Assembly (NCBI GenBank): GCA_950295325.1
Contig: OX485806.1
Span: forward strand, 44,015,169-44,079,168
DNA: 64,000 nt
Source of the DNA: Polytrichum commune
Taxonomy: Eukaryota > Streptophyta > Polytrichopsida > Polytrichales > Polytrichaceae
Direction of reading: 5' to 3'
Part shown: positions 1 through 64,000 of the stretch, piece by piece
Numbering within the stretch: the stretch's first letter is position 1
Layout of the letters: every line of letters starts with the position of its first letter
The notes under the pieces: generated by a model
What the model saw: the letters and a program-made list of their open reading frames with translations, nothing else
Told to the model about the DNA's origin: nothing
The model's database searches: none
Position numbers and translations under genes: made by a program

Positions 1-279
1 TCTGTATTCACCAGTGCAAAATTCCCACAATGATGATCCATTGTCGGCAACCCTAGAATTCTCACGGATGGTCAATGAAAAAATAGAAATAGCATTATCA
101 TAAATCTCGCATTCGACCCATATTGTACTATTTTGCAACAAAAACCTCATACTAAGGTGAAGGGAAGAGACAGATGCAAATTCGTTCGCATCTATGGGGA
201 AAAAAAGGGGGATCCCGACGCCATTGGCAAGGAGCTCAACCATTTCTGATAAACATGGCATTGTGGATGAGGAAGCCAT
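1..279 (-). pseudogene. 5' end of MULE-like transposase gene of element 1, cut by the window edge
   Basis: The minus frame starts with ATG at 279 and stays open for 93 codons to base 1. It is nearly the same as the first exon of the element 3 transposase at 53094: it begins MASSSTMP, continues with SEMVEL and IPLFFPIDAN, and has LHLSMRF and TIWVE in the middle. The N-terminal region of the element 2 copy is more distantly similar. This part precedes the catalytic domain, so function is inferred from the other two copies. The gene is divergent from the small gene at 486. Nothing here is broken, but most of the gene is missing, so whether it is intact cannot be told. Confidence 0.7.
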
Positions 280-375
280 GGACAAAGAGACAGACGAATA
301 AGAAAAAAATCCAAAAAAATGAATATGAGGCAAGGCGACTAGACGATTGGAAACCCTAAACTTTCAACAGTGCTA

Positions 376-383
376 CTATATAG
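376..383. promoter_or_regulatory. Palindromic CTATATAG, candidate shared TATA of two divergent genes
   Basis: CTATATAG lies between the transposase start (279, minus) and the small-gene start (486, plus). The same octamer is at 52990-52997 in element 3, with the same 103-bp gap to the small-gene ATG. Being its own reverse complement, it could serve as TATA box in both directions. The promoter role is inferred from position and conservation. Confidence 0.5.
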
Positions 384-485
384 GTATGAGAGGTAGGTGA
401 GGGGTCATTTTGTTAGTGAAGGAGATGTATGCCCAGATAGTAGAGAACACAAAAGATAGCAAGAGAGGGGAACTGGAACGTACAC

Positions 486-817
486 ATGAAGGAACCAAAC
501 CAAAATATAGTCTCTACAATCGATCCAAGTAAGAAGCGGGAGGCACGAATTTCAGCAATTCGAAACAGAGGAGATGGAGAGAATTTAAGAAGAAGGAGGA
601 AACATGCATAGAAGGGAGAGGGACCCTTATAGACTCGCAAAATATGTGTGCAGTGGACAAGGGAGGGTTGAATCTACTTTCGATAGACGAAGAAGCGGAG
701 GACATTGGTTCACAAGCACCATCTATGGCACAGAGCGAGCATCGGAACAATTCAAATGAAAGCGGGTTTCGCGAGGAGAGAAGAGAGAATTCGATTATTA
801 CAGTAAATTTGTCGTAG
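486..817 (+). pseudogene. Small basic/acidic nuclear-type protein of element 1, frameshifted
   Basis: The ATG at 486 opens a frame starting MKEP-QN-VSTIDP, as in the element 3 copy (52600-52887, minus). The basic block after residue 15 has lost about 13 bases relative to element 3, so the start frame meets stops within about 45 codons. A second frame then carries the conserved FSNSKQRR, TCIEGRGT, DKGGLNL and SIDEE motifs and ends at TAG 815-817. The relatives have a Lys/Arg-rich N-terminal half (candidate nuclear localisation signal) and a Ser/Glu-rich tail, with no enzyme motif. The function is unknown. Its place next to the transposase resembles the second gene of autonomous Mutator elements (mudrB), but I see no sequence similarity to that gene. 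Confidence 0.55.
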
Positions 818-1203
818 AAGTTATATGCACAAGGGACACTTAAGAATTTAGGTTTATGGGAATAAGAGAATGGAAATTCAAATCTATAGACATGGAAGAG
901 AATTTGCAAACAATAGGGCAAGCAAGATATGGGTCGGGATTTTGAAAACAAAAAACTTGAACATCGGTGGGTTTTTGACTTGAAAGAAGGGTATTGTATA
1001 TGTGTATGTATATGGACTAGTGTATATGTATGTATGTTGAAATTCTTTGGGAATGCACTAGAGTCCGACACTCTCAAAACCGAGAGAGTCTTGATTTAGA
1101 TTGCTTGGACCAGATTTTGACTTGAATGGGTTGTAATATGGATGTCTATATATGTTGCCTAGCTAGGGTGATAACTTAATATTCTTCTGGAATACACTAG
1201 AGT

Positions 1204-2176
1204 TGTCGCAACCCTTGCTAGCCCCCTTAGCAATCTTGCCAATTTTCAATTCTAGCAAAGGTTACGAGCGCTAACCCTTCGCATACCGCCATGCTAATAG
1301 TTAGCTCCTCCTACCCAGGACCATATAATTCAAAGGAGGGGAACCAACCCTCCTACTTTGCTTTCGGGACTCACCCCTTAATCGGTAACCCATTTCTTCG
1401 ATGTGGACTTCCATCCATGAAAGTCCAATCCTATGTTGATTATCGCGTTGCCGGAGCAAGACTACAACAACCCGAAGAATACTAGGCAACTATGGCCTCA
1501 CAATGGGCCAAAGCCCATGGAGGCTGTGCCGTTCGGCCTCGGGTGGGTGAGGCCACACCACCTCACCCATATAAGCCTCTAGGACTCTACGCGGGGCCCC
1601 TACCCCACCGTCAACCAACCTCTTGTCTCTCCACCAAGAGTTGGGGCCAAGTAAACATTTTCCTTTAGCTGCTGGGCCTAGAAGCCCCCAACAACTTCAG
1701 ACCATCATAACTTCCTTGTATGATGTCTGATGCGAACAAGAAACCACTCCATCCTCGTCTATGCTTCACGTAGATGCCGATGGACTCCTCACTTGCCCCA
1801 TTCGGGTAAGTCTTGGGGAAGTTATGCCTGTTTGAACCTTGGCAGTCCCGGGAATCACTCCTAGGCACTGCTGTACCAGGGCGCTGTCCCGGGACAGCGC
1901 CCCACTCAAATGGCCATAACTCCTAGTTCACACCTCGGATTGAGGTGTTCTTGAGCTTTCTAGAATCACCACGCCATGACCTACGCATAGCTCATGGCCT
2001 TACCCTTGTGCCTCCTAGTCTCCGTGGGTGGGAGGCGTTCCCAACGCACGGGGCCCTCACCCACACTAGGATCACTTGGGCCCTCTCACCACGGCGCCAC
2101 AAGTCCCGGGTGTCACTCCGGGGTCCCCCTTGTGCCCATGGTGTTTCGGGCACACCTCATGGAGAGGTGCCCAACA
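1204..2176 (-). mobile_element. Solo LTR with 5-bp target duplication AGAGT
   Basis: A 973-bp block starts TGTCGCAACC and ends GTGCCCAACA. It is flanked by AGAGT on both sides (1199-1203 and 2177-2181) and interrupts one unit of the hairpin array. Its first ~600 bp match the sequence at 62251-62841, where the same LTR lies next to a tRNA-Met primer-binding site on the minus strand. That sets the orientation. With no internal region left, this is a solo LTR formed by LTR-LTR recombination. Confidence 0.88.
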
Positions 2177-5100
2177 AGAGTCCAACCCTTTTGGATCCGA
2201 GAAGGTCTTGGGTTGGGTTGCTTAGACCAGTTTTTGACTTGAATGGGTTGTAATATGGATGGATATATATGTTGCCAAGCTAGGGTGATAACTTGATATT
2301 CTTTTGGAATGCACTAGAATCCAACCCTTTTGGAACCTAGAGGGTCTTAGCTTGGATTGCCTAGACTAGATCTTGACTTGAATGGGTTGTAATATGGATG
2401 TGTATATATGTTGTTTACCTAGGGTGATAATTTGAAATTCTTTTGGAATGCACTACAGGACGACACTCTCGGATCCGAGAGGGTTTTGGGTTGGATTGCG
2501 TGGACCAAATTTTGATTTGAATGGGTTGTACTATGCATGTGTATATATATTGAGTACAGAGGGTGATAACTTGAAATTCTTTTGGAATGAACTAGAGTTC
2601 GACCCTCTTAGATCCGAGAGGGACTTGGGTTGGATTGCTTGGACCACATTTTGGCTTGAATTGGTTGTAATATGGATGGATATATATGTTGTCTAGCTAG
2701 GGTGATAACTTGAAATTCTTTTGGAATGCACTAGAGTCCAACCCTTTTGGAACCGACAGGGTCTTGGGTTGGATTGCTTGGAACAGATTTTGACTTGAAT
2801 GGGTTGTAATATGGATGTGTTTATATGTTGACTACCTAGGGTGATAACTTGAAATTCTTTTGGAATACACTAGAGGACGACCCTCTCGGATCCGAGAGGG
2901 TTTTGGGTTGGATTGCGTGGACCAAATTTTGACTTGAATGGGTTGTAATATGGATGTGTATATATGTTGAGTACGTAGGGTGATAACTTGAAATTCATTT
3001 GGAATGGACTAGAGTCCGACCCTCTTAGATCCGAGAGGGTTTTGGGTTGGATTGCGTGGACCAAATTTTGACTTGAATGGGTTGTAATATGGATGTGTAT
3101 ATATGTTGAGTACGTAGGGTGATAACTTGAAATTCATTTGGAATGGACTAGAGTCCGACCCTCTTAGATCCGAGAGGGTCTTGGGTTGGATTGCTTGGAC
3201 CAAATTTTGGCTTGAATAGGTTGTAATATGGATGGATATATATGTTGCCGAGCTAGGGTGATAACTTGATATTCTTTTGGAATACACTAGAGTCCAACCC
3301 TTTTGGATCCGAGAGGTCTTGGGTTGGGTTGCTTGGACCAGATTTTGACTTGAATGGGTTGTAATATGGATGGATATATATGTTGTCTAGCTAGGGTGAT
3401 AACTTGATATTATTTTGGAATGCACTTGAGTCCAACCATTTTGGAACCGACAGGGTCTTGGGTTGGATCGCTTGGAACAGATTTTGACTTGAATGGGTTG
3501 TAATATGGATGTGTTTATATGTTGACTTCCTAGGGTGATAACTTGAAATTCTTTTGGAATGCACTAGAGGACGACCCTCTCGGATCCGAGAGGGTATTGG
3601 GTTGGATTGCTCGGACCTGATTTTGACTTGAATGGGTTGTAATATGGATGTGTATATATGTTGACTACCTAGGGTGATAACTTGAAATTCTTTTGGAATG
3701 GACTAGAGTCTGACCCTCTCGGATCCGAGAGGGTCTTGGGTTGGATTGCATGGACCAAATTTTCACTTGAATGAGTTGTAATATGGATGTTGTGGGCCCA
3801 ATATTTAGGCCACATATGTTCCTAAGCCTTTATAAGTTATTAAGGTGTGGGCTTGAATTTTCTATCAAGCTATTAAAACTTAAAAAGAGTGATGTTATTT
3901 TTCGTACATTAGAGTTATGTTAAGAATAGGTTTTGAGTTAATTAAAAGGATTGTATTTTGGCCTTATTGATTTCAGAAATAGTTAAAGGCTAGGTGGTCC
4001 TAAGGGTGCAAAGGTTCGAATCCAAGGTTTTAGCGTCCGAATTGGGCTGATTCGATATCTGTTTAGAGGTAAGGGGGGGGGGGGCTTTTGCAGATAATCC
4101 ATGGGAGCGGCGAGGGGAAGGGCCCTCCATCTCTCTCTCTAGATCTGTCTGTGTGTGGGGGGGGGAAAATGGTGTGCGGCCAGGGGAGTGAGGAACGCTG
4201 GGAGATCGGAAAAAATTCTCTTCCAGCCGGTTGCTGGATTCGGCAGCCAACTGTGTGAAGGAATCAGGGGCACCTCGAAGAGGAGGCGCAACCTCAGGAG
4301 GGGGCATAAGCGCTAATGCAGTCTGGGTGGAGGTAGGATGAAGGATCCTGAAGAGATGAGGTGGCGACTCTTGAGCTCGCCAACAGCTCGAGCCTGTGTC
4401 ATGAAGGGTGGACTCATTGCAGCAGTGGAAGGGCAAGGAACAACATAAAGGAGCTCAAGAATGTGAACCGCCTGCTATCGAGGATTCACAGGCAGGGTAG
4501 ACTAGAAATTGAACGGGGAAGCTGCCATCGGTAGAGGCAGAACAGGGCGGTTTTACCGAGTTGGAAGGGAGCATCCAGAGGAGGGAAGCATATCCTCGCA
4601 TCATTAGCCGAAGGATGAATCGTAGTTGATTTGGGTGGCCTCCACCTCGGCAGTCACATGGTTGAGATGCCCTGGGTGAATGAGCATTCTGGATTGACTT
4701 CTGATGCTTCCAAGATCCCACATTCAACAGGGAAGGGTGGCCAGGGCCAGGACTCAACTGGAAGAACCTACAGCCGAGACCTGGATTCACAGTTGTGGAT
4801 TGACGGCTATGGGAGAGGCATGGGCTGCACAACCGGAGGCCCTACAACTAACAACTGCTTGAAGCACTGGGGAAAGGTAGATTCCAAGGAATTCGACTGC
4901 AGTAGGAAAGGGGATGCGAGAGAGGCAGTCTGCGGGGGAACAGAAGGGGCTGGACTCAGTGGTCCGAGGTGCAGGTCCGAGGACCAGGAGGTGGTAGGAT
5001 GCTGAAGATAGTCCTGGAGGTATCCAACAGCAAATGAGGAGTTGAGAGAGGGGCCTTGGGGGTTAGGCCCACAGCCAGGTTACAAGCGGATGTCATTAGT

Positions 5101-5299
5101 GTCGTAGATTAGCTTGTAAGGAGGGGCTTAATGAGTTAATAAGTGAATTAGTGTCACTGGCATTGGCAAACAAATTGTACTTAGGTTACCTAATAGGCCA
5201 CATAGGAAGTGTTGAGAAGAGTTAGGTGAACAAATGTATTTGGTTGAAGTTAAGGTGAGTGTTTGATAGTCACAATGCAATGTAATGGGCAACCATTCT

Positions 5300-5333
5300 A
5301 AGGTGACCGAGTATTTCTAAATACTGGTCACCT
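5300..5333. other. Long hairpin near the end of the LTR
   Basis: AAGGTGACC (5300-5308) pairs with GGTCACCTT (5325-5333), and inside these AGTATTT pairs with AAATACT. A near-perfect 16-bp stem with a 1- to 2-base loop results. AATAAA follows about 13 bases downstream (5346-5351). The arrangement suggests an RNA hairpin at the retroelement's polyadenylation region. Confidence 0.55.
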
Positions 5334-6423
5334 TGTGCTTTGTGAATAAAATTGTGTGTTGAATTTGACATGCGGTTGGGGTTGAGGATACCAGTCTAAA
5401 CATAAGGGTTGGAAAGAACAACACGTGTGGGCCACAAGCTCCTACCCGGACTACGACGCATAAGGGTGGGAATTTAAGGCTGACATAAATGGTGCGTCCG
5501 TCGGGAGTGAAGCGGGATTAGGAGACAAGACTTGGAGGCGATTAGGAAAGACTTGGAGGCACGAACTTGTGAGAGAGGAAGGAGCACTTGGGTGTGGTAA
5601 GTGTTCACATTGGTTTTTGAATTTTGGGTTTGATTAGATTAGTTGCATTTCAATTCTATCCTTGGAATGAATTGCATTTTTAATTAAGCATTTTGTTTTG
5701 AGGAAGCAGCGCGGCTTGAGGTAATTCCTAAACTTTCTTAAGAATGGCATAAGGATATAACATTAAGCTTGCGATCATTAGCTCACTAAAATCTTAGAGG
5801 GATAATTAAATTTAGGAAGAGACAACTTTGACGCTTACCTTTGGGTGATTTTCCAAGTTAGGGGATTTTTGAATTTGATGTGTAGACTAGGATTGTTAGT
5901 TTAGAGGTATTATGATGATGTCGCATTGAATCACGGTCGAGAGTGAGTGCTAATGTGTAGGGGGAAGCGAATTGCTTAAGGTATGATATTCTTCCAAGTG
6001 AAATTGCTAATTAATTAAGGAAGGAATTTAGTACTTGTCTTTGTCGTTATCCGTTGTAGAGGGTAATTCCCTAGTCATCGCATTGTATTGGAGACGAGAG
6101 GGTGATACCTCAGTCTTCAATGCAGTGCATGGTGAAGGTCAGCTCCTCACTTTCGGTATTGTGGTGAGTGCCAATTTAAGGAAGAGTGCGGAGGTGATTC
6201 TCCGGCTTGACTAAGAATTGGCATGAACATGCCTATCCCCTGTTTGGGGTTTTCATTTAAGTGGGCTTGCAGGTTCTCTTCTTCATCTCCTCAAGTTTTT
6301 TTAATTACACCAAGATAAGTGAAAACATTAATGAGTGAAGGTAGTGAGGGGTATGTTTGGTCAGGTGAAGGTTAATCGATTCCTTAGGGAATGTAAGGTA
6401 AGACTCGATCTCAAAAACTAAGG

Positions 6424-6867
6424 TTGGAATTAGGAGTAGACAAAGTTACACCTAGGAGAAGATCATCTAGGATTTCCGAAGTTGGAATTAGATTAGAAAA
6501 TTGTTTGAATGTGGAACCTAGTGTTAAACCGTTGTTAGGAATAGTAGAGGAAGAAGCTCAACTCGGGGACGAGACAACTCTTCCTAAGTTGGGTGACAAA
6601 ATAGCATCAGAGACTGATACACTTAGGGAAGGCATTTCAATAGGAATTGATAGGGCCATAGGAGGGGATACACCAGTCACCATGAGTCAGGATAGAGGCG
6701 GAGACGTGCCCATACCACCTATGGATCCCATGGATCCATTGGTTAGACCGAGAGGTCTGCCAATTGTGGTTCCACAAAACTAAGCGGTGGTGGATATGCC
6801 ATCCCACCTCCTTAAGTTTTATAGAACTAAAGATGAGGATCCTTCTAGGCACATGGAGAGGTACATT
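6424..6867 (+). pseudogene. 5' part of a retrotransposon gag gene
   Basis: An open frame from ATG 6424 runs 119 codons to TAA 6781-6783. It continues in the same frame with PSHLLKFY and DEDPSRHMERYI, which resembles the start of plant Ty3/gypsy gag domains (pattern LP-F-G--EDP--H---F). The N-terminal part is Arg-rich (RRRSSR) and then acidic. The frame runs into hairpin array at 6868, so the gene is cut. The in-frame stop and truncation make it non-functional. Family assignment rests on the short gag-like motif. Confidence 0.5.
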
Positions 6868-9827
6868 GACCAGATTTTGACTTGAATGGGTTGTAATATG
6901 GATGTGTTTATATATTGAGTACGTAAATTTATATCTTGAAATTCTTTGGAATGCACTAGAGGCCGATCCTCTCGGATCTGAAAAGGTCTTGGGTTGGATT
7001 GTTTGGACCAGATTTTGACTTGAATGGGTTGTAATATGGACGTGTATATATGTTGAGTACCTAGGGTCATAACTTGAAATTCTTTTGGAATGGACTAGAG
7101 TCCGACCCTCTTGGATCCGAGAAGGTCTTGGGTTGGGTTGCTTGGACCAGATTTTGACTTGAATGGGTTGTAATATGTATCGATATATATGTTGCCAAGC
7201 TAGGGTGATAACTTGATATTCTTTTGGAATGGACTAGAGTCCGACCCTATCGGATCCGAGAGGATTTTTGGATGGGTTGCTTGGACCAGATTTTGACTTG
7301 AATGGGTAATAATATGGATGCGTATATATGTTGAGGACCTAGATTTATATCTTAAAATTCTTTGGAATGCACTAGAAGCCGACCCTATCGGATCCGGGAG
7401 AGTCTAGGGTTGGATTGTTTGAACCAGATTTTGACTTGAATGGGTTGTAATATGGATGTTCATATATGTTGAGTACGTAAATTTTTATCTTGAAATTCTT
7501 TGGAATGCACTATAGGCCGACCCTTCGGATCCGAGAGGGTCCTGGGTTGGGTTTCTTGGACAAAATTTTGACTTGAATGGGTTGTAATATGGATGGATGT
7601 ATATGTTACCAAGCTAGGGTGATAACTTGATATTCTTTTGGAATGGACTAGAGTCCGACCCTCTCGGATCCGAGAGGGTCTTGGGTTGGATTGTTTAGAC
7701 CATATTTTGACTTGAATGGGTTGTAATATGGATGTTTTTATATGTTGAGTACGTAAGTTTATATCTTGAAATTCTTTGGAATGCACTAGAGGCCGACCCT
7801 ATCGGATCCGAGAGGGTTTTTGGTTGGGTTGCTTGGACCCGATTTTGACTTGAATGGGTTGTAATATGGATGGATATATATGTTGTCTAGCTAGGGTGAT
7901 AACTTGATATTCTTTTGGAATGGACTAGAGTCCGACCCTCTCGGATCCAAGAGGGTTTTGGGTTGGATTGTTTGGACCATATTTTGACTTGAATTAGTTG
8001 TAATATGGATATTTTTATATGTTGATTACGTAAATTTATATCTTGAAATTCTTTGGAATGCACTAGAGGCCGACCCTATCGGATCCGAGAGGATTTTTGG
8101 ATGGGTTGCTTGGACCCGATTTTGACTTGAATGGGTTGTAATATGGATAGATATATATGTTGTCTAGCTAGGGTGATAACTTGATATTCTTTTGGAATGG
8201 ACTAGAGTCCGACCCTCTCGGATCCGAGAGGGTCTTGGGTTGGATTGTTTGGACCATATTTTGACTTAAATGGGTTGTAATATGGATGTTTTTATATGTT
8301 GAGTACGTAAATTTATATCTTGAAATTCTTTGGAATGCATTAGAGGGCGAGCCTCTTGGATCTGAGAGGGTCTTTGGTTGGGTTTATTGGGCCAAATTTT
8401 GACTTGAATACGTTGTAATATGGATGGATATATATGTTGCCAAGCTAGGGTGATAACTTGATATTATTTTGGAATGGACTAGAGTCTGACCCTCTCGGAT
8501 CCGAGAAGGTCTTGGGTTGGATTGTTTGGACCAGATTTTGTCTTTAATGGGATGTATATGTTGCCTAGCAAGGTGTGATAATTTGCAATGTTATTGTAAT
8601 GGACTAGGATCCGACCCTCTCGGATATGAGAGGGTCTTGGATTGGATTGTTTGGACTTGATTTTGACTTAAATGGGTTGTAATATGGATGTGTATATATG
8701 TTGAGTACCTAGGGTCATAACTTGAAATTTTTTTGGAATGGACTAGAGTCTGACCCTCTCGGATCAGAGAGGGTATTGGATTGGATTGCTTGGACCAAAT
8801 TTTGACTTGAATGGGTTGTAATATGGATGTGTATTTATGTTGAGTACCTAGATTCATATCTTGAAATTCTTTGGAATGCATTAAAGGCCGACCCTATCGG
8901 ATCCGAAAGGGTCTTGGGTTGGGTTGCTTGGACCTGATTTTGACTTGAATGGGTTGAAATGTGGATGGATATATATGTTGCCTAGCTAGGGTGATAGCTT
9001 GATATTCTTTTGGAATACACTAGAGTCCAACCGTTTTGGATCCGAGAAGGTCTTGGGTTGGGTTGCTTGGACCAGATTTTGACTTGAATGGGTTGTAATA
9101 TGGATGGATATATATGTTGCCTAGGTAGGGTGATAACTTGATATTATTTTGCAATGCACTAGAGTCCCACCCTTTTGGAACCAAGAGGGTCTTGGGTTGG
9201 GTTGCTTGGACTTTATTTTGACTTGAATGGGTTGTAATATAGATGTGTTTATATGTTGAGTACCTAGATTCATATCTTGAAATTCTTTGGAATGCACTAG
9301 AGGCGGACCCTCTCGGATCCGAGAGGGTCTTGGGTTGGGTTGTTTGGACCAGATTTTGACTTGAATGGGTTGTAATATGGATGGATATATATATGTTGCC
9401 TAGCTAGGGTGATAACTTGATATTCTTCTGGAATGCACTAGAGTCCAACCCTTTTGGATTCGAGAGGGTCTTGGGTTGGATTGCTTGGACCTGATTTTGA
9501 CTTGAATGGGTTGTAAAATGGATGTGTATATATGTGGACTAGGTAGATTCATTTGTTGAAAGTCTCTGGAATGCACTTGAGGCCGACCTTCTCGGATCTA
9601 AGAGGGTCTTGGGTTGGGTTACTTGGACCAGATTTTGTTTTGAATGGGTTGTAATATGGATGTGTACATAGATTGATTAGCTAGGTTCATATGTTGAAAT
9701 TGTTTGGAAATGCTGTAGAATTCGAGCCTCTCGGTTCCGAGAGGGTGTTGGTTTAGTATGTTTGAACTACATCTACACTTGAGGTTCTAAAGCTTGTATG
9801 TGTGAATTTTTGCAAGGATCACAATCC

Positions 9828-11499
9828 ATGGATCTTATTCTCTCGGAGGCGCCTCAATGGAGGACTATAATGTTCCATTGGAGGTTCCTGTGGTAGGAAT
9901 TGGGGCATTATTTCATCCCTTTTGTCAATAGATGTTTCATTCATTGGAGTTCCCTTTTTTCCTTGTTCTCCTTACACCGCCTTGAGTTGTTTGTGTTTCA
10001 GTTAATTTGGCCGTTGGCTTATGTTTTTCCGGTTGCCCTTGTAGAGTGATGCACCTATTGCAACCGATTTTTTGCGTCCACTTGATGAGTCCAACCCAGA
10101 GGACACAAAACTATTGATTCGGAAATCAGAGAAAGAGGATTCTAATGTAGTGATTCACCGGGTTCGAATTAAACCTCTTCTTAAGTCGCGTTTCTCTATC
10201 CCACTATGTTGCTTGCGTTGTCCTCCACTTGTTCGTCCCATCAACGAGGTTGATGTCGTTCGGTTGGAAAATTAGTTTGTCATGGGTTACCGTGACGGTG
10301 ACCGAGCCTTGTATGTCTCTCCCTACAACAACCTCAATGAGGTACTCCATGTCTCTGATGACATCCTCAATTCCTGGAGTTCATTATGGCAAAAGGCCAA
10401 CGAGGAATTCGACGCCATGCTCCAAAATGACCCTGACCTTGCTCACCTTTATGGCAAGATGTTCTACGTGTGGAAGGGTAACCATCGTTTGTCGGCTTGG
10501 TGGAGGCACATTAATAAGCATCACTCGCTGGATAAAGATTGGCATATCGTTGTTGACTGTATTGTCATGGATCCAAGAAATTCCACCGCGGTTTTCTTAA
10601 ATGCCATGAATGACATCAATTGGTAAGTTCAGTTTTCTTTTCCTTTTTTTTATCCTTGTTTTATGTTGCATTGTTTCTTTGATTCTCATTATTTTGATTT
10701 TTAGGTCCACGGAGCACGATCATGTTAAGGACAACCTCCCTGCCAAATTGCTTTGCATTCGTACATTTGGAAAATTGAAGCTTGAGGATTTCAAGGACTT
10801 CATTTTTGTTCACGACTACAAGACTTGCGAGTCTAAGATGGAAAAGAATCCTACTTGGTATCCTCTCACATTGAATGTCTTTGTCAAGTTCTTATACAAT
10901 GTAATTTTACTCTTCGCTTTTGTTTTTTTCTATCCTCATGTTCTATGCATTTATCTTTACACACATCTCTGTTTGTTTTAGAGAGAGATATCCAATGCGG
11001 CGGATATTGCTGCACAATTATACCGTGAGGCCACTCCCGAGGCTCTTAGATCTGCTCCTGGGATTTGGGACGCTATGACAAAAACGCAAGATGGATTGAT
11101 AAAAAATATTCGATCTCGGAGCTTTGAAAAGTTCATCTCCGTCACCCACAAGGACAACGGCGATGACTTCTTCCAAGAGGTACTCCCTTCACCTCTTCAT
11201 TTTTTATTTGCTTCCAAGTTCGTGTTTTTCCATTTGTGCTTTAAGTATATTTTCTTATATTGCACTAGTCTATTTTGCAGATTGACCGTCATTTTTCCAC
11301 CTTCTTTGTCTCGGATATGACTATTGAGAACCTCCAAAAGTTGGCAACTACACATGTGGATGCTTCTTTTAAGGCTAGGTGGCTTCGATGGTGGAATTCC
11401 CCCGCCGATGTTAAAACCAAAAATAGCTTCCCCTCTTCTCTTCCTCTTTGCGAGAAAGTCCTCAATGATTGGCTTCACAAAGCTTCTTTTTGGGCACAA
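9828..11499 (+). pseudogene. ParB-like/DNA-methyltransferase fusion gene of element 1, exons 1-5
   Basis: Exons, by comparison with the copies at 22475 and 51519: exon 1 9828-9892, exon 2 10045-10622, exon 3 10705-10900, exon 4 about 10982-11179, exon 5 11281-11499; all introns are GT-AG. Exon 2 holds the ParB-like core: RFSIPLCCL, RPINEVDV, GYRDGDRALYVSP, then KGNHRLSAW (the G-x-H-R motif of the ParB/sulfiredoxin fold) and FLNAMNDINW. Exons 3-5 are conserved without a known domain (STEHDHV, WYPLTLNVF, FWAQ). Damage: a 1-base loss in exon 1, GAG to TAG at 10273-10275 and a small indel near the start of exon 4. The next exons are at 30333, on the far side of element 2, so this is the 5' half of a split gene. 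Confidence 0.72.
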
Positions 11500-11559
11500 G
11501 TACTCCACTACCTTCTTCAGCATAGTAGGATTAGATTTTAACTTGAATGTTGTCTAATA

Positions 11560-12090
11560 TGTATGTGTGAATAGGTTGAAGATGTGTGGACAAGCTTGGT
11601 TGATATGTTCACATAGCTTGCCTATGCACTAGAATTTGACCCTCTCTAGAACCGAGAGGGTTTTGATTGCGGTTGTGTGGTCTAGATTATGAATTGAATG
11701 GGTTTAATATAGATATGTATATATGTGGACTAGCTAGGGTGAATTGTTGAAATTCTTTGGGAATGCACTAGAGTCCGACCCTCTCCGATCCGACAGGGTC
11801 TTGCATTGGGTTGCATGGAGCAGATTTTGACTTGAATGGGTTGTAATATGGATGTGTATATATGTTGAGTACTAGATTCATATCAGGAAATTCTTTGGGA
11901 ATCCACTAGAGTCCGATCCTCTCGGATCCGAGAGGGTCATGGTTGCGGTTGTTTGGACCAGATTTAGACTTGAATGGGTTGTAATATGGATGTATATATA
12001 TGTTGACTACCTAGGGTGATATCTTGAAATTCTTTTGGAATGGACTAGAGTCCGACCCTCTCGGATCCGACAAGGTCTTGGGTTGCGTTG
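11560..12090 (+). repeat. Intron 5 hairpin array of element 1, left part
   Basis: Four units of the same ~139-bp repeat as at 960-9760, with hairpin arms ACCCTCTCGG/CCGAGAGGGT, AT centre in most and GGACCAGATTT. They start directly after exon 5 in what was intron 5. The array stops inside a unit (GGGTTGCGTTG) where element 2 begins and resumes at 28941. Confidence 0.85.
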
Positions 12091-12161
12091 TGAATGACGT
12101 GTGTCATACACGTTTATGAAAAAGAACATATATATGAGACTAATAAATAAATTTGATTACT

Positions 12162-15100
12162 CTAAACTGTAGCATGGGCTAAGATCCCCCTTTCAAGAAT
12201 TGTTTTCACCTCCAAGAAACTGAGGGTAGGCGCATGCATGAAGAGGTCATGGTCGGCCTCTAGTTTGCAGACTTGTACGTAGAGATAATAAAGATGCTTA
12301 CAAGGTCGGAATGGACACCCGCGTCTACCCAGCTTAGCCATTGTCTCTTTGAACGCCGGACAATTACAGTCTGGGTAGGCACTGATTGAGAGATGGTAAA
12401 CTGATTCCGTGGGAGCTGGTTTAGATTGCAAAGTTACAACGCATCCAAAACCTGGTTGAGGTATCATTACTACCTTCAGATTACTTGCCTTCATTGCTCT
12501 AGCGGAATCAATGTTTTGCATGTGCTTCGAACTGGCACAAGTGATTGAGCGGCGCATGTTCTTTGACTTTCGTGTTTTAGGATAAACGTCCGCATTATCT
12601 GGCATTGGAACCTGTGACAGATCCGGTGGCGGTGCTGAACTGTTGAACGTGCGGCTCACAGGAACGCTTTGCTTTTGGGGAAGTTGAAATCCCGCATTCT
12701 CCAACGCCTCAATCTCGGAATGTGTGAGATTGGTCCCTATCTTCACAGGCCAAACCGACGGGATGGGAGGTCGTTCCTCGTAATCCGAAAATGGCTCTAT
12801 CCATCGTCGACGATACCCCTTCACACACCTCTCAATATCGTCAGCACAGAAAAAAAACTGCTCCACCACCTTCTGGTTGCCTTTTTGAGGGTGGGTCCAA
12901 AGGCCAGTGTATGTGGGAGCTGGTGTGCTCTTCCCGTTTTGGACGATACGGGATGTACACTTTTTTCGAGTGACAGCCATCTGCGCCCAACAAGCCTTCG
13001 CAGAAACCTTATTAAGTCGGGCAATGTGCCATAGCTTCTCATTCACACGAGTCTCCTCCACGACCGTCACCCGTCCAATATCTATGCCAGTTGAGGCAGG
13101 GGGTTGTGCTGGGCGTTCCACTTCCACTTGAACTTCCTCCTGGATGGTACTCAGATTTTGAGCACAAGCACGTGTCACCCTCCGACCCACTCGAGGACGT
13201 GAAAAATTAACAGTGTCTGGCCTATGAGTTTCTTCTTCGGCGCCAAGAGGAAGATCCGGCTTTCGTTTCCTCGACCCAAAAACCTCAGCTCCTTCAAGGT
13301 GTGCGTCTCGAGTACAGAAATCTTCGGCTCCGGGCATGTTCAAGATGGCTGCGTTCAGGGTAGTCGGATCCCTGGTTCGGTGAGCTCTGCGTTGGGCTGT
13401 CCGAAGTCGAAGTTCTTCTCTCGAGGGTCCAGAGCCTCCCGCTCCACCTTTGAGGTATTGATAGTACCCCACCACTTGCAGGAATGCTCTAACGTAATCG
13501 TCGACGGTTGCTACGTAGAGATCGCCACCCCTATTGTCGGACGCTTGCAACCATTTGTTGTGAACGGTCTCAGCAAGGTTGCAAGAGGGCATTTCAACTA
13601 GTTCATCCGGAGAATATTTCTTCTCCTGTACGAAGGCAACTGGTTAGAAAATGTTTGGAAACTCAATTCAGCAAGGAGAAGTTGTGGTGGGCCATGCCTG
13701 CTGCAACGCATGGATCCTCTAAAAATAGACATATTTTTCAGAAGAAGTTGTTGAGACACTGAAATAAATCTCAATGATGAAAACATAAAATTTAAAAGCT
13801 AAAGATTTGATATTGTTTAGATACTACATTAGACGCAGAGATAAGAATGCAAATTTAAATCATTAAAATTTTTGAATGAAAGAGTGCATACTTACCAGTT
13901 CCATGAATCCACCCCACTGCCTGTATCGGAAATGCCAAAACACAAGCCAGTGGTTCAAATGGTGGAGGCCAGCGTCAGAGGTGGCACCCGAAGATGTCCA
14001 CCAGGCTTTGATTGCCAAGTAACGTGTTTCAGCCTCTGCCACAGACCGTGCATCTTTGTACTGCATACATAATTTCTTGTGTTGATCTTGCAATTCGTGC
14101 ACGATGTATTGTTTGGTGTGTTTTTCTAGGGATTGCGTCCAATGGAAATAACACGTTCGCTCGCAGCCTTCCATGGGTATCTTTGGGTCTCCGGATCCGT
14201 AGATGATGCGCACAACGTTCCAATTGGCTTGCGCACTATCAACCATGAAACCTTTGAACTGCGGCTTGTGTATTCCATGCCTACCCATGACATGGTTAAG
14301 GTTCTTCCAGAAAACGAGTTGAGCATCTTTGTCTTGAGATTGGAAATCACAGCAAGCAATGGTGAGTACACGTTGGTAAGAGGAGTCGTACACGTGGCAG
14401 GCCATGGTGGTCCAGTTGGCAACTCGTTTGACGTGGTCGAACATCATCCAGGAGTGCTCTAAATCGCCGCTAGGTTGCATTCGGCGGACAAGGTCAACAC
14501 CACTGCCAGGTCCAACCTCGGACATCTTGAATATGAAGACCTTGTCGGAGTCATCCCCTTAGCCTGGAAACATGTTTCGTTGCACGTAGGCCTAGTTGCT
14601 AAGCCCTCTGAGCTTAGTGATGCCATCAAGAACGCCATATCTGCGCAAATACTTGAAACTGTAGACACGGTTTTTTAAGTTAGGGGAATTGAGCTCCTTG
14701 CAGCATTGGAAGATAGGCTCTAGCTGTTCCAGAGAAATTAAGGTGGGAGGGTCGTCTTCTTCGCGGAGCAAGACGTTACCTAAAACATCCTTGCTAGTTT
14801 CCAAGACTATTTTGGAAATGGTAGCCTGCGGGTTGCGGTCAACATGTTGTTCGATAAAATCGTCGATTATCTTCCGCGTGCCCCTATAGTCTCTTACCTT
14901 GACAGGATGTTTGTGGTTGCCTACATGGACGCAAGCACGCTCTTGCGTATCATCTCAAAAAACGTAAAAGATTTTTGCATTACAAGAGGCTACACAAACA
15001 GGAGGTTCTTTACAGATCTTACAGACTAATGTTGAAGTTGGAGGTGGAGCGTCTGCAACAAGGAAGGCATCTTTTGAAGAACCTTCGAACTCGACCTCGT

Positions 15101-16007
15101 TCATTCCATATGCGCGTTCAGGCCGATGCAGAAACCCACATTTGGGATTGTGGCATTGAAGATGACCTACACAGTTAGACGACCGGAATGACAGCCCCGG
15201 CGTGTTACTGATGTTAGTAGTCATAGTCTTTGTCCATATATGACCATCGTAACGTTTGTCCATACCTTCCATAGATTTAGCATTCTTATGGACGGCAGAT
15301 GGAAGGGTGGGAGGAAGAATGAAGATTACATCCCCATTGAACGACGGTGACAGGAAATCTACGTTCTCAGTACGGATGGAATCATAGTTCAGTTTTTTTA
15401 GGATTGACTTGCTTCCAGGCATACTACCCAGGGAACGAAGGGAGGGAAGAATGTTTATGAGTTTAGTAGTTTGCGAAGGTATAAGGAAAAGAGTAGTCCT
15501 ACATGAATCTTAAGAAGAGGAGGGAGATGGACGCTTAGCACTAGACCGGATTGATGGATGGGAAGGCCTCCCCTCTTCATCAGAAGAATCAAACAAATCG
15601 ATGCTAACGCGGAGACCTGGTTCGATCTTGACACGAGACAGTAAGGGGGCTTCAGTGCACAGTGTGGAGGAACTGCGAGGAGTGAGTAGGACTGTAGTCG
15701 CATTCATGGACTCCGACAAGCCAAAGACGCGATACCTTCCGGGCTTGATTTTCCAAACGTGAGCATTATTGTCTAACGTTACGGGCTGGACGTATAAGGA
15801 ATAAAGGACATTTTGAGTTTCCGGAGAGACAACATCTATCTCTAACCACAAGCTATCAGCATCGAAACCAAAACGAATGGATAGCCACTTGGGAGTGAGA
15901 TCAGCGGTTCCATCAGGGCCAGTAGGTATGCATGTAGGGATAAGAGATCCAGGGGAAACAAGTTCGATGGCATCGAAGAGTGGAGCTTGGACAGCAGTGG
16001 AAGACAT
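12162..16007 (-). pseudogene. MULE-like transposase with SWIM zinc finger (element 2)
   Basis: Exon A runs from ATG 16007 to 13896, a GT-AG intron spans 13895-13626, and exon B is 13625-12162. Reading N to C: a variable N-terminal domain; a cysteine-rich stretch (CVGHLQCHNPKCGF, then CKICKEPPVC, about 15200-15000); a MULE-type DDE core in 14525-13900 (CCDFQSQD, FMVDSAQANWN, CERTCYFHWTQ); and near the C-terminus a SWIM finger, C-x-C from 12368 followed by CKH about 20 residues later. Transposases of this family cut and join element ends in the nucleus. In-frame stops: TAA near 15510, TGA at about 14955, TAG at about 14592, and TAA about nine codons after that. I therefore call it a pseudogene unless unrecognised introns remove them. 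A TATA-like sequence lies at 16074-16083. It is divergent from the small gene at 17315. Confidence 0.75.
13626..13895 (-). other. Intron of the element 2 transposase gene
   Basis: A GTAAGTATGC donor (13895 leftward) and a CGTACAG acceptor (ending 13626) enclose 270 bp rich in A and T. The element 3 copy has an intron at the same position (GTGCGTC donor at about 58348, acceptor just before 58440), so the intron is old in the family. Confidence 0.65.
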
Positions 16008-16073
16008 TGAGAAACAATTTGACAATGCTATGGGAGAGGGAATTTGCAAAAGAGGGATCGAAAAGAAACAATG

Positions 16074-16083
16074 AAATATATAC
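16074..16083 (-). promoter_or_regulatory. TATA-like sequence for the element 2 transposase
   Basis: On the minus strand GTATATATTT lies about 70 bp upstream of ATG 16007, a usual distance for a plant TATA box plus a short leader. It is the only good TATA match between the two minus-strand frames. Confidence 0.4.
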
Positions 16084-16200
16084 ATGAGAGGTTGATGAAG
16101 ACGTTGGACATCCCAGACATGTACAGAATGTAGTCAGAAAATGTTTGGTTAAATATGAGAAATATTAATAATATGTATGAACAGTAATGTGAACAATACA

Positions 16201-16638
16201 TCATGGAGTGCCAGATGAAAATGGGGCCTTTGCCATATGGGGCCCTTTGCCATATTTGTCATTGTCATGTTTATGACAATGGTCAATCCCTAAACTACGA
16301 ACTGCAGTGCATCCTACGCAATCGAGTTTCTGACCTTTGGTTCTCCTCAATATGGATCTAGAGTAAGTGCGGGGTTTAATAACCCCTGCTCTAGAATAGG
16401 GATGAATCTTGAAAGTAGACTTCTTCTGTAACAGTGATGCATCAACTGCCCGCAAAGATGGAGTCTGTGGTTGAGGAGTGGGGACGACGACCGCCGGAGT
16501 AACTGAGCAGTCAGGTGGGTTGGCAGTCTTCATGTTGTTGACGTCTGCAGAACCATCGATTGACAACGTGGTGTCAATTTGAGATGAACTAGGAGCACCT
16601 ACTGGAGCAAGGCTTGGGAGACGTGAGTCAGTACCCAT
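16201..16638 (-). CDS. Hypothetical 145-residue protein upstream of the transposase
   Basis: The frame from ATG 16638 to TGA 16201-16203 is open and preceded by TATATA at 16694-16699 on the same strand. The first half is low-complexity (Ser/Thr/Pro/Val). The second half is basic and has two closely spaced pairs, CVGC and HCHKH, that could bind a metal ion, followed by DNDKYGKG. I do not recognise the family. It could be a separate small gene, or the first exon of a transposase transcript spliced to 16007. I see no counterpart upstream of the element 3 transposase, where exon 1 begins directly at 53094. Confidence 0.4.
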   Translation of the reverse strand: MGTDSRLPSLAPVGAPSSSQIDTTLSIDGSADVNNMKTANPPDCSVTPAVVVPTPQPQTPSLRAVDASLLQKKSTFKIHPYSRAGVIKPRTYSRSILRRTKGQKLDCVGCTAVRSLGIDHCHKHDNDKYGKGPHMAKAPFSSGTP

Positions 16639-16693
16639 TGGAGAAGATATTGATGAGATGACATGAGGGGAAATGGTAGCAATAATCGGGCAT

Positions 16694-16699
16694 TATATA
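16694..16699 (-). promoter_or_regulatory. TATA-like sequence upstream of the 145-residue frame
   Basis: TATATA sits about 56 bp upstream of ATG 16638 on the minus strand, within an otherwise AT-rich divergent spacer. The role is inferred from position only. Confidence 0.3.
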
Positions 16700-17314
16700 C
16701 AATTTGGGTAGACAGGAATACCCAAATATTTGACAACCTATTAGATCAAATAATAGTCAATATTTATTCAAGTAAATTTTGGACAACCTGTTTCATATAG
16801 GATTATAATGTACTCCATTAATAGTCATTACTTTATGACCACCAAATATGATACATGTCAGTATAGACTAATTTTCCTACGCACCAAATAAAAACACATT
16901 CTTGATTACCCAATATATGCTATGCCGAAATGCTGAAGTTAAACCTTAAAGTTGTCTATACCTTTTATGGGAAAATATTTATGGAGGCCGTCATTGTCAG
17001 GGGAGATGCGTAAATATATTGACAAATTCGAAATAGATTAATAACTGATGTCAGTGTTGTCAATGATCTAATCTCGATTCCAACGTTTTAGGGTTTAGGC
17101 GCGGAATTATAATTAGAGGACATAGCGTGCTAGAAATTAAATACAAAGGAAAGGGATTCGGAGTGTTTGCAATGGCTTTTCGGAGTGTTCGGAGTGTTTG
17201 CAATGGTCTTTCGGAGTGTTCGGAGTGTTTGGTTTTGTTTCTTTGTGTTGTAGTTGGGTCTCTAGTTTAATCGTTGTTGTACAAATTTGTGTTCATTTAT
17301 CGAAGTACCTAGCT

Positions 17315-18021
17315 ATGGAGGCTACGAGCAGTAAAACAGACAAAGTGAATGAGGCAGGTCGGGGGAGGAAGAAGAAGAGAGGTGGTATGAAATTCAGTGG
17401 GTCCAAGGCTTTGCGGCGGAACGCGTTGCGGAAGAGGGATGCGTCGGGTTCTTGCGAAGACGATAGAATAGTAGATGAAACTGATAAGATCGATGAGGAC
17501 GAGGCAGGAGGGTTTGGACAGACTATAAAGATGCAGGTGTTGAACATGTATGCAGTTGAAGAAAATGTTGAGGGTGAAGATGGAAGGGACAACAATAATG
17601 CGATTGAAGAGCAAGAATGTAGAAGGGACTCAAAATCGAGGAGTGATTCTTTGGGATTCGAACAAGACAGTGACGAAGAAGGGATCGATGGAGTTGTAAG
17701 TTTGAAGACCCTAAAGCCTTGAAAGATGAGTGTTAAACTTCAGTCAGTCTTACTTGCCTAGATGTGTTTGTACACTGCGATGAGATTGAGACATTGTTTG
17801 GTGAGATTTTTGGGCAGCAAGAAGTGCAGAGAGGTGTTGCAATCGAAGGAGCAACCAGCGAAGACGTGGTGGACAGCCAGAAACAAGGAGAGGAAGAAGA
17901 ATTAGGAGATGGATTACCGGTACTTATCCCAAACCCTAGAGAGAATGTAAATGAGGAAAATCGTCCGATGTTTATGATACTCCGACATCCAAATGGTTAC
18001 ATACAAAACAAGTTGATATAA
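17315..18021 (+). CDS. Small basic/acidic protein divergent from the transposase (element 2)
   Basis: Exon 1 runs from ATG 17315 to about 17695 and ends GGAGTT|GTAAGT. Exon 2 is about 17762-18021, ending TAA. The start shares RKKKRGG, FSGSK and a following Arg/Lys run with the element 3 and element 1 small genes, a likely nuclear localisation signal. The remainder is strongly acidic (DETDKIDEDEAGG, EQDSDEEG) and ends PMFMILRHPNGYIQ. No catalytic motif is visible. The best-looking donor and acceptor leave the two exon frames out of register, so the splice sites or one base may be wrong. The role is unknown; it could be a DNA-binding helper of transposition or a silencing antagonist, but nothing in the sequence decides this. 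Confidence 0.55.
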
Positions 18022-18306
18022 AGTTGTGAAATCCCGTGGGGTGAACCCGACGAGGAGAATGTGCTTGAAATCAAGAATGAACATGACGTCGGATTAGGAT
18101 CACATAAGGATATATAACGATTGCTTATAACGATTGTTTGTCACGTGATAGCTTCCAGTTGTCTGTACGTGTTGAGAACTTCTGATTATTTATTCTGTAG
18201 ATGTCTTTCTTATTGACTAAGTAGCAATTGCCGATGAAACGAGATAAATCAATAAATTCATTCTATGTGACTTTTAAATTGCACTTAGATAGTTCATTAC
18301 ATTATT

Positions 18307-18540
18307 GGGACCCGTGAAAGGCCGTGGAAGAGCGGGACCCTTGAAGGGCCGGGTATAACTAGCCGGGCTCTAGTAGCCCTTGCCGGCCCGGGACACTATG
18401 ACGGGCCGGGACCATGTGAAGGCCCGGGACCCTTTGTCGGGCCGGGTCCCTTTGTCGAGCCGAGTCCCCTTATCGGGCCGGGTCCATTTGTCGGGCCGAG
18501 TCCCCTTGTCGGGCCGGGATCCTTTATTCGGGAGGGTTTA
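18307..18540. repeat. GC-rich minisatellite, about 20-bp unit
   Basis: About ten degenerate copies of CCCTTTGTCGGGCCGGGTC, some with overlapping GGCCGGG/CCCGGCC inverted repeats. It stands out from the AT-rich surroundings and lies just after the small gene. The minus strand reads as a Gly-Pro repeat, a by-product of the unit and not a gene. Confidence 0.8.
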
Positions 18541-18821
18541 GGGATGTATTCACAGTTGATCGTCCTATGAAGGAGTCCAAAAGAGCTCAAGGAGTTACAA
18601 GGATGGAGGGCACCACCGGAGACTTGGAGAACGTAAGTCCATCTTCATCGACATATTTTCATGAGTCCATTGTTCCGAAGGAGTAAAGAAGTTTCTAGTG
18701 GCCTCAAAGTATGAGGTATGTGTGATTTTGGAAACCCTAATCTATTGTATGCTTAAGTTGTATACATGTTAGATGCTTGATCAGATTGGCTTCATCGAAT
18801 GCGAAACCCTTGAGATCTCAA

Positions 18822-21800
18822 GCCTATGATGAGGCAACCCAGCCTCGGAGGCTGGGTTTGTTATTTTTGTGATTTCAAGCTTTTGATTTTAGACCTGGTG
18901 CCAGAGATGTCGCAGGCACCCCTCTTTCGCACTCTCGAGTTAGATTCTGGCAGCCTATGATGAGGCAACCCAGCCTCGGAGGCTGGGTTTGCTTTTTTGT
19001 AATTTCAAGCTTTTGATTTTAGACCTAGTGCTTGCGATAGCGTAGGCACCCCTCTCTCGCACTCTCGAGTTGGTTTCTGGTAGCCTATGATGAGGCAACC
19101 CAGCCAGCCTCGGAGGCTGGGTTTTTTTTTGTGATGTTAGGTTTTTGATTTTGGACCTGGTGCCTGCGATAGAGCAGGCACCCCTCTCTCGCACTTTCAA
19201 GTTGGAATTCTGGCAGCCTATGATTAGGGAACCCAGCCTCGGAGGCTGGGCTTGTTTTTTTGATTTTAAGCTTTTGATTTTAGACATTTGAATTTGGATT
19301 CTAGCAGCCTATGATGAGGGAACCCTGCCTCGGAGGCTGGGTTAATTTTTGTGATGTTAAGTTTTTGATTTTGGACCTGGTGCCTCAGATAGCGCAGGCA
19401 CCCCTCTTTCGAACTCTCAAGTTGGATTCTGGCAGCCTATGATGAGGGAACCCAGCCTCGGAGGCTGGGTTCGTTTTTATTTTATTTTAAGCATTTGATG
19501 TTAGACCTTTGAATTTGGATTCTGGTAGCCTATGATGAGGCAACCTAGCCAGCCTCGGAGGCTGGGTTAATTTTTGTGATGTTAAGTTTTTGATTTTGGA
19601 CCTCGTGCCTGCGATAGCGCAGGCACCCCTCTCTCGCACTCTCAAGTTGGATTCTGGCAGCCTATGATAAGGGAACCCAGCCTCGGAGGCTGGGGTTTTT
19701 TTTTTGATTTTAGGTTTTGATTTTAGACATTTGAATTTGGATTCTGGCAGCCTATGATGAGGGAACCCAGCCTCCGAGGCTGGGTTAATTTTTGTGATGT
19801 TAAGTTTTTGATTTTGGACCTGGTGCCTGCGTTAGCGCAGGCACCCTTCTCTCGCACTCTCAAGTTGGATTCTGGTAGCCTATGATGAGGCAACCTAGCC
19901 AGCCTTGGAGGCTGGGTTAATTTTTGTGATGTTAAGTTTTTGATTTTGGACCTGGTGCCTGCGATAGCGCAAGCACCCCTCTCTCGCACTCTCAAGTTGG
20001 ATTCTGGCAAGCTATGATGAGGGAACCCAACCTCGGAGGTTAGGTTCGTTTTATTTTATTTTAAGCATTTGATGTTAGACCTTTGAATTTGGATTCTGGT
20101 AGCCTCAATGTGGCAAATGAGTAGTCCATTCGCATCTACAAGCAGCGTAGATGAAGATGGAGGGGTCATTTGTCAAAATCGGAAAATGTATGAAAAAATT
20201 ATGATGGTCTGAAGTTTCTAGGGGCTTTTTGGTAGGGACCCTCTCGGATCCAAGAGGGTGGTGGAGGGGTGGGATCTCCACATCATATTTTACTTTGGGA
20301 CCTAGGTTTGAAGGATGTGTGAGGTATTTCTTTGGGTATATGATATGTGAGAGTATATGTTTGTGTACATGATATGTCACATACACACCTTCTCGGATCC
20401 GAGAGGGTGGTGGAGGGGTGGGATCCCCACACCATATTATGCTTTGAGATCTAGGTTTGAAGGATGTGTGAGGTATTTCTTTGGGTATTTGATATGGGAG
20501 AGTATGTGTTTGTGCACATGATATGTCACATAGACACCCTCTCGGATCCGAGAGGGTGGCGGAGGGGTGGGATCCCCACATCAGATTTTGCTTTGGGACC
20601 TAGCTTTGAATAGGCATAACTCCCTCAATACTTGCCCGAACGTGGCAAATGAGTAGTCCATTCGCATCTACATAAAGCGTAGATGAAGATGAAGAGGTCA
20701 TTTGTCAAAATCGAGGAATGTATGAGAAAGGTATGATGGTCTGAAGTTTCTAGGGGCTTCTTGGTAGGTACCCTCTCGGATCCGAGAGGGTGGTGGAGGG
20801 GTGGGATCCCCACACCATATTATGCTTTGGGATCTAGGTTTGAAGGATGTGTGAGGTATTTCTTTGGGTATATGATATGGGAGAGTATATGTTTGTGCTC
20901 ATGATATGTCACATAGACACCCTCTCGGATCCGAGAGGGTGGCGGAGGTGTAGGATCCCCACATCAGATTTTGCTTTGGGACCTAGCTTTGAATAGGCAT
21001 AACTTCCTCAATACTTGCCCGAACGTGGCAAATGAGTAGTCCATTCGCATCTACATAAAGCGTAGATGAAGATGCAGGGGTCATTTGTCAAAATTGGAGA
21101 ATGTATGAGAAAGTTATGATGCTCTGAAGTTTCTAGGGGCTTCTTGCTAGGGACCCTCTCGGATCCGAGAGGGTGGTGGAGGTGATGGTGAAATAATTGG
21201 GTATGGACTAGAGAAGGACCCTCTCGGATCCGAGAGGGTCTTCACTTGAGGGCTTGAGGACCACATTTTGATTTCAAGGCTAGGCATTTAGTATGTGTAG
21301 TTGGGTCAACTTGTTTGGACTGATTCGGTTTTGATGGTGAATTAGTTGGGTATGGAGTAGAGAAGGACCCTCTCGGATCCGAGAGGGTCTTCACTTGAGG
21401 GCTTGAGGACCACATTTTGATTTCAAGGCTAGGCACTTAGTACGTTTAGTTGGGTCAACTTGTTTGGACTGCTTCGATTCTCATGGTGAATTAGTTGGGT
21501 ATGGAGTAGAGAAGGACCCCCTCGGATCCAAGAGGGTCTTCACTTGAGGGCTTGAGGACCACAATTTGATTTCAAGGCCAGGCACTTAGGATGTGTAGTT
21601 GGGTTGAACTTGTTTGGACTGCTTCGGTTTTGATGGTGAATTACTTGGGTATGGACTAGATGATGAGGGAACCCAGCCTCGGAGGCTGGGTTATTTTTTT
21701 TGATGTTAAGTTTTTGATTTTGGACCTGGTGCCTGCGTTAGCGCAGGCACCCCTCTCTCGCACTCTCAAGTTGGATTCTGACAGCCTATGATGAGGGAAC

Positions 21801-22225
21801 CCAACCTCGGAGGCTGGGTTTTTTTTTTGATTTTAAGCTTTTGATTTTAGACCTTTGAATTTGGATTCTGGCAGCCTATGATGATGGAACCCAGCCTCGG
21901 AGGTTGGGTTCATTTTTTTTGATTTAAAGCTTGTGAATTTAGACCTTTGAATTTGGATTCTAGCAGCCTATGATGAGGGAACCCAACCTCGGAGGCTGGG
22001 TTAATTTTTGTGATGTTAAGTTTTTGATTTTGGACCTGGTGCCTGCGATAGCGCAGGCACCCCTCTCTCGCACTCTCAAGTTGGAATTCCGGCAGCCTAT
22101 GATGAGGGAACCCAGCCTCGGAGGCTGGGTTTGTTTTTTTGATTTTAAGCTTTTGATTTTAGACCTTTCAAGTTGGAAATTGGCAGCCTATGATGAGGGA
22201 ACCCAGCCTCGGAGGCTGGGTTTTT
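18822..22225 (+). repeat. Element 2 hairpin array with CAGCCTC/GAGGCTG hairpins
   Basis: Tandem units with one perfect hairpin (arms AACCCAGCCTC and GAGGCTGGGTT, one G between). In about half the units a second hairpin is present (arms GGTGCCTGCG and CGCAGGCACC, loop ATAG). Units include GCCTATGATGAGG, TTTTGATTTTGGACCTGGTGCC and TCTCGCACTCTCAAGTTGG. The array lies between the small gene and the ParB-MTase, the same place as in elements 1 and 3, but its hairpin sequence differs completely. A different repeat block (20100-21657) is embedded in it. Confidence 0.88.
20100..21657 (+). repeat. Block of ACCCTCTCGG-type hairpins embedded in the element 2 array
   Basis: Two sub-arrays. From 20100 to 21190 long units contain GTGGCAAATGAGTAGTCCAT, GCGTAGATGAAGATG and one or two hairpins with arms ACCCTCTCGG/CCGAGAGGGT followed by GGTGGAGGGGTGGGATCCCC. 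From 21190 to 21657 units of about 125 bp contain the hairpin, CTTCACTTGAGGGCTTGAGG and ACCACATTTTGATTTCAAGG. The centre is AT throughout. Both outer borders fall in CAGCCTC units. So the block is an insertion of element-1-type hairpins into the element 2 array, or evidence that both types coexisted. Confidence 0.8.
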
Positions 22226-22474
22226 TTTTGTGTGTTTAAGGTTGTTCATCTTAATGTTATTCACTTTTTCTAAATCATATTCATTTGTTTTCCATATGCA
22301 GGTTTCTCCACGTATGATGACTCCGACTACAACAGTTTAGTCATTGGTTTACATGCTGTGACAACTATGTCTAATTATCTTGTCCAATTGACTCCTCCAA
22401 GACTTGTTATTCATGGGATTATTGATTTATAGTCTTTTCCTAATGGTATTGTGTTTCGTTTACCTATCTTGCAG

Positions 22475-24097
22475 ATGACTTTAGGCGATGTGCTTGTACC
22501 TGAGCAAGTCCCACCTCCATCTATAGATTCCTTTGAGGAGTTTAGCATTCCTTCGGAGAATCAACATTCTTCTACCTCATATGTTGCCGACATGGAAGAG
22601 GATATTCCTCCGAATGCCCCATCCTCCAGTCAACACGCTGCCGATACTAGCCATCATGTTGAGGAAGCCGATACCATACAGGACGCCACCCAAGAAGCGA
22701 TTGAGTCGAGCGACATACGCTCGCCAAAGCCCTTCCGTCCTCCTAGTGGTGTTGAACTTGGCATTGTTCACATGCCCCCTCATCTGGAGGACAAGGACCC
22801 TATGTGGAGCGCAAATGAGATGAGGTTGCTGCAGAAGAGTGACTATAACACAGTCATCTCCAAGCTTCGCACCAAACCCATTAAGAAGTCTCGATTCCTT
22901 ATTCCTCTTTGCCGTCTCAAGACCTACCCGAAGGTGCGTCCAATTGTCGATTCAGACGTCGAGATGTTGGCTAACGAGTTCATCAAAGGGTATCGAGAAG
23001 GTGATCGAATATTGTACGTGTCTCCTTTCGACATCACGGACAAGGACCTAGCGGTTCGAGAGGACGACGCCATCTGGTCTAACCCGCTATGGAAAGCCAC
23101 TAATGATGAGTTCGAGGAGTACTTGTCCTTTGATCATGATCTCCATCATTTTCGGAACAAATACTTTTACGTCTACGAAGGCAATCACCGCGTGACGGCT
23201 TGGATGGGTTACATCCACAAGTACCATTCCAATAATTCTGACTGGTACATTTCGGTTGACTGTATTGTTCTCAACGCGATGAACAACATCAACTGGTAAC
23301 TATACTTGCAAATCCATTTCCATTCATTTCATATTCAATTCAATCAGTGAAAGCTTGTTTTAATTCTGATATTGTAACTCACAGGTCCACGGAACATGAT
23401 TATGTTCAAGACAGTACTATTGCCAAGTTGCAAAGAATTCGAACCTTCGGCGCATTCAAACTTTCTGATTTCAAAGGTCTTATTAGCAAAGAGGACATGG
23501 CTATTTGCGAAGTTTATAAACCCCGTGTACCGTCATGGTATCCACTCACAATGGACATTTTCGTTAAATTCCTTCACGCAGTGAGTTTTCTTGAATTATG
23601 TACTTATCATTTTCATATTATGAAGTGCATCATGCGTTTCTTGCATCTTAATTATTGTCATACAGAGACAATGCGCTGCTGCACCCGACGCTGCTTGCTC
23701 GAACTACTACGAGACCGTGCCCGAGAATGAGAGGACTGGGCTTGGAGTCTAGAGCGCGATGAACAAGGCGATCACGAAGTGTGTCAAGTATTGGCGCAGC
23801 CAAAGGTTCGACAAGATGGTTGCAATCGCCAACCCAACCAATGGAGAGTTATTTGAACACGAGGTATTCAATTCCTTGGTCACATTTTCAGTTTCCAAGT
23901 CATCTGGTCTTTTTGCTTTTTCACTTTATTTTTGTTCCTATCAACTCTACTCTCAACTCAACTCGCAACTCTCACCTCTCAACTGTCAACTGTCAACTCA
24001 ACTCGCAACTCTCAACTCTCAACTCTCAACTCTCATCTCTCATCTCTCAACTCTCAACTCACAACTCACAACTCAACTCTCAACTCTCAACACTCAA

Positions 24098-24128
<31 letters not shown>

Positions 24129-26837
24129 CATTTTCCACGCAGCTCAATAAACACTATACTAGCGGGAAATCATTGGACTTGACCGTTGAGCGACTTCATA
24201 AAATTGCAACCACCAAGGTCCATCAAGACTTCAAAGGAAAATGGTTGCAATTGTGGAACGGAACGGACGAGGAACGGGCAGCCTACCGATTTCCCCTAGA
24301 TCGTCCAATGAAGGACAAATTCCTCGACGCCTGGTTGCCAAGGGCTTCTATCTGGGCTCAGGTATGACGATACTTACTTCCTCTAGGCTCTTCATTTTTA
24401 ATCCGTTCTAATCAATGTTACTTCTAACACCCATCGTTTCATAATGTATGTCAGTTGTCTACTTTCCTTAATGACCACATCGACAACTATGTCGCTAAAC
24501 TTAAGATCAACATTGAGTGGAGCGCCGTTGTTCTCAAGCCGGCGGAATACGTGGAGAAATGGAGATCGCTATTGTGGAAGAAGGCTTTCCCCTTCTACCT
24601 CTCGGAAAATGCAAGCCCAAGGTTTCTGAAAGGTTCAGAGCTCCTAAAGATTGAAGGTGGAATTTTAGCGGGCCGCTTGTTTTACAGGTTTGTATGATTT
24701 GACTTCTTGTTTGATTCAGTGTTCTCTTTGTCTCTATCACCCTTACTAAATGTAACGCATATATACAGGTACATGAAGCAAGAGCTCATCGCCAAACGTG
24801 CTCTTCCGGCTTAGGAAGTTCCGACTCATGTCGAGCTCAAACCGTCTACACAAACGCCTATTGAGGAACTTTGGACCGAAGACCAACGCAATCGATTTCC
24901 CAATGAGGTGTTGCTCACAGGTGGTTGGTTCCTCGAGTGCCCACCAAACTTCGTTCCTGAGGAGGAGAAACACCTCGTCCCTGTCCCGGAACCATATGCA
25001 GGAGGAGCGGCTCCTATGGTCACTGACTTAAACGACGACGACGACGACGAGGAAATTCAGCCTGAACCTGCTCCGAAGCCAAAAGTTCAACGTCGAGGGA
25101 AGGTTCGTTCTCGCGACGGTTCCATTGTTGCAGCCTCACCTGCAGGAGTTCAAATTCCGGTAGGACCTCCTTTGGCTTCGACTCAGACTTCGCAACGCAC
25201 GGTTTCTAATCCGCCATCACCTCCACGTTCCAACTTGGATGTTCAATCTAGCCAAACTCATCATGTCACACACTCTGGCCGTGGTGTACCACCCCCGAAA
25301 GGTGTAGGTGCCATTTCGTCTTCGCCGTTTAAGACGAGCCTACCGATGTTTCTTGAGCATGGAAACTTCTGTGCCTTGCTTAACCAGTCTGAACACCAGA
25401 AATTCATGGATCGGCAACTTGTCCGTATCGTAGACCACATTATCAAGGTCACACAATCCCATATATCACTAACACTATCAATTTGACAATTTTCTTGGAC
25501 TAGTGAGGTTTTTTATTATCGGTAACTCATGCTTTCCACTACTCTTATTCATACAGATCGGGGTCGGCCGTACTTATCTTTGTGAATCGATGCAAATGCG
25601 GCCTAGGCATCCTGGAATTGATCTCGTGATTGTTGACGCTCCCGAAGACTTGGTCGTGCCTGTCATCTCCCCCATGTCCATACCATCGTGGAACAAGCGA
25701 GAGATAGAGTACTTTGACCAACTCTTCGCCTTCGCAGATTGTCACTTGACCGATGACGGAGTTGTTCTACTCTTCCATCCCAAGGATCGTCGAATCGAGA
25801 AGAAGTTAGATAGTAAAATCAAAATCTATGATTTTACGATTGTCCGGGATTGGTGGGGCTATAATCCCATTCCCATGGCCTCCTCCCTTCCACACCAGAA
25901 AGAGGTATTATCTTTTATGTTCATAATTTGAATTTCTCAATCCGACAATCAGTTTCAATATCTACTTATCCTTGAGGTTGTCTTACAGACCCATAACTTC
26001 AACATTAAGGTCTTTGCACGCCTTAGTTCCAAGTTCCGCACTCGCCGATTGCGACCACAGTTCGTACAAATGGAGATCCTTCCCGAAGAGCGCGACGACT
26101 TGACGAACTTCACGACAACCGAGTCCCAACTTCTACGCCCTAGCGGACTTCCTTGGCGTGGCTCGCGTGAGAAGGACCCATCCTTTGTTCAGTGCTTCAT
26201 CGAGTGTCTTACAAACGAGCGTGATATCGTCTGCGACTGGAGCCCTAGTACAGGTTTTCAATATCTCCCTTCATCGTTTACAACAGCTGAAACTGAATTC
26301 CACTTTCTAAATTCCGTTTTCCAACCTGCAGGTGCTTCTGTCATTGCTTGCCAACGTTCAAACCGACACCTCATCGCGTTGGAGCCGGATTCAGAAATCT
26401 TTGAGGCGCTTCTCAAGCCTTACGTGGATGCGATCCCGCAACCAGAAGAGCGCGCGGATTCAACCACAGACTCTGATTCTGAGGAAGACATCGCGCCAAA
26501 GAAGAAGGGTCGCAAGTATTGCGGTGCGTCTTAACTCCATGTCTTAAGTCTTTCAAACATTTAATGTATTCATAGAATTTGTCATGCTGACTTTGTTTTA
26601 TTGTTTAGTGACGCAGGTCTCGCACAACGTTTGATCCGCCACGCTAATGTCTACATGAGTCCTCCTACTTCGTTCGCCTTACCTTCATATGCCGAACGTA
26701 TAGCACAGGATTTCATACGCGCCCCATCTCCAATCCTTTCAGATTCTCCACGTCAACTTTTTAACCCTACAGTGCTTAGATACATGGATGTCGAGGCTGA
26801 TCAATGTGACCAGAGTTTCGATGTTGGTTCACCTTGA
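22475..26837 (+). CDS. ParB-like domain / beta-class DNA-methyltransferase fusion protein (element 2), best preserved copy
   Basis: Ten GT-AG exons join in frame to 1123 residues: 22475-23295, 23385-23580, 23666-23863, 24143-24361, 24455-24687, 24769-25447, 25557-25904, 25989-26253, 26332-26523, 26617-26837. Residues ~135-275 are ParB-like, with RPIVDSDV, GYREGDRILYVSP and the signature G236-N-H-R239. Residues ~783-1020 are methyltransferase-like, in the beta-class order: motif IV region first (DLVIVDAPED, D809-A-P-E in place of D-P-P-Y; then FAFADCHLTDDGVVLLF), next LPWRGSREKDPSF (W954), then the AdoMet loop (DIVCDWSPSTG, D981-G987) and HLIALEPDSEI (E1004). Two in-frame TAGs: 23750-23752 (Trp in the element 1 copy) and 24812-24814. 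Using the TAG itself as acceptor would bypass the first in frame, but not the second. An unplaced first exon may lie upstream. Confidence 0.72.
23750..23752 (+). other. In-frame TAG in exon 4 that could double as a splice acceptor
   Basis: The TAG interrupts the exon 4 frame where the element 1 copy has tryptophan (context GIWDAM). If splicing used this TAG as its AG, exon 4 would shrink to 23753-23863 (111 bases) and stay in frame. Confidence 0.45.
23940..24140 (+). repeat. CTCTCAA microsatellite in a ParB-MTase intron
   Basis: About 200 bp of CTCTCAACT-type 5- to 9-base tandem repeats within the intron 23864-24142, ending just before the acceptor CCACGCAG. Frames through it (SQLSTLNSQL) are artefacts. 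Elements 1 and 3 do not share it. Confidence 0.85.
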
Positions 26838-28714
26838 TCATGACTATCCATATGTTTGTTTCTTTTCTCTCGCCACGTGCATAATGTAGCCATTTCAAAT
26901 GGCCATTTCTTTTTAAAATAAAACATCTACAAGTTTCTTTGTGTCATAGCTATTGTAGACTTGTCAAAGAAGTTCAAAGAAGTTGAAGTTTGAAAGTTTG
27001 AGTTAAGCCATTTGCACTGAAATGCATGTGCACACTTCAAACTTGAACATTGAATTGACTCTATCTAACAAAACCTAGTAAGGACATGTCTTCGGTTTTT
27101 ATGTCAATTGTATATAAATTGTTGAAGTGCATTTTGTTTATTTTAAAGCTTAGAAATATATACATATATATTGTATTCTTCCATAAATGCTACCGTTGTT
27201 GAACCCTAGTTTCAACTCGTTTCTTCAATTGGATAATCTCACTAGAAGGACAATGCATTTCCTTCAATGGTTATTTTGCATTTTTAAAAATATGAATAGC
27301 ATTTTAACACAAAAAAATAAGTTTTATTGCCTCCAAACACCCGTGGGGCGTTTGGTTATGTTTATGGGCACATGCTGCCAATTATAATTGCAGCATTGTA
27401 CTAACTGAAAAAGCTGAATGATTGCCAACCCTTAAAAGTTGCCTAAGTTCAGAGGGGGCCTTGGCGAGAATAATAATGAAAATTCTTGTTTATACTCCAT
27501 CTTTAGTCGTTTCTTAAAGAAGCAACCTGTCATAGAATATTTTAATCTCCTTAACGAGGTAAATTCTCCATTTAAGTACTAAGTTGAAGACCATATTTAT
27601 GGTGTAAATATGGTCAAGTGCATCATATAATTTAGCATACAGTTCTAGCATCAATGTCAAAATTTGTGATGTATGGGAGGGAATTATGAAAATAAGGAGT
27701 GAGAATTAAAACTCAAAACATCCATTCTTTAGGGTTTTGAGATATAAGAAGCAATGTCAATAAGGAGGTTAATACAAGAGAATTTATAGTATATTGCATG
27801 GGAGAGTCAACAATTTAAATAAGTTACATTGGAGTGTGTTATTTGAATACATTTTTTCGAGGGGGCACCTATTCATAATTAGTATGTGATTAGTTGAAGA
27901 TCAAAGAACAAAATCATGGGGGGGAAAGGGGGACATGGGCAATAATGATCTTTTCTTCCACATAACATTTTGGTTGGAGGATAACATTCAAGGGCTTTTA
28001 CATAATGAGCAAATTCAGCTTTACCGTGATTCGGTAACTTAAATGAATGGCATTCACTTTTCACGTTCACTCTAGATTTGCACCCATAGCATTGCATATC
28101 TAGAACTCATCCACCGTGAAAACCCTAGAATAGTATGTAACTTTGAGTACTATTGTATCTTAGTAATTTGACATCAAAATTTGAGGCCAATCAACAATTA
28201 ACCTAAAGGGGTCAAGTCTAGATAATGTATGGATGAAAGTTATGCTCGTACGTGATAATCACCCTTTTCTAGCCACTTCAAAAGAGCCATGTGTCAAGAG
28301 GTTTTGGGCTTAAAGTAGACGTGCTTAATTCAGTTACTTATGTTAATGAACACCTATCTTTGAGTGGTATGTGGTTAGATGTAGCTACAAAAATGGAAAC
28401 CCAAACAAATAAAAAAGATCGGACTATATACTCTATAGTATAATGACCATCCTAGACGCAATACCTAATGAACATATTTGAGGGGACCTACCTACATGAC
28501 CGATTAACGAGCACAAGAATATTCACTTGTTGGATTGTATAAATTTCGCCATTTACATTATTGTTTCGAGGATGCCCGCATCTAAATGATGAAGGCAACC
28601 CTAATTACGCCCTTAGCCTTAAACACTAAAACAAATTTGTGAATTAATTAAAACACAATTTCATTTCAACCTTGAACGGTCCTCATTTAAATCACCCTTT
28701 CATTTAAACGATGA
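26838..28714. other. AT-rich 3' region of element 2, no gene seen
   Basis: Nearly 1.9 kb between the ParB-MTase stop and the terminal block. It is AT-rich, with no frame resembling a protein, no tandem repeat and no clear terminator. The element 1 copy has only a few hundred bases here, so part of it may be an unrecognised insertion. Confidence 0.5.
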
Positions 28715-28940
28715 CATCAGCCCTAATTTCACTATATATATATTAACAAAAATTTGTTGTAGGACCCCCTTCCACGGATTTGGGGTACTCTTTTCCCTAA
28801 AAATATACATTTACAATTTTGTCCGGACCAAATTCAGTGGTAATAAGATCCTTATGTTTCAATAAATTTTTGAAAAGCGAGCGGAGAAATTCACGAAAAC
28901 ATGACGCTCACCGCTCTACGCTCATGCTGTAACTTTCCCC
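28715..28940 (-). other. Right terminus of element 2
   Basis: Read inward from 28940 on the minus strand: GGGGAAAGTTAC, then AGCATGAGCGTAGAGCGG, and about 220 bp in, AGGGCTGATGTCATC. These correspond in place and partly in sequence to the termini at 36459, 40684 and 59881 (consensus start GGGAAACTTAGTAGTG, then GTGAGCG). Outside it, intron array of element 1 resumes at once (GGGTGATATCTTG). Confidence 0.68.
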
Positions 28941-30332
28941 GGGTGATATCTTGAAATTCTTTGGGAATCCACTAGAGTCCGACCCTCTCGCATCCGACAA
29001 GGTCTTGGGTTGGAGTGTTTGGACCAGATTTTGACTTGAATAGGTTGTAATATGGATGTATATATATGTTCACTACCTAGATTCATATCTTGAAATTCTT
29101 TGGGAATCCACTAGAGTCCCACCCTCTCCGAACCGAGAGGGTCTTGGTTGCGTTTGTTTGGACCAGATTTTGACTTTAATGGGTTTTAATATGGTTGTAT
29201 ATATATTTTGACTAGCTAGGGTGATAACTTAAAATCCTTTTGGAATGCGCTAGAGGCCGACCGTCTTGGATCCGAGAGGGTCTTGGTTGCGTTTGTTTGG
29301 ACCAGATTTTGACTTGAATGGGTTGTAATATGGTTGTATATATATTTTGACTCTCTAGGGTGATAACTTGAAATCCTTTTGGAATCCACTAGAATCCGAT
29401 CCTGTCGGATCCGAGAGGGTCTTGGTTGTGGTTGTTTGGACCAGATTTAGACTTGAATGGGTTGTAATATGGATGTATATATATGTTGACTACCTAGGGT
29501 GATATCTTGAAATTCTTTTGGAATGGACTAGAGTCCGACCCTCTCGGATCCGACAAGGTTTTGGGTTGCGTTGCTTGGACCAGATTTTGACTTGAATGGG
29601 TTGTAATATGGATGTGTATATATTTTGAGTACCTAGATTCATATCTTGAAATTCTTTGGGAATCTACTAGAGTCCCATCCTCTCCAAACGGAGAGGGTCT
29701 TGGTTGCGTTTGTTTGGACCAGATTTAGACTTGAATGGGTTGTAATATGGATGTATATATATGTTGACTACCTAGGGTGATATCTTGAAATTCTTTTTGA
29801 ATGGACTAGAGTTCGACCCTCTCGGATCCGACAAGGTCTTGGGTTGCGTTGCTTGGACCAGATTTTAACTTGAATGGGTTGTAATATGGATGTATATATA
29901 TATTGATTACGTAGGGTGATATCTTGGAATTCTTTGGGAATGCACTAGAGTCCGACCTTCTCAGATCCGACAAGGTCTTGGGTTGGGTTGCTTGGACCAA
30001 ATTTTGACTTGAATGGGTTGTAATATGGATGTGTATATATGTTGAGTACCTAGATTCATATTTTGAAATTCTTTGGAAATCCACTAGAGTCTGATCCTCT
30101 CGGATTCGAGAGGGTCTTGGTTGCGGTTGTTTGGACCTGAATTAGACTTGAATGGGTTGCAATATGGATGTATATTTATGTTGACTACCTAGGGTGATAT
30201 CTTGAAATTCTTTTGGAATACACTAGAGTCCGACCCTCTCGGATCCGACAGGGTTTTGGGTTGGGTGGCTTGGACCAGATTTTGACTTGAATGGGTTGTA
30301 ATATGGATGTGTATATATGTTGAGTACCTAGA
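28941..30332 (+). repeat. Intron 5 hairpin array of element 1, right part
   Basis: About ten further ~139-bp units of the element 1 type (ACCCTCTCGG/CCGAGAGGGT hairpins, GGACCAGATTTTGAC, TTGAATGGGTTGTAATATGG). They run straight into exon 6 at about 30333, with the acceptor and first ~18 codons of that exon missing. Several hairpins have a degenerate right arm (GACAAGGTC instead of GAGAGGGTC). Confidence 0.87.
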
Positions 30333-31802
30333 CATCGACTGGGCTTCTACGGAAGATCTTTTGCAACCTGCTCATTTTGTCGAGCATTGGAGGCTCATTT
30401 TGTGGGACAAGGCTTTTCGGGTGTATTTTGACGACTAGGGAGACTTGATGTTGACCAAAGGGCTCGATCTCATGGAGTTCGAGGAAGGCCCCATAGCTAT
30501 CTAGCGTGTTGCTTATCGGTAATCATTTTTCTTTTTCTTTTCTCCTTCATATCTTCGTTTGGTTTCACTTATTCCACTCCATTTCTTTGTTCTTATGTTC
30601 TTCAATCTCTAGATATATTCACCGTGAGCTTGTCGTGAAGAATGCTCTTCCTTCTTCGTCCTTCCCGTCATTCCTTGAAGATTGGATCGATGACAACTCA
30701 AATCTTTGTGTGTACACACCCATTCAACTTGCAAAATTTCCAAGTGTGCATTTTGGTGGCTGGTGGTTGGTACTTGGATAGCTCTCGTGGATTCGTTCCC
30801 GACGTAGAATAACCCTTCTACAACAACCTCGCTTCCTTTGCGCCTGAGGTTCTTGAATTGGAGGAAGAGCCGGAAGAAGATGTTCCCACCATATCATTGA
30901 ATATTTGTTTTTTTTCCTAAATTTTCTTTGCATTTTGGCTTTGCAGGTTGGAGCGAGACATACTCGTCTGAATACCAAGCCTAAGGTTCACACAGGGCTT
31001 GATATATTCTTTGCAGATGTGCACGAGAACCTGCGTGTGCCGAACATCTCGTCATCATCCTCGGATGTTCCTCAGTGGAACAAACGTTATTCCACGTACT
31101 TTGAGGTTTTGTTTGCCTTCGCAAGCGTAAACCTTTGTGGGAGCCCAAAAATCCACGGAAGTCCGGATTGGCTTCCTAACCGGATTAATATCCGGATAAT
31201 ACCCTGGTATTGGTCTCAAAGTAGGGTTTCCTTGGGTAGGTTAGTTGTTTTACGAAATAAGGTTCTAGGCATCCGCCTTACGCATTAAAATGGTTAGAAC
31301 GGATACTTTGGCTGGACCGGATATTAATCCGGGGAGACCGTTTAAAAACGGCAAGGTCCGGAGCGTCCGGTCCGGAAAACGGTTACACCGGAACCCGAAT
31401 GGTTGCAACGGAATATGAAAGGTTGCGGAGGAAACGGTTACGGACCCATACCCGTAAGAGGAAGAGGGAGAAAATACTTAAGGGAATTTCGAGCCATTTG
31501 CGTGAGCGGCATTGTTGAGAGAACGAGTGGTGAGCTATTTTTTTCGAGTCAGCAGCAGTTGGATTGCTGGGATTCCTTAGTGGTTAGCGGATAGAATTCC
31601 GAAGGGAAGAAGCCAGGGATTGTTGGAGGTTTGAGGGTGCGAAGCAAAATGCCGGAAGCATGAGAGGGAGCAGGTCCCAATTCCCGTGAAATGAACATCG
31701 GAGGTATGGGCAGGGGTTTACGAATTTCCGAGAGGAAAGGGTGAGGGCTGGGCTAGCCGCCGAGATAATTTTTATGTAGGAAAATTCCGAACGGATCCTG
31801 AT

Positions 31803-32862
31803 TTGAAGGACGGATTCCATCCCGAGAATTGTAGGAACCTTAGAGAGCGGAGAGTGATAGAATTCATCCTCCCCATACTCAGTCCGGAAAAGCCGACGCG
31901 GCTCAACATCACTATGGCCAACACCATGTTTGGAACAATGTCCGGAGTCCACCCCGTCAATTGGGGTAGATTAATTCAGGAGTATGTGGAGAAATCTCTC
32001 CCCCACATTGGTCGAAAACCCTCCTTTCTTTCCCCCTACATCCTCTACCAGCTCCACGGCTGCATCAATGATGCGTAAGAGGATTAGCTGACGATCGCGG
32101 AAGACGAAGTGGTGTACAAGCTCGGTCTGGAAGTCAAGATTGCGGAAACCGGAACAGAGGACTCAAATGACACCGCAGTTCTGGAACCACCTCCCGCTTC
32201 ATCCCCACCGAAAATCCGGAAACCAGCCTCACCACCACCACGACAGGAAGCCGGACACAGCCAGGAAGTGCCCTGGAGGGACATCGACCTATCTACATTT
32301 GAGTTCTCGGAAGCCCCCTTCAAGCGTGTCCGAAATGAGTTGACGGAGCTCCAGAAACAATATTTCCGGATGGAGCACATCACTTGCGGGGTGAACAGGG
32401 CCTTAGGCAACTGTGGACCCGGAAATATCCTCTGGGAGTTGGCCAAGCGGACGGACGGGAAACAGATGGAGACCCTGGAGACGGAGAAGGAACAGGTGGC
32501 GGCACAGGTGGCCATTATGACCCGGGAGCTCGCCCAGAAGAGCGAGGAGATCTGGAAGTACCAGGCGGAACAAGCTGTGGTTCTGAGCCAACCGGGATTT
32601 GGTGGGCCATCCAGGAGACTTCGTCAACAAAGCGCACGTCTACGACCAACTGATGGAGTCAGCGGATCCATCTTCCGCCCGACAAACGCTACGGATCCTT
32701 GTGAAGTACTCCTGCTCCATGAAGGATCTGCTCAAGGAGATCCAGAAGCTTCTACCTTTCAGTGGCACCCCCAGGCGGATGCTTTATCCTGGTCCACCCG
32801 GGTTTCCAACAGGCACGGTATATGAGGTGATAGGGGAGGTTGAGCTAGTTCCAGCCTCATAG
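31803..32862 (+). pseudogene. Gag-like gene of the exon 8 insertion, with stops and a frameshift
   Basis: The frame starts at ATG 31803 (RLNITMANTMFG, VHPVNWGRLIQEYV), has TAA at 32076-32078 and TAG at 32085-32087, and continues in the same frame from 32088 (EDEVVYKLGLEVKI) to about 32600. It then appears to move to another frame (KAHVYDQLMESAD, LLKEIQKLL) ending at 32862. A Pro-rich linker and a Glu/Gln-rich predicted coiled coil (METLETEKEQVAAQ) lie in the middle. The shape suits a retroelement capsid-type protein, but no zinc knuckle or specific family motif is seen. Confidence 0.45.
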
Positions 32863-34001
32863 GCGGGTGCGGGGTCCAGCCAGCCAGAGGGCATTTCCCA
32901 GCCACCGGAATCCGGAAGATTTCCGGATCGAGAGGAGACTCCTGTTTCGAAACGGACCCGCTCATCCCTAGTTCGACAGAAGAGTACAAAACGGTCAGCC
33001 AGGTCCGGACGTGGACAATAACCGAATCCGGATCAGGGTAGGGCGTCAAGGCGGTCCCGAAAGCTGGAGAAGGCCAGAACTCCGGAAAGGATGAGGACGC
33101 CAGATCGGACGAAGACTCCGGATAGGGGTAAGGCCCCGGTGTCGTAGGTTTCGCAAGCTCCCGCTCTTGACTGTATGATAGTGGAGTCGTGGGCTCCTCC
33201 TCCCTCATACGCGATGTCCGCAAGGGATCCCCGGACGACTTGCATCTCATGTGGTCGGAACAAAGAGCGGACCATTGGAGGTGACCCTTCACTTGGCCAG
33301 AGGTTCTGGAAGGAGAAGAATGTTTCCGGTGCAGCGCGATTCGGAGCAAGTGACGGATCAGGAGAGGATCCGCCCGTGGCAGACGATTCCGAAGAAGAGA
33401 TCGCCCCCTCCCCAAACATGAGGAGGGTATTTACAAGGCTGGACGAGCGACGACTTTTGACCCCCGGAGGAGGCTCTTCCGCCATCAGCGGGCCTGCGAG
33501 TCAATCCAAGGAAAGGACGGCTTCGGAGAAGCATCACACCACCTAGTTTAGATTTAGGCATATAGCTGCAGATAGTTCAGAATTAGGAAGGGAGAGTTTT
33601 TGATACCCCTTTTGAGTTTTTGGCAAAAATGTAAATTCAAATTTTTGTCAACGCGAAAAGCGGATCGAGATTGGGAAATTCCGCGAAGGATGCGTTTCCG
33701 AATTTCTCGCTGCCTGGGGTTTTGAGGGCGGCCGCCTGGGCCGCCACCAGTAGTTAGGTATTGTGGCCTTTACTTAAGGCTAAATAAGGAGCTTGAGAAG
33801 GGTTCTCTTCTCCGATGTTGTATTTTGTTGCTCCCTATTCAATAAAGCTTTAATTCTCCATATATTCTGAATTGTTTTGTGCACGGAATGTTAGGAAAAA
33901 TGTTGCAGATCTAGAGGGAATGGATGAGTAGGAAATACAGATTTGACAAAGGTGAGGAATCCCGGATCGGATCCGACTGCAGTACTATGGATCCTTTCTG
34001 A

Positions 34002-34465
34002 GTGTAGTGGGAAGGAAACCTCATTATTCCGGATGTTTGGGTAACGTCCATGTGAGATAGCCGTCGTTAGGACTCGGTAAGATCAGGGAGGTGCCGGACT
34101 TACGCCATCCGATTTTCTGAAGAGGTCTCATAGTCTTTGGGCGGGGCAATCCGGAAAGTGGTACGGATCGCCTAGTTATCTCAGATTTAGTGGAGCCTAA
34201 GTTCGTTGTAGCCGGATCGGTCTGTCAGAAGGAGGAGAGAAACCAGAGCGATTAGGATTCCGGTCCGGATATCATTTCCGACGTGTAGTGGGAAGGAAAC
34301 CTCATTATTCCAGATGCCTAGGTAACGTCCATGTGAGATAGCCATCGTTAGGACTGGGTAAGATCAGGGAGGTGTCGGACTTACGCCATCCGACCTTCTG
34401 AAGAGGTCTCACAGTCTTTGGGCGGGGCAATCCGGGAAGTGGCACGGATCACCCAGTTATTCCGG
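34002..34465 (+). repeat. Two direct repeats of about 190 bp, offset 281 bp
   Basis: GTGTAGTGGGAAGGAAACCT begins at 34002 and again at 34283. About 180 bp of near-identical sequence follows (TAACGTCCATGTGAGATAGCC, CTGAAGAGGTCTCA, TTTGGGCGGGGCAATCCGG). It lies in the 3' part of the exon 8 insertion, probably an internal tandem duplication of untranslated sequence. Confidence 0.8.
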
Positions 34466-36139
34466 ATTAACAGATCTCTGGCCGAATCTTGACCTTTTTG
34501 TCGTTGTAGTTTCGGGAACCATCCGGATTCTCTGTTTGACCTACTAGGAAAAATTAGTCCGATCCGGACTGGTTGTGAGAGACATCCGGATTTTGATCCT
34601 ACAGGGAGGTAGGATGTAGATAGGTAGGTATTGAGGGAAGATGAACATAGGAGTCAGACTTAAATATAAAGGTTCAATCCGGAAGGCAAGTCCCGGGACA
34701 AGGGCTTCCAAAGGACTATCCGGATCCGGAAAGCCGATCCGGCCGGTGGTCGATTTTCAAGCATGAAAAGAGGGTCCCTGACATCCTGCACTTCACAGAA
34801 TTCCTGGACGATATTCGGATCATCCGGACAGACCGGATTAAGCATTAAAAAATGCTTATCCGGAAACTTTTGGTTTTCGTGTGGTCCCACAACCTCCATG
34901 ACGACGGCGTTGTTGTCTTTGCACACGTCGTTGATCCTGATGTCTCTAGATCCATTCACAACTGGGTACATACAGAGAACTTCTACATTGCCAAAGACTG
35001 GTTTCGCATGAACGACCTCGATCTCCAATCGTCCACTAATCCTTCCGAGTTGGTTATTCCTTTCTAGCCTTATCATTTTTTAATCTTACATTTTTTTTTC
35101 CTTTCAGTCTTATATTCCTAATTCTACCGTTCGCATTTCTTACAGACTCGCAAGTTCTTCATCAAGGTGAATGTCAGTAATGAATCTGTTTTAAATGTTT
35201 GGACCTCGGACTTCGAAGACATAGGTTACAATCTCAAGAGAGATGGTTGGCTCAATAGCTTCGCCGATGCGAAGAACCAGTCGATGAGGGAAGACGGGGT
35301 GCCTTAGAGAGGTGCTCGTGAAAAACGCCCCGAGTTCTTCTCCATCATTTTCTCCGCCCTCACGGACAACGACGACATTATCATGTATTGGCAATGTGGC
35401 GTTGGTTAGTTTTTCATCTCTTTGTTTTTTAATGTTTTGCTTTCTTTTATACTTGTTTCATTTCCCATTCATTCTTTTATGCTCGCCTTCTCGCATTTCG
35501 TTGTTCTAGGAGGTTCCGTCATTGCATTCCGATCCATCAACGCCAAATTGTGGCGCTTGAGTCGGACATCGACATCTCCAAGTCCATCATCCTTCCCATG
35601 CGTAAGCCTGAACAATAATACATTTATCAACATGTTGCCCCACAACGAGGGTCGGTTTTTGCTCTTCCTCCCTGGAAAATAGCGAATCACAATTTCGATT
35701 TGTTGTGTGCATAAGTTTGTTCTTGGCTTCTAACTTGCTTGCTTGCATTTCTATCTTTTTGGATCGGAATTTTTGACTTGTGCTCATTTTGTTTGTTTTT
35801 TCGTCCTATATGTGCAGAGTTCAAAATGAGAGCCCCATTCGTGTCCTTAATTCGGACATGTTTGCAACCCCTTCGACGACGCTCGAGCTCCCTTTGTATG
35901 CCGCTGACCTTGCCCATCTTTTGGTCAAAGCACCGTCCCCTCCTCCTGGTGGTACCCGCCCTTTCAACAAGGTAGTATTGGATTTCCTAGACATAAAGGC
36001 CGAGCAGGGCGAGGATAGTGATAGACATGGTACTCCAAGTTGTTGACTACGCCTCGTGCATTTGGAACCTCAATATCATGTGTATTGTTTATGTTTAAGT
36101 TTTCTATAAATTCATTTGTTGAATTTCCATGTATCTTTT

Positions 36140-36459
36140 GCAAACCCCATTCAATTTCTTCTTCATCTTATGTTGTTGTTTGATTTCATTTGTTGACGTC
36201 AGCCCTAATTTTCCCTTAATTTTACAACCTAAGAACTACACTACTTGGACCTTGATAACAAATACATTCTTCCACACCTTCACAATCGAATTAGATTGTG
36301 TTAAAAAATCCACGGGAATGGGGTACCTTTTCAACAAATTGAATATAAAGTATCTCCAAAATCCACGGTCATAGGCACTCTTTCTATGAAAATTGCCCAC
36401 CAAACTTCGAATTTTCCGCTCTCCACTCTCCACTCTATGCTCACACTACTAAGTTTCCC
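36140..36459 (-). other. Right terminus of element 1
   Basis: Read inward on the minus strand from 36459: GGGAAACTTAGTAGTGTGAG, then CATAGAGTGGAGAG. About 300 bp of similarity to the terminus at 40684 follows, including GTATTTGTTATCAA and AGGGCTGACGTCAAC near the inner end. The outer side joins coding sequence of element 5 exon 2 (minus strand AAGTCGCG), which fixes the end to within one or two bases. Confidence 0.78.
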
Positions 36460-36819
36460 CGCGACTTGGCAAGAGGTTTTAACCGAACCCGGTGAATCAC
36501 AGAATTAGAGTCGTCTTTTTGCGATCTCCGAATCAAGAACTCAGTCTCTTCTGGATTGCACTCATCAAGAGGTCGCAAAGAGTTGGTTGCAACTGGTCCA
36601 TCATTCTACAAAGGTAACCATAAAAAATTTGGTAGTGCCAAAATTATTGAAAGTACAATGAAAGCGAGGCGATGTTTGAAAGACGACGAAAAAAAAACCA
36701 ATAAATGAAACATGTGTTGCCACAATAATTGAGGAAATGGCTTATAATCGTACCAGAGGAACCTCCGATTGAACATTATGGTCCTTCATTGAAGGATCCA
36801 CTGATAGAATGAGTACCAT
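36460..36819 (-). pseudogene. 5' fragment of a fourth ParB-MTase gene (element 5)
   Basis: Exon 1 is 36754-36819 (66 bases from ATG 36819: MVLILSVDPSMKDHN..., cf. MDLILSEEPSMKEHN in element 3). It has a GT donor, and an intron ends with TAG before exon 2 at 36605. Exon 2 reads SLRPLDECNPEETEF, DSNSVIHRVRLKPL and stops at KSR, where the terminus of element 1 begins. The retained part has no stop, so this fragment keeps a better coding sequence than element 3. The ParB core and all later exons are gone from here. Its upstream array follows at 36880. Confidence 0.7.
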
Positions 36820-38142
36820 GGATTGTGATTCCTACACAAATGCATGACAACCTTGAAGTCGTAATCTGGTCCTAATGTCCTACCCCGTGACTATGAAACA
36901 TACATGCCTCACAACCTTAAGCTCCAAATCTGGTCCCTATGATCCTACCCCATGACCTTCTCGGATCCGAGAGGGTCCAAGTCTAGCCCATTTACAACTA
37001 GGCCGAACTAGTCTAAGCAAGTTAATTCTATCTACACATACATGCCTCACAACATTCCAATCAAAATCTGGTCATTATGATCCACCCCATGACCCTCTCG
37101 GATCCGAAAGGGTCCTATTCTAGCCCATACGCAACCAAACTGAACTAGTCTACACAAGTCAACCCTATCTACACATACATGCCACACAACATTGAGCTCA
37201 GAATTTGGTACTTATGGCCGACTCGAAACAACTAAGCCGAACAAGTCCACACAAGAAATATCTACCTACACATACATACCTCACAATATTCCACTCCAAA
37301 TCTGGTCCTTAGGAACCTACTCCATGACCCTCTCGAATCCGAGAAGGTCCTATTCCACCCCATACATAACTAATTTGAACCAGTACACACAAGAAATATC
37401 TACTTAAACATACATGCCTCACAACATTCCAATCAAAATCTGGTCCTTATGATCCTACACCATGACCCTCTCGGATCCGAGAGGGTCTAAGTCTAGCCCA
37501 TTAACAACTAGGCCGAACCACTCTAAACAAGAATTCTATGTACACATACATGCCTCTCAACATTCCACTCGAAATCTGGTCCTTATGATCCTACCCCATG
37601 ACCCTCTCTGATCCGAGAGGGTCCAATTCTAGCCCATTTCCAAATAGGCCAAACTAGTTTTAACAAGTCAACTCTATGTACACATACATGCCTCTCAACA
37701 TTCCACTCAAAATCTGGTCCTTATGATCCTACTACATGACCCTCTCGGATCGGAGAGGGTCCTATTCTAGCCCATTTACAACTACGCCGAACTAGTCTAA
37801 ACTAGTCAACTCTATCTTCACAAAGATGACACACAACATTAAGCTCCAAATCTGGTCCCTTGGCCGATTCGAAACAATCAACTCCAACTAGTCCACACAA
37901 GAAATATCTACCTACACATACATACCTCACAATATTCCACTCCAAATTTGGTCCTTATGAGCCTACTCCATGACCCTCTCGGATCCGAGAGGGTCTTAAT
38001 CCAGTCCATACATAACTAATTTGAACCAGTACACACAAGAAATATCTACCTAAACATACATGCCTCACAACATTCCAATCCAAATCTGGTCATTATGATC
38101 CTACCCCATGACGCTCTCGGATCCGAGAGGTTCCTGTTCTAG

Positions 38143-38718
38143 TGTGAGCCCAATACAGTGCCCACAAATATTTTTAAGCTTAGAATTCATTAAGAGTTGG
38201 CAATTGAGTTTTCATTGCTTATGTTGAAAACATAAACAGAGTGAGGATTGGATTGTATTGCAATTTAAGACGTAGGCTAGTGATTAGGAGTTTTATGGTT
38301 AGGAAGTAGGGTAGGGATTAGTTAAGGAGGTGCTGGGATTAAATTGGCCGTATTAGGATCAGCAGAGTTTAAATTAGGGAGAGGTCACTAGACCCCTAGT
38401 ATTTTCCGGAAGTTGGGTCTGTTTCCGGCGGTTGGGTCCTCGGGAGCCTCTGGTTCAAGGGAGACAGTCGAAGTAAGGCGGCGAAGGCTGGTGGTAGCGG
38501 TATGTGATGGAGGGTTGCAAAGAGGGCACTGGCTGCGGCATTGGGTGAGGGAAGTGAGAGGACAGCTGAAAGAAGATGACCCAGGCAAGGGGACGAGTAA
38601 CTGGCGTGCCTGAATAGAATTTTAGGGAATGAGGTTGGGAAGGCTGGAGCTGCACCAAGCATTTAGCCAACCAGTAGATGGAACTGCAAGGGGGAGGAAG
38701 CCATAAATCTCTACCTTA
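38143..38718 (+). mobile_element. LTR fragment in the element 5 array
   Basis: It begins TGTGAGCCCAATACAGTGCC directly after TTCTAG of an array unit and ends where GGGTCCTATTCTAGCCC restarts the array. The first bases resemble the LTR starting at 3791 (TGTGGGCCCAATA), and both proceed through AT-rich to GC-rich sequence. The array overlaps by at least 14 bases across the insert, so the right border is a rearrangement, not a clean end. No coding region is recognised. Confidence 0.55.
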
Positions 38719-39155
38719 GGGTCCTATTCTAGCCCATACATAACTAAGCCGAGCCAGTACACACAAGAAATTTCGACTTAAACATACATGCCTCACAACA
38801 TTCCAATCAAAATCTGGTCATTATGATCCTACCCCATGACCCTCTCGGATCCGAAAGGGTCCAAGTCTAGCCCATTTACAACTAGGCCGAACTAGTCTAA
38901 ACAAGTAAACTCTATCTACACATACATGCCTCACAACATTCCAATCTAAATCTGGTCATTATGATCCTACCCCATGACCCTCTTGGATCCGAAAGGGTCC
39001 TATTCTAGCCCATACGCAACTAAGCCGAACTAATCTACACAAGTGAACCCTATCTACACATACATGCTTCACAACATTGAGCCCAAAATTTGGTCCTTAT
39101 GGCGGACTCAAAACAATCAAGCCGAACAAGTCCACACAAGAAATATCTACCTACA

Positions 39156-39413
39156 GATCACTATATTCGTTAATTTGGGATTTTTTCGGCATTTTGAGAC
39201 AGTTACAAATATAAGAACATGGATAAAATCACACATATATTGGAGAATGTTGTAAGATGCAAATACTTTGAAGCGGGTGTTCATATCAAGAACCCAATTA
39301 AGAACTCATATCAAGATGGTTTAGGTAGGACAAACCAAACATTAGACCATGTTGTTGTGGTCCATATATTAATTTGAGACAAGATAAAGTCTCAAATTAA
39401 CGAATATAGTGAT
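39156..39413. mobile_element. 258-bp MITE with 21-bp terminal inverted repeats
   Basis: ATCACTATATTCGTTAATTT at the left (39157) is repeated inverted at the right end (to 39413), 21 bp perfect. The element interrupts one array unit, with TACA on both sides (39152-39155 and 39414-39417), so a 4-bp target duplication or close to it. It has no coding capacity. Duplication length and termini do not decide the superfamily. Confidence 0.85.
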
Positions 39414-40683
39414 TACACATACATACCTCACAATATTCCACTCCAAATCTGGTCCTTATGAGCCTACTCCATGATCCTCTCGGATCCGAGAGGGTCCTAT
39501 TCCAGCCCATACATAAGTAATTTGAACGAGTACACACAAGAAATATCTACTTAAACATACATGCCTCACAACATTCCAATCAAAATCTGGTCCTTATGAT
39601 CCTACCGCATGACCCTCTCAGATTCGAGAGGGTCCAAGTCTAGCCCATTAACAATTAGGGCAAACTAATCTAAACAAGTCAACTCTATCTACACAAAGAT
39701 GACTCCCAACATTAAGCTCCAAATGTGGTCCGAAACAACTAAGCCGAACAAGTCCACACTAGAAATATCTACCTACACATACATACCTCACAATATTCCA
39801 CTCCAAATCAGGTCCTTATGAGCCTACTCCATGACCCTCTCAGATCTAAGATGGTCCTATTCCAGCCCATACATAACTAATTTGAACCCGTACACACAAG
39901 AAATATCTACTTAGAAATACATGCCTCACAACATTCCAATCAAAATCTGGTCATTATGATCCTACCCCATGACCTTCTCGAATCCGAAAGGGTCCAAGTC
40001 TAGCCCATTTACAACTAGGCCGAACTAGTTTTAACAAGTTAACTTTTTGTACACATACATGCCTCTCAACATTCCACTCGAAATATGGTCCTTATGATCC
40101 TACCCCATGACCCTCTCGGATCCGAGACGGTCCAAGTCTAGCCCATTTCCAACTAGTCCGATCTAGTCTAAACAAATCAACTCTATGTACACAAATATGA
40201 CTTTCAACATTCCACTCAAAATCTGGTCCTAATGATCCTACCCCATGACCCTCTCGGATCCGAGAGGGTCCTATTCTAGCCCATACGCAACTAAGCCGAA
40301 CTAGTCTACACAAGTCAACCCTATCTTCACGTACATACCTCACAACATTGAGCCCAAAATTTGGTCCTTATGGCCGACTTGAAACAACTAAGCCGAACAA
40401 GTCCACACAAGAAATATCTACCTACACATACATACCTCACAATATTCCACTCCAAATTTGGTCCTTATGAGCCTACTCCATGACCCTCTCGGATCCAAGA
40501 GGGTCCTATTCCAGCCCATACATAATTAATTTGAACGAGTACACACAAGAAATATCTACTTAAACATACATGCCTCACAACATTCCAATCAAAATCTGGT
40601 CATTATGATCCTACCCCATGACCCTCTAGGGTCCGAAAGGGTCCAAGTCTAGCCCATGAACAACTAGGCCGAACTAGTCTACA

Positions 40684-40990
40684 GGGAAACTTAGTAGTGT
40701 GAGCGTAGCGCGGAGATTGGAGAGCGGAAAAATTGGACTTTGTTGGATAATTTTAGGACAAGCACTGCCTATTTCCGTGGAATCTTTAGATAGTTTGAAT
40801 TCAATTTGTTGGAAAGGCAACCCCATTCCCGTGGAGATAATAACCCAACCTAGTTCGAGGAACAACTGGAACCTAAAGGCGTGGAGGAATGTATTTGTTA
40901 TCAAAGATCTTATAGTCTAGGTTTCAAATGGTTTCATATTAAAATAGGGCTGACGTCAGCAATTGAAATTGAACAACAACATAAGAATCC
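40684..40990 (+). other. Left terminus of element 3
   Basis: It begins GGGAAACTTAGTAGTGTGAG directly after array sequence ACTAGTCTACA. It matches the terminus of element 1 over about 300 bp (TTTGTTGGAAAGG, CCCCATTCCCGTGGA, GTATTTGTTATCAA). Near the inner end is the perfect 12-bp palindrome GCTGACGTCAGC (40949-40960). Confidence 0.78.
40949..40960. promoter_or_regulatory. Conserved TGACGTCA palindrome inside the terminus
   Basis: GCTGACGTCAGC here, TGACGTCAGCCCTAA at 36194 in element 1 and TGACATCAGCCCTAA at 28712 in element 2 occupy the same place, about 220-275 bp from the end. TGACGTCA is the core recognised by plant bZIP (TGA-type) factors. Here it may be a subterminal binding site or a regulatory site of the element. 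Confidence 0.4.
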
Positions 40991-41533
40991 ACCTTTGCGA
41001 GGTAGGCCTAACACAAAATCAAAAGACCCTACCATTCCGAATATTCACAACCGTTGATTTATTTTGTTTTTATCATGTGTGAAGACTCGCATGAATAGAA
41101 ATCCATTGAAATAGCATTTGATTGAGGGCCTGGTCACATATTGGTTCACACTACACTTGAAAATCCGTGACCACACTACATATTTTTGGAGGTGTATTGG
41201 GACGGCCTTTGGACACCTTCTGGTGGGCTCTCACAATGTCATGGTCACGGGTCTTGGCTCGTGTGTGAAGTAGCCCTTAAATGTACTTAAGTGTTCTTAA
41301 ATGATTTCGTCCAAAGTGATACATTGCCCCAAGTAGCTACAGTACTCTTTCCAATAACTCTTAGATGTCCAGAATTCCCATACACAAAATATTTGATTGG
41401 CCGAGATAATGTAGGTGAAGTTAGGTGCCAAAGTCAAGACTTACAAAAATGTGTATCCAGTTCAATTTGCTACAAATAGTTTACTCCAAAAAAAAAATGT
41501 GCGCAAAAAAATCCGTTTGGCTCCTCCACATGT
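40991..41533. other. Region between the element 3 terminus and an unidentified frame; no gene seen
   Basis: About 540 bp of mixed composition with no repeats and no frame resembling a protein. The sequence has no counterpart at the same place in element 1. Confidence 0.4.
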
Positions 41534-42037
41534 CTACACCCTATCGGCCGGGCATGTCCAATACGGTGCACCTGGATGAAAGCTCATGTCATAGAATTCC
41601 ACCGCACATAATGACATCTCCAATTCATCCCGTAGCCTAGATAATCTCCACAATGACAAATCCCCCAAGTGCGACATAAGAATCCTCCGCGAAATCCGTG
41701 AGCTGACGTGGCGGCTATGTGAGAACCACATCAAGTTCTGTTGAATTTGAGTGATGAGGTTATGTTCACGTGGCAAACAAACCCTTATGACAGAATTGGG
41801 ACCCATCGCGTATTCATATTGAGCCAAATGAAGAGCATTGTACTCTGTACTTCTATCCACAATTGTTTTCCATGCTTTGCAAAATAACCTCAAACTGTGG
41901 ATTAGCAACAAACGGAATTGGGTGTCCAATGCCGTCTCTGCATCCATATCCACCTTTGCGGCACCCACCAACAAGTTTAGAACCAAGACTGTCAATTGTA
42001 CATCTAGGTCCAGATACATTACAAGTGGCTCCATCAC
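41534..42037 (-). CDS. Unidentified 167-residue frame, possible fragment of a captured host gene
   Basis: Open from ATG 42037 to a stop at 41534. The middle reads SLRLFCKAWKTIVDRS followed by EYNALHLAQYEYAM, similar in style to the end of an F-box and the start of the domain after it (L-VCK-W--IV--S). The frame ends without a recognisable domain, and upstream sequence (42040-42110) has no clear start of an F-box. It lies between the element 3 terminus and its ParB-MTase, where the other elements have nothing like it. So it is either a captured host gene fragment or part of an unrelated insertion. Confidence 0.35.
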   Translation of the reverse strand: MMEPLVMYLDLDVQLTVLVLNLLVGAAKVDMDAETALDTQFRLLLIHSLRLFCKAWKTIVDRSTEYNALHLAQYEYAMGPNSVIRVCLPREHNLITQIQQNLMWFSHSRHVSSRISRRILMSHLGDLSLWRLSRLRDELEMSLCAVEFYDMSFHPGAPYWTCPADRV

Positions 42038-42112
42038 ATGGGATTGGCGCGATCTTCCCCAACCTGATGCGCCAACCCCAACCAGCTAGAAAATTAGACA
42101 CATCCAAAACAC

Positions 42113-42400
42113 CCAAAATTCATCTTATGCATCAAACCCAAGAATCTTGCCTACCCTCCACCCTCTCGGATCCAAGAGATTAAACCCAAATACAAAATTT
42201 CATCTTATGCATCAAACCCAAAAATATGGCCTACCCTCCACCCTCTCGGATCCAAGAGACCAAACCCAAACACAAAATTTCATCTTATGCATCAAACCCA
42301 AGAATCTTGCCTACCCTCCACCCTCTCGGATCCAAGAGACTAAACCCAAACACAAAATTTCATCTTATGCATCAAACCCAAGAATTTGGCCTACAAAAAC
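42113..42400 (+). repeat. Short tandem array, unit about 77 bp, with an ACCCTCTCGG half-hairpin
   Basis: About four near-identical units containing TTCATCTTATGCATCAAACC, CTACCCTCCACCCTCTCGG and ATCCAAGAGA. The hairpin keeps its left arm and AT centre, but the right arm is reduced to CCAAGAGA. It translates repetitively in two frames, which is not coding evidence. Confidence 0.85.
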
Positions 42401-42419
42401 ATGGACAAAAATTCAAATT

Positions 42420-43300
42420 GGGCAGAGTTCGAACACTCACCAGAATGCAGTAGGAGAATGCAATGAAAACTTGCATTTGTTTTGAAGCGCATGTGCTTGG
42501 AAGTCCTCCATTGCACAAGTAGATCACTTAGTGCATTTTAAAAACGACGTGCGGCATAATATAAAGAGGATTAAAATCATTTGAAATAAAAATTATAAAG
42601 GGATTCCAAATAATGAAGGGGCCATTAAATGTAGACAATCCCATTATAAGTAAGTTAGATGGACATAAAATGTGGGCCATCATAATTTTATAAAATTAAT
42701 ATAGGGGCTGAAGATAAGGATCCTAGAAGGTATGTTTAGTATGGTATGTAAATGGGTTTAGGATTCACGGGGATGGATGATAATTGGGATTTCCGTTTGT
42801 CCAAAATTACTTCAAAGGAATATAGAGTACAAAAAATTGTAGTGACTTGGACAATATAGGTAATGGAAGGGTGCAAAGAAATGGGCCATTTCTTAAATTT
42901 AAGTAATTATAGGGAGGCTTTAATTCAACCCTTGAGGGTAAATAGCCCCAAAACAAAAAAACCCCAGCCGCACGTGGTGCACAAAAATGCCTTAGACTGA
43001 TCTACCCGTGCTCCATTGTGGAAAGGGTGGACGGGGATGTGACCATCATTGGTATGATATTCGATTTGAGTGCATTACATTAGTATGGAAAATCCTAACT
43101 TGATTAAGGGATCCTAGCTAGTACACCATATAATGAAGGGGGATGCAATATTTATCATTATACCCACATGCAAAAATCTAGTTCATACCCCCAACCCATG
43201 GACACTTGCCGAGAGAGACAAATTCCAGTCCAAAAACAAACGAGTTAAAAAAAACAACCAAGTAGTTGAACCTATTATCACATAATAGCCCTAATCTGGT
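42420..43300. other. AT-rich stretch with no feature seen
   Basis: About 880 bp between two arrays, with long A/T runs and no coding frame, repeat or terminal structure recognised. Confidence 0.4.
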
Positions 43301-43309
43301 CCTACATTC

Positions 43310-44640
43310 CTAGCCTAAGACCCTCTCGGTTCCGAGAGGGTCAAATTCCAGCCAAAATACAAACTAGTTGAACCTACCAACTTAATAGTTGAAACTATCC
43401 ACACAACCACACATCCAAGCTTTCAAACTGAAATTGCAAAATCTGATCCTACATTTGTAGCCTAAGACCACCTTGGTTCTGAGAGGGTCAAATTCCAGCC
43501 AAAAAACAAACTAGTAGAGCCTCTCAACCAACTAGTTGAACCTAAGTACACATAGAAACTTTCAACCTTCAAATACAAAATATGGTCCTACATTACTAGT
43601 CTAAGACCCTCTCGGTTCCGAGTGGGTCAAATTCCAGCCAAAAAACAAACTAGTAGAACCTATCAACCAACTAGTTGAACCTAAGTACACATAAAAACTT
43701 TCAACCTTCAAATACAAAATCTAGTCCTACATTACTAGAACCCAAAAACAAACTAGTTGAACATATCAACCAACTAGTTGAAACTATCCACAAATGCAAG
43801 CTTTCAAACTGAAATTGCAAAATCTGGTCCTACATTCCTAGCCTAAGACCAAAAAGGAGCCATTTGAACCTATCAACCAACTAGTTCAACCTATGTACAC
43901 ATACAAGCTTCCAACCTTAAAGTGCAAAATCTGGTCCTTCAATACTACAGTAAGACCCTCTTGGTTCCAAGAGGGTCAAATTCCAGCTCAAATACAAACC
44001 ACTTGAACCCAAAATCAAACTAGTTGAACCCACCAACCAAGTAGTTGAAACTATCCACACATATAAGATTTCAAACTGAAATTGCAAAATCTGGTCCTAC
44101 ATTACGTGTCTCAGACCCTCTCGGAACCGAGAGGGTCAAATTCCAACACAAAAACTAACCAGTTGAACCAATCAAACAACTAGTTCAACCAATGAAATTC
44201 TAGCCCAAAAATAGACCAGTTGAACCTAACAACCAACTAGTTGAACCTATTTACACAAACAAGCTAAAAACCTTGAAGGTCAAAATCTGGTCCTTCAATA
44301 CTACATTAAGACCCTTTGGGTTCCGAGAGGGTGTAATTCTAGCCACCAAACAAAATAGTTGAACCTATCCACACAAACAAGCTACCAACCGTTAACTACA
44401 AAATCTGGTTCTATATTCCTACACTAAGACCCTCTCGGTTCCGAGAGGGTGAAATTCCAGCCCAAAAACAAACCAGTTGGACCTATATACACATAGATGC
44501 TTTCAACCTTGAAGTGGAAAATGTTGTTCGTCGATACTAAACTACTATCCTGTCGGTTCCGAGAGGGTGAAATTCCAGTCCACATACAAAATAGTTCATT
44601 CAATGAACAAACTAGTTAAAGGAGTTCAATAGGGCACATG
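43310..44640 (-). repeat. Hairpin array downstream of the element 3 ParB-MTase, TT/AA centre
   Basis: About ten units of roughly 140 bp with arms ACCCTCTCGG and CCGAGAGGGT around TT or AA, next to AAATTCCAGCC, AACTAGTTGAACC and (minus strand) GGACCAGATTTTG. Several units have mismatched arms. It lies between the end of the gene and the terminus. Confidence 0.83.
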
Positions 44641-47159
44641 GAAAGTCAACAAATGAACTTATGAAAAACTAGAACATAAACAATACATATGAGATGGAGG
44701 TTCCAAACGCACGAGGCGTAGTCAACAACTTGGGCTACCATGTATATTTCTATTCTTACCTTGCTCTGCCTCTATGTCTAGGAAATCCGATACTAGTTTG
44801 TTGAAAGGATGGGTACGACCAGGAGGTGGGGACGGTGCCTCCGCCAAAAGGTGGGCAAGGTCTGCGGCATAGTAAGGGAACTCGAATGTCGTCGAAAGGG
44901 TTGCAAACATGTCCGCATTAAGGACACGAATCGGGCTCTCATTTTGAACTCTGCACATATAGGAAGAGGAAACAACAAACATGAGCACAAGCCAAAAATT
45001 CCAATATGAGAAGATAGAAATGCAAGCAAGCAAGTTAGAAGCCAAGAACAAACTTACGCACAGAGCAAATCGAAATTGCGCTTCGTCATCTTCCGAGGAG
45101 GAGAAGCAAAAACTGATCCTTGTTGTGGGGCACCATGATGTGAAGTGTGTTCTTGCGCATGGGGAGTAGGATGGACTTGAAGATGTCGATGTCCGACTCA
45201 AACGCCACAATATGTTGTTGAATGGAGCGGCATGCAATGACGGAACCTCCTAGAAGCTTGAAATACAAGAAGGTGAGCATAAAGAAATGAATGGGAAATG
45301 AAACAAGTATAAAAAAAAGCAAAATATTAAACAACAAAGAGAAGAAAAACAAAGAGATGAAGAACCAACCAATGCCACATTGCCAATCCATGATAATCTC
45401 GTCCTTGTCTATGAGAGCAGAGAAAATGATGGAGGAGAACTCGGGGCGTTTTTCACGAGCACCCCTCCAAGGTATCCCGTCTTCCCTCATCGATTGGTTT
45501 TTTGCATCGGCAAAGCTGTTGAGCCAACCATCTCTCTTGAGATTGTCACCCATGTTTTCAAAGTCCGAGGTCCGGACATTCAAAACAGATTCATTACGGA
45601 CAAACATCGTAATGAAGAACTTGCGAGTCTGCAAGAAATGTGAAGGGTAGAATTAGGAATAAAAAAATGTAACGGAAAAAAAGACAATAATAAAGAAAGA
45701 TGAGGTTAGAAAGCAATTACCAACTCAGAAATATTAGTGGGCGATTAGAGATCGAGGTCATTCATGCCAAATCAATCTTCGGCAATGTAAAAGTCCTCTG
45801 TATGTGCCCAGTTGTGAATTGATCTAGATACATCCGGATCAGCAACGTGTGCAAACACAAGAACGCCGTCGTCATGGAGGTTGGCGCTTGCGAAGGCAAA
45901 CAGAACCTCAAAGTACGTGGAAGAACGTTTGTTCCAATGAGGAACATCCGACGATGATGACGAGATTTTTGGCACACGGAGGTTCTCCGACACATCTGCA
46001 AATAGTAAATCAAGCCCTGTGTGAACCTTAGGCTTTGTATTCGGACGAGTACGACCCGCTCCAACCTGCGAAGAAAAAAACAACCGGTCCATCATATGGA
46101 ATGAATGGGAAAACAAGAGAATGTCGTACAAAGCTTTAGTAAGGAATTCTTGGATGCAGCGGTAAGCTGGAGGGGCAACCTTGGACCGCATGAGATCCTC
46201 TATAAGCTCCCCCATGTGGATATTCTCAATCAAAGAGAGAGAAGAAGACTTCTCCGAAGAGGTTGTGGATGTATCCGGAGCGACGGCCTTCCTCTTGCGC
46301 GGCACAGAGGGAATGGTCACACCGCTATGGGAAGGACCAGGAACAGGAACAGGAGAAGGAGTTGCCGTTGGACTTCTAACAACCGTGGTAGCTGGAACTG
46401 GAGTGCGTTGAACGGAAGCCTTCGTGAAAGAATGGTTGGACACTTGACTGGAGGCCACCTTCTTGCCTTTGCCCTTGCCCTTCACAGGCACAACCTCTTT
46501 GTCATTCATGGGAGGGGTTGGATTCTCTTGTTCGTCCGGCTCTTCCTCCAATTCAATTACCTCAGGGGCAGAGGAAGCAAGGCTGTTGTAGAGGGGTTCC
46601 TCTACGTTGGGAACGAATCCACGAGAACAATCCAAGTTTCAACCACCAGCCACCAAATGCATGCGTGGAAATTTTACAAGTTGTATAGGCGTGTACATAC
46701 AAAGATTTGAATTGTCATCGATCCAATCTTGAAGGAATAATGGCAACGACAAAGAAGGAACAGCATTCTTCACGTGAAGCTCTCGGTGAATGTACCTACA
46801 AAGTGAAGAAAATGAGAACAAAGAAATGGAGTGAGAAACGTGAAAAAAAACGAAGATAAGAGGGAGAAAAGAAAAACAAGGATGATTACCGATAAGCAAC
46901 GCGCTTGATAGCAATGGGTCCTTCCTTAAACTCCATGAGATTGAGCCCTTTGGTGAACTTCAAGACACCTTTGTCATCAAAATATTATCGGAAAGCCTTG
47001 TCCCACAAAATGAGCCTCCAATGCTCCACAAAATGAGCAGGTTGCAAAAGATCTTCCGTAGAAGTCCAGTCGATGTCGATGGAGCATTTATTTTCAAATG
47101 ACGCAATCTCATCCTCAACCCCCTTCTCCAACTGAGATGAAAGAAAACAAAAGTTAGAA

Positions 47160-48900
47160 ATGTGGTTAAACTCTGGTTCTTCACACCTACACAAAGACCC
47201 TCTCGGTTCCGAGAGGGTGAAATTTCAGCCCACAAACAAACTAGTTGAACCTATGCATACAAACAAGCTTTCAACCTTGATGTGCAAAATCTGGTCCTAC
47301 ATTCCCACCCTACGACCCTCTCGGTTCCAGGAGGGTCACATTCAAGCCCACAAACACACTAGTTGAACCTAACGACCAACTAGTTGAACGTATTCAAACA
47401 AACAAGTTTTCAACCTTCAAGAGGGAAATTTGGTCCTTCACACCTACACAAATTCGGTTCCCAGAGGGTCAAATTCCAGCACACATAAATAGTAGTGCAA
47501 CCTCTCAACCACCTAGTTCAACCTATGTACACATACAAACTTTCAACCTTAATGTGCAAAATGTAGTCCTTCATTACTACACGAAGACCCTCTCGGTACC
47601 GAGAGGGTGAAATTCCAGCCCCAAAACAAACTAGTTGAACCTATCCACACATACAAGCTAACAACTTTAGTGTGCAAAATCTGGTCTTATATTTCTATCC
47701 TAACACCCTCTCGGAACCGAGAGGGTGAAATTCTAGCCCACAAACAACTAGTTGAACCTAACGACCAACTAGTTCAACCTATCCACACATACAAGCTAAC
47801 AACCTTCAACTGGAAAATATGGTCCTATATTTCTACACGAAGACCCTCTCGGTTCCGAGAGAGTAAAATTCCAGCCCCAAAACAAACCAGTTGAACCTAT
47901 CCACACATACAAGCTTTCAACCTTAGTGTGCAGAATCTGGTCCTATATTTCTATCCTAAGACCCTATCGGTTCCGAGAGGATGAAATTCTAGCCCACAAA
48001 CAAACTAGTTGAACCTAACGACCAACTAGTTGAACCTATCCACACATACAAGCTTTCAACCTTAATGTGCAAAATTTGGTCCTATATTACTACACGAAGA
48101 CCCTCTTGGTTCCGAAAGGGTGAAATTCCAGCCATAAAACAAACCAGTTGAACCTAACAACTAACTAGTTGAACCTATCCACACATACAAGCTTTCAACC
48201 TTCAACTGGAAAATCAGGTCTTATATTGCTACTCGAAGACCCGAGATGATTTAAATTCTAGCCCCAAAACAAACCAGTCGAACCTAACAACTAAGTAGTT
48301 GAACCTATCCACACATACAAACTAACAACCTTAATGTGCAAAATATGGTCCTATATTACTATACGAAGACCCTCTCGGTTCCGAAAGGGTGAAATTCCAG
48401 CCCCAAACCAAACAAGTTGAACCTAACAACTAACTAGTTGAACCTATCCACACATATAAGCTAACAACCTTAGTGTGCAGAATCTGGTCCTATATTTCTA
48501 TCCTAAGACCCTCTCGGTTCCGAGAGGATGAAATTCTAGCCCACAAACAAACTAGTTGAACCTAACGACCAACTAGTTGAACCTATCCACACATACAAAC
48601 TAACAACCTTAATGTGCAAAATCTGGTCCTATATTACTACACGAAGACCCTCTCGGTTCCGAGAGGGTGAAATTCCAGCCCCAAAACAAACCAGTTGAAC
48701 CTAACAACTAATTAGTTGGACCTATACACACATACAAGCTAACAACCTTAGTGTGCATAATCTGGTGAAAGTCCAGCCCCAAAACAAATGAGTTGAACGT
48801 GACACCCAATTTGTTGAACTTATCCACACAAACAAGCTGTCAACCTTCAAGAAGAAAATCTGGTCCTCCTCGATTCTGAGCCTACCAACCATCTAGTTGA
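47160..48900 (-). repeat. Intron 5 hairpin array of element 3, TT/AA centre
   Basis: About a dozen ~140-bp units between exon 5 (ends 48981) and exon 6 (starts 47131). Arms are ACCCTCTCGG/CCGAGAGGGT with TT or AA between, plus AACTAGTTGAACC repeats and (minus strand) GGACCAGATTTTGC. Element 1 has its own array in the same intron, so the position is conserved although the units are not the same. Confidence 0.88.
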
Positions 48901-49052
48901 TTTAGATGGTTTCAAATAGTAAAATTGGGAATGACAATGATTGAAGACAACAAATATAAAAGAGGAAGGCCATGGAGTACCTGTGCCCAATAAAAAGCTT
49001 TGTTAAGCCTGTCATCGAGGACTTTCTCGCGAAGAGGAAGAGAAAAGGGGAA

Positions 49053-50018
49053 TGTGAGGCCAAATCCACCACCTTTAAGCGTCATAGTCCGGGTGATGGT
49101 TTTGAGAATTACATGTGTCATACCAAAACTCGTGGTAACATTGAATGTACTTCCATCTCAACAAGCTCCCAACTCACTTGAAATCATGATGCTTTATTAA
49201 TGCTAGTCTCTTGAATAGGTAAAGCATTGGCATTTTCAAGGGTCGACAAACTACTACACTTAACCTTACTAAGTCCCCTACAAATCTCTATGAATTCTAC
49301 TAATTCCACTAATCCTTCTACTAATTCCCACACAACTCTAATTCTAAAACTCAATTCTATGAGAGGAACAACAAGAGGGAGAGAGAGAGAAGCAGAGGGG
49401 AAGGGAGAGGATAAGGGGACCTCGTATGAACCTCTCCCCTTTACCCACACTCCCCTCTCAATACAACATGCTCATGTGCCCACACACACGTGTGCACCCA
49501 CACATGCAAGATGGAAGAGAGAGTGAATAGGAACACAAGTGAGTGAAGAAGGTGAGAGAAAGGAATATATAAGGGAAGGGAAGGGGCGAGCACCCCTCAA
49601 AGCTCAAGATAAGCCCCTCGATCCTCTCCTACTTTGTAGGCTCTTATCCCATCCGCTAAGTAAGCCCCTCGATCCTCTCTTACTTCTTAGGTTTTTATCC
49701 TATCCGCTAAGTAAGCCCCTCGATCCTCTCTTACTTCGTAGGCTCTTATCCTATCCGCTAAGCCTTCAACTCCTAAACCAACAAGATGGATCCCAATTCA
49801 AATATTTAAACTCAAGGAGCTCCCCTTGGTCCACCACATGCTACACTCACCTAACCAAAGAATTTCCTTCATGCCGCTAAGCTTTTAATTAATCACACCA
49901 CATAAGCCTAAGGCCTAAACATAACTTCATACCTGAGAATAATCATAAAACATCAAAATATAACTCCTAATGGTTTCAAAGGGTTAATAACACATGTGGG
50001 CACCATTTTGGGCTCATA
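49053..50018. mobile_element. 966-bp solo LTR with 5-bp target duplication GGGAA, in exon 5
   Basis: It starts TGTGAGGCCAAATCC and ends GGGCTCATA, with GGGAA at 49048-49052 and again at 50019-50023. Removing it and one GGGAA restores the exon 5 frame seen in element 1 (VKTKN then REKVL). It contains a TATA-like GAATATATAAGG near 49563 and three ~47-bp copies of AAGCCCCTCGATCCTCTC... near 49610-49760. It is unrelated to the solo LTR at 1204. Confidence 0.9.
49610..49765 (+). repeat. Three tandem ~47-bp repeats in the solo LTR
   Basis: AAGCCCCTCGATCCTCTC, TACTT-GTAGG and CTCTTATCCTATCCGCTAAG occur three times with few differences. Such repeats are common in U3 regions of LTRs. Confidence 0.8.
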
Positions 50019-51559
50019 GGGAACTTGTTTTTGGTTTTGACCTCGGCGAGGGAATTCCACCACCGAAGCCACCTAGCCTTAAAGGAAGCATCCACATGTG
50101 TTGTTGCCACCTTTTGGAGTTTTTCAATAGTCATATCCGAGACAAGGAAGGTGGAGAAATGATGGTCAATTTAATAAATAAAATAGTGTTACGTGAGAAA
50201 ATATACATAAAGCACGAGTTCAAATACACAAAAATTGAAGCAAATCAAAATTGAATATGTCAAGGAAGTACCTCTTGGAAGAAGTCATCGCCGTTGTTCT
50301 TGTCTGCGATGGAGATGAACTTTTCAAAGCTCCGAGATTGAATACTTCTGATCAATCTATCCTGTGCTTTGGTCATAACATCCCAAATCCCAGGAGTAGA
50401 TCTAAGAGCCTCGGGAGTGGCCTCGCGGTATAACCGTGCAGCAGTGTCCGCTGAATTGGATATATCTTTCTACAATAAACATAATTGTGTGTAAGGATAC
50501 ATGCATAAAACATGATAAAGGAAACAAATATTATCGAGGAGCATAATTACCTTATATAAGAACTTGACAAAGACATCCAATGTGAGGGGATACCAAATAG
50601 GATTCTTCTCCATCTTAGACTCGCACATCTTGTAGTTGTCAATAGAAACGACGTCCTTGAAATCCTCAAGCTCCATTATTCCAAATGTTCGAATCCGAAG
50701 CAATTTGGCAGGGAGGTTGTCCTTGACATGATCGTGCTCCGTGGACCTAAAAAACAAAGTAATGAGAATCATAGTAATACGGATAATAAACAAAGAAAAT
50801 AAACAAGGAAAATAAAGCTCATCTTACCAACTGATGTCATTCATGGCATTCAAGAAGACTATGGTGGAATTCCACCACGTAGAACATCTTGCCAGAAAGG
50901 TGTTCAAGGTCAGGGTCATTTTGGAGCATGGCGTCGAATTCCTCATTGGCCTCTTGCCATAATGAACTCCAAGAACTGTGGATGTCATTGGAGACATGGA
51001 GTACCTCATTGAGGTTGTTGTAGGGAGAAACATACAAGGCTCGGTCACCATCACGGTAACCCATGACGAACTCATTTTCCAACTGAGCGACATCAACCTC
51101 GTTGATGGGACGAACAAGTGGAAGACATCGCAAGCAACACAATAGGAGAGAGAAACGCGACTTAAGAAGAGGCTTGATTCAAACCCGGTGAATCACAGCA
51201 TTAGAGTTTTTTTTTTATGATCTCCGAATCAAGAACTCAGTCTCCTCTGGGTTGGACTCATCAAGAGGACGCAAAGAGTCGGTTCCAACAGGTGCATCAT
51301 TCTACAAAGGTAGCCACAAAAAACATTCAGTAGTGGCGAAAAAATTCAAAACACGAACAACCCGAGGCGATGTTTCAAAATCAAAGAGAAAAATGTATTC
51401 AAAAAATGAAACATATATTGAAAAAATTGATGAAGCACTGCCCCAATTCATACCACAGGAACCTCCAATTGAACATTGTGTTCCTTCATTGATGGCTCCT
51501 CCGATAGAATGAGATCCATGGATTGTGATCCCTGTACAAATTCAGGACACGATGAGTTC

Positions 51560-52455
51560 ACACTAGTTCAACCTATCTACACATGCATGCTTACTCTCGT
51601 CCTACTTCCTATCCAATGAAACTCTCGGTTCCTAAATTGCTCCACTAAGACCCTCTAGGAACCGAGAGGGTCCAATCCAGTCCACATACACACTAGTCCA
51701 ACCTATATACACAAACAAGCTTTTAACCTTCAAGATCAAAATATGGTCCTACATTCCTCCACATAGACCCTCTCGGTTCCGAGAGGGTGCAATCCATTCC
51801 ACTTACAAAGTAGTCCAACCTATATACCCTAACAAACTTTCAACCTCCGCGTGCAAAATCTGGTCCTAAATTGCTCCACATATACCCTCTCGGAACCGAG
51901 AGGGTCCAATCCATTCCACTTTCAAACTAGTCCAACCTATATATCCTAACAAGCTTTCAACCTCCTCGTGCAAAATCTGGTCCCAAATTGCTCCACATAT
52001 ATCCTCTCGGAACCGAGAGGGTGCAATCCATTCCACTTACAAAGTACTCCAACCTATCTACCAAATAATCCAACCTATATACCCTAACAAGCTTTCAACC
52101 TCCCCATGCAAAATCTGGTCCTAAATTTCTCCACATATACCCTCTCGGAACCGAGAGGGTGCAATCCATTCCACTTACAAAGTACTCCAACCTATCTACC
52201 AAATAGTCCAACCTATATACACAAACAAGCTTTCAACCTTCGAGTTCAGAATCTGGTCCTTCGTTCCTACCCTAAGACCCTCTCGGAACCCAAAGGGTCC
52301 AATCCATTCCACATACAGAGTAGTCCAACCTATATACACAAAGAAGCTTTCAACCTTCAAGTGCAAAATCTGGTCCTACATTCCTCCACTAGGACCCTTT
52401 CGGAACCGAGAGGGTCCACTCCATTCCACATACAAAGTATTCCAACCTATATACA
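51560..52455 (-). repeat. Hairpin array upstream of the element 3 ParB-MTase, TT/AA centre
   Basis: About seven units of roughly 120-140 bp with arms ACCCTCTCGG/CCGAGAGGGT and AA or TT centre, AATCCATTCCAC, GTCCAACCTATATAC and (minus strand) GGACCAGATTTTGCA. It fills the space between the 5' end of the ParB-MTase and the end of the small gene, the same place as in elements 1 and 2. Confidence 0.87.
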
Positions 52456-52599
52456 AGGTGTCTTCCATATTTAGAGATTTGAATTTCCATTCTCATATTT
52501 CCATATTCCTAAAACTTGTCGTAACCCTTGTCCATATAACCTCAACTACAAACTTACTGTAATAGTTGTATTATCTCTTGTCTCCTCGCGAGACCCACT

Positions 52600-52887
52600 C
52601 TAATTAGAATTGTTCCGATGCTCGCTCTCTGCCATAGATGGTGCTTGTGAACCACTGTCCTCCCCTTCTTCGTCTATCGACTGCAGATTCAACCCTCCTT
52701 TGTCCAATGCAGACGTATTCTTCGAGTTTGATGGGGTCCCTCTTCCTTCTATGCACGTTTCCTTTTTCTTCTTAAGCTCTCTCCGTCTCCTCTGTTTTGA
52801 ATTGCTGAAACTCGTGCCTCCTTTTCTCTTTTTCCGCTTATTTCCTGGATCGATTGTGGAGACTGTATTTTGGTCTGGTTCCTTCAT
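52600..52887 (-). CDS. Small basic/acidic protein divergent from the transposase (element 3)
   Basis: The frame runs from ATG 52887 to a stop at 52600-52602, 95 residues. Residues ~17-45 are strongly basic (NKRKKRKGG, KQRRRRELKKKK), a clear candidate nuclear localisation or DNA-binding region. Residues 65-90 are Ser/Glu-rich (SIDEEGEDSGSQAPSM). The element 1 copy reads on past the stop (ESGFREERRENS), so this copy may be shortened by about 15 residues. Together with the element 2 copy this is a conserved second gene of the element family. The function is unknown. It starts 103 bp from CTATATAG, shared with the transposase promoter region. Confidence 0.6.
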   Translation of the reverse strand: MKEPDQNTVSTIDPGNKRKKRKGGTSFSNSKQRRRRELKKKKETCIEGRGTPSNSKNTSALDKGGLNLQSIDEEGEDSGSQAPSMAESEHRNNSN

Positions 52888-52989
52888 GTGCGCGTTCTAG
52901 TTTCCCTCTCTTGCTCTCTTTTGTGCTCTCTATTCTCTGGGCATCCCTCTCTTTCACTCACAAAATGACCCCTCACCTACCTCTCATAC

Positions 52990-52997
52990 CTATATAG
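52990..52997. promoter_or_regulatory. Palindromic CTATATAG between small gene and transposase (element 3)
   Basis: Same octamer and same 103-bp gap to the small-gene ATG as at 376-383. It is about 97 bp from the transposase ATG at 53094 on the other side. Conservation of position in two copies supports a divergent promoter. Confidence 0.5.
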
Positions 52998-53629
52998 TAC
53001 CACTTTTGAAAGTGTAGGGTTTCCAATCGTCGGGTAGCCTTCCCTCGTATTCCTATTTTTGGATATTTTTCTTATGCGTCCCTCCCTTTGTCCATGGCTT
53101 CCTCGTCCACAATGCCATCTTTATCGGAAATGGTTGAGCTTCGTGCCAATGGCGTCGAGATCCCCCTTCTTTTCCCCATAGATGCGAACGGATTTGCATC
53201 TGTCTCTTCCTTTCACCTTAGTATGAGGTTTTCGTTGCAAAACAATACAATATGGGTCGAACGCGAGATTTATGATAATGCTACTTCTCTTTTGTCATTG
53301 ACCATCCGTGAGCATTCTAGGGTTGCCGACAACAGATCTTCAGTGTGGGAACTTTGCGCTGGTAAATACAGGGTGTAAGGACTCCCAGATTCTTGCTCCA
53401 ATGTATCCATGGAAATCCGTACCTGTGAACCCTTTGAGTGGTCCACCATTCCGCGGGATCACTTTTAGTTAGAATGTTAGCATTAAAAGTTAGAATTGAT
53501 AGGGAATTTAGGAAAAATTAGTTCATTTAGCATTTAGCCTAGAAGAAGGAGGTCAAAATGAAACTAAGTAGTGCTAGAAGATAGCAAAGTAGAAAAAATA
53601 TGCTAGCTAGTAAAAACAACTAGCTAAGC

Positions 53630-53750
53630 GAATATTAGTAGATGCTAGCTATTAAGTAAATGTTAGTAGATGCTAGCTAAGCAAATATTAGTAGATGCTA
53701 GCTATTAAGCAAATGTTAGTAGATGCTAGCTAAGCAAGTGTTAGTTTATT
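53630..53750. repeat. AGTAGATGCTAGCTA tandem repeat
   Basis: Four imperfect copies of a ~32-bp unit with TTAGTAGATGCTAGCTA alternating with TTAAGCAAATG or AGCAAATA, near the left end of the insertion. Confidence 0.75.
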
Positions 53751-54079
53751 AGTTAGTGTGAGGCACACAAGACTATTGGAGGTGTTTTGCGTAAGAAGAC
53801 AAAACCGGCTTAAAGACTTTTGAAGAAAATTAGAAAGACAGCAAGGGGGCTACTTGCCCACTTGCCCCCTTGCCAACTCGATGGCGGAAAAATTAGAAAG
53901 ATATCTAAAGGTTTTTGTCGGAGCCACCTCGGCGAGAGGGTGGCAACCTCAACCGGGAAAACCCCCGAGCCAAAATTTCGGGAAAGGATTTGAAAAATGG
54001 ATCCGGTGGAGGAGGGGTCCAACCCTTTTGTGAGAGGGTTTAAAAACCCCTCCTTCCACCTTGTGGCTCTTTCTCTTTC

Positions 54080-54300
54080 TATAGTTTTTGGGCGAAGCCC
54101 TGTTTCAATGTAGTTAGGAGAAAATCCTTTAGCATGTATTCTCAATGGCTTAAGACAAGGGCTTCAGAAACTCCTCACTCTCTCTTCCTCTAATGTTTAG
54201 GCGATGCCCTGCGTCAATGTAGTTAGGAAAAAATCCTTTAGCATGCATTCTCAATGGCCTAAAAGAAAGGCTTGAGAACCTCCTCTACTCTCTCTCCTAG
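54080..54300. repeat. Direct duplication of about 125 bp
   Basis: GCGAAGCCCTGTTTCAATGT, AGTTAGGAGAAAATCCTTT and AGCATGTATTCTCAATGGC are repeated about 120 bp later with few changes. It lies inside the insertion and holds no gene. Confidence 0.75.
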
Positions 54301-56460
54301 TTAGAATGTGTGTTTATTAACACACCAACAAAATTATTCCTTCTTTTGTAGAGGTAGGTTGGATAGTAGAGTTTTTAGTGGAGGCATTGTAGACCTCATC
54401 TGCCAATGCCTTGAAGGCCTAGTTCAGAAGCTAGAACAAGATACTTATCATTTTCCTCTTAGAGATATTTCCTATAGCTATCCATAGCCGTTTTCCATTT
54501 GTGATTTGGTTAAGATGACAATTAGTTATGGATTTTCAAAGATGGAGTAGAAAAACTCGGTGGTCTTGTGGGTAGCGGCTGCTGGATCAGACCTGCAAGC
54601 CCAATAGGAATTTTAATTCCAAGAAGTTATATTTTTCCCAAGTAGAACTTTTGTGTAGCTTTCCAAAATGGCTTAGAACATTTGATTTGAGCATGATTTG
54701 AATTAGATATGAATTGTGCAAGATGGGACACATAGTTTGAGAACTTTTGGTTGACTGCTGCATTACAGAGGATCTGCTGGGTTCACTTCGGCTTACCTTT
54801 CTAATCACATATTTTTATCAAATACGTCTTTTTAATATCTCTCTAGGGTCATATAGAACGTTTGATTTGAATAAGATTTGAATTAGATATGAATTGTTGA
54901 AGGCCAGATACATAGTTTAAGCCTTCTTGATTGACTGCTGTATTACAAGGAGTTTGCTGAATTTCTTTTAGCTTAACCTGCTGATGTCATAATTTTTCTA
55001 GTTAAAATTTGTTCATAGCTTTCCAATGGTATAAGGAAAGCCTAGATCCAAGTAGTAAGGAATGTGCTATGAATTTTTGAAGTTAGAAGGTAGATAGGTG
55101 GGTTGGAAGGGTCGGTTGAATCGACCTCACACTTCCAACCCTCATAACTTTTGCAATTCTTATCGATTAAAGTGATTTTTAGATCATTGGAAAGATAATT
55201 AGGTGCACTAAGTATAAATATTATTCTTAGGATTAAATTACAGTGCAGAATAAATACTTTATATTTTAATTGTTAACTAAGGTAAGCTTACTACCAAACT
55301 AGTTACAAAGAAGGAGGCAAGGTCGACGCTAGGGAAGTGGAGCAAGAAAGGAGGTAGCGGCTCGGCCTACATCGAGCCCAAATCAACCGAGGAGAATTGA
55401 GGTAAATTTACTAACGCTAGCCTTCTATTTAGGGTTGGAGGGAGCACGGCTAAGGTACGCATCTCTAAACCCACTCACCTATCTCGTAAGGTCAAGTGGC
55501 TTGACCACTTGACCGCCAAGGGAGTACCCAATTCCATTATTTTCGGGGCCCTTGGTATGTTTTGTGGTAGTAGCTTCATTTATTAGCAAGTTTCGTGTGT
55601 GGTAAGTCGGATTAATCACCGACACGACCACTCTGAATGTTGTTGGTGGAAAGGTGGGGTTAATGACCCGCGAATCCACTATTATGTTGTTGGCCCCATA
55701 GATTGGGAGTAATGGCCCCAATTTATGAAGATTGCGCAACAGGTTGTACCTGCAGGTTGCCCGTCACCCTGGTCCCATTGAGTTGCATTTCGTGGTCTAT
55801 CCAGTGTAAACACATTTAACAATCAAAACATACAAAATAAATCGTAAACCCTTGTTGGCAAGAGACCCGAATCGGAAACTTGACTCGGTAGAGTGACACC
55901 ACCCTTCGAACCATTGATGTCCGAAGGGTTTGAGATGTTACTCGACCTTCAAAGGACCTGCACGAGGCCTTAGAAGGTTCCGAGGTAAGGGGTACACCAA
56001 CCAGGTAAGGGGTGATGCCTAATATGTTAATGTAGTGAGTTAGGACGTGCAAACAAAAATAAGTAATTAAGAAGGAATTTGTTGAAGGGTGGGACTTAGG
56101 CCAAGTTCCCCCGCTTAGAAACTAAATAGAACTAAATAAAGAAATATGAAGAATTGAATGGTCCATCAAATTGTTGTTATTCCGTTCGTTGAGTTAGGGT
56201 GGTATGAGTCACACCCGGTTGGGTGTATCAGAACCATCCCAATTCACAAATTAGGATTGCCTTGGTTTCAAGGCTGGTGCGTCTGCGCGTAGAATAGGTT
56301 GTAGGTTAAGGTTAGAACTAGATATGAAATTGGTTAGTGGAGTTTAAAGCCACATTAGTAAAAAACTAAGGCCCAACCTCCGGAGGTACTACGACGCATA
56401 TTTAATCTCCCTTAAAAATCTAACTACTCACGTTATACACCTATCATTCGGGTTCGGCTT
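54300..56460. other. Body of the insertion, no gene recognised
   Basis: About 2.2 kb with only short frames in all six readings and no recognised protein motif. Paired near-repeats around GATTTGAATTAGATATGAATTG (54690 and 54880) suggest internal duplication. Confidence 0.45.
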
Positions 56461-59400
56461 GGGCGCCTGCAAGTGCAGGCCACCTTCACCGAAGGGCTTG
56501 TGTGATACTTTTAGGCTCCCTCAAAAGGGGGTGGCCCAAAAATACCACAGTACCCGTCCCCATTCCTCTTCTTCCACTTTAAACACTCCTCCCGTGGTCA
56601 AGGTTAAGATTGAACCTCATATACACAGTGTCATACATCTTTAGATTCCTCCGATGCTGATGAGCCCCCTCTATTCACTCCCTTTGTCAAGCCATCCCCT
56701 TCCTCCCTCAATTCCCCCTTGCTGACCCTCGCCCTTGTAGGCCTTCAACCTTTATGTCCTCTTCCTCCTTCCCCTGCCAAACCATCATTTCTATTCTTGA
56801 ATGCCTACGTTCTCTTGCTTCTACGCCCGGTAGGAAGAACATCCTCAAGAAGCTAGATTATGACACTTTGCAAATTCAAGAGGTCAATTTCCTCCCCCCT
56901 CGCTTTGATGGGAATCGGATGTTTGTCCTCCCCCCAGTAGGCGTCTCGTCCTCTCATACGAAGGCCAAATCCTTGGACGGCATGGACAAACGCTATGACG
57001 GCCGTGTTTGGACCAAAACTCAGACCACCAATATCACCAATGACATGGGCCTTGCTTTTCGCTACCTCCACTTGCGTTGGCCACCTCCAGTGCCAAAATC
57101 CTCAGTGCAATTACCTACAACGTGCTCATCGGACCTGCCCGGTCAATGATATTGATTTCGACGGATTCACCAAAGAGCCCTTCCCCGTTGGTGGACCCTT
57201 GCCTTTGGGATCCACTCTAATGTGCCGGATCTGTAAGGAGCCTCCCAAATGCATTGCACCATGTCACGCCAAAATTTTCTACGTCCACGACAATGACACC
57301 ACTCAGCGTGTCTGCATTCATGTGGGCAACCATCGTCACCCCGTCAAGGTTGACAACTGCAGAGATAGCCGCAAGCACATCGACGCCCTTATCGAGGAGC
57401 ACGTCGAGCGAACGCCCCAAGCCACTCATAGCAAAATCGTTCTTGAAGTCAGCAAAGACATGTGGGTGAGTTCAACTTCCGCAATGAGAGTGATCCTCAT
57501 CAACTTCTTTCTTTGGAAGAACTTGAGCTCATTTTTTATCGTTGCAAAGAGTTGAATTCCTCGCACCTCCGAAACAAGGTTACCTTTTTCAAATACTTAC
57601 ATAGGTTAGGAGTTATGGATAGCATCGCCAAGCTTAGAGGTGTCAGCACTTGGGCCTATGTCCAGCGGAATCAGTTCCCGGGCCAAGGTAACGAGACAGA
57701 CAGTTTTTGTTTTCAAGATGTTTGAAGTCGGCCCTAGTAGTGGGGTCGACTTGGTTAGGCGCATGCAACCTGGCAGGGATCTCGGGCATGCTTGGATCAT
57801 GTCCGACCATGTCAAACGCGTCGCCAAGTGGACCACCATGGCCTACCACGTATACGACGGAACCTACCAGTGTGTCATGACCATCGCTTGCTGCGACTTC
57901 CAATCCGAGGACAATGATGCTCAAGTGTTTTTCTGGCATAACCTCAATCACGTCATGGCCCGCCATGGAATCCCCAAGCCTCACTTCAAAGGCTTCATGG
58001 CGGACAGTGCGCAAGCCAATTGGAATGCCGTCAGGTTTGTCTACGGGTCTGGTGATCCAAAGGTTCCCATCGATGGGTGTGAGAGAACCTGCTTTTTCGA
58101 TTGGACACAGTCTTCGGAGAGACACACCAAATTCTATATCAAACACGACTTGCAAGACCAACACAAACGTCTCTACCTCCAGTATCGCGGCGCATCCTCT
58201 ATGCAGTGAGCTGAGACGAGGTACCTCGCCATCAAGGTCTGGTGGGCTTCGTCTAACTGCACCTCCGAGCATGGACTGAAACACCTCCAACTTTGGTTTG
58301 CCTTCTGGCACTTCCGATATCGACAATGGGGTGGCTTCGTGGAATTGGTGCGTCTTTACTGTTATTACTTCTTGTTTTTTGTTTTAAATTTCATTTTCCC
58401 AAACTTTGTTTATTTCTCACACTACCATTTCATTGGCAAGAGAAAATCATGACCGCCGAGGAATTTGCACAAATGCCCAATTGCAACCTTGCCGAATCCA
58501 TTCACAACAAATGACTTTAAGCGTCCGACAACAAAGGTGGCGATTTATACGTGGCCACTGTGGATGACTACATTCAAGCGTTCCTCCAAGTTATGGTGTA
58601 CCATCAATTTCTGAAATGTGGCATTGGGGGTGATGGCCCTAGCAAAAAATAACTCAAGCTTCGATGTGCTCAACGTCGTGTTCTACAGAAGGTTCTCCTC
58701 GACCTGCCCGGCGGGGACGAATTCTGCACCCGTAGTCCCCACCTCGAGGGTGCAGAGATATTCGGCTCGCAAAAACGGAAGCCCGACACTCCCATTGAAG
58801 ACGACGATAAAACCCACCGCCTTGACACCATCAACTTCTCTCGCCCTCGTGTCGCTCAGAGAACCACAAGATCTCATGCTTCTCCTTTGCCTACCATCGT
58901 CAAGGGGTCCTATCCGTCTGTGCTAGAGGTTTCACCACCCCCTCCTACTGGTCTGGATTTTCGCTGTGTCACTGCTATTTAAGAATCCAAAGTGGACGAG
59001 AAGCTCTGGCGTATTGCTCGCGTTCCTTACAATTCCTCCAAGGCATGTTGGGCCATGCATGGTGTCACCAAAAAGAAATGCACTGCAAAAATCGTCTCCA
59101 ACTCCAAAAAGACCCCTGCCCCGGCATACCTTGGAATTTGGTACTATGACAAATTTACAACACCTAAAGTTGAGAAGTTATTTTTTTGCCCTAACGGCAT
59201 TGAGCGTTGTGTCAAAGGTTCACGACGCAAGTGGGTCGACAAATTCTATGCTGACCAATAATGACCTCCGATCCCTCTTGTGTGGCCTGCCAAGCTTGGT
59301 ACCAACCTCACTCGTCTGGAGATCCTCAAGCTTGAAAATGCCGGCTCTCAATTCCCGCAAAAAGAACGCATCATGCCCACTCGCCTCTTTAACACATCCG

Positions 59401-59880
59401 CTCCTCCCCTGGACCTCTCAGGAGTAGACGTTCCAGCCAACCCAGACTCTTATCTTCCTTCCAGGCAGTCTAAGTCTACCAGACGGTCTGCCACCGCACC
59501 ATCAACAAAACAAATGGAGATGGTGGCGTCTGCACGAGCTATGGACGGGACCATCTTGAAGGTCACCATGATTCTACCTCCTAGATTTGGTTGTGTGATC
59601 ATGTTGCAGTCCAAGCCTGTACCTACACAATCCATTTACCAACTCACCGTGAGTTCTCTGCTCGGGTGTAATTGCCCGGCATTCAAGGATATGATATCAA
59701 AATTTGGCCGCAAACAAAATTCGTTCTTGCATTGTAAGCACCTTTACTTCATCTTTGTGAAGGTCTCTGATGTAGACCCGGACGTTGACTTGTTCATTCA
59801 CGCCCCGACATTTAACTTCAATGAGGTCAAATTCATCCTCGAAGGGGGCCTCTTGACACAATCTACTTCTTAGAATTCCT

Positions 59881-59955
59881 GGGAAACTTAGTAGTGTGAG
59901 CGGAGAGAGGAAATTGGAGAGCGGAAAATTTTGCACCACTAAAGTTTGGACTTTA
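59881..59955 (+). other. Isolated giant-element terminus, start of a further copy
   Basis: GGGAAACTTAGTAGTGTGAG begins eight bases after the transposase stop (59873) and is followed by CGGAGAGAGGAAATTGGAGA, as at 40684. It faces right, away from element 3, so it is the left terminus of another copy. After about 75 bp gypsy sequence starts, so that copy is truncated or interrupted. Confidence 0.62.
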
Positions 59956-59959
59956 TTCC

Positions 59960-62232
59960 CTCAAGCCAAAGAACAAGTTCATGTTGTGGAGAAATTAACC
60001 TCCAAGCTAAGTGTGCTACTAGCGTCTCTCCCCCACTAAAGGAGATTGATGTCCTCATCAATGCCTACGCTTCATTTTATTGGAATGTCTATCCTTAGTT
60101 TCTTCAAAGTGCTTAACCAATTCCTTGGCGATCATCATGTTTCTTGCCATTACCCAAGCGGCTTCCTTCTTATGGTATCCTCACCATTTCACCAAATACT
60201 CATTTGTACATTTTTTTTCCTTCTCACTTGGGCTTCCTACACTTGAGGATGCCCTCCTACCTCATGTTTCAAATTACCTCCACAAGGTCGGGAGGTGGCC
60301 TAATCACTTGCTTGTGATCGGGCCACAAGGTGTCGTCCTTAAATGGTTTTAAGAATGAGACATGAAATGTCGGATGCACTTTGATCTCGGGCGGTAATTC
60401 CAACTCATAGATGTCCTTGAACACTTGTTCTACAATGGAAAACGGAGCTCCAATTTTGGACATGAACTTTGTAGTGAGGCCTTCCGGCTAAGTGAAGTTG
60501 TTCACATTCAACAACACCTTTTTGCCCACCTCATTCTCCACTTCGCGTCTTCCGGCATTGACTTGCACTCCATAGCACCTTCGGGCTATCTTCCACCAAC
60601 AACTTGGTCATCTCCAAGACTTGTTTACCATCCTTGGCCAAGTCCTCACCATCTTGGTTGAACTTTAGTGTTGAATGTGCCCCAAAAACTTGGTGACAAG
60701 GCTCATCCCACTCTTGGGATAGCCATTTTCCTCCATAAGGTGAGTCAGGTCCTAGCAACCTTAGAAAAATCTCGAATGAAGTGGTGGTAATAGTCGGCTA
60801 GGCCAACAAATGACCTAAGCCCTTTTTCAATCAAGGGCCAATTCTCCTTTTAGATTGCCTTGACATTCTTCATGTTCGTCCACCAACTTCCCATGTCACC
60901 ACATACCTCAAGAACTCAATCTCTCGTTGAGCAAAGTTATTTTCCACTCCTTGGCGGTAACTTTTTGGGCAACACATTGGTGAATACATCCTTGTATCTC
61001 ACCAACATCCCACCAATTTGGTTTGGGGGAAGCCCATCTTTCGTAGCCTCCCCATGAGTTCCTTGGAGTTGCTCCAATTCAACCACGACCATTATCATTA
61101 TCATTTTATTTTATTTTTATTCATTTGGTCCATTCGACTTGGTTCCTCCTACCATAGGAGTCCTTGTCAACTTGAAGTTCAATTCTTTGCCATCATGGCG
61201 CATCACAAACGCACCGAAAACTCACCAACTTGCGCCTCACATCTATCATGTGAGTTTCAAAGAAGGTGACCTTTACAATGACATGCACCTTATCCAATGT
61301 CCCACATTAAAAGGTTACATGCATCGCAACCTCCTTTGCTTCATGCGGTTCGCCCTTTTGCAAACCGCACCTTGGTGGGTTTGCCCGCTCTATCAATTGG
61401 CAAGCCCCAACCTCTTTGTAAGTTTTGAGTTCACGAAGGAGTAGTAGCCTCTTTGTCAACCCATGAGACATTTCTCCCATTCTTTTGAGCCTCAAGGTAC
61501 AAAATACTTGGCCTCGGCTTAAAACTACTAGCCTTGGCCACAGAGCCATTGTCCAACATTCAGTCCGCGCAACAATATACTTTGACTTGGTCCAATGGGC
61601 CAAACTACTTGTGTTTATTTCCTTGGGACCTATTTTGGATAAACCCACTTTGTGGTGATGCGCCGCCCAACTTATTTTTGGGACCATCGGCTTCAATGTT
61701 TTTCAAATCTTAAAGATCCCTGATACGTCTTCAAGAAGCTTTGAGGATTTGCACATGGTATTCACCACCCGCTTTTGAAACCCATCAAAAACGATGTATT
61801 TCTTAGAGAACTTGTTCATCTAAGATGTACAATTCATTTGGGTATAAAATTCGCGCATATACGCCTTAAGAGGCCCGGACACCTCATTTCCACCAAATTC
61901 ATTCCAACATCAATAGCTTCCAAGCATTTCGAATTGGAATTTCAATCCAACATTGATGCCCGCCAAGGTTTTGGGTGCATTCGGTATTCTAGGCCCCAAA
62001 TACTCTTTGAGGTTTGCGGGAGCCCTTTCAAAGCACTCCTTCATTTTCCTTACCGAATCCACCCTCATGCCCACCATTGTCATTAGAACCAATGGTATGG
62101 TCAAACTCCACTTGCACATGATCCTTATTCCAATTTGAGCCTCACAACCTTTTGGAATCCCCGGGGTCACCATCATAACCCGCATTTTTTTATAGCCATG
62201 TCTCCCTCAAAGTGTTAGCTCAAACATTGGAA
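59960..62232 (-). pseudogene. Decayed Ty3/gypsy pol region
   Basis: Pieces on the minus strand in correct order: a reverse transcriptase end (FAQREIEFLRYVV at about 60940-60900, then LRSFVGLADYYHHFIRDFSK near 60820-60760); integrase C-terminal part (LKFNQDGEDLAKDGKQVLEM near 60670-60610, and LPPEIKVHPTFHVSFLKPF near 60400-60330, the region that usually precedes a chromodomain). Stops and frameshifts separate the pieces, and the catalytic YxDD and integrase DDE motifs are not seen, so most of pol is deleted or unreadable. The upstream part (62230-61000) holds only fragments. It reads away from the LTR and primer-binding site at 62251. Confidence 0.68.
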
Positions 62233-62248
62233 CCCTGCTCTGATACCA
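62233..62248 (-). other. Primer-binding site for initiator tRNA-Met
   Basis: The minus strand reads TGGTATCAGAGCAGGG two bases after the end of the LTR. This is the standard plant retrotransposon primer-binding site, complementary to the 3' end of initiator tRNA-Met. It fixes the strand of the element and the inner LTR border. Confidence 0.88.
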
Positions 62249-62250
62249 CA

Positions 62251-62841
62251 TGTCGCAACCCTTGCTAGCTTCCTTAACAATCTTGCCAAATTTTGTTTCT
62301 AGCAAAGGTTACGAGCGCTAACCCTTCGCATTCCGCCATGCTAATGGTTAGCTCCTCCTACCCCGGACCATATATTTCAAAGGAAGGAACCAACCCTCTT
62401 ACTTTGGTTTTGGGACTCACCCCTTAATCAATAACTCATTTCTTCGATGTGGACTTCCATCCATGGAACTCCAATCCTATGTTGATCATCATATTGTCGG
62501 AGCAATACTATAACAACCCGAATCGTACTAGGCAACTATGGCCTCACATTGGGCCAATGCCCATGGAGGCCGTGCCGTTGGGCCTCGGGTGGGTGAGGCC
62601 ACACCACCTCACCCCTATAAGCCTCTAGGACTCTACGCGGGGCCCCTACCCCACCGTCAAGAAACCTCTTGTCTCTCTACCAAGAGGTGGGGCCAAGTAG
62701 ACATTTTCCCTTAGCTGTTGGGCCTAGAAGCCCCAGCAGCTTCAGACCATCATAACTTCCTTGTATGATGTCTAATGCCAACAGCCAACCACTCCATCTT
62801 CATCTACGCTTCACGTAGATGCCGATGGACTCCTCACTTGC
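62251..62841 (-). mobile_element. 5' LTR, truncated, of the gypsy element
   Basis: About 590 bp starting TGTCGCAACCCTTGC, matching the solo LTR at 1204-1800 (GGTTACGAGCGCTAACCC, GGACTTCCATCCATG, GGACTCTACGCGGGGCCCC). The match ends after GATGGACTCCTCACTTGCC at 62841, where gag sequence of another copy begins. The outer ~380 bp of the LTR are thus missing. Confidence 0.82.
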
Positions 62842-64000
62842 CTCCTTCTCTTTGCCGCTCTTGTTTTTAGCCTTTGTCGGCTCTCTTTTATCCTTAGTCT
62901 TCTTCTCAGCTGGTTGATGGTATAAAGGTACGAACTCCTCTGGCGTTGGGAGAGCTTCGCCCTCTTCCCTTTGCGTCTCTCGGACGGCTTGGCTCACCTC
63001 CCGGTGTATTTGCCTTTCTCTTTGCCACTCACTCTCGTTGATAAGGCCTTTGCCTAGTTGTCTATCATTTTTCCTTGCTTCTTAATTTCCTCCTTCACTC
63101 GGGAGTTTTTCATCACTACCTTCATCACTACTACCTTCATCTTTGCTCTTGGAATCCGTATCACTATCACTACTATCGGACGTGCTATCACCCTCCGAAT
63201 CATCTTTATCATCATTCTTCTCTTCTTGTTCTTTTGCCGCCCTTTGGGCTCTAGTCACTTCACACACATTGGGGGTGACCACATTTGCTCCTACGATGGA
63301 CTTTGTGTTGTTGTTGGGATATCTTCCCATTTCTTGTTGATGTCTTATAAAGAGTTGGCATTCTGGCTTCCTGTGCCTTTTTTGATTACAATAGTAACAC
63401 TCATCGGTGTTGCCTTCCCGCCGTGGTAACCCAGAATACCCGGTTGTCAGCACTGCCTTGGTATTAGTATTATCCATCATATGTCGGGGATATTCAGGTT
63501 GCATGTGGTTATGGGGTTTAGGGTTTAGGGTTTAGGGTGGAGGTCCCTTAGGTCCTCTTCGGTAGAGGTATCCATCTTCTCTCCGGTAATCTTGGCCGCG
63601 GTAGGGGTATGGCGCATCCCTCCTAAAATCATTTCTATAGCCTTCATTGGTCCTATAGTATTGGCCGTTGTAAGGTCTTTCTTCCCCGAAAGGGGCCTAC
63701 CGCCTCCCGTCGGTAATCGCTTTCTCGGTATGGGGGTCTTTCTTCCCTCCTATACTCTAATGCCGGAGGGGGTCTCGGACGCACATCCTCCAATTCTCTC
63801 CTCTTAAGGGATTCTCTCTTCCTATTGTTGTTCAGTTGAGGTTGTATTTGGTTCACTCCATATTTTATTTCTCTTGGTCGTTGAGCTTCATGCCTCTCAT
63901 ACACAAATTCATTGGTGTTGTGGGTGAGGCTATTGCAATTAGTACATTGCTTCATTTGACACTCTTGCACATAGTGTCCGGGGTTTCGGCATCTTCGGCA
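62842..64000 (-). pseudogene. Retrotransposon gag with CCHC zinc knuckles, cut by the window edge
   Basis: At the right edge the minus strand encodes CRRCRNPGHYVQEC, a full C-x2-C-x4-H-x4-C knuckle, then CTNCNSLTH with the last Cys replaced by Phe. An Arg-rich linker follows (63970-63653). A second open stretch (63504-63082) has CYYCNQKRHRKPEC, another full knuckle, then a Ser/Asp/Glu-rich tail (DSSDSDTDSKSKDEG). A third piece (62997-62842) is Lys/Glu-rich. The frame changes between the first two pieces around a telomere-like repeat. Gag packages element RNA; the knuckles bind nucleic acid. It is fused to a truncated LTR at 62841. Confidence 0.65.
63514..63537. repeat. Three copies of the plant telomere-type repeat
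   Basis: GGGTTTA occurs three times in a row, followed by GGG, between two gag fragments. It is too short to be a telomere. Either a small interstitial telomeric repeat added at a repaired break, or a chance microsatellite. Confidence 0.7.

What the first reader, a model, noticed from the sequence alone, without database searches (positions are those of the whole stretch)
1..59880. A family of giant transposons that pair a MULE/SWIM transposase with a ParB-like DNA-methyltransferase gene
Elements 1, 2 and 3 show transposase (or its 5' end), divergent small gene, hairpin array, ParB-MTase and a shared terminus in the same order and relative orientation; element 5 keeps the array plus the start of the ParB-MTase. 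Recurrence in elements with clearly different sequence argues that this is one mobile unit and not chance neighbours. MULE elements that carry host genes (Pack-MULEs) and autonomous MuDR with two genes are known. I know of no described family with a ParB-methyltransferase gene as a standing part. The sequence shows the layout; that it is one unit is inferred.
Basis: partly seen in the sequence, partly recalled or inferred. Interest (0 to 1): 0.95.

Follow-up and report, generated by a model that had tools for sequence, protein, structure and literature searches.

The report
Moss jumping genes carrying ParB-methyltransferase-like gene
Three large, partly decayed transposons in what is probably a moss genome share one layout, a Mutator-like transposase, a small basic-acidic gene, arrays of one palindromic DNA site and a gene for a ParB-like, methyltransferase-like protein, which suggests that the element makes its own DNA-binding protein to control or protect itself.

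Summary
The layout is real. The window holds three nested or abutting elements, EA, EB and EC, plus fragments ED and EE. EA, EB and EC share one order and relative orientation: transposase (or its 5' exon), divergent small gene, palindrome array, ParB-MTase-like gene, terminus. EB (12095-28940) lies as one block inside an array of EA, the best sign of one mobile unit. EB and EC differ strongly (transposase about 52%, ParB-MTase about 35% identity), so the pairing looks old. The transposase resembles Mutator types (WRKY/GCM-like finger, IS256-like catalytic fold, SWIM motif), but no curated HMM passes. The second gene has a methylase-type C-terminus and weak ParB support. Its catalytic DPPY motif reads D-x-x-E in 6 of 6 copies, so classic methylase activity is doubtful. 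The arrays hold 91 close copies of one palindrome, usually with a second box at fixed spacing, and no excess of compensatory changes: more like a protein-binding DNA site than an RNA hairpin. No inverted terminus pair and no target duplication were seen. Best reading: a new moss MULE-like family whose second protein probably binds the arrays, as VANC does in Arabidopsis VANDAL elements. The source genome could not be searched.

The parts
1..362 (-). EA: 5' exon of transposase (rest lies left of the window)
   Evidence: within the 2-899 stretch that matches EC 53371-52461, 86% DNA identity; open frame
486..872 (+). EA: small basic-acidic gene, frameshifted (limits approximate)
   Evidence: translation matches EC small gene
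973..9782 (+). EA: palindrome array 1 (973-1203, 2174-3790, 6868-9782), split by stretches 1204-2173 and 3791-6867
10043..11500 (+). EA: exons 1-4 of ParB-MTase-like gene
   Evidence: homology to EB and EC
11624..12094 (+). EA: palindrome array 2 in intron 4, part left of EB
12095..28940 (.). EB: whole block inserted in EA array 2 (edges set by eye)
   Evidence: EA-type array on both sides
12165..16007 (-). EB: transposase, exons 16007-13896 and 13625-12165, four in-frame stops
17315..17722 (+). EB: small basic-acidic gene, divergent from transposase
   Evidence: GGxxFSxSKxxRR motif shared with EA and EC
18821..22229 (+). EB: palindrome arrays: shared site (20238-21537) and two further palindromes
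22475..26837 (+). EB: ParB-MTase-like gene, 10 exons, two in-frame stops
   Evidence: 9 introns with GT..AG ends; Ceratodon homologues
28890..28940 (-). EB: terminus, diverged
28941..30331 (+). EA: array 2 continued right of EB
30331..36040 (+). EA: exons 5-10 of ParB-MTase-like gene, interrupted by an insertion at 31135-34889
36410..36459 (-). EA: terminus
36460..40683 (-). ED: remnant, ParB exon (36460-36626) and palindrome array (36898-40683)
40684..40733 (+). EC: terminus
42114..44600 (-). EC: palindrome array 3, downstream of ParB-MTase gene
44725..47137 (-). EC: exons 5-10 of ParB-MTase-like gene
47168..48867 (-). EC: palindrome array 2 in intron 4
50015..51544 (-). EC: exons 1-4 of ParB-MTase-like gene
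51630..52455 (-). EC: palindrome array 1
52600..52887 (-). EC: small basic-acidic gene (limits approximate)
53094..59873 (+). EC: transposase, interrupted by an insertion at about 53376-56550
59881..59931 (+). EE: terminus-like 51 bp, same orientation as 40684

Best explanation
A family of large (EB 16.8 kb, EC 19.2 kb with an insertion) transposons of the Mutator (MULE) kind in a moss. Each encodes a transposase, a small basic-acidic protein, and a ParB-like, methyltransferase-like protein transcribed away from the transposase. Arrays of one palindrome plus a 13-bp box lie between the divergent genes, in intron 4 of the ParB-MTase gene (EA, EC) and, in EC, beyond its 3' end. Most likely the ParB-MTase-like protein binds these arrays as a dimer and keeps the element open to transcription against host silencing, the role that VANC plays in VANDAL elements; its methyltransferase domain is probably no longer a classic base methylase. 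Shown: layout, EB as a block inside EA's array, conservation of the palindrome and box across diverged spacers, no excess of compensatory changes, degenerate motif IV. Inferred: that this protein is the one that binds the arrays, the anti-silencing role, autonomy of intact copies, moss host.
Confidence: 0.5

Rival explanations
1. The ParB-MTase is an active amino-methyltransferase that methylates adenine or cytosine in the element's own DNA (the arrays being its recognition sites), marking or protecting it.
For: Methylase fold signature over the SAM motif I region; selection on the protein; DIRS retrotransposons are reported to carry adenine methylases (PMC5890265, passages).
Against: Motif IV reads DAPE, DVHE or DVSE in 6 of 6 copies (EB and three Ceratodon; EA; EC), where the aligned phage enzyme has DLPY.
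Confidence: 0.17
2. The arrays are binding sites of the transposase (subterminal or enhancer sites); the ParB-MTase gene is captured cargo with a role unrelated to the arrays.
For: Array 1 lies between the transposase and the ParB-MTase gene; some transposases bind repeated subterminal motifs (recalled).
Against: Arrays also sit inside intron 4 of the ParB-MTase gene and beyond its 3' end, far from the transposase; the gene is kept in strongly diverged elements.
Confidence: 0.17
3. Transposase block and ParB-MTase block are two separate elements nested by chance.
For: The terminus is shown only at the ParB-MTase end; EC's transposase ends 7 bp from another terminus copy.
Against: Same order, orientation and small gene in three elements of two diverged lineages; EB inserted as one block.
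Confidence: 0.1
4. The arrays act as RNA hairpins (small-RNA source or processing signal).
For: Strong palindromes; array 2 lies in an intron, so it would be transcribed.
Against: Double changes restoring pairing are no commoner than by shuffle (5 against 4.95; 564 of 1000 shuffles reach it).
Confidence: 0.06

Closest known systems
VANDAL elements of Arabidopsis (VANA, VANB, VANC), a MULE group
   Same: SWIM transposase, degenerate terminal repeats, extra genes, short motifs in tandem repeats placed in introns and upstream of the transposase; the second protein diverges faster than the transposase (PMC5735166, PMC10398659, PMC6446971).
   Different: The second protein is ParB-methylase-like; no DUF1985 or DUF287 hit in the three Ceratodon relatives scanned. 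Host and motif (a 22-bp palindrome here) differ. Anti-silencing is untested here.
Fungal transposons carrying TET/JBP dioxygenases (Kyakuja, Dileera, Zisupton and others)
   Same: DNA transposons with a standing DNA-modification-type gene (PMC12730594, abstract and section 4.2).
   Different: Dioxygenase versus ParB-methylase-like protein; other transposase families as far as tested (no KDZ model hit).
DIRS and other retrotransposons with DNA methyltransferases
   Same: Mobile elements carrying a methyltransferase (PMC5890265, passages).
   Different: Retrotransposons, not DDE elements; none described there, in the passages seen, as fused to ParB.
Bacterial and phage ParB and amino-methylase proteins
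   Same: Methylase domain aligns with phage adenine methylases; weak ParB hits.
   Different: Intron-bearing eukaryotic gene, about 1120 residues, degenerate motif IV.

Membership tests
MULE (Mutator) superfamily | Mutator/IS256-type DDE catalytic domain | tested here: inconclusive
MULE (Mutator) superfamily | Zinc finger of WRKY/GCM type and/or SWIM motif CxC..CxH | tested here: inconclusive
MULE (Mutator) superfamily | Terminal inverted repeats (absent in some groups) | tested here: inconclusive
   No inverted copy at the transposase end of EB or EC, 2 of 2 ends examined; those ends may be truncated.
MULE (Mutator) superfamily | 8-11 bp target duplication | tested here: inconclusive
   None seen by eye around EB, the only block flanked by one target on both sides; deletion likely.
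VANDAL | VANC-type second protein (DUF1985, DUF287) | tested here: not met
   Only PF01555 listed for P0001-P0003 at E up to 5; the spliced EB protein itself was not scanned whole.
VANDAL | TE-encoded protein bound to its tandem-repeat motif and loss of methylation | not testable with these tools
   needs ChIP or EMSA and bisulfite data
KDZ transposons | KDZ transposase domain | tested here: inconclusive
   no KDZ model among the 22 Pfam families hit by 50 relatives at E up to 10; but MULE models hardly hit either, and most of the 50 lack exon 2
N6/N4 amino-methyltransferases | SAM motif I region | tested here: met
   PHROG best E 2.5e-5 and PF01555 stretch over motif I; residues depart from DPFxGSG: D-W-S-x-x-T-G in EB and Ceratodon, D-W-Q-C-G-I-G in EC, first D lost in EA
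N6/N4 amino-methyltransferases | motif IV D/N/S-P-P-Y/F/W (consensus recalled) | tested here: not met
   D-x-x-E in 6 of 6 copies
ParB/Srx-like domain | profile match and GxxR-type motif | tested here: inconclusive
   phrog_1033 in 7 of 27, best E 0.0027; DUF6551 0.048 in 3 of 27 and DUF1015 0.04 in 1 of 27; no ParB Pfam hit; model pLDDT 49

The most novel reading that the evidence does not exclude
A eukaryotic transposon family has rebuilt a bacterial-style partition module: a ParB-like protein loads on element-borne palindromic arrays (parS-like), spreads along the element, and holds off silencing or steers the element's chromatin, with a methylase domain turned into a reader. It would be an anti-silencing system that arose independently of VANC.
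Probability: 0.13. Interest if true: 0.92.

Novelty: new variant of a known kind. Interest (0 to 1): 0.7.

Why it matters
If right, mosses carry a second, unrelated solution to the problem that VANDAL elements solve with VANC: a transposon-encoded, sequence-specific protein with target arrays spread through the element. It would let one ask whether anti-silencing evolves repeatedly, would give a new sequence-specific DNA-binding scaffold (ParB plus former methylase), and could explain the unnamed ParB-methylase-like genes of Ceratodon.

Tried and rejected

Literature: 9 searches. Searches held no paper. The others list only part of what they found (20 of 69; 12 of 15; 15 of 737; 12 of 34), and everything (9; 2; 3); by title and abstract start no listed paper describes such a family. 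The library holds open-licence papers only. Papers, what I saw: PMC12730594 abstract and section 4.2; PMC5735166 abstract, part 1 of the Results, the section on target evolution and passages; PMC6446971 abstract and passages; PMC10398659 and PMC5890265 passages. None read whole.

Full report
What is there. The window is eukaryotic and intron-bearing. The three proteins found with the spliced EB ParB-MTase-like protein are all from Ceratodon purpureus, at 47-49% identity (3 hits among 6552 candidates), so a moss host is inferred. Self-comparison and reading of the sequence resolve the region into nested or abutting elements. EA runs from left of the window to 12094 and again from 28941 to 36459. 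EB (12095-28940) sits inside EA's array 2: EA-type 139-bp units flank it on both sides. EC runs from 40684 to about 59880. ED (36460-40683) is a remnant with the start of a ParB-MTase gene and an array. EE is a 51-bp terminus copy at 59881.

Layout. In EA, EB and EC the order is transposase (or its 5' exon), divergent small gene, array, ParB-MTase-like gene and terminus, 3 of 3 large elements. The small gene shares the motif GGxxFSxSKxxRR and an acidic tail. The EB ParB-MTase-like gene has 10 exons, 9 introns with GT..AG ends and two in-frame stops. In EA and EC array 2 lies between exons 4 and 5. EB has stops in both large genes, EC has stops in both and an insertion in the transposase, EA has stops and an insertion in the ParB-MTase gene; of EA's transposase only a 5' exon is in the window, without a stop.

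One unit? For: EB lies as one block in EA; EB and EC are about 52% identical in the transposase and 34.5% in the ParB-MTase (EA 36.6%; tblastn pieces that overlap and include some intron), so the pairing has lasted. EA against EC shows dN/dS 0.44 over 760 codons of the ParB-MTase gene, with 5 and 10 stop codons and 76 unaligned codons left out, and 0.46 over 90 codons of the small gene; but 0.93 over 119 codons of the transposase 5' exon, and ParB-MTase exon 5 alone gives 6.98, perhaps from a wrong frame. Against: the terminus is shown only at the ParB-MTase end. EA and EC share about 300 bp there, EE only 50-51 bp with them, EB about 30 bp with EC and an inner block with EA. EB's terminus stands out by the 36-bp matrix (20.1; shuffles at most 13.7) but not by the 24-bp or 50-bp one. 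No inverted copy was found at the transposase ends, the copy at 59881 is in direct orientation, and EB shows no target duplication; part of an array unit seems to be missing across the EB junction, which fits a deletion of that end.

ParB-MTase-like protein. The C-terminal part is a methylase by profile (best PHROG E 2.5e-5; best PF01555 E 0.0024 below its cut-off) and residues 460-699 of P0001 align with a whole phage adenine methylase, although in the phage search itself E was 0.03. There, DLPY of the phage enzyme stands against DAPE. EB and three Ceratodon proteins read DAPE, EA DVHE, EC DVSE: 6 of 6. Motif I is also altered (DWSxxTG, DWQCGIG; the D is lost in EA). The N-terminal exon has 27 listed relatives among 194 candidates with a conserved YEGNHRxTAW stretch; 7 of 27 hit a phage ParB-like partition family, best E 0.0027, over that stretch. 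No ParB Pfam model is hit and the structure model is poor. So ParB-like is likely but not proven.

Arrays. ACCCTCTCGGNNCCGAGAGGGT occurs 91 times with up to 3 mismatches, 0 expected, and 103 times with up to 5, 102 of them in the arrays (0 or 1 in each of 5 shuffles). Spacing is mostly 139 or 138 bp (35 and 21 gaps). Spacers differ between elements, but the palindrome stays and a box GGACCAGATTTTG follows at 16-18 bp (up to 3 mismatches): EA 34 of 36 and 10 of 10, ED 18 of 18, EC 23 of 29 (a 24th site at offset 11); EB only 5 of 9, at 18 or 20 bp. Within a group the arms are 0.89-0.98 conserved and the flanks 0.57-0.92; in one EA group the flanks are as conserved as the arms, so the argument rests on the comparison between elements. 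EB has two further palindromes of its own. Changes in the two arms do not compensate each other more than by chance (5 against 4.95 expected). This is the pattern of a protein site with dyad symmetry.

How it probably works. Anatomy and comparison point to an element-encoded protein that binds arrays in promoter, intron and 3' regions. VANC of VANDAL elements does this: its targets form tandem repeats in introns of VANC21 and VANB21 and upstream of VANA21, and VANC causes loss of methylation (PMC5735166, sections seen; PMC10398659 passages). The ParB-MTase-like protein is the natural candidate here, because it is the large second protein kept by the three elements and diverges faster than the transposase, as a legend says of VANC and VANA. 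That it binds the arrays and that it counters silencing are inferences.

Novelty. TET/JBP dioxygenases in fungal DNA transposons (PMC12730594) and methyltransferases in retrotransposons (PMC5890265) are known. In the rows listed by my 9 searches I saw no DNA transposon with a ParB-methylase gene; four of those lists were capped and the library holds only open-licence papers. I file it as a new variant of a known kind: a MULE-like element with a helper gene of a new type.

Noticed in passing
31135-34889: GC-rich insertion in exon 7 of EA's ParB-MTase gene, with TGTGGGA..TCCCACA ends, perhaps an LTR-type element
   Followed up: partly
39158-39415: Short element with about 20-bp inverted ends (CACTATATTCGTTAATTTG) inside the ED array
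   Followed up: no
1204-1803 and 62251-62848: Direct repeat, 90.7% identical, perhaps ends of a retroelement
   Followed up: no
60050-64000: Probable Gypsy-like remnant on the minus strand with a CCHC zinc-knuckle frame at 63656-64000 (identity recalled, not tested)
   Followed up: no
18836-22222: Two further palindrome families special to EB (AACCCAGCCTCGGAGGCTGGGTT and GGTGCCTGCGATAGCGCAGGCACC)
   Followed up: partly
23941-24128: TCAACTC microsatellite in intron 3 of the EB ParB-MTase-like gene
   Followed up: no
L001 1-4101: Contig filed under a cyanobacterial MAG carries a two-exon transposase of this family, probably moss contamination
   Followed up: partly
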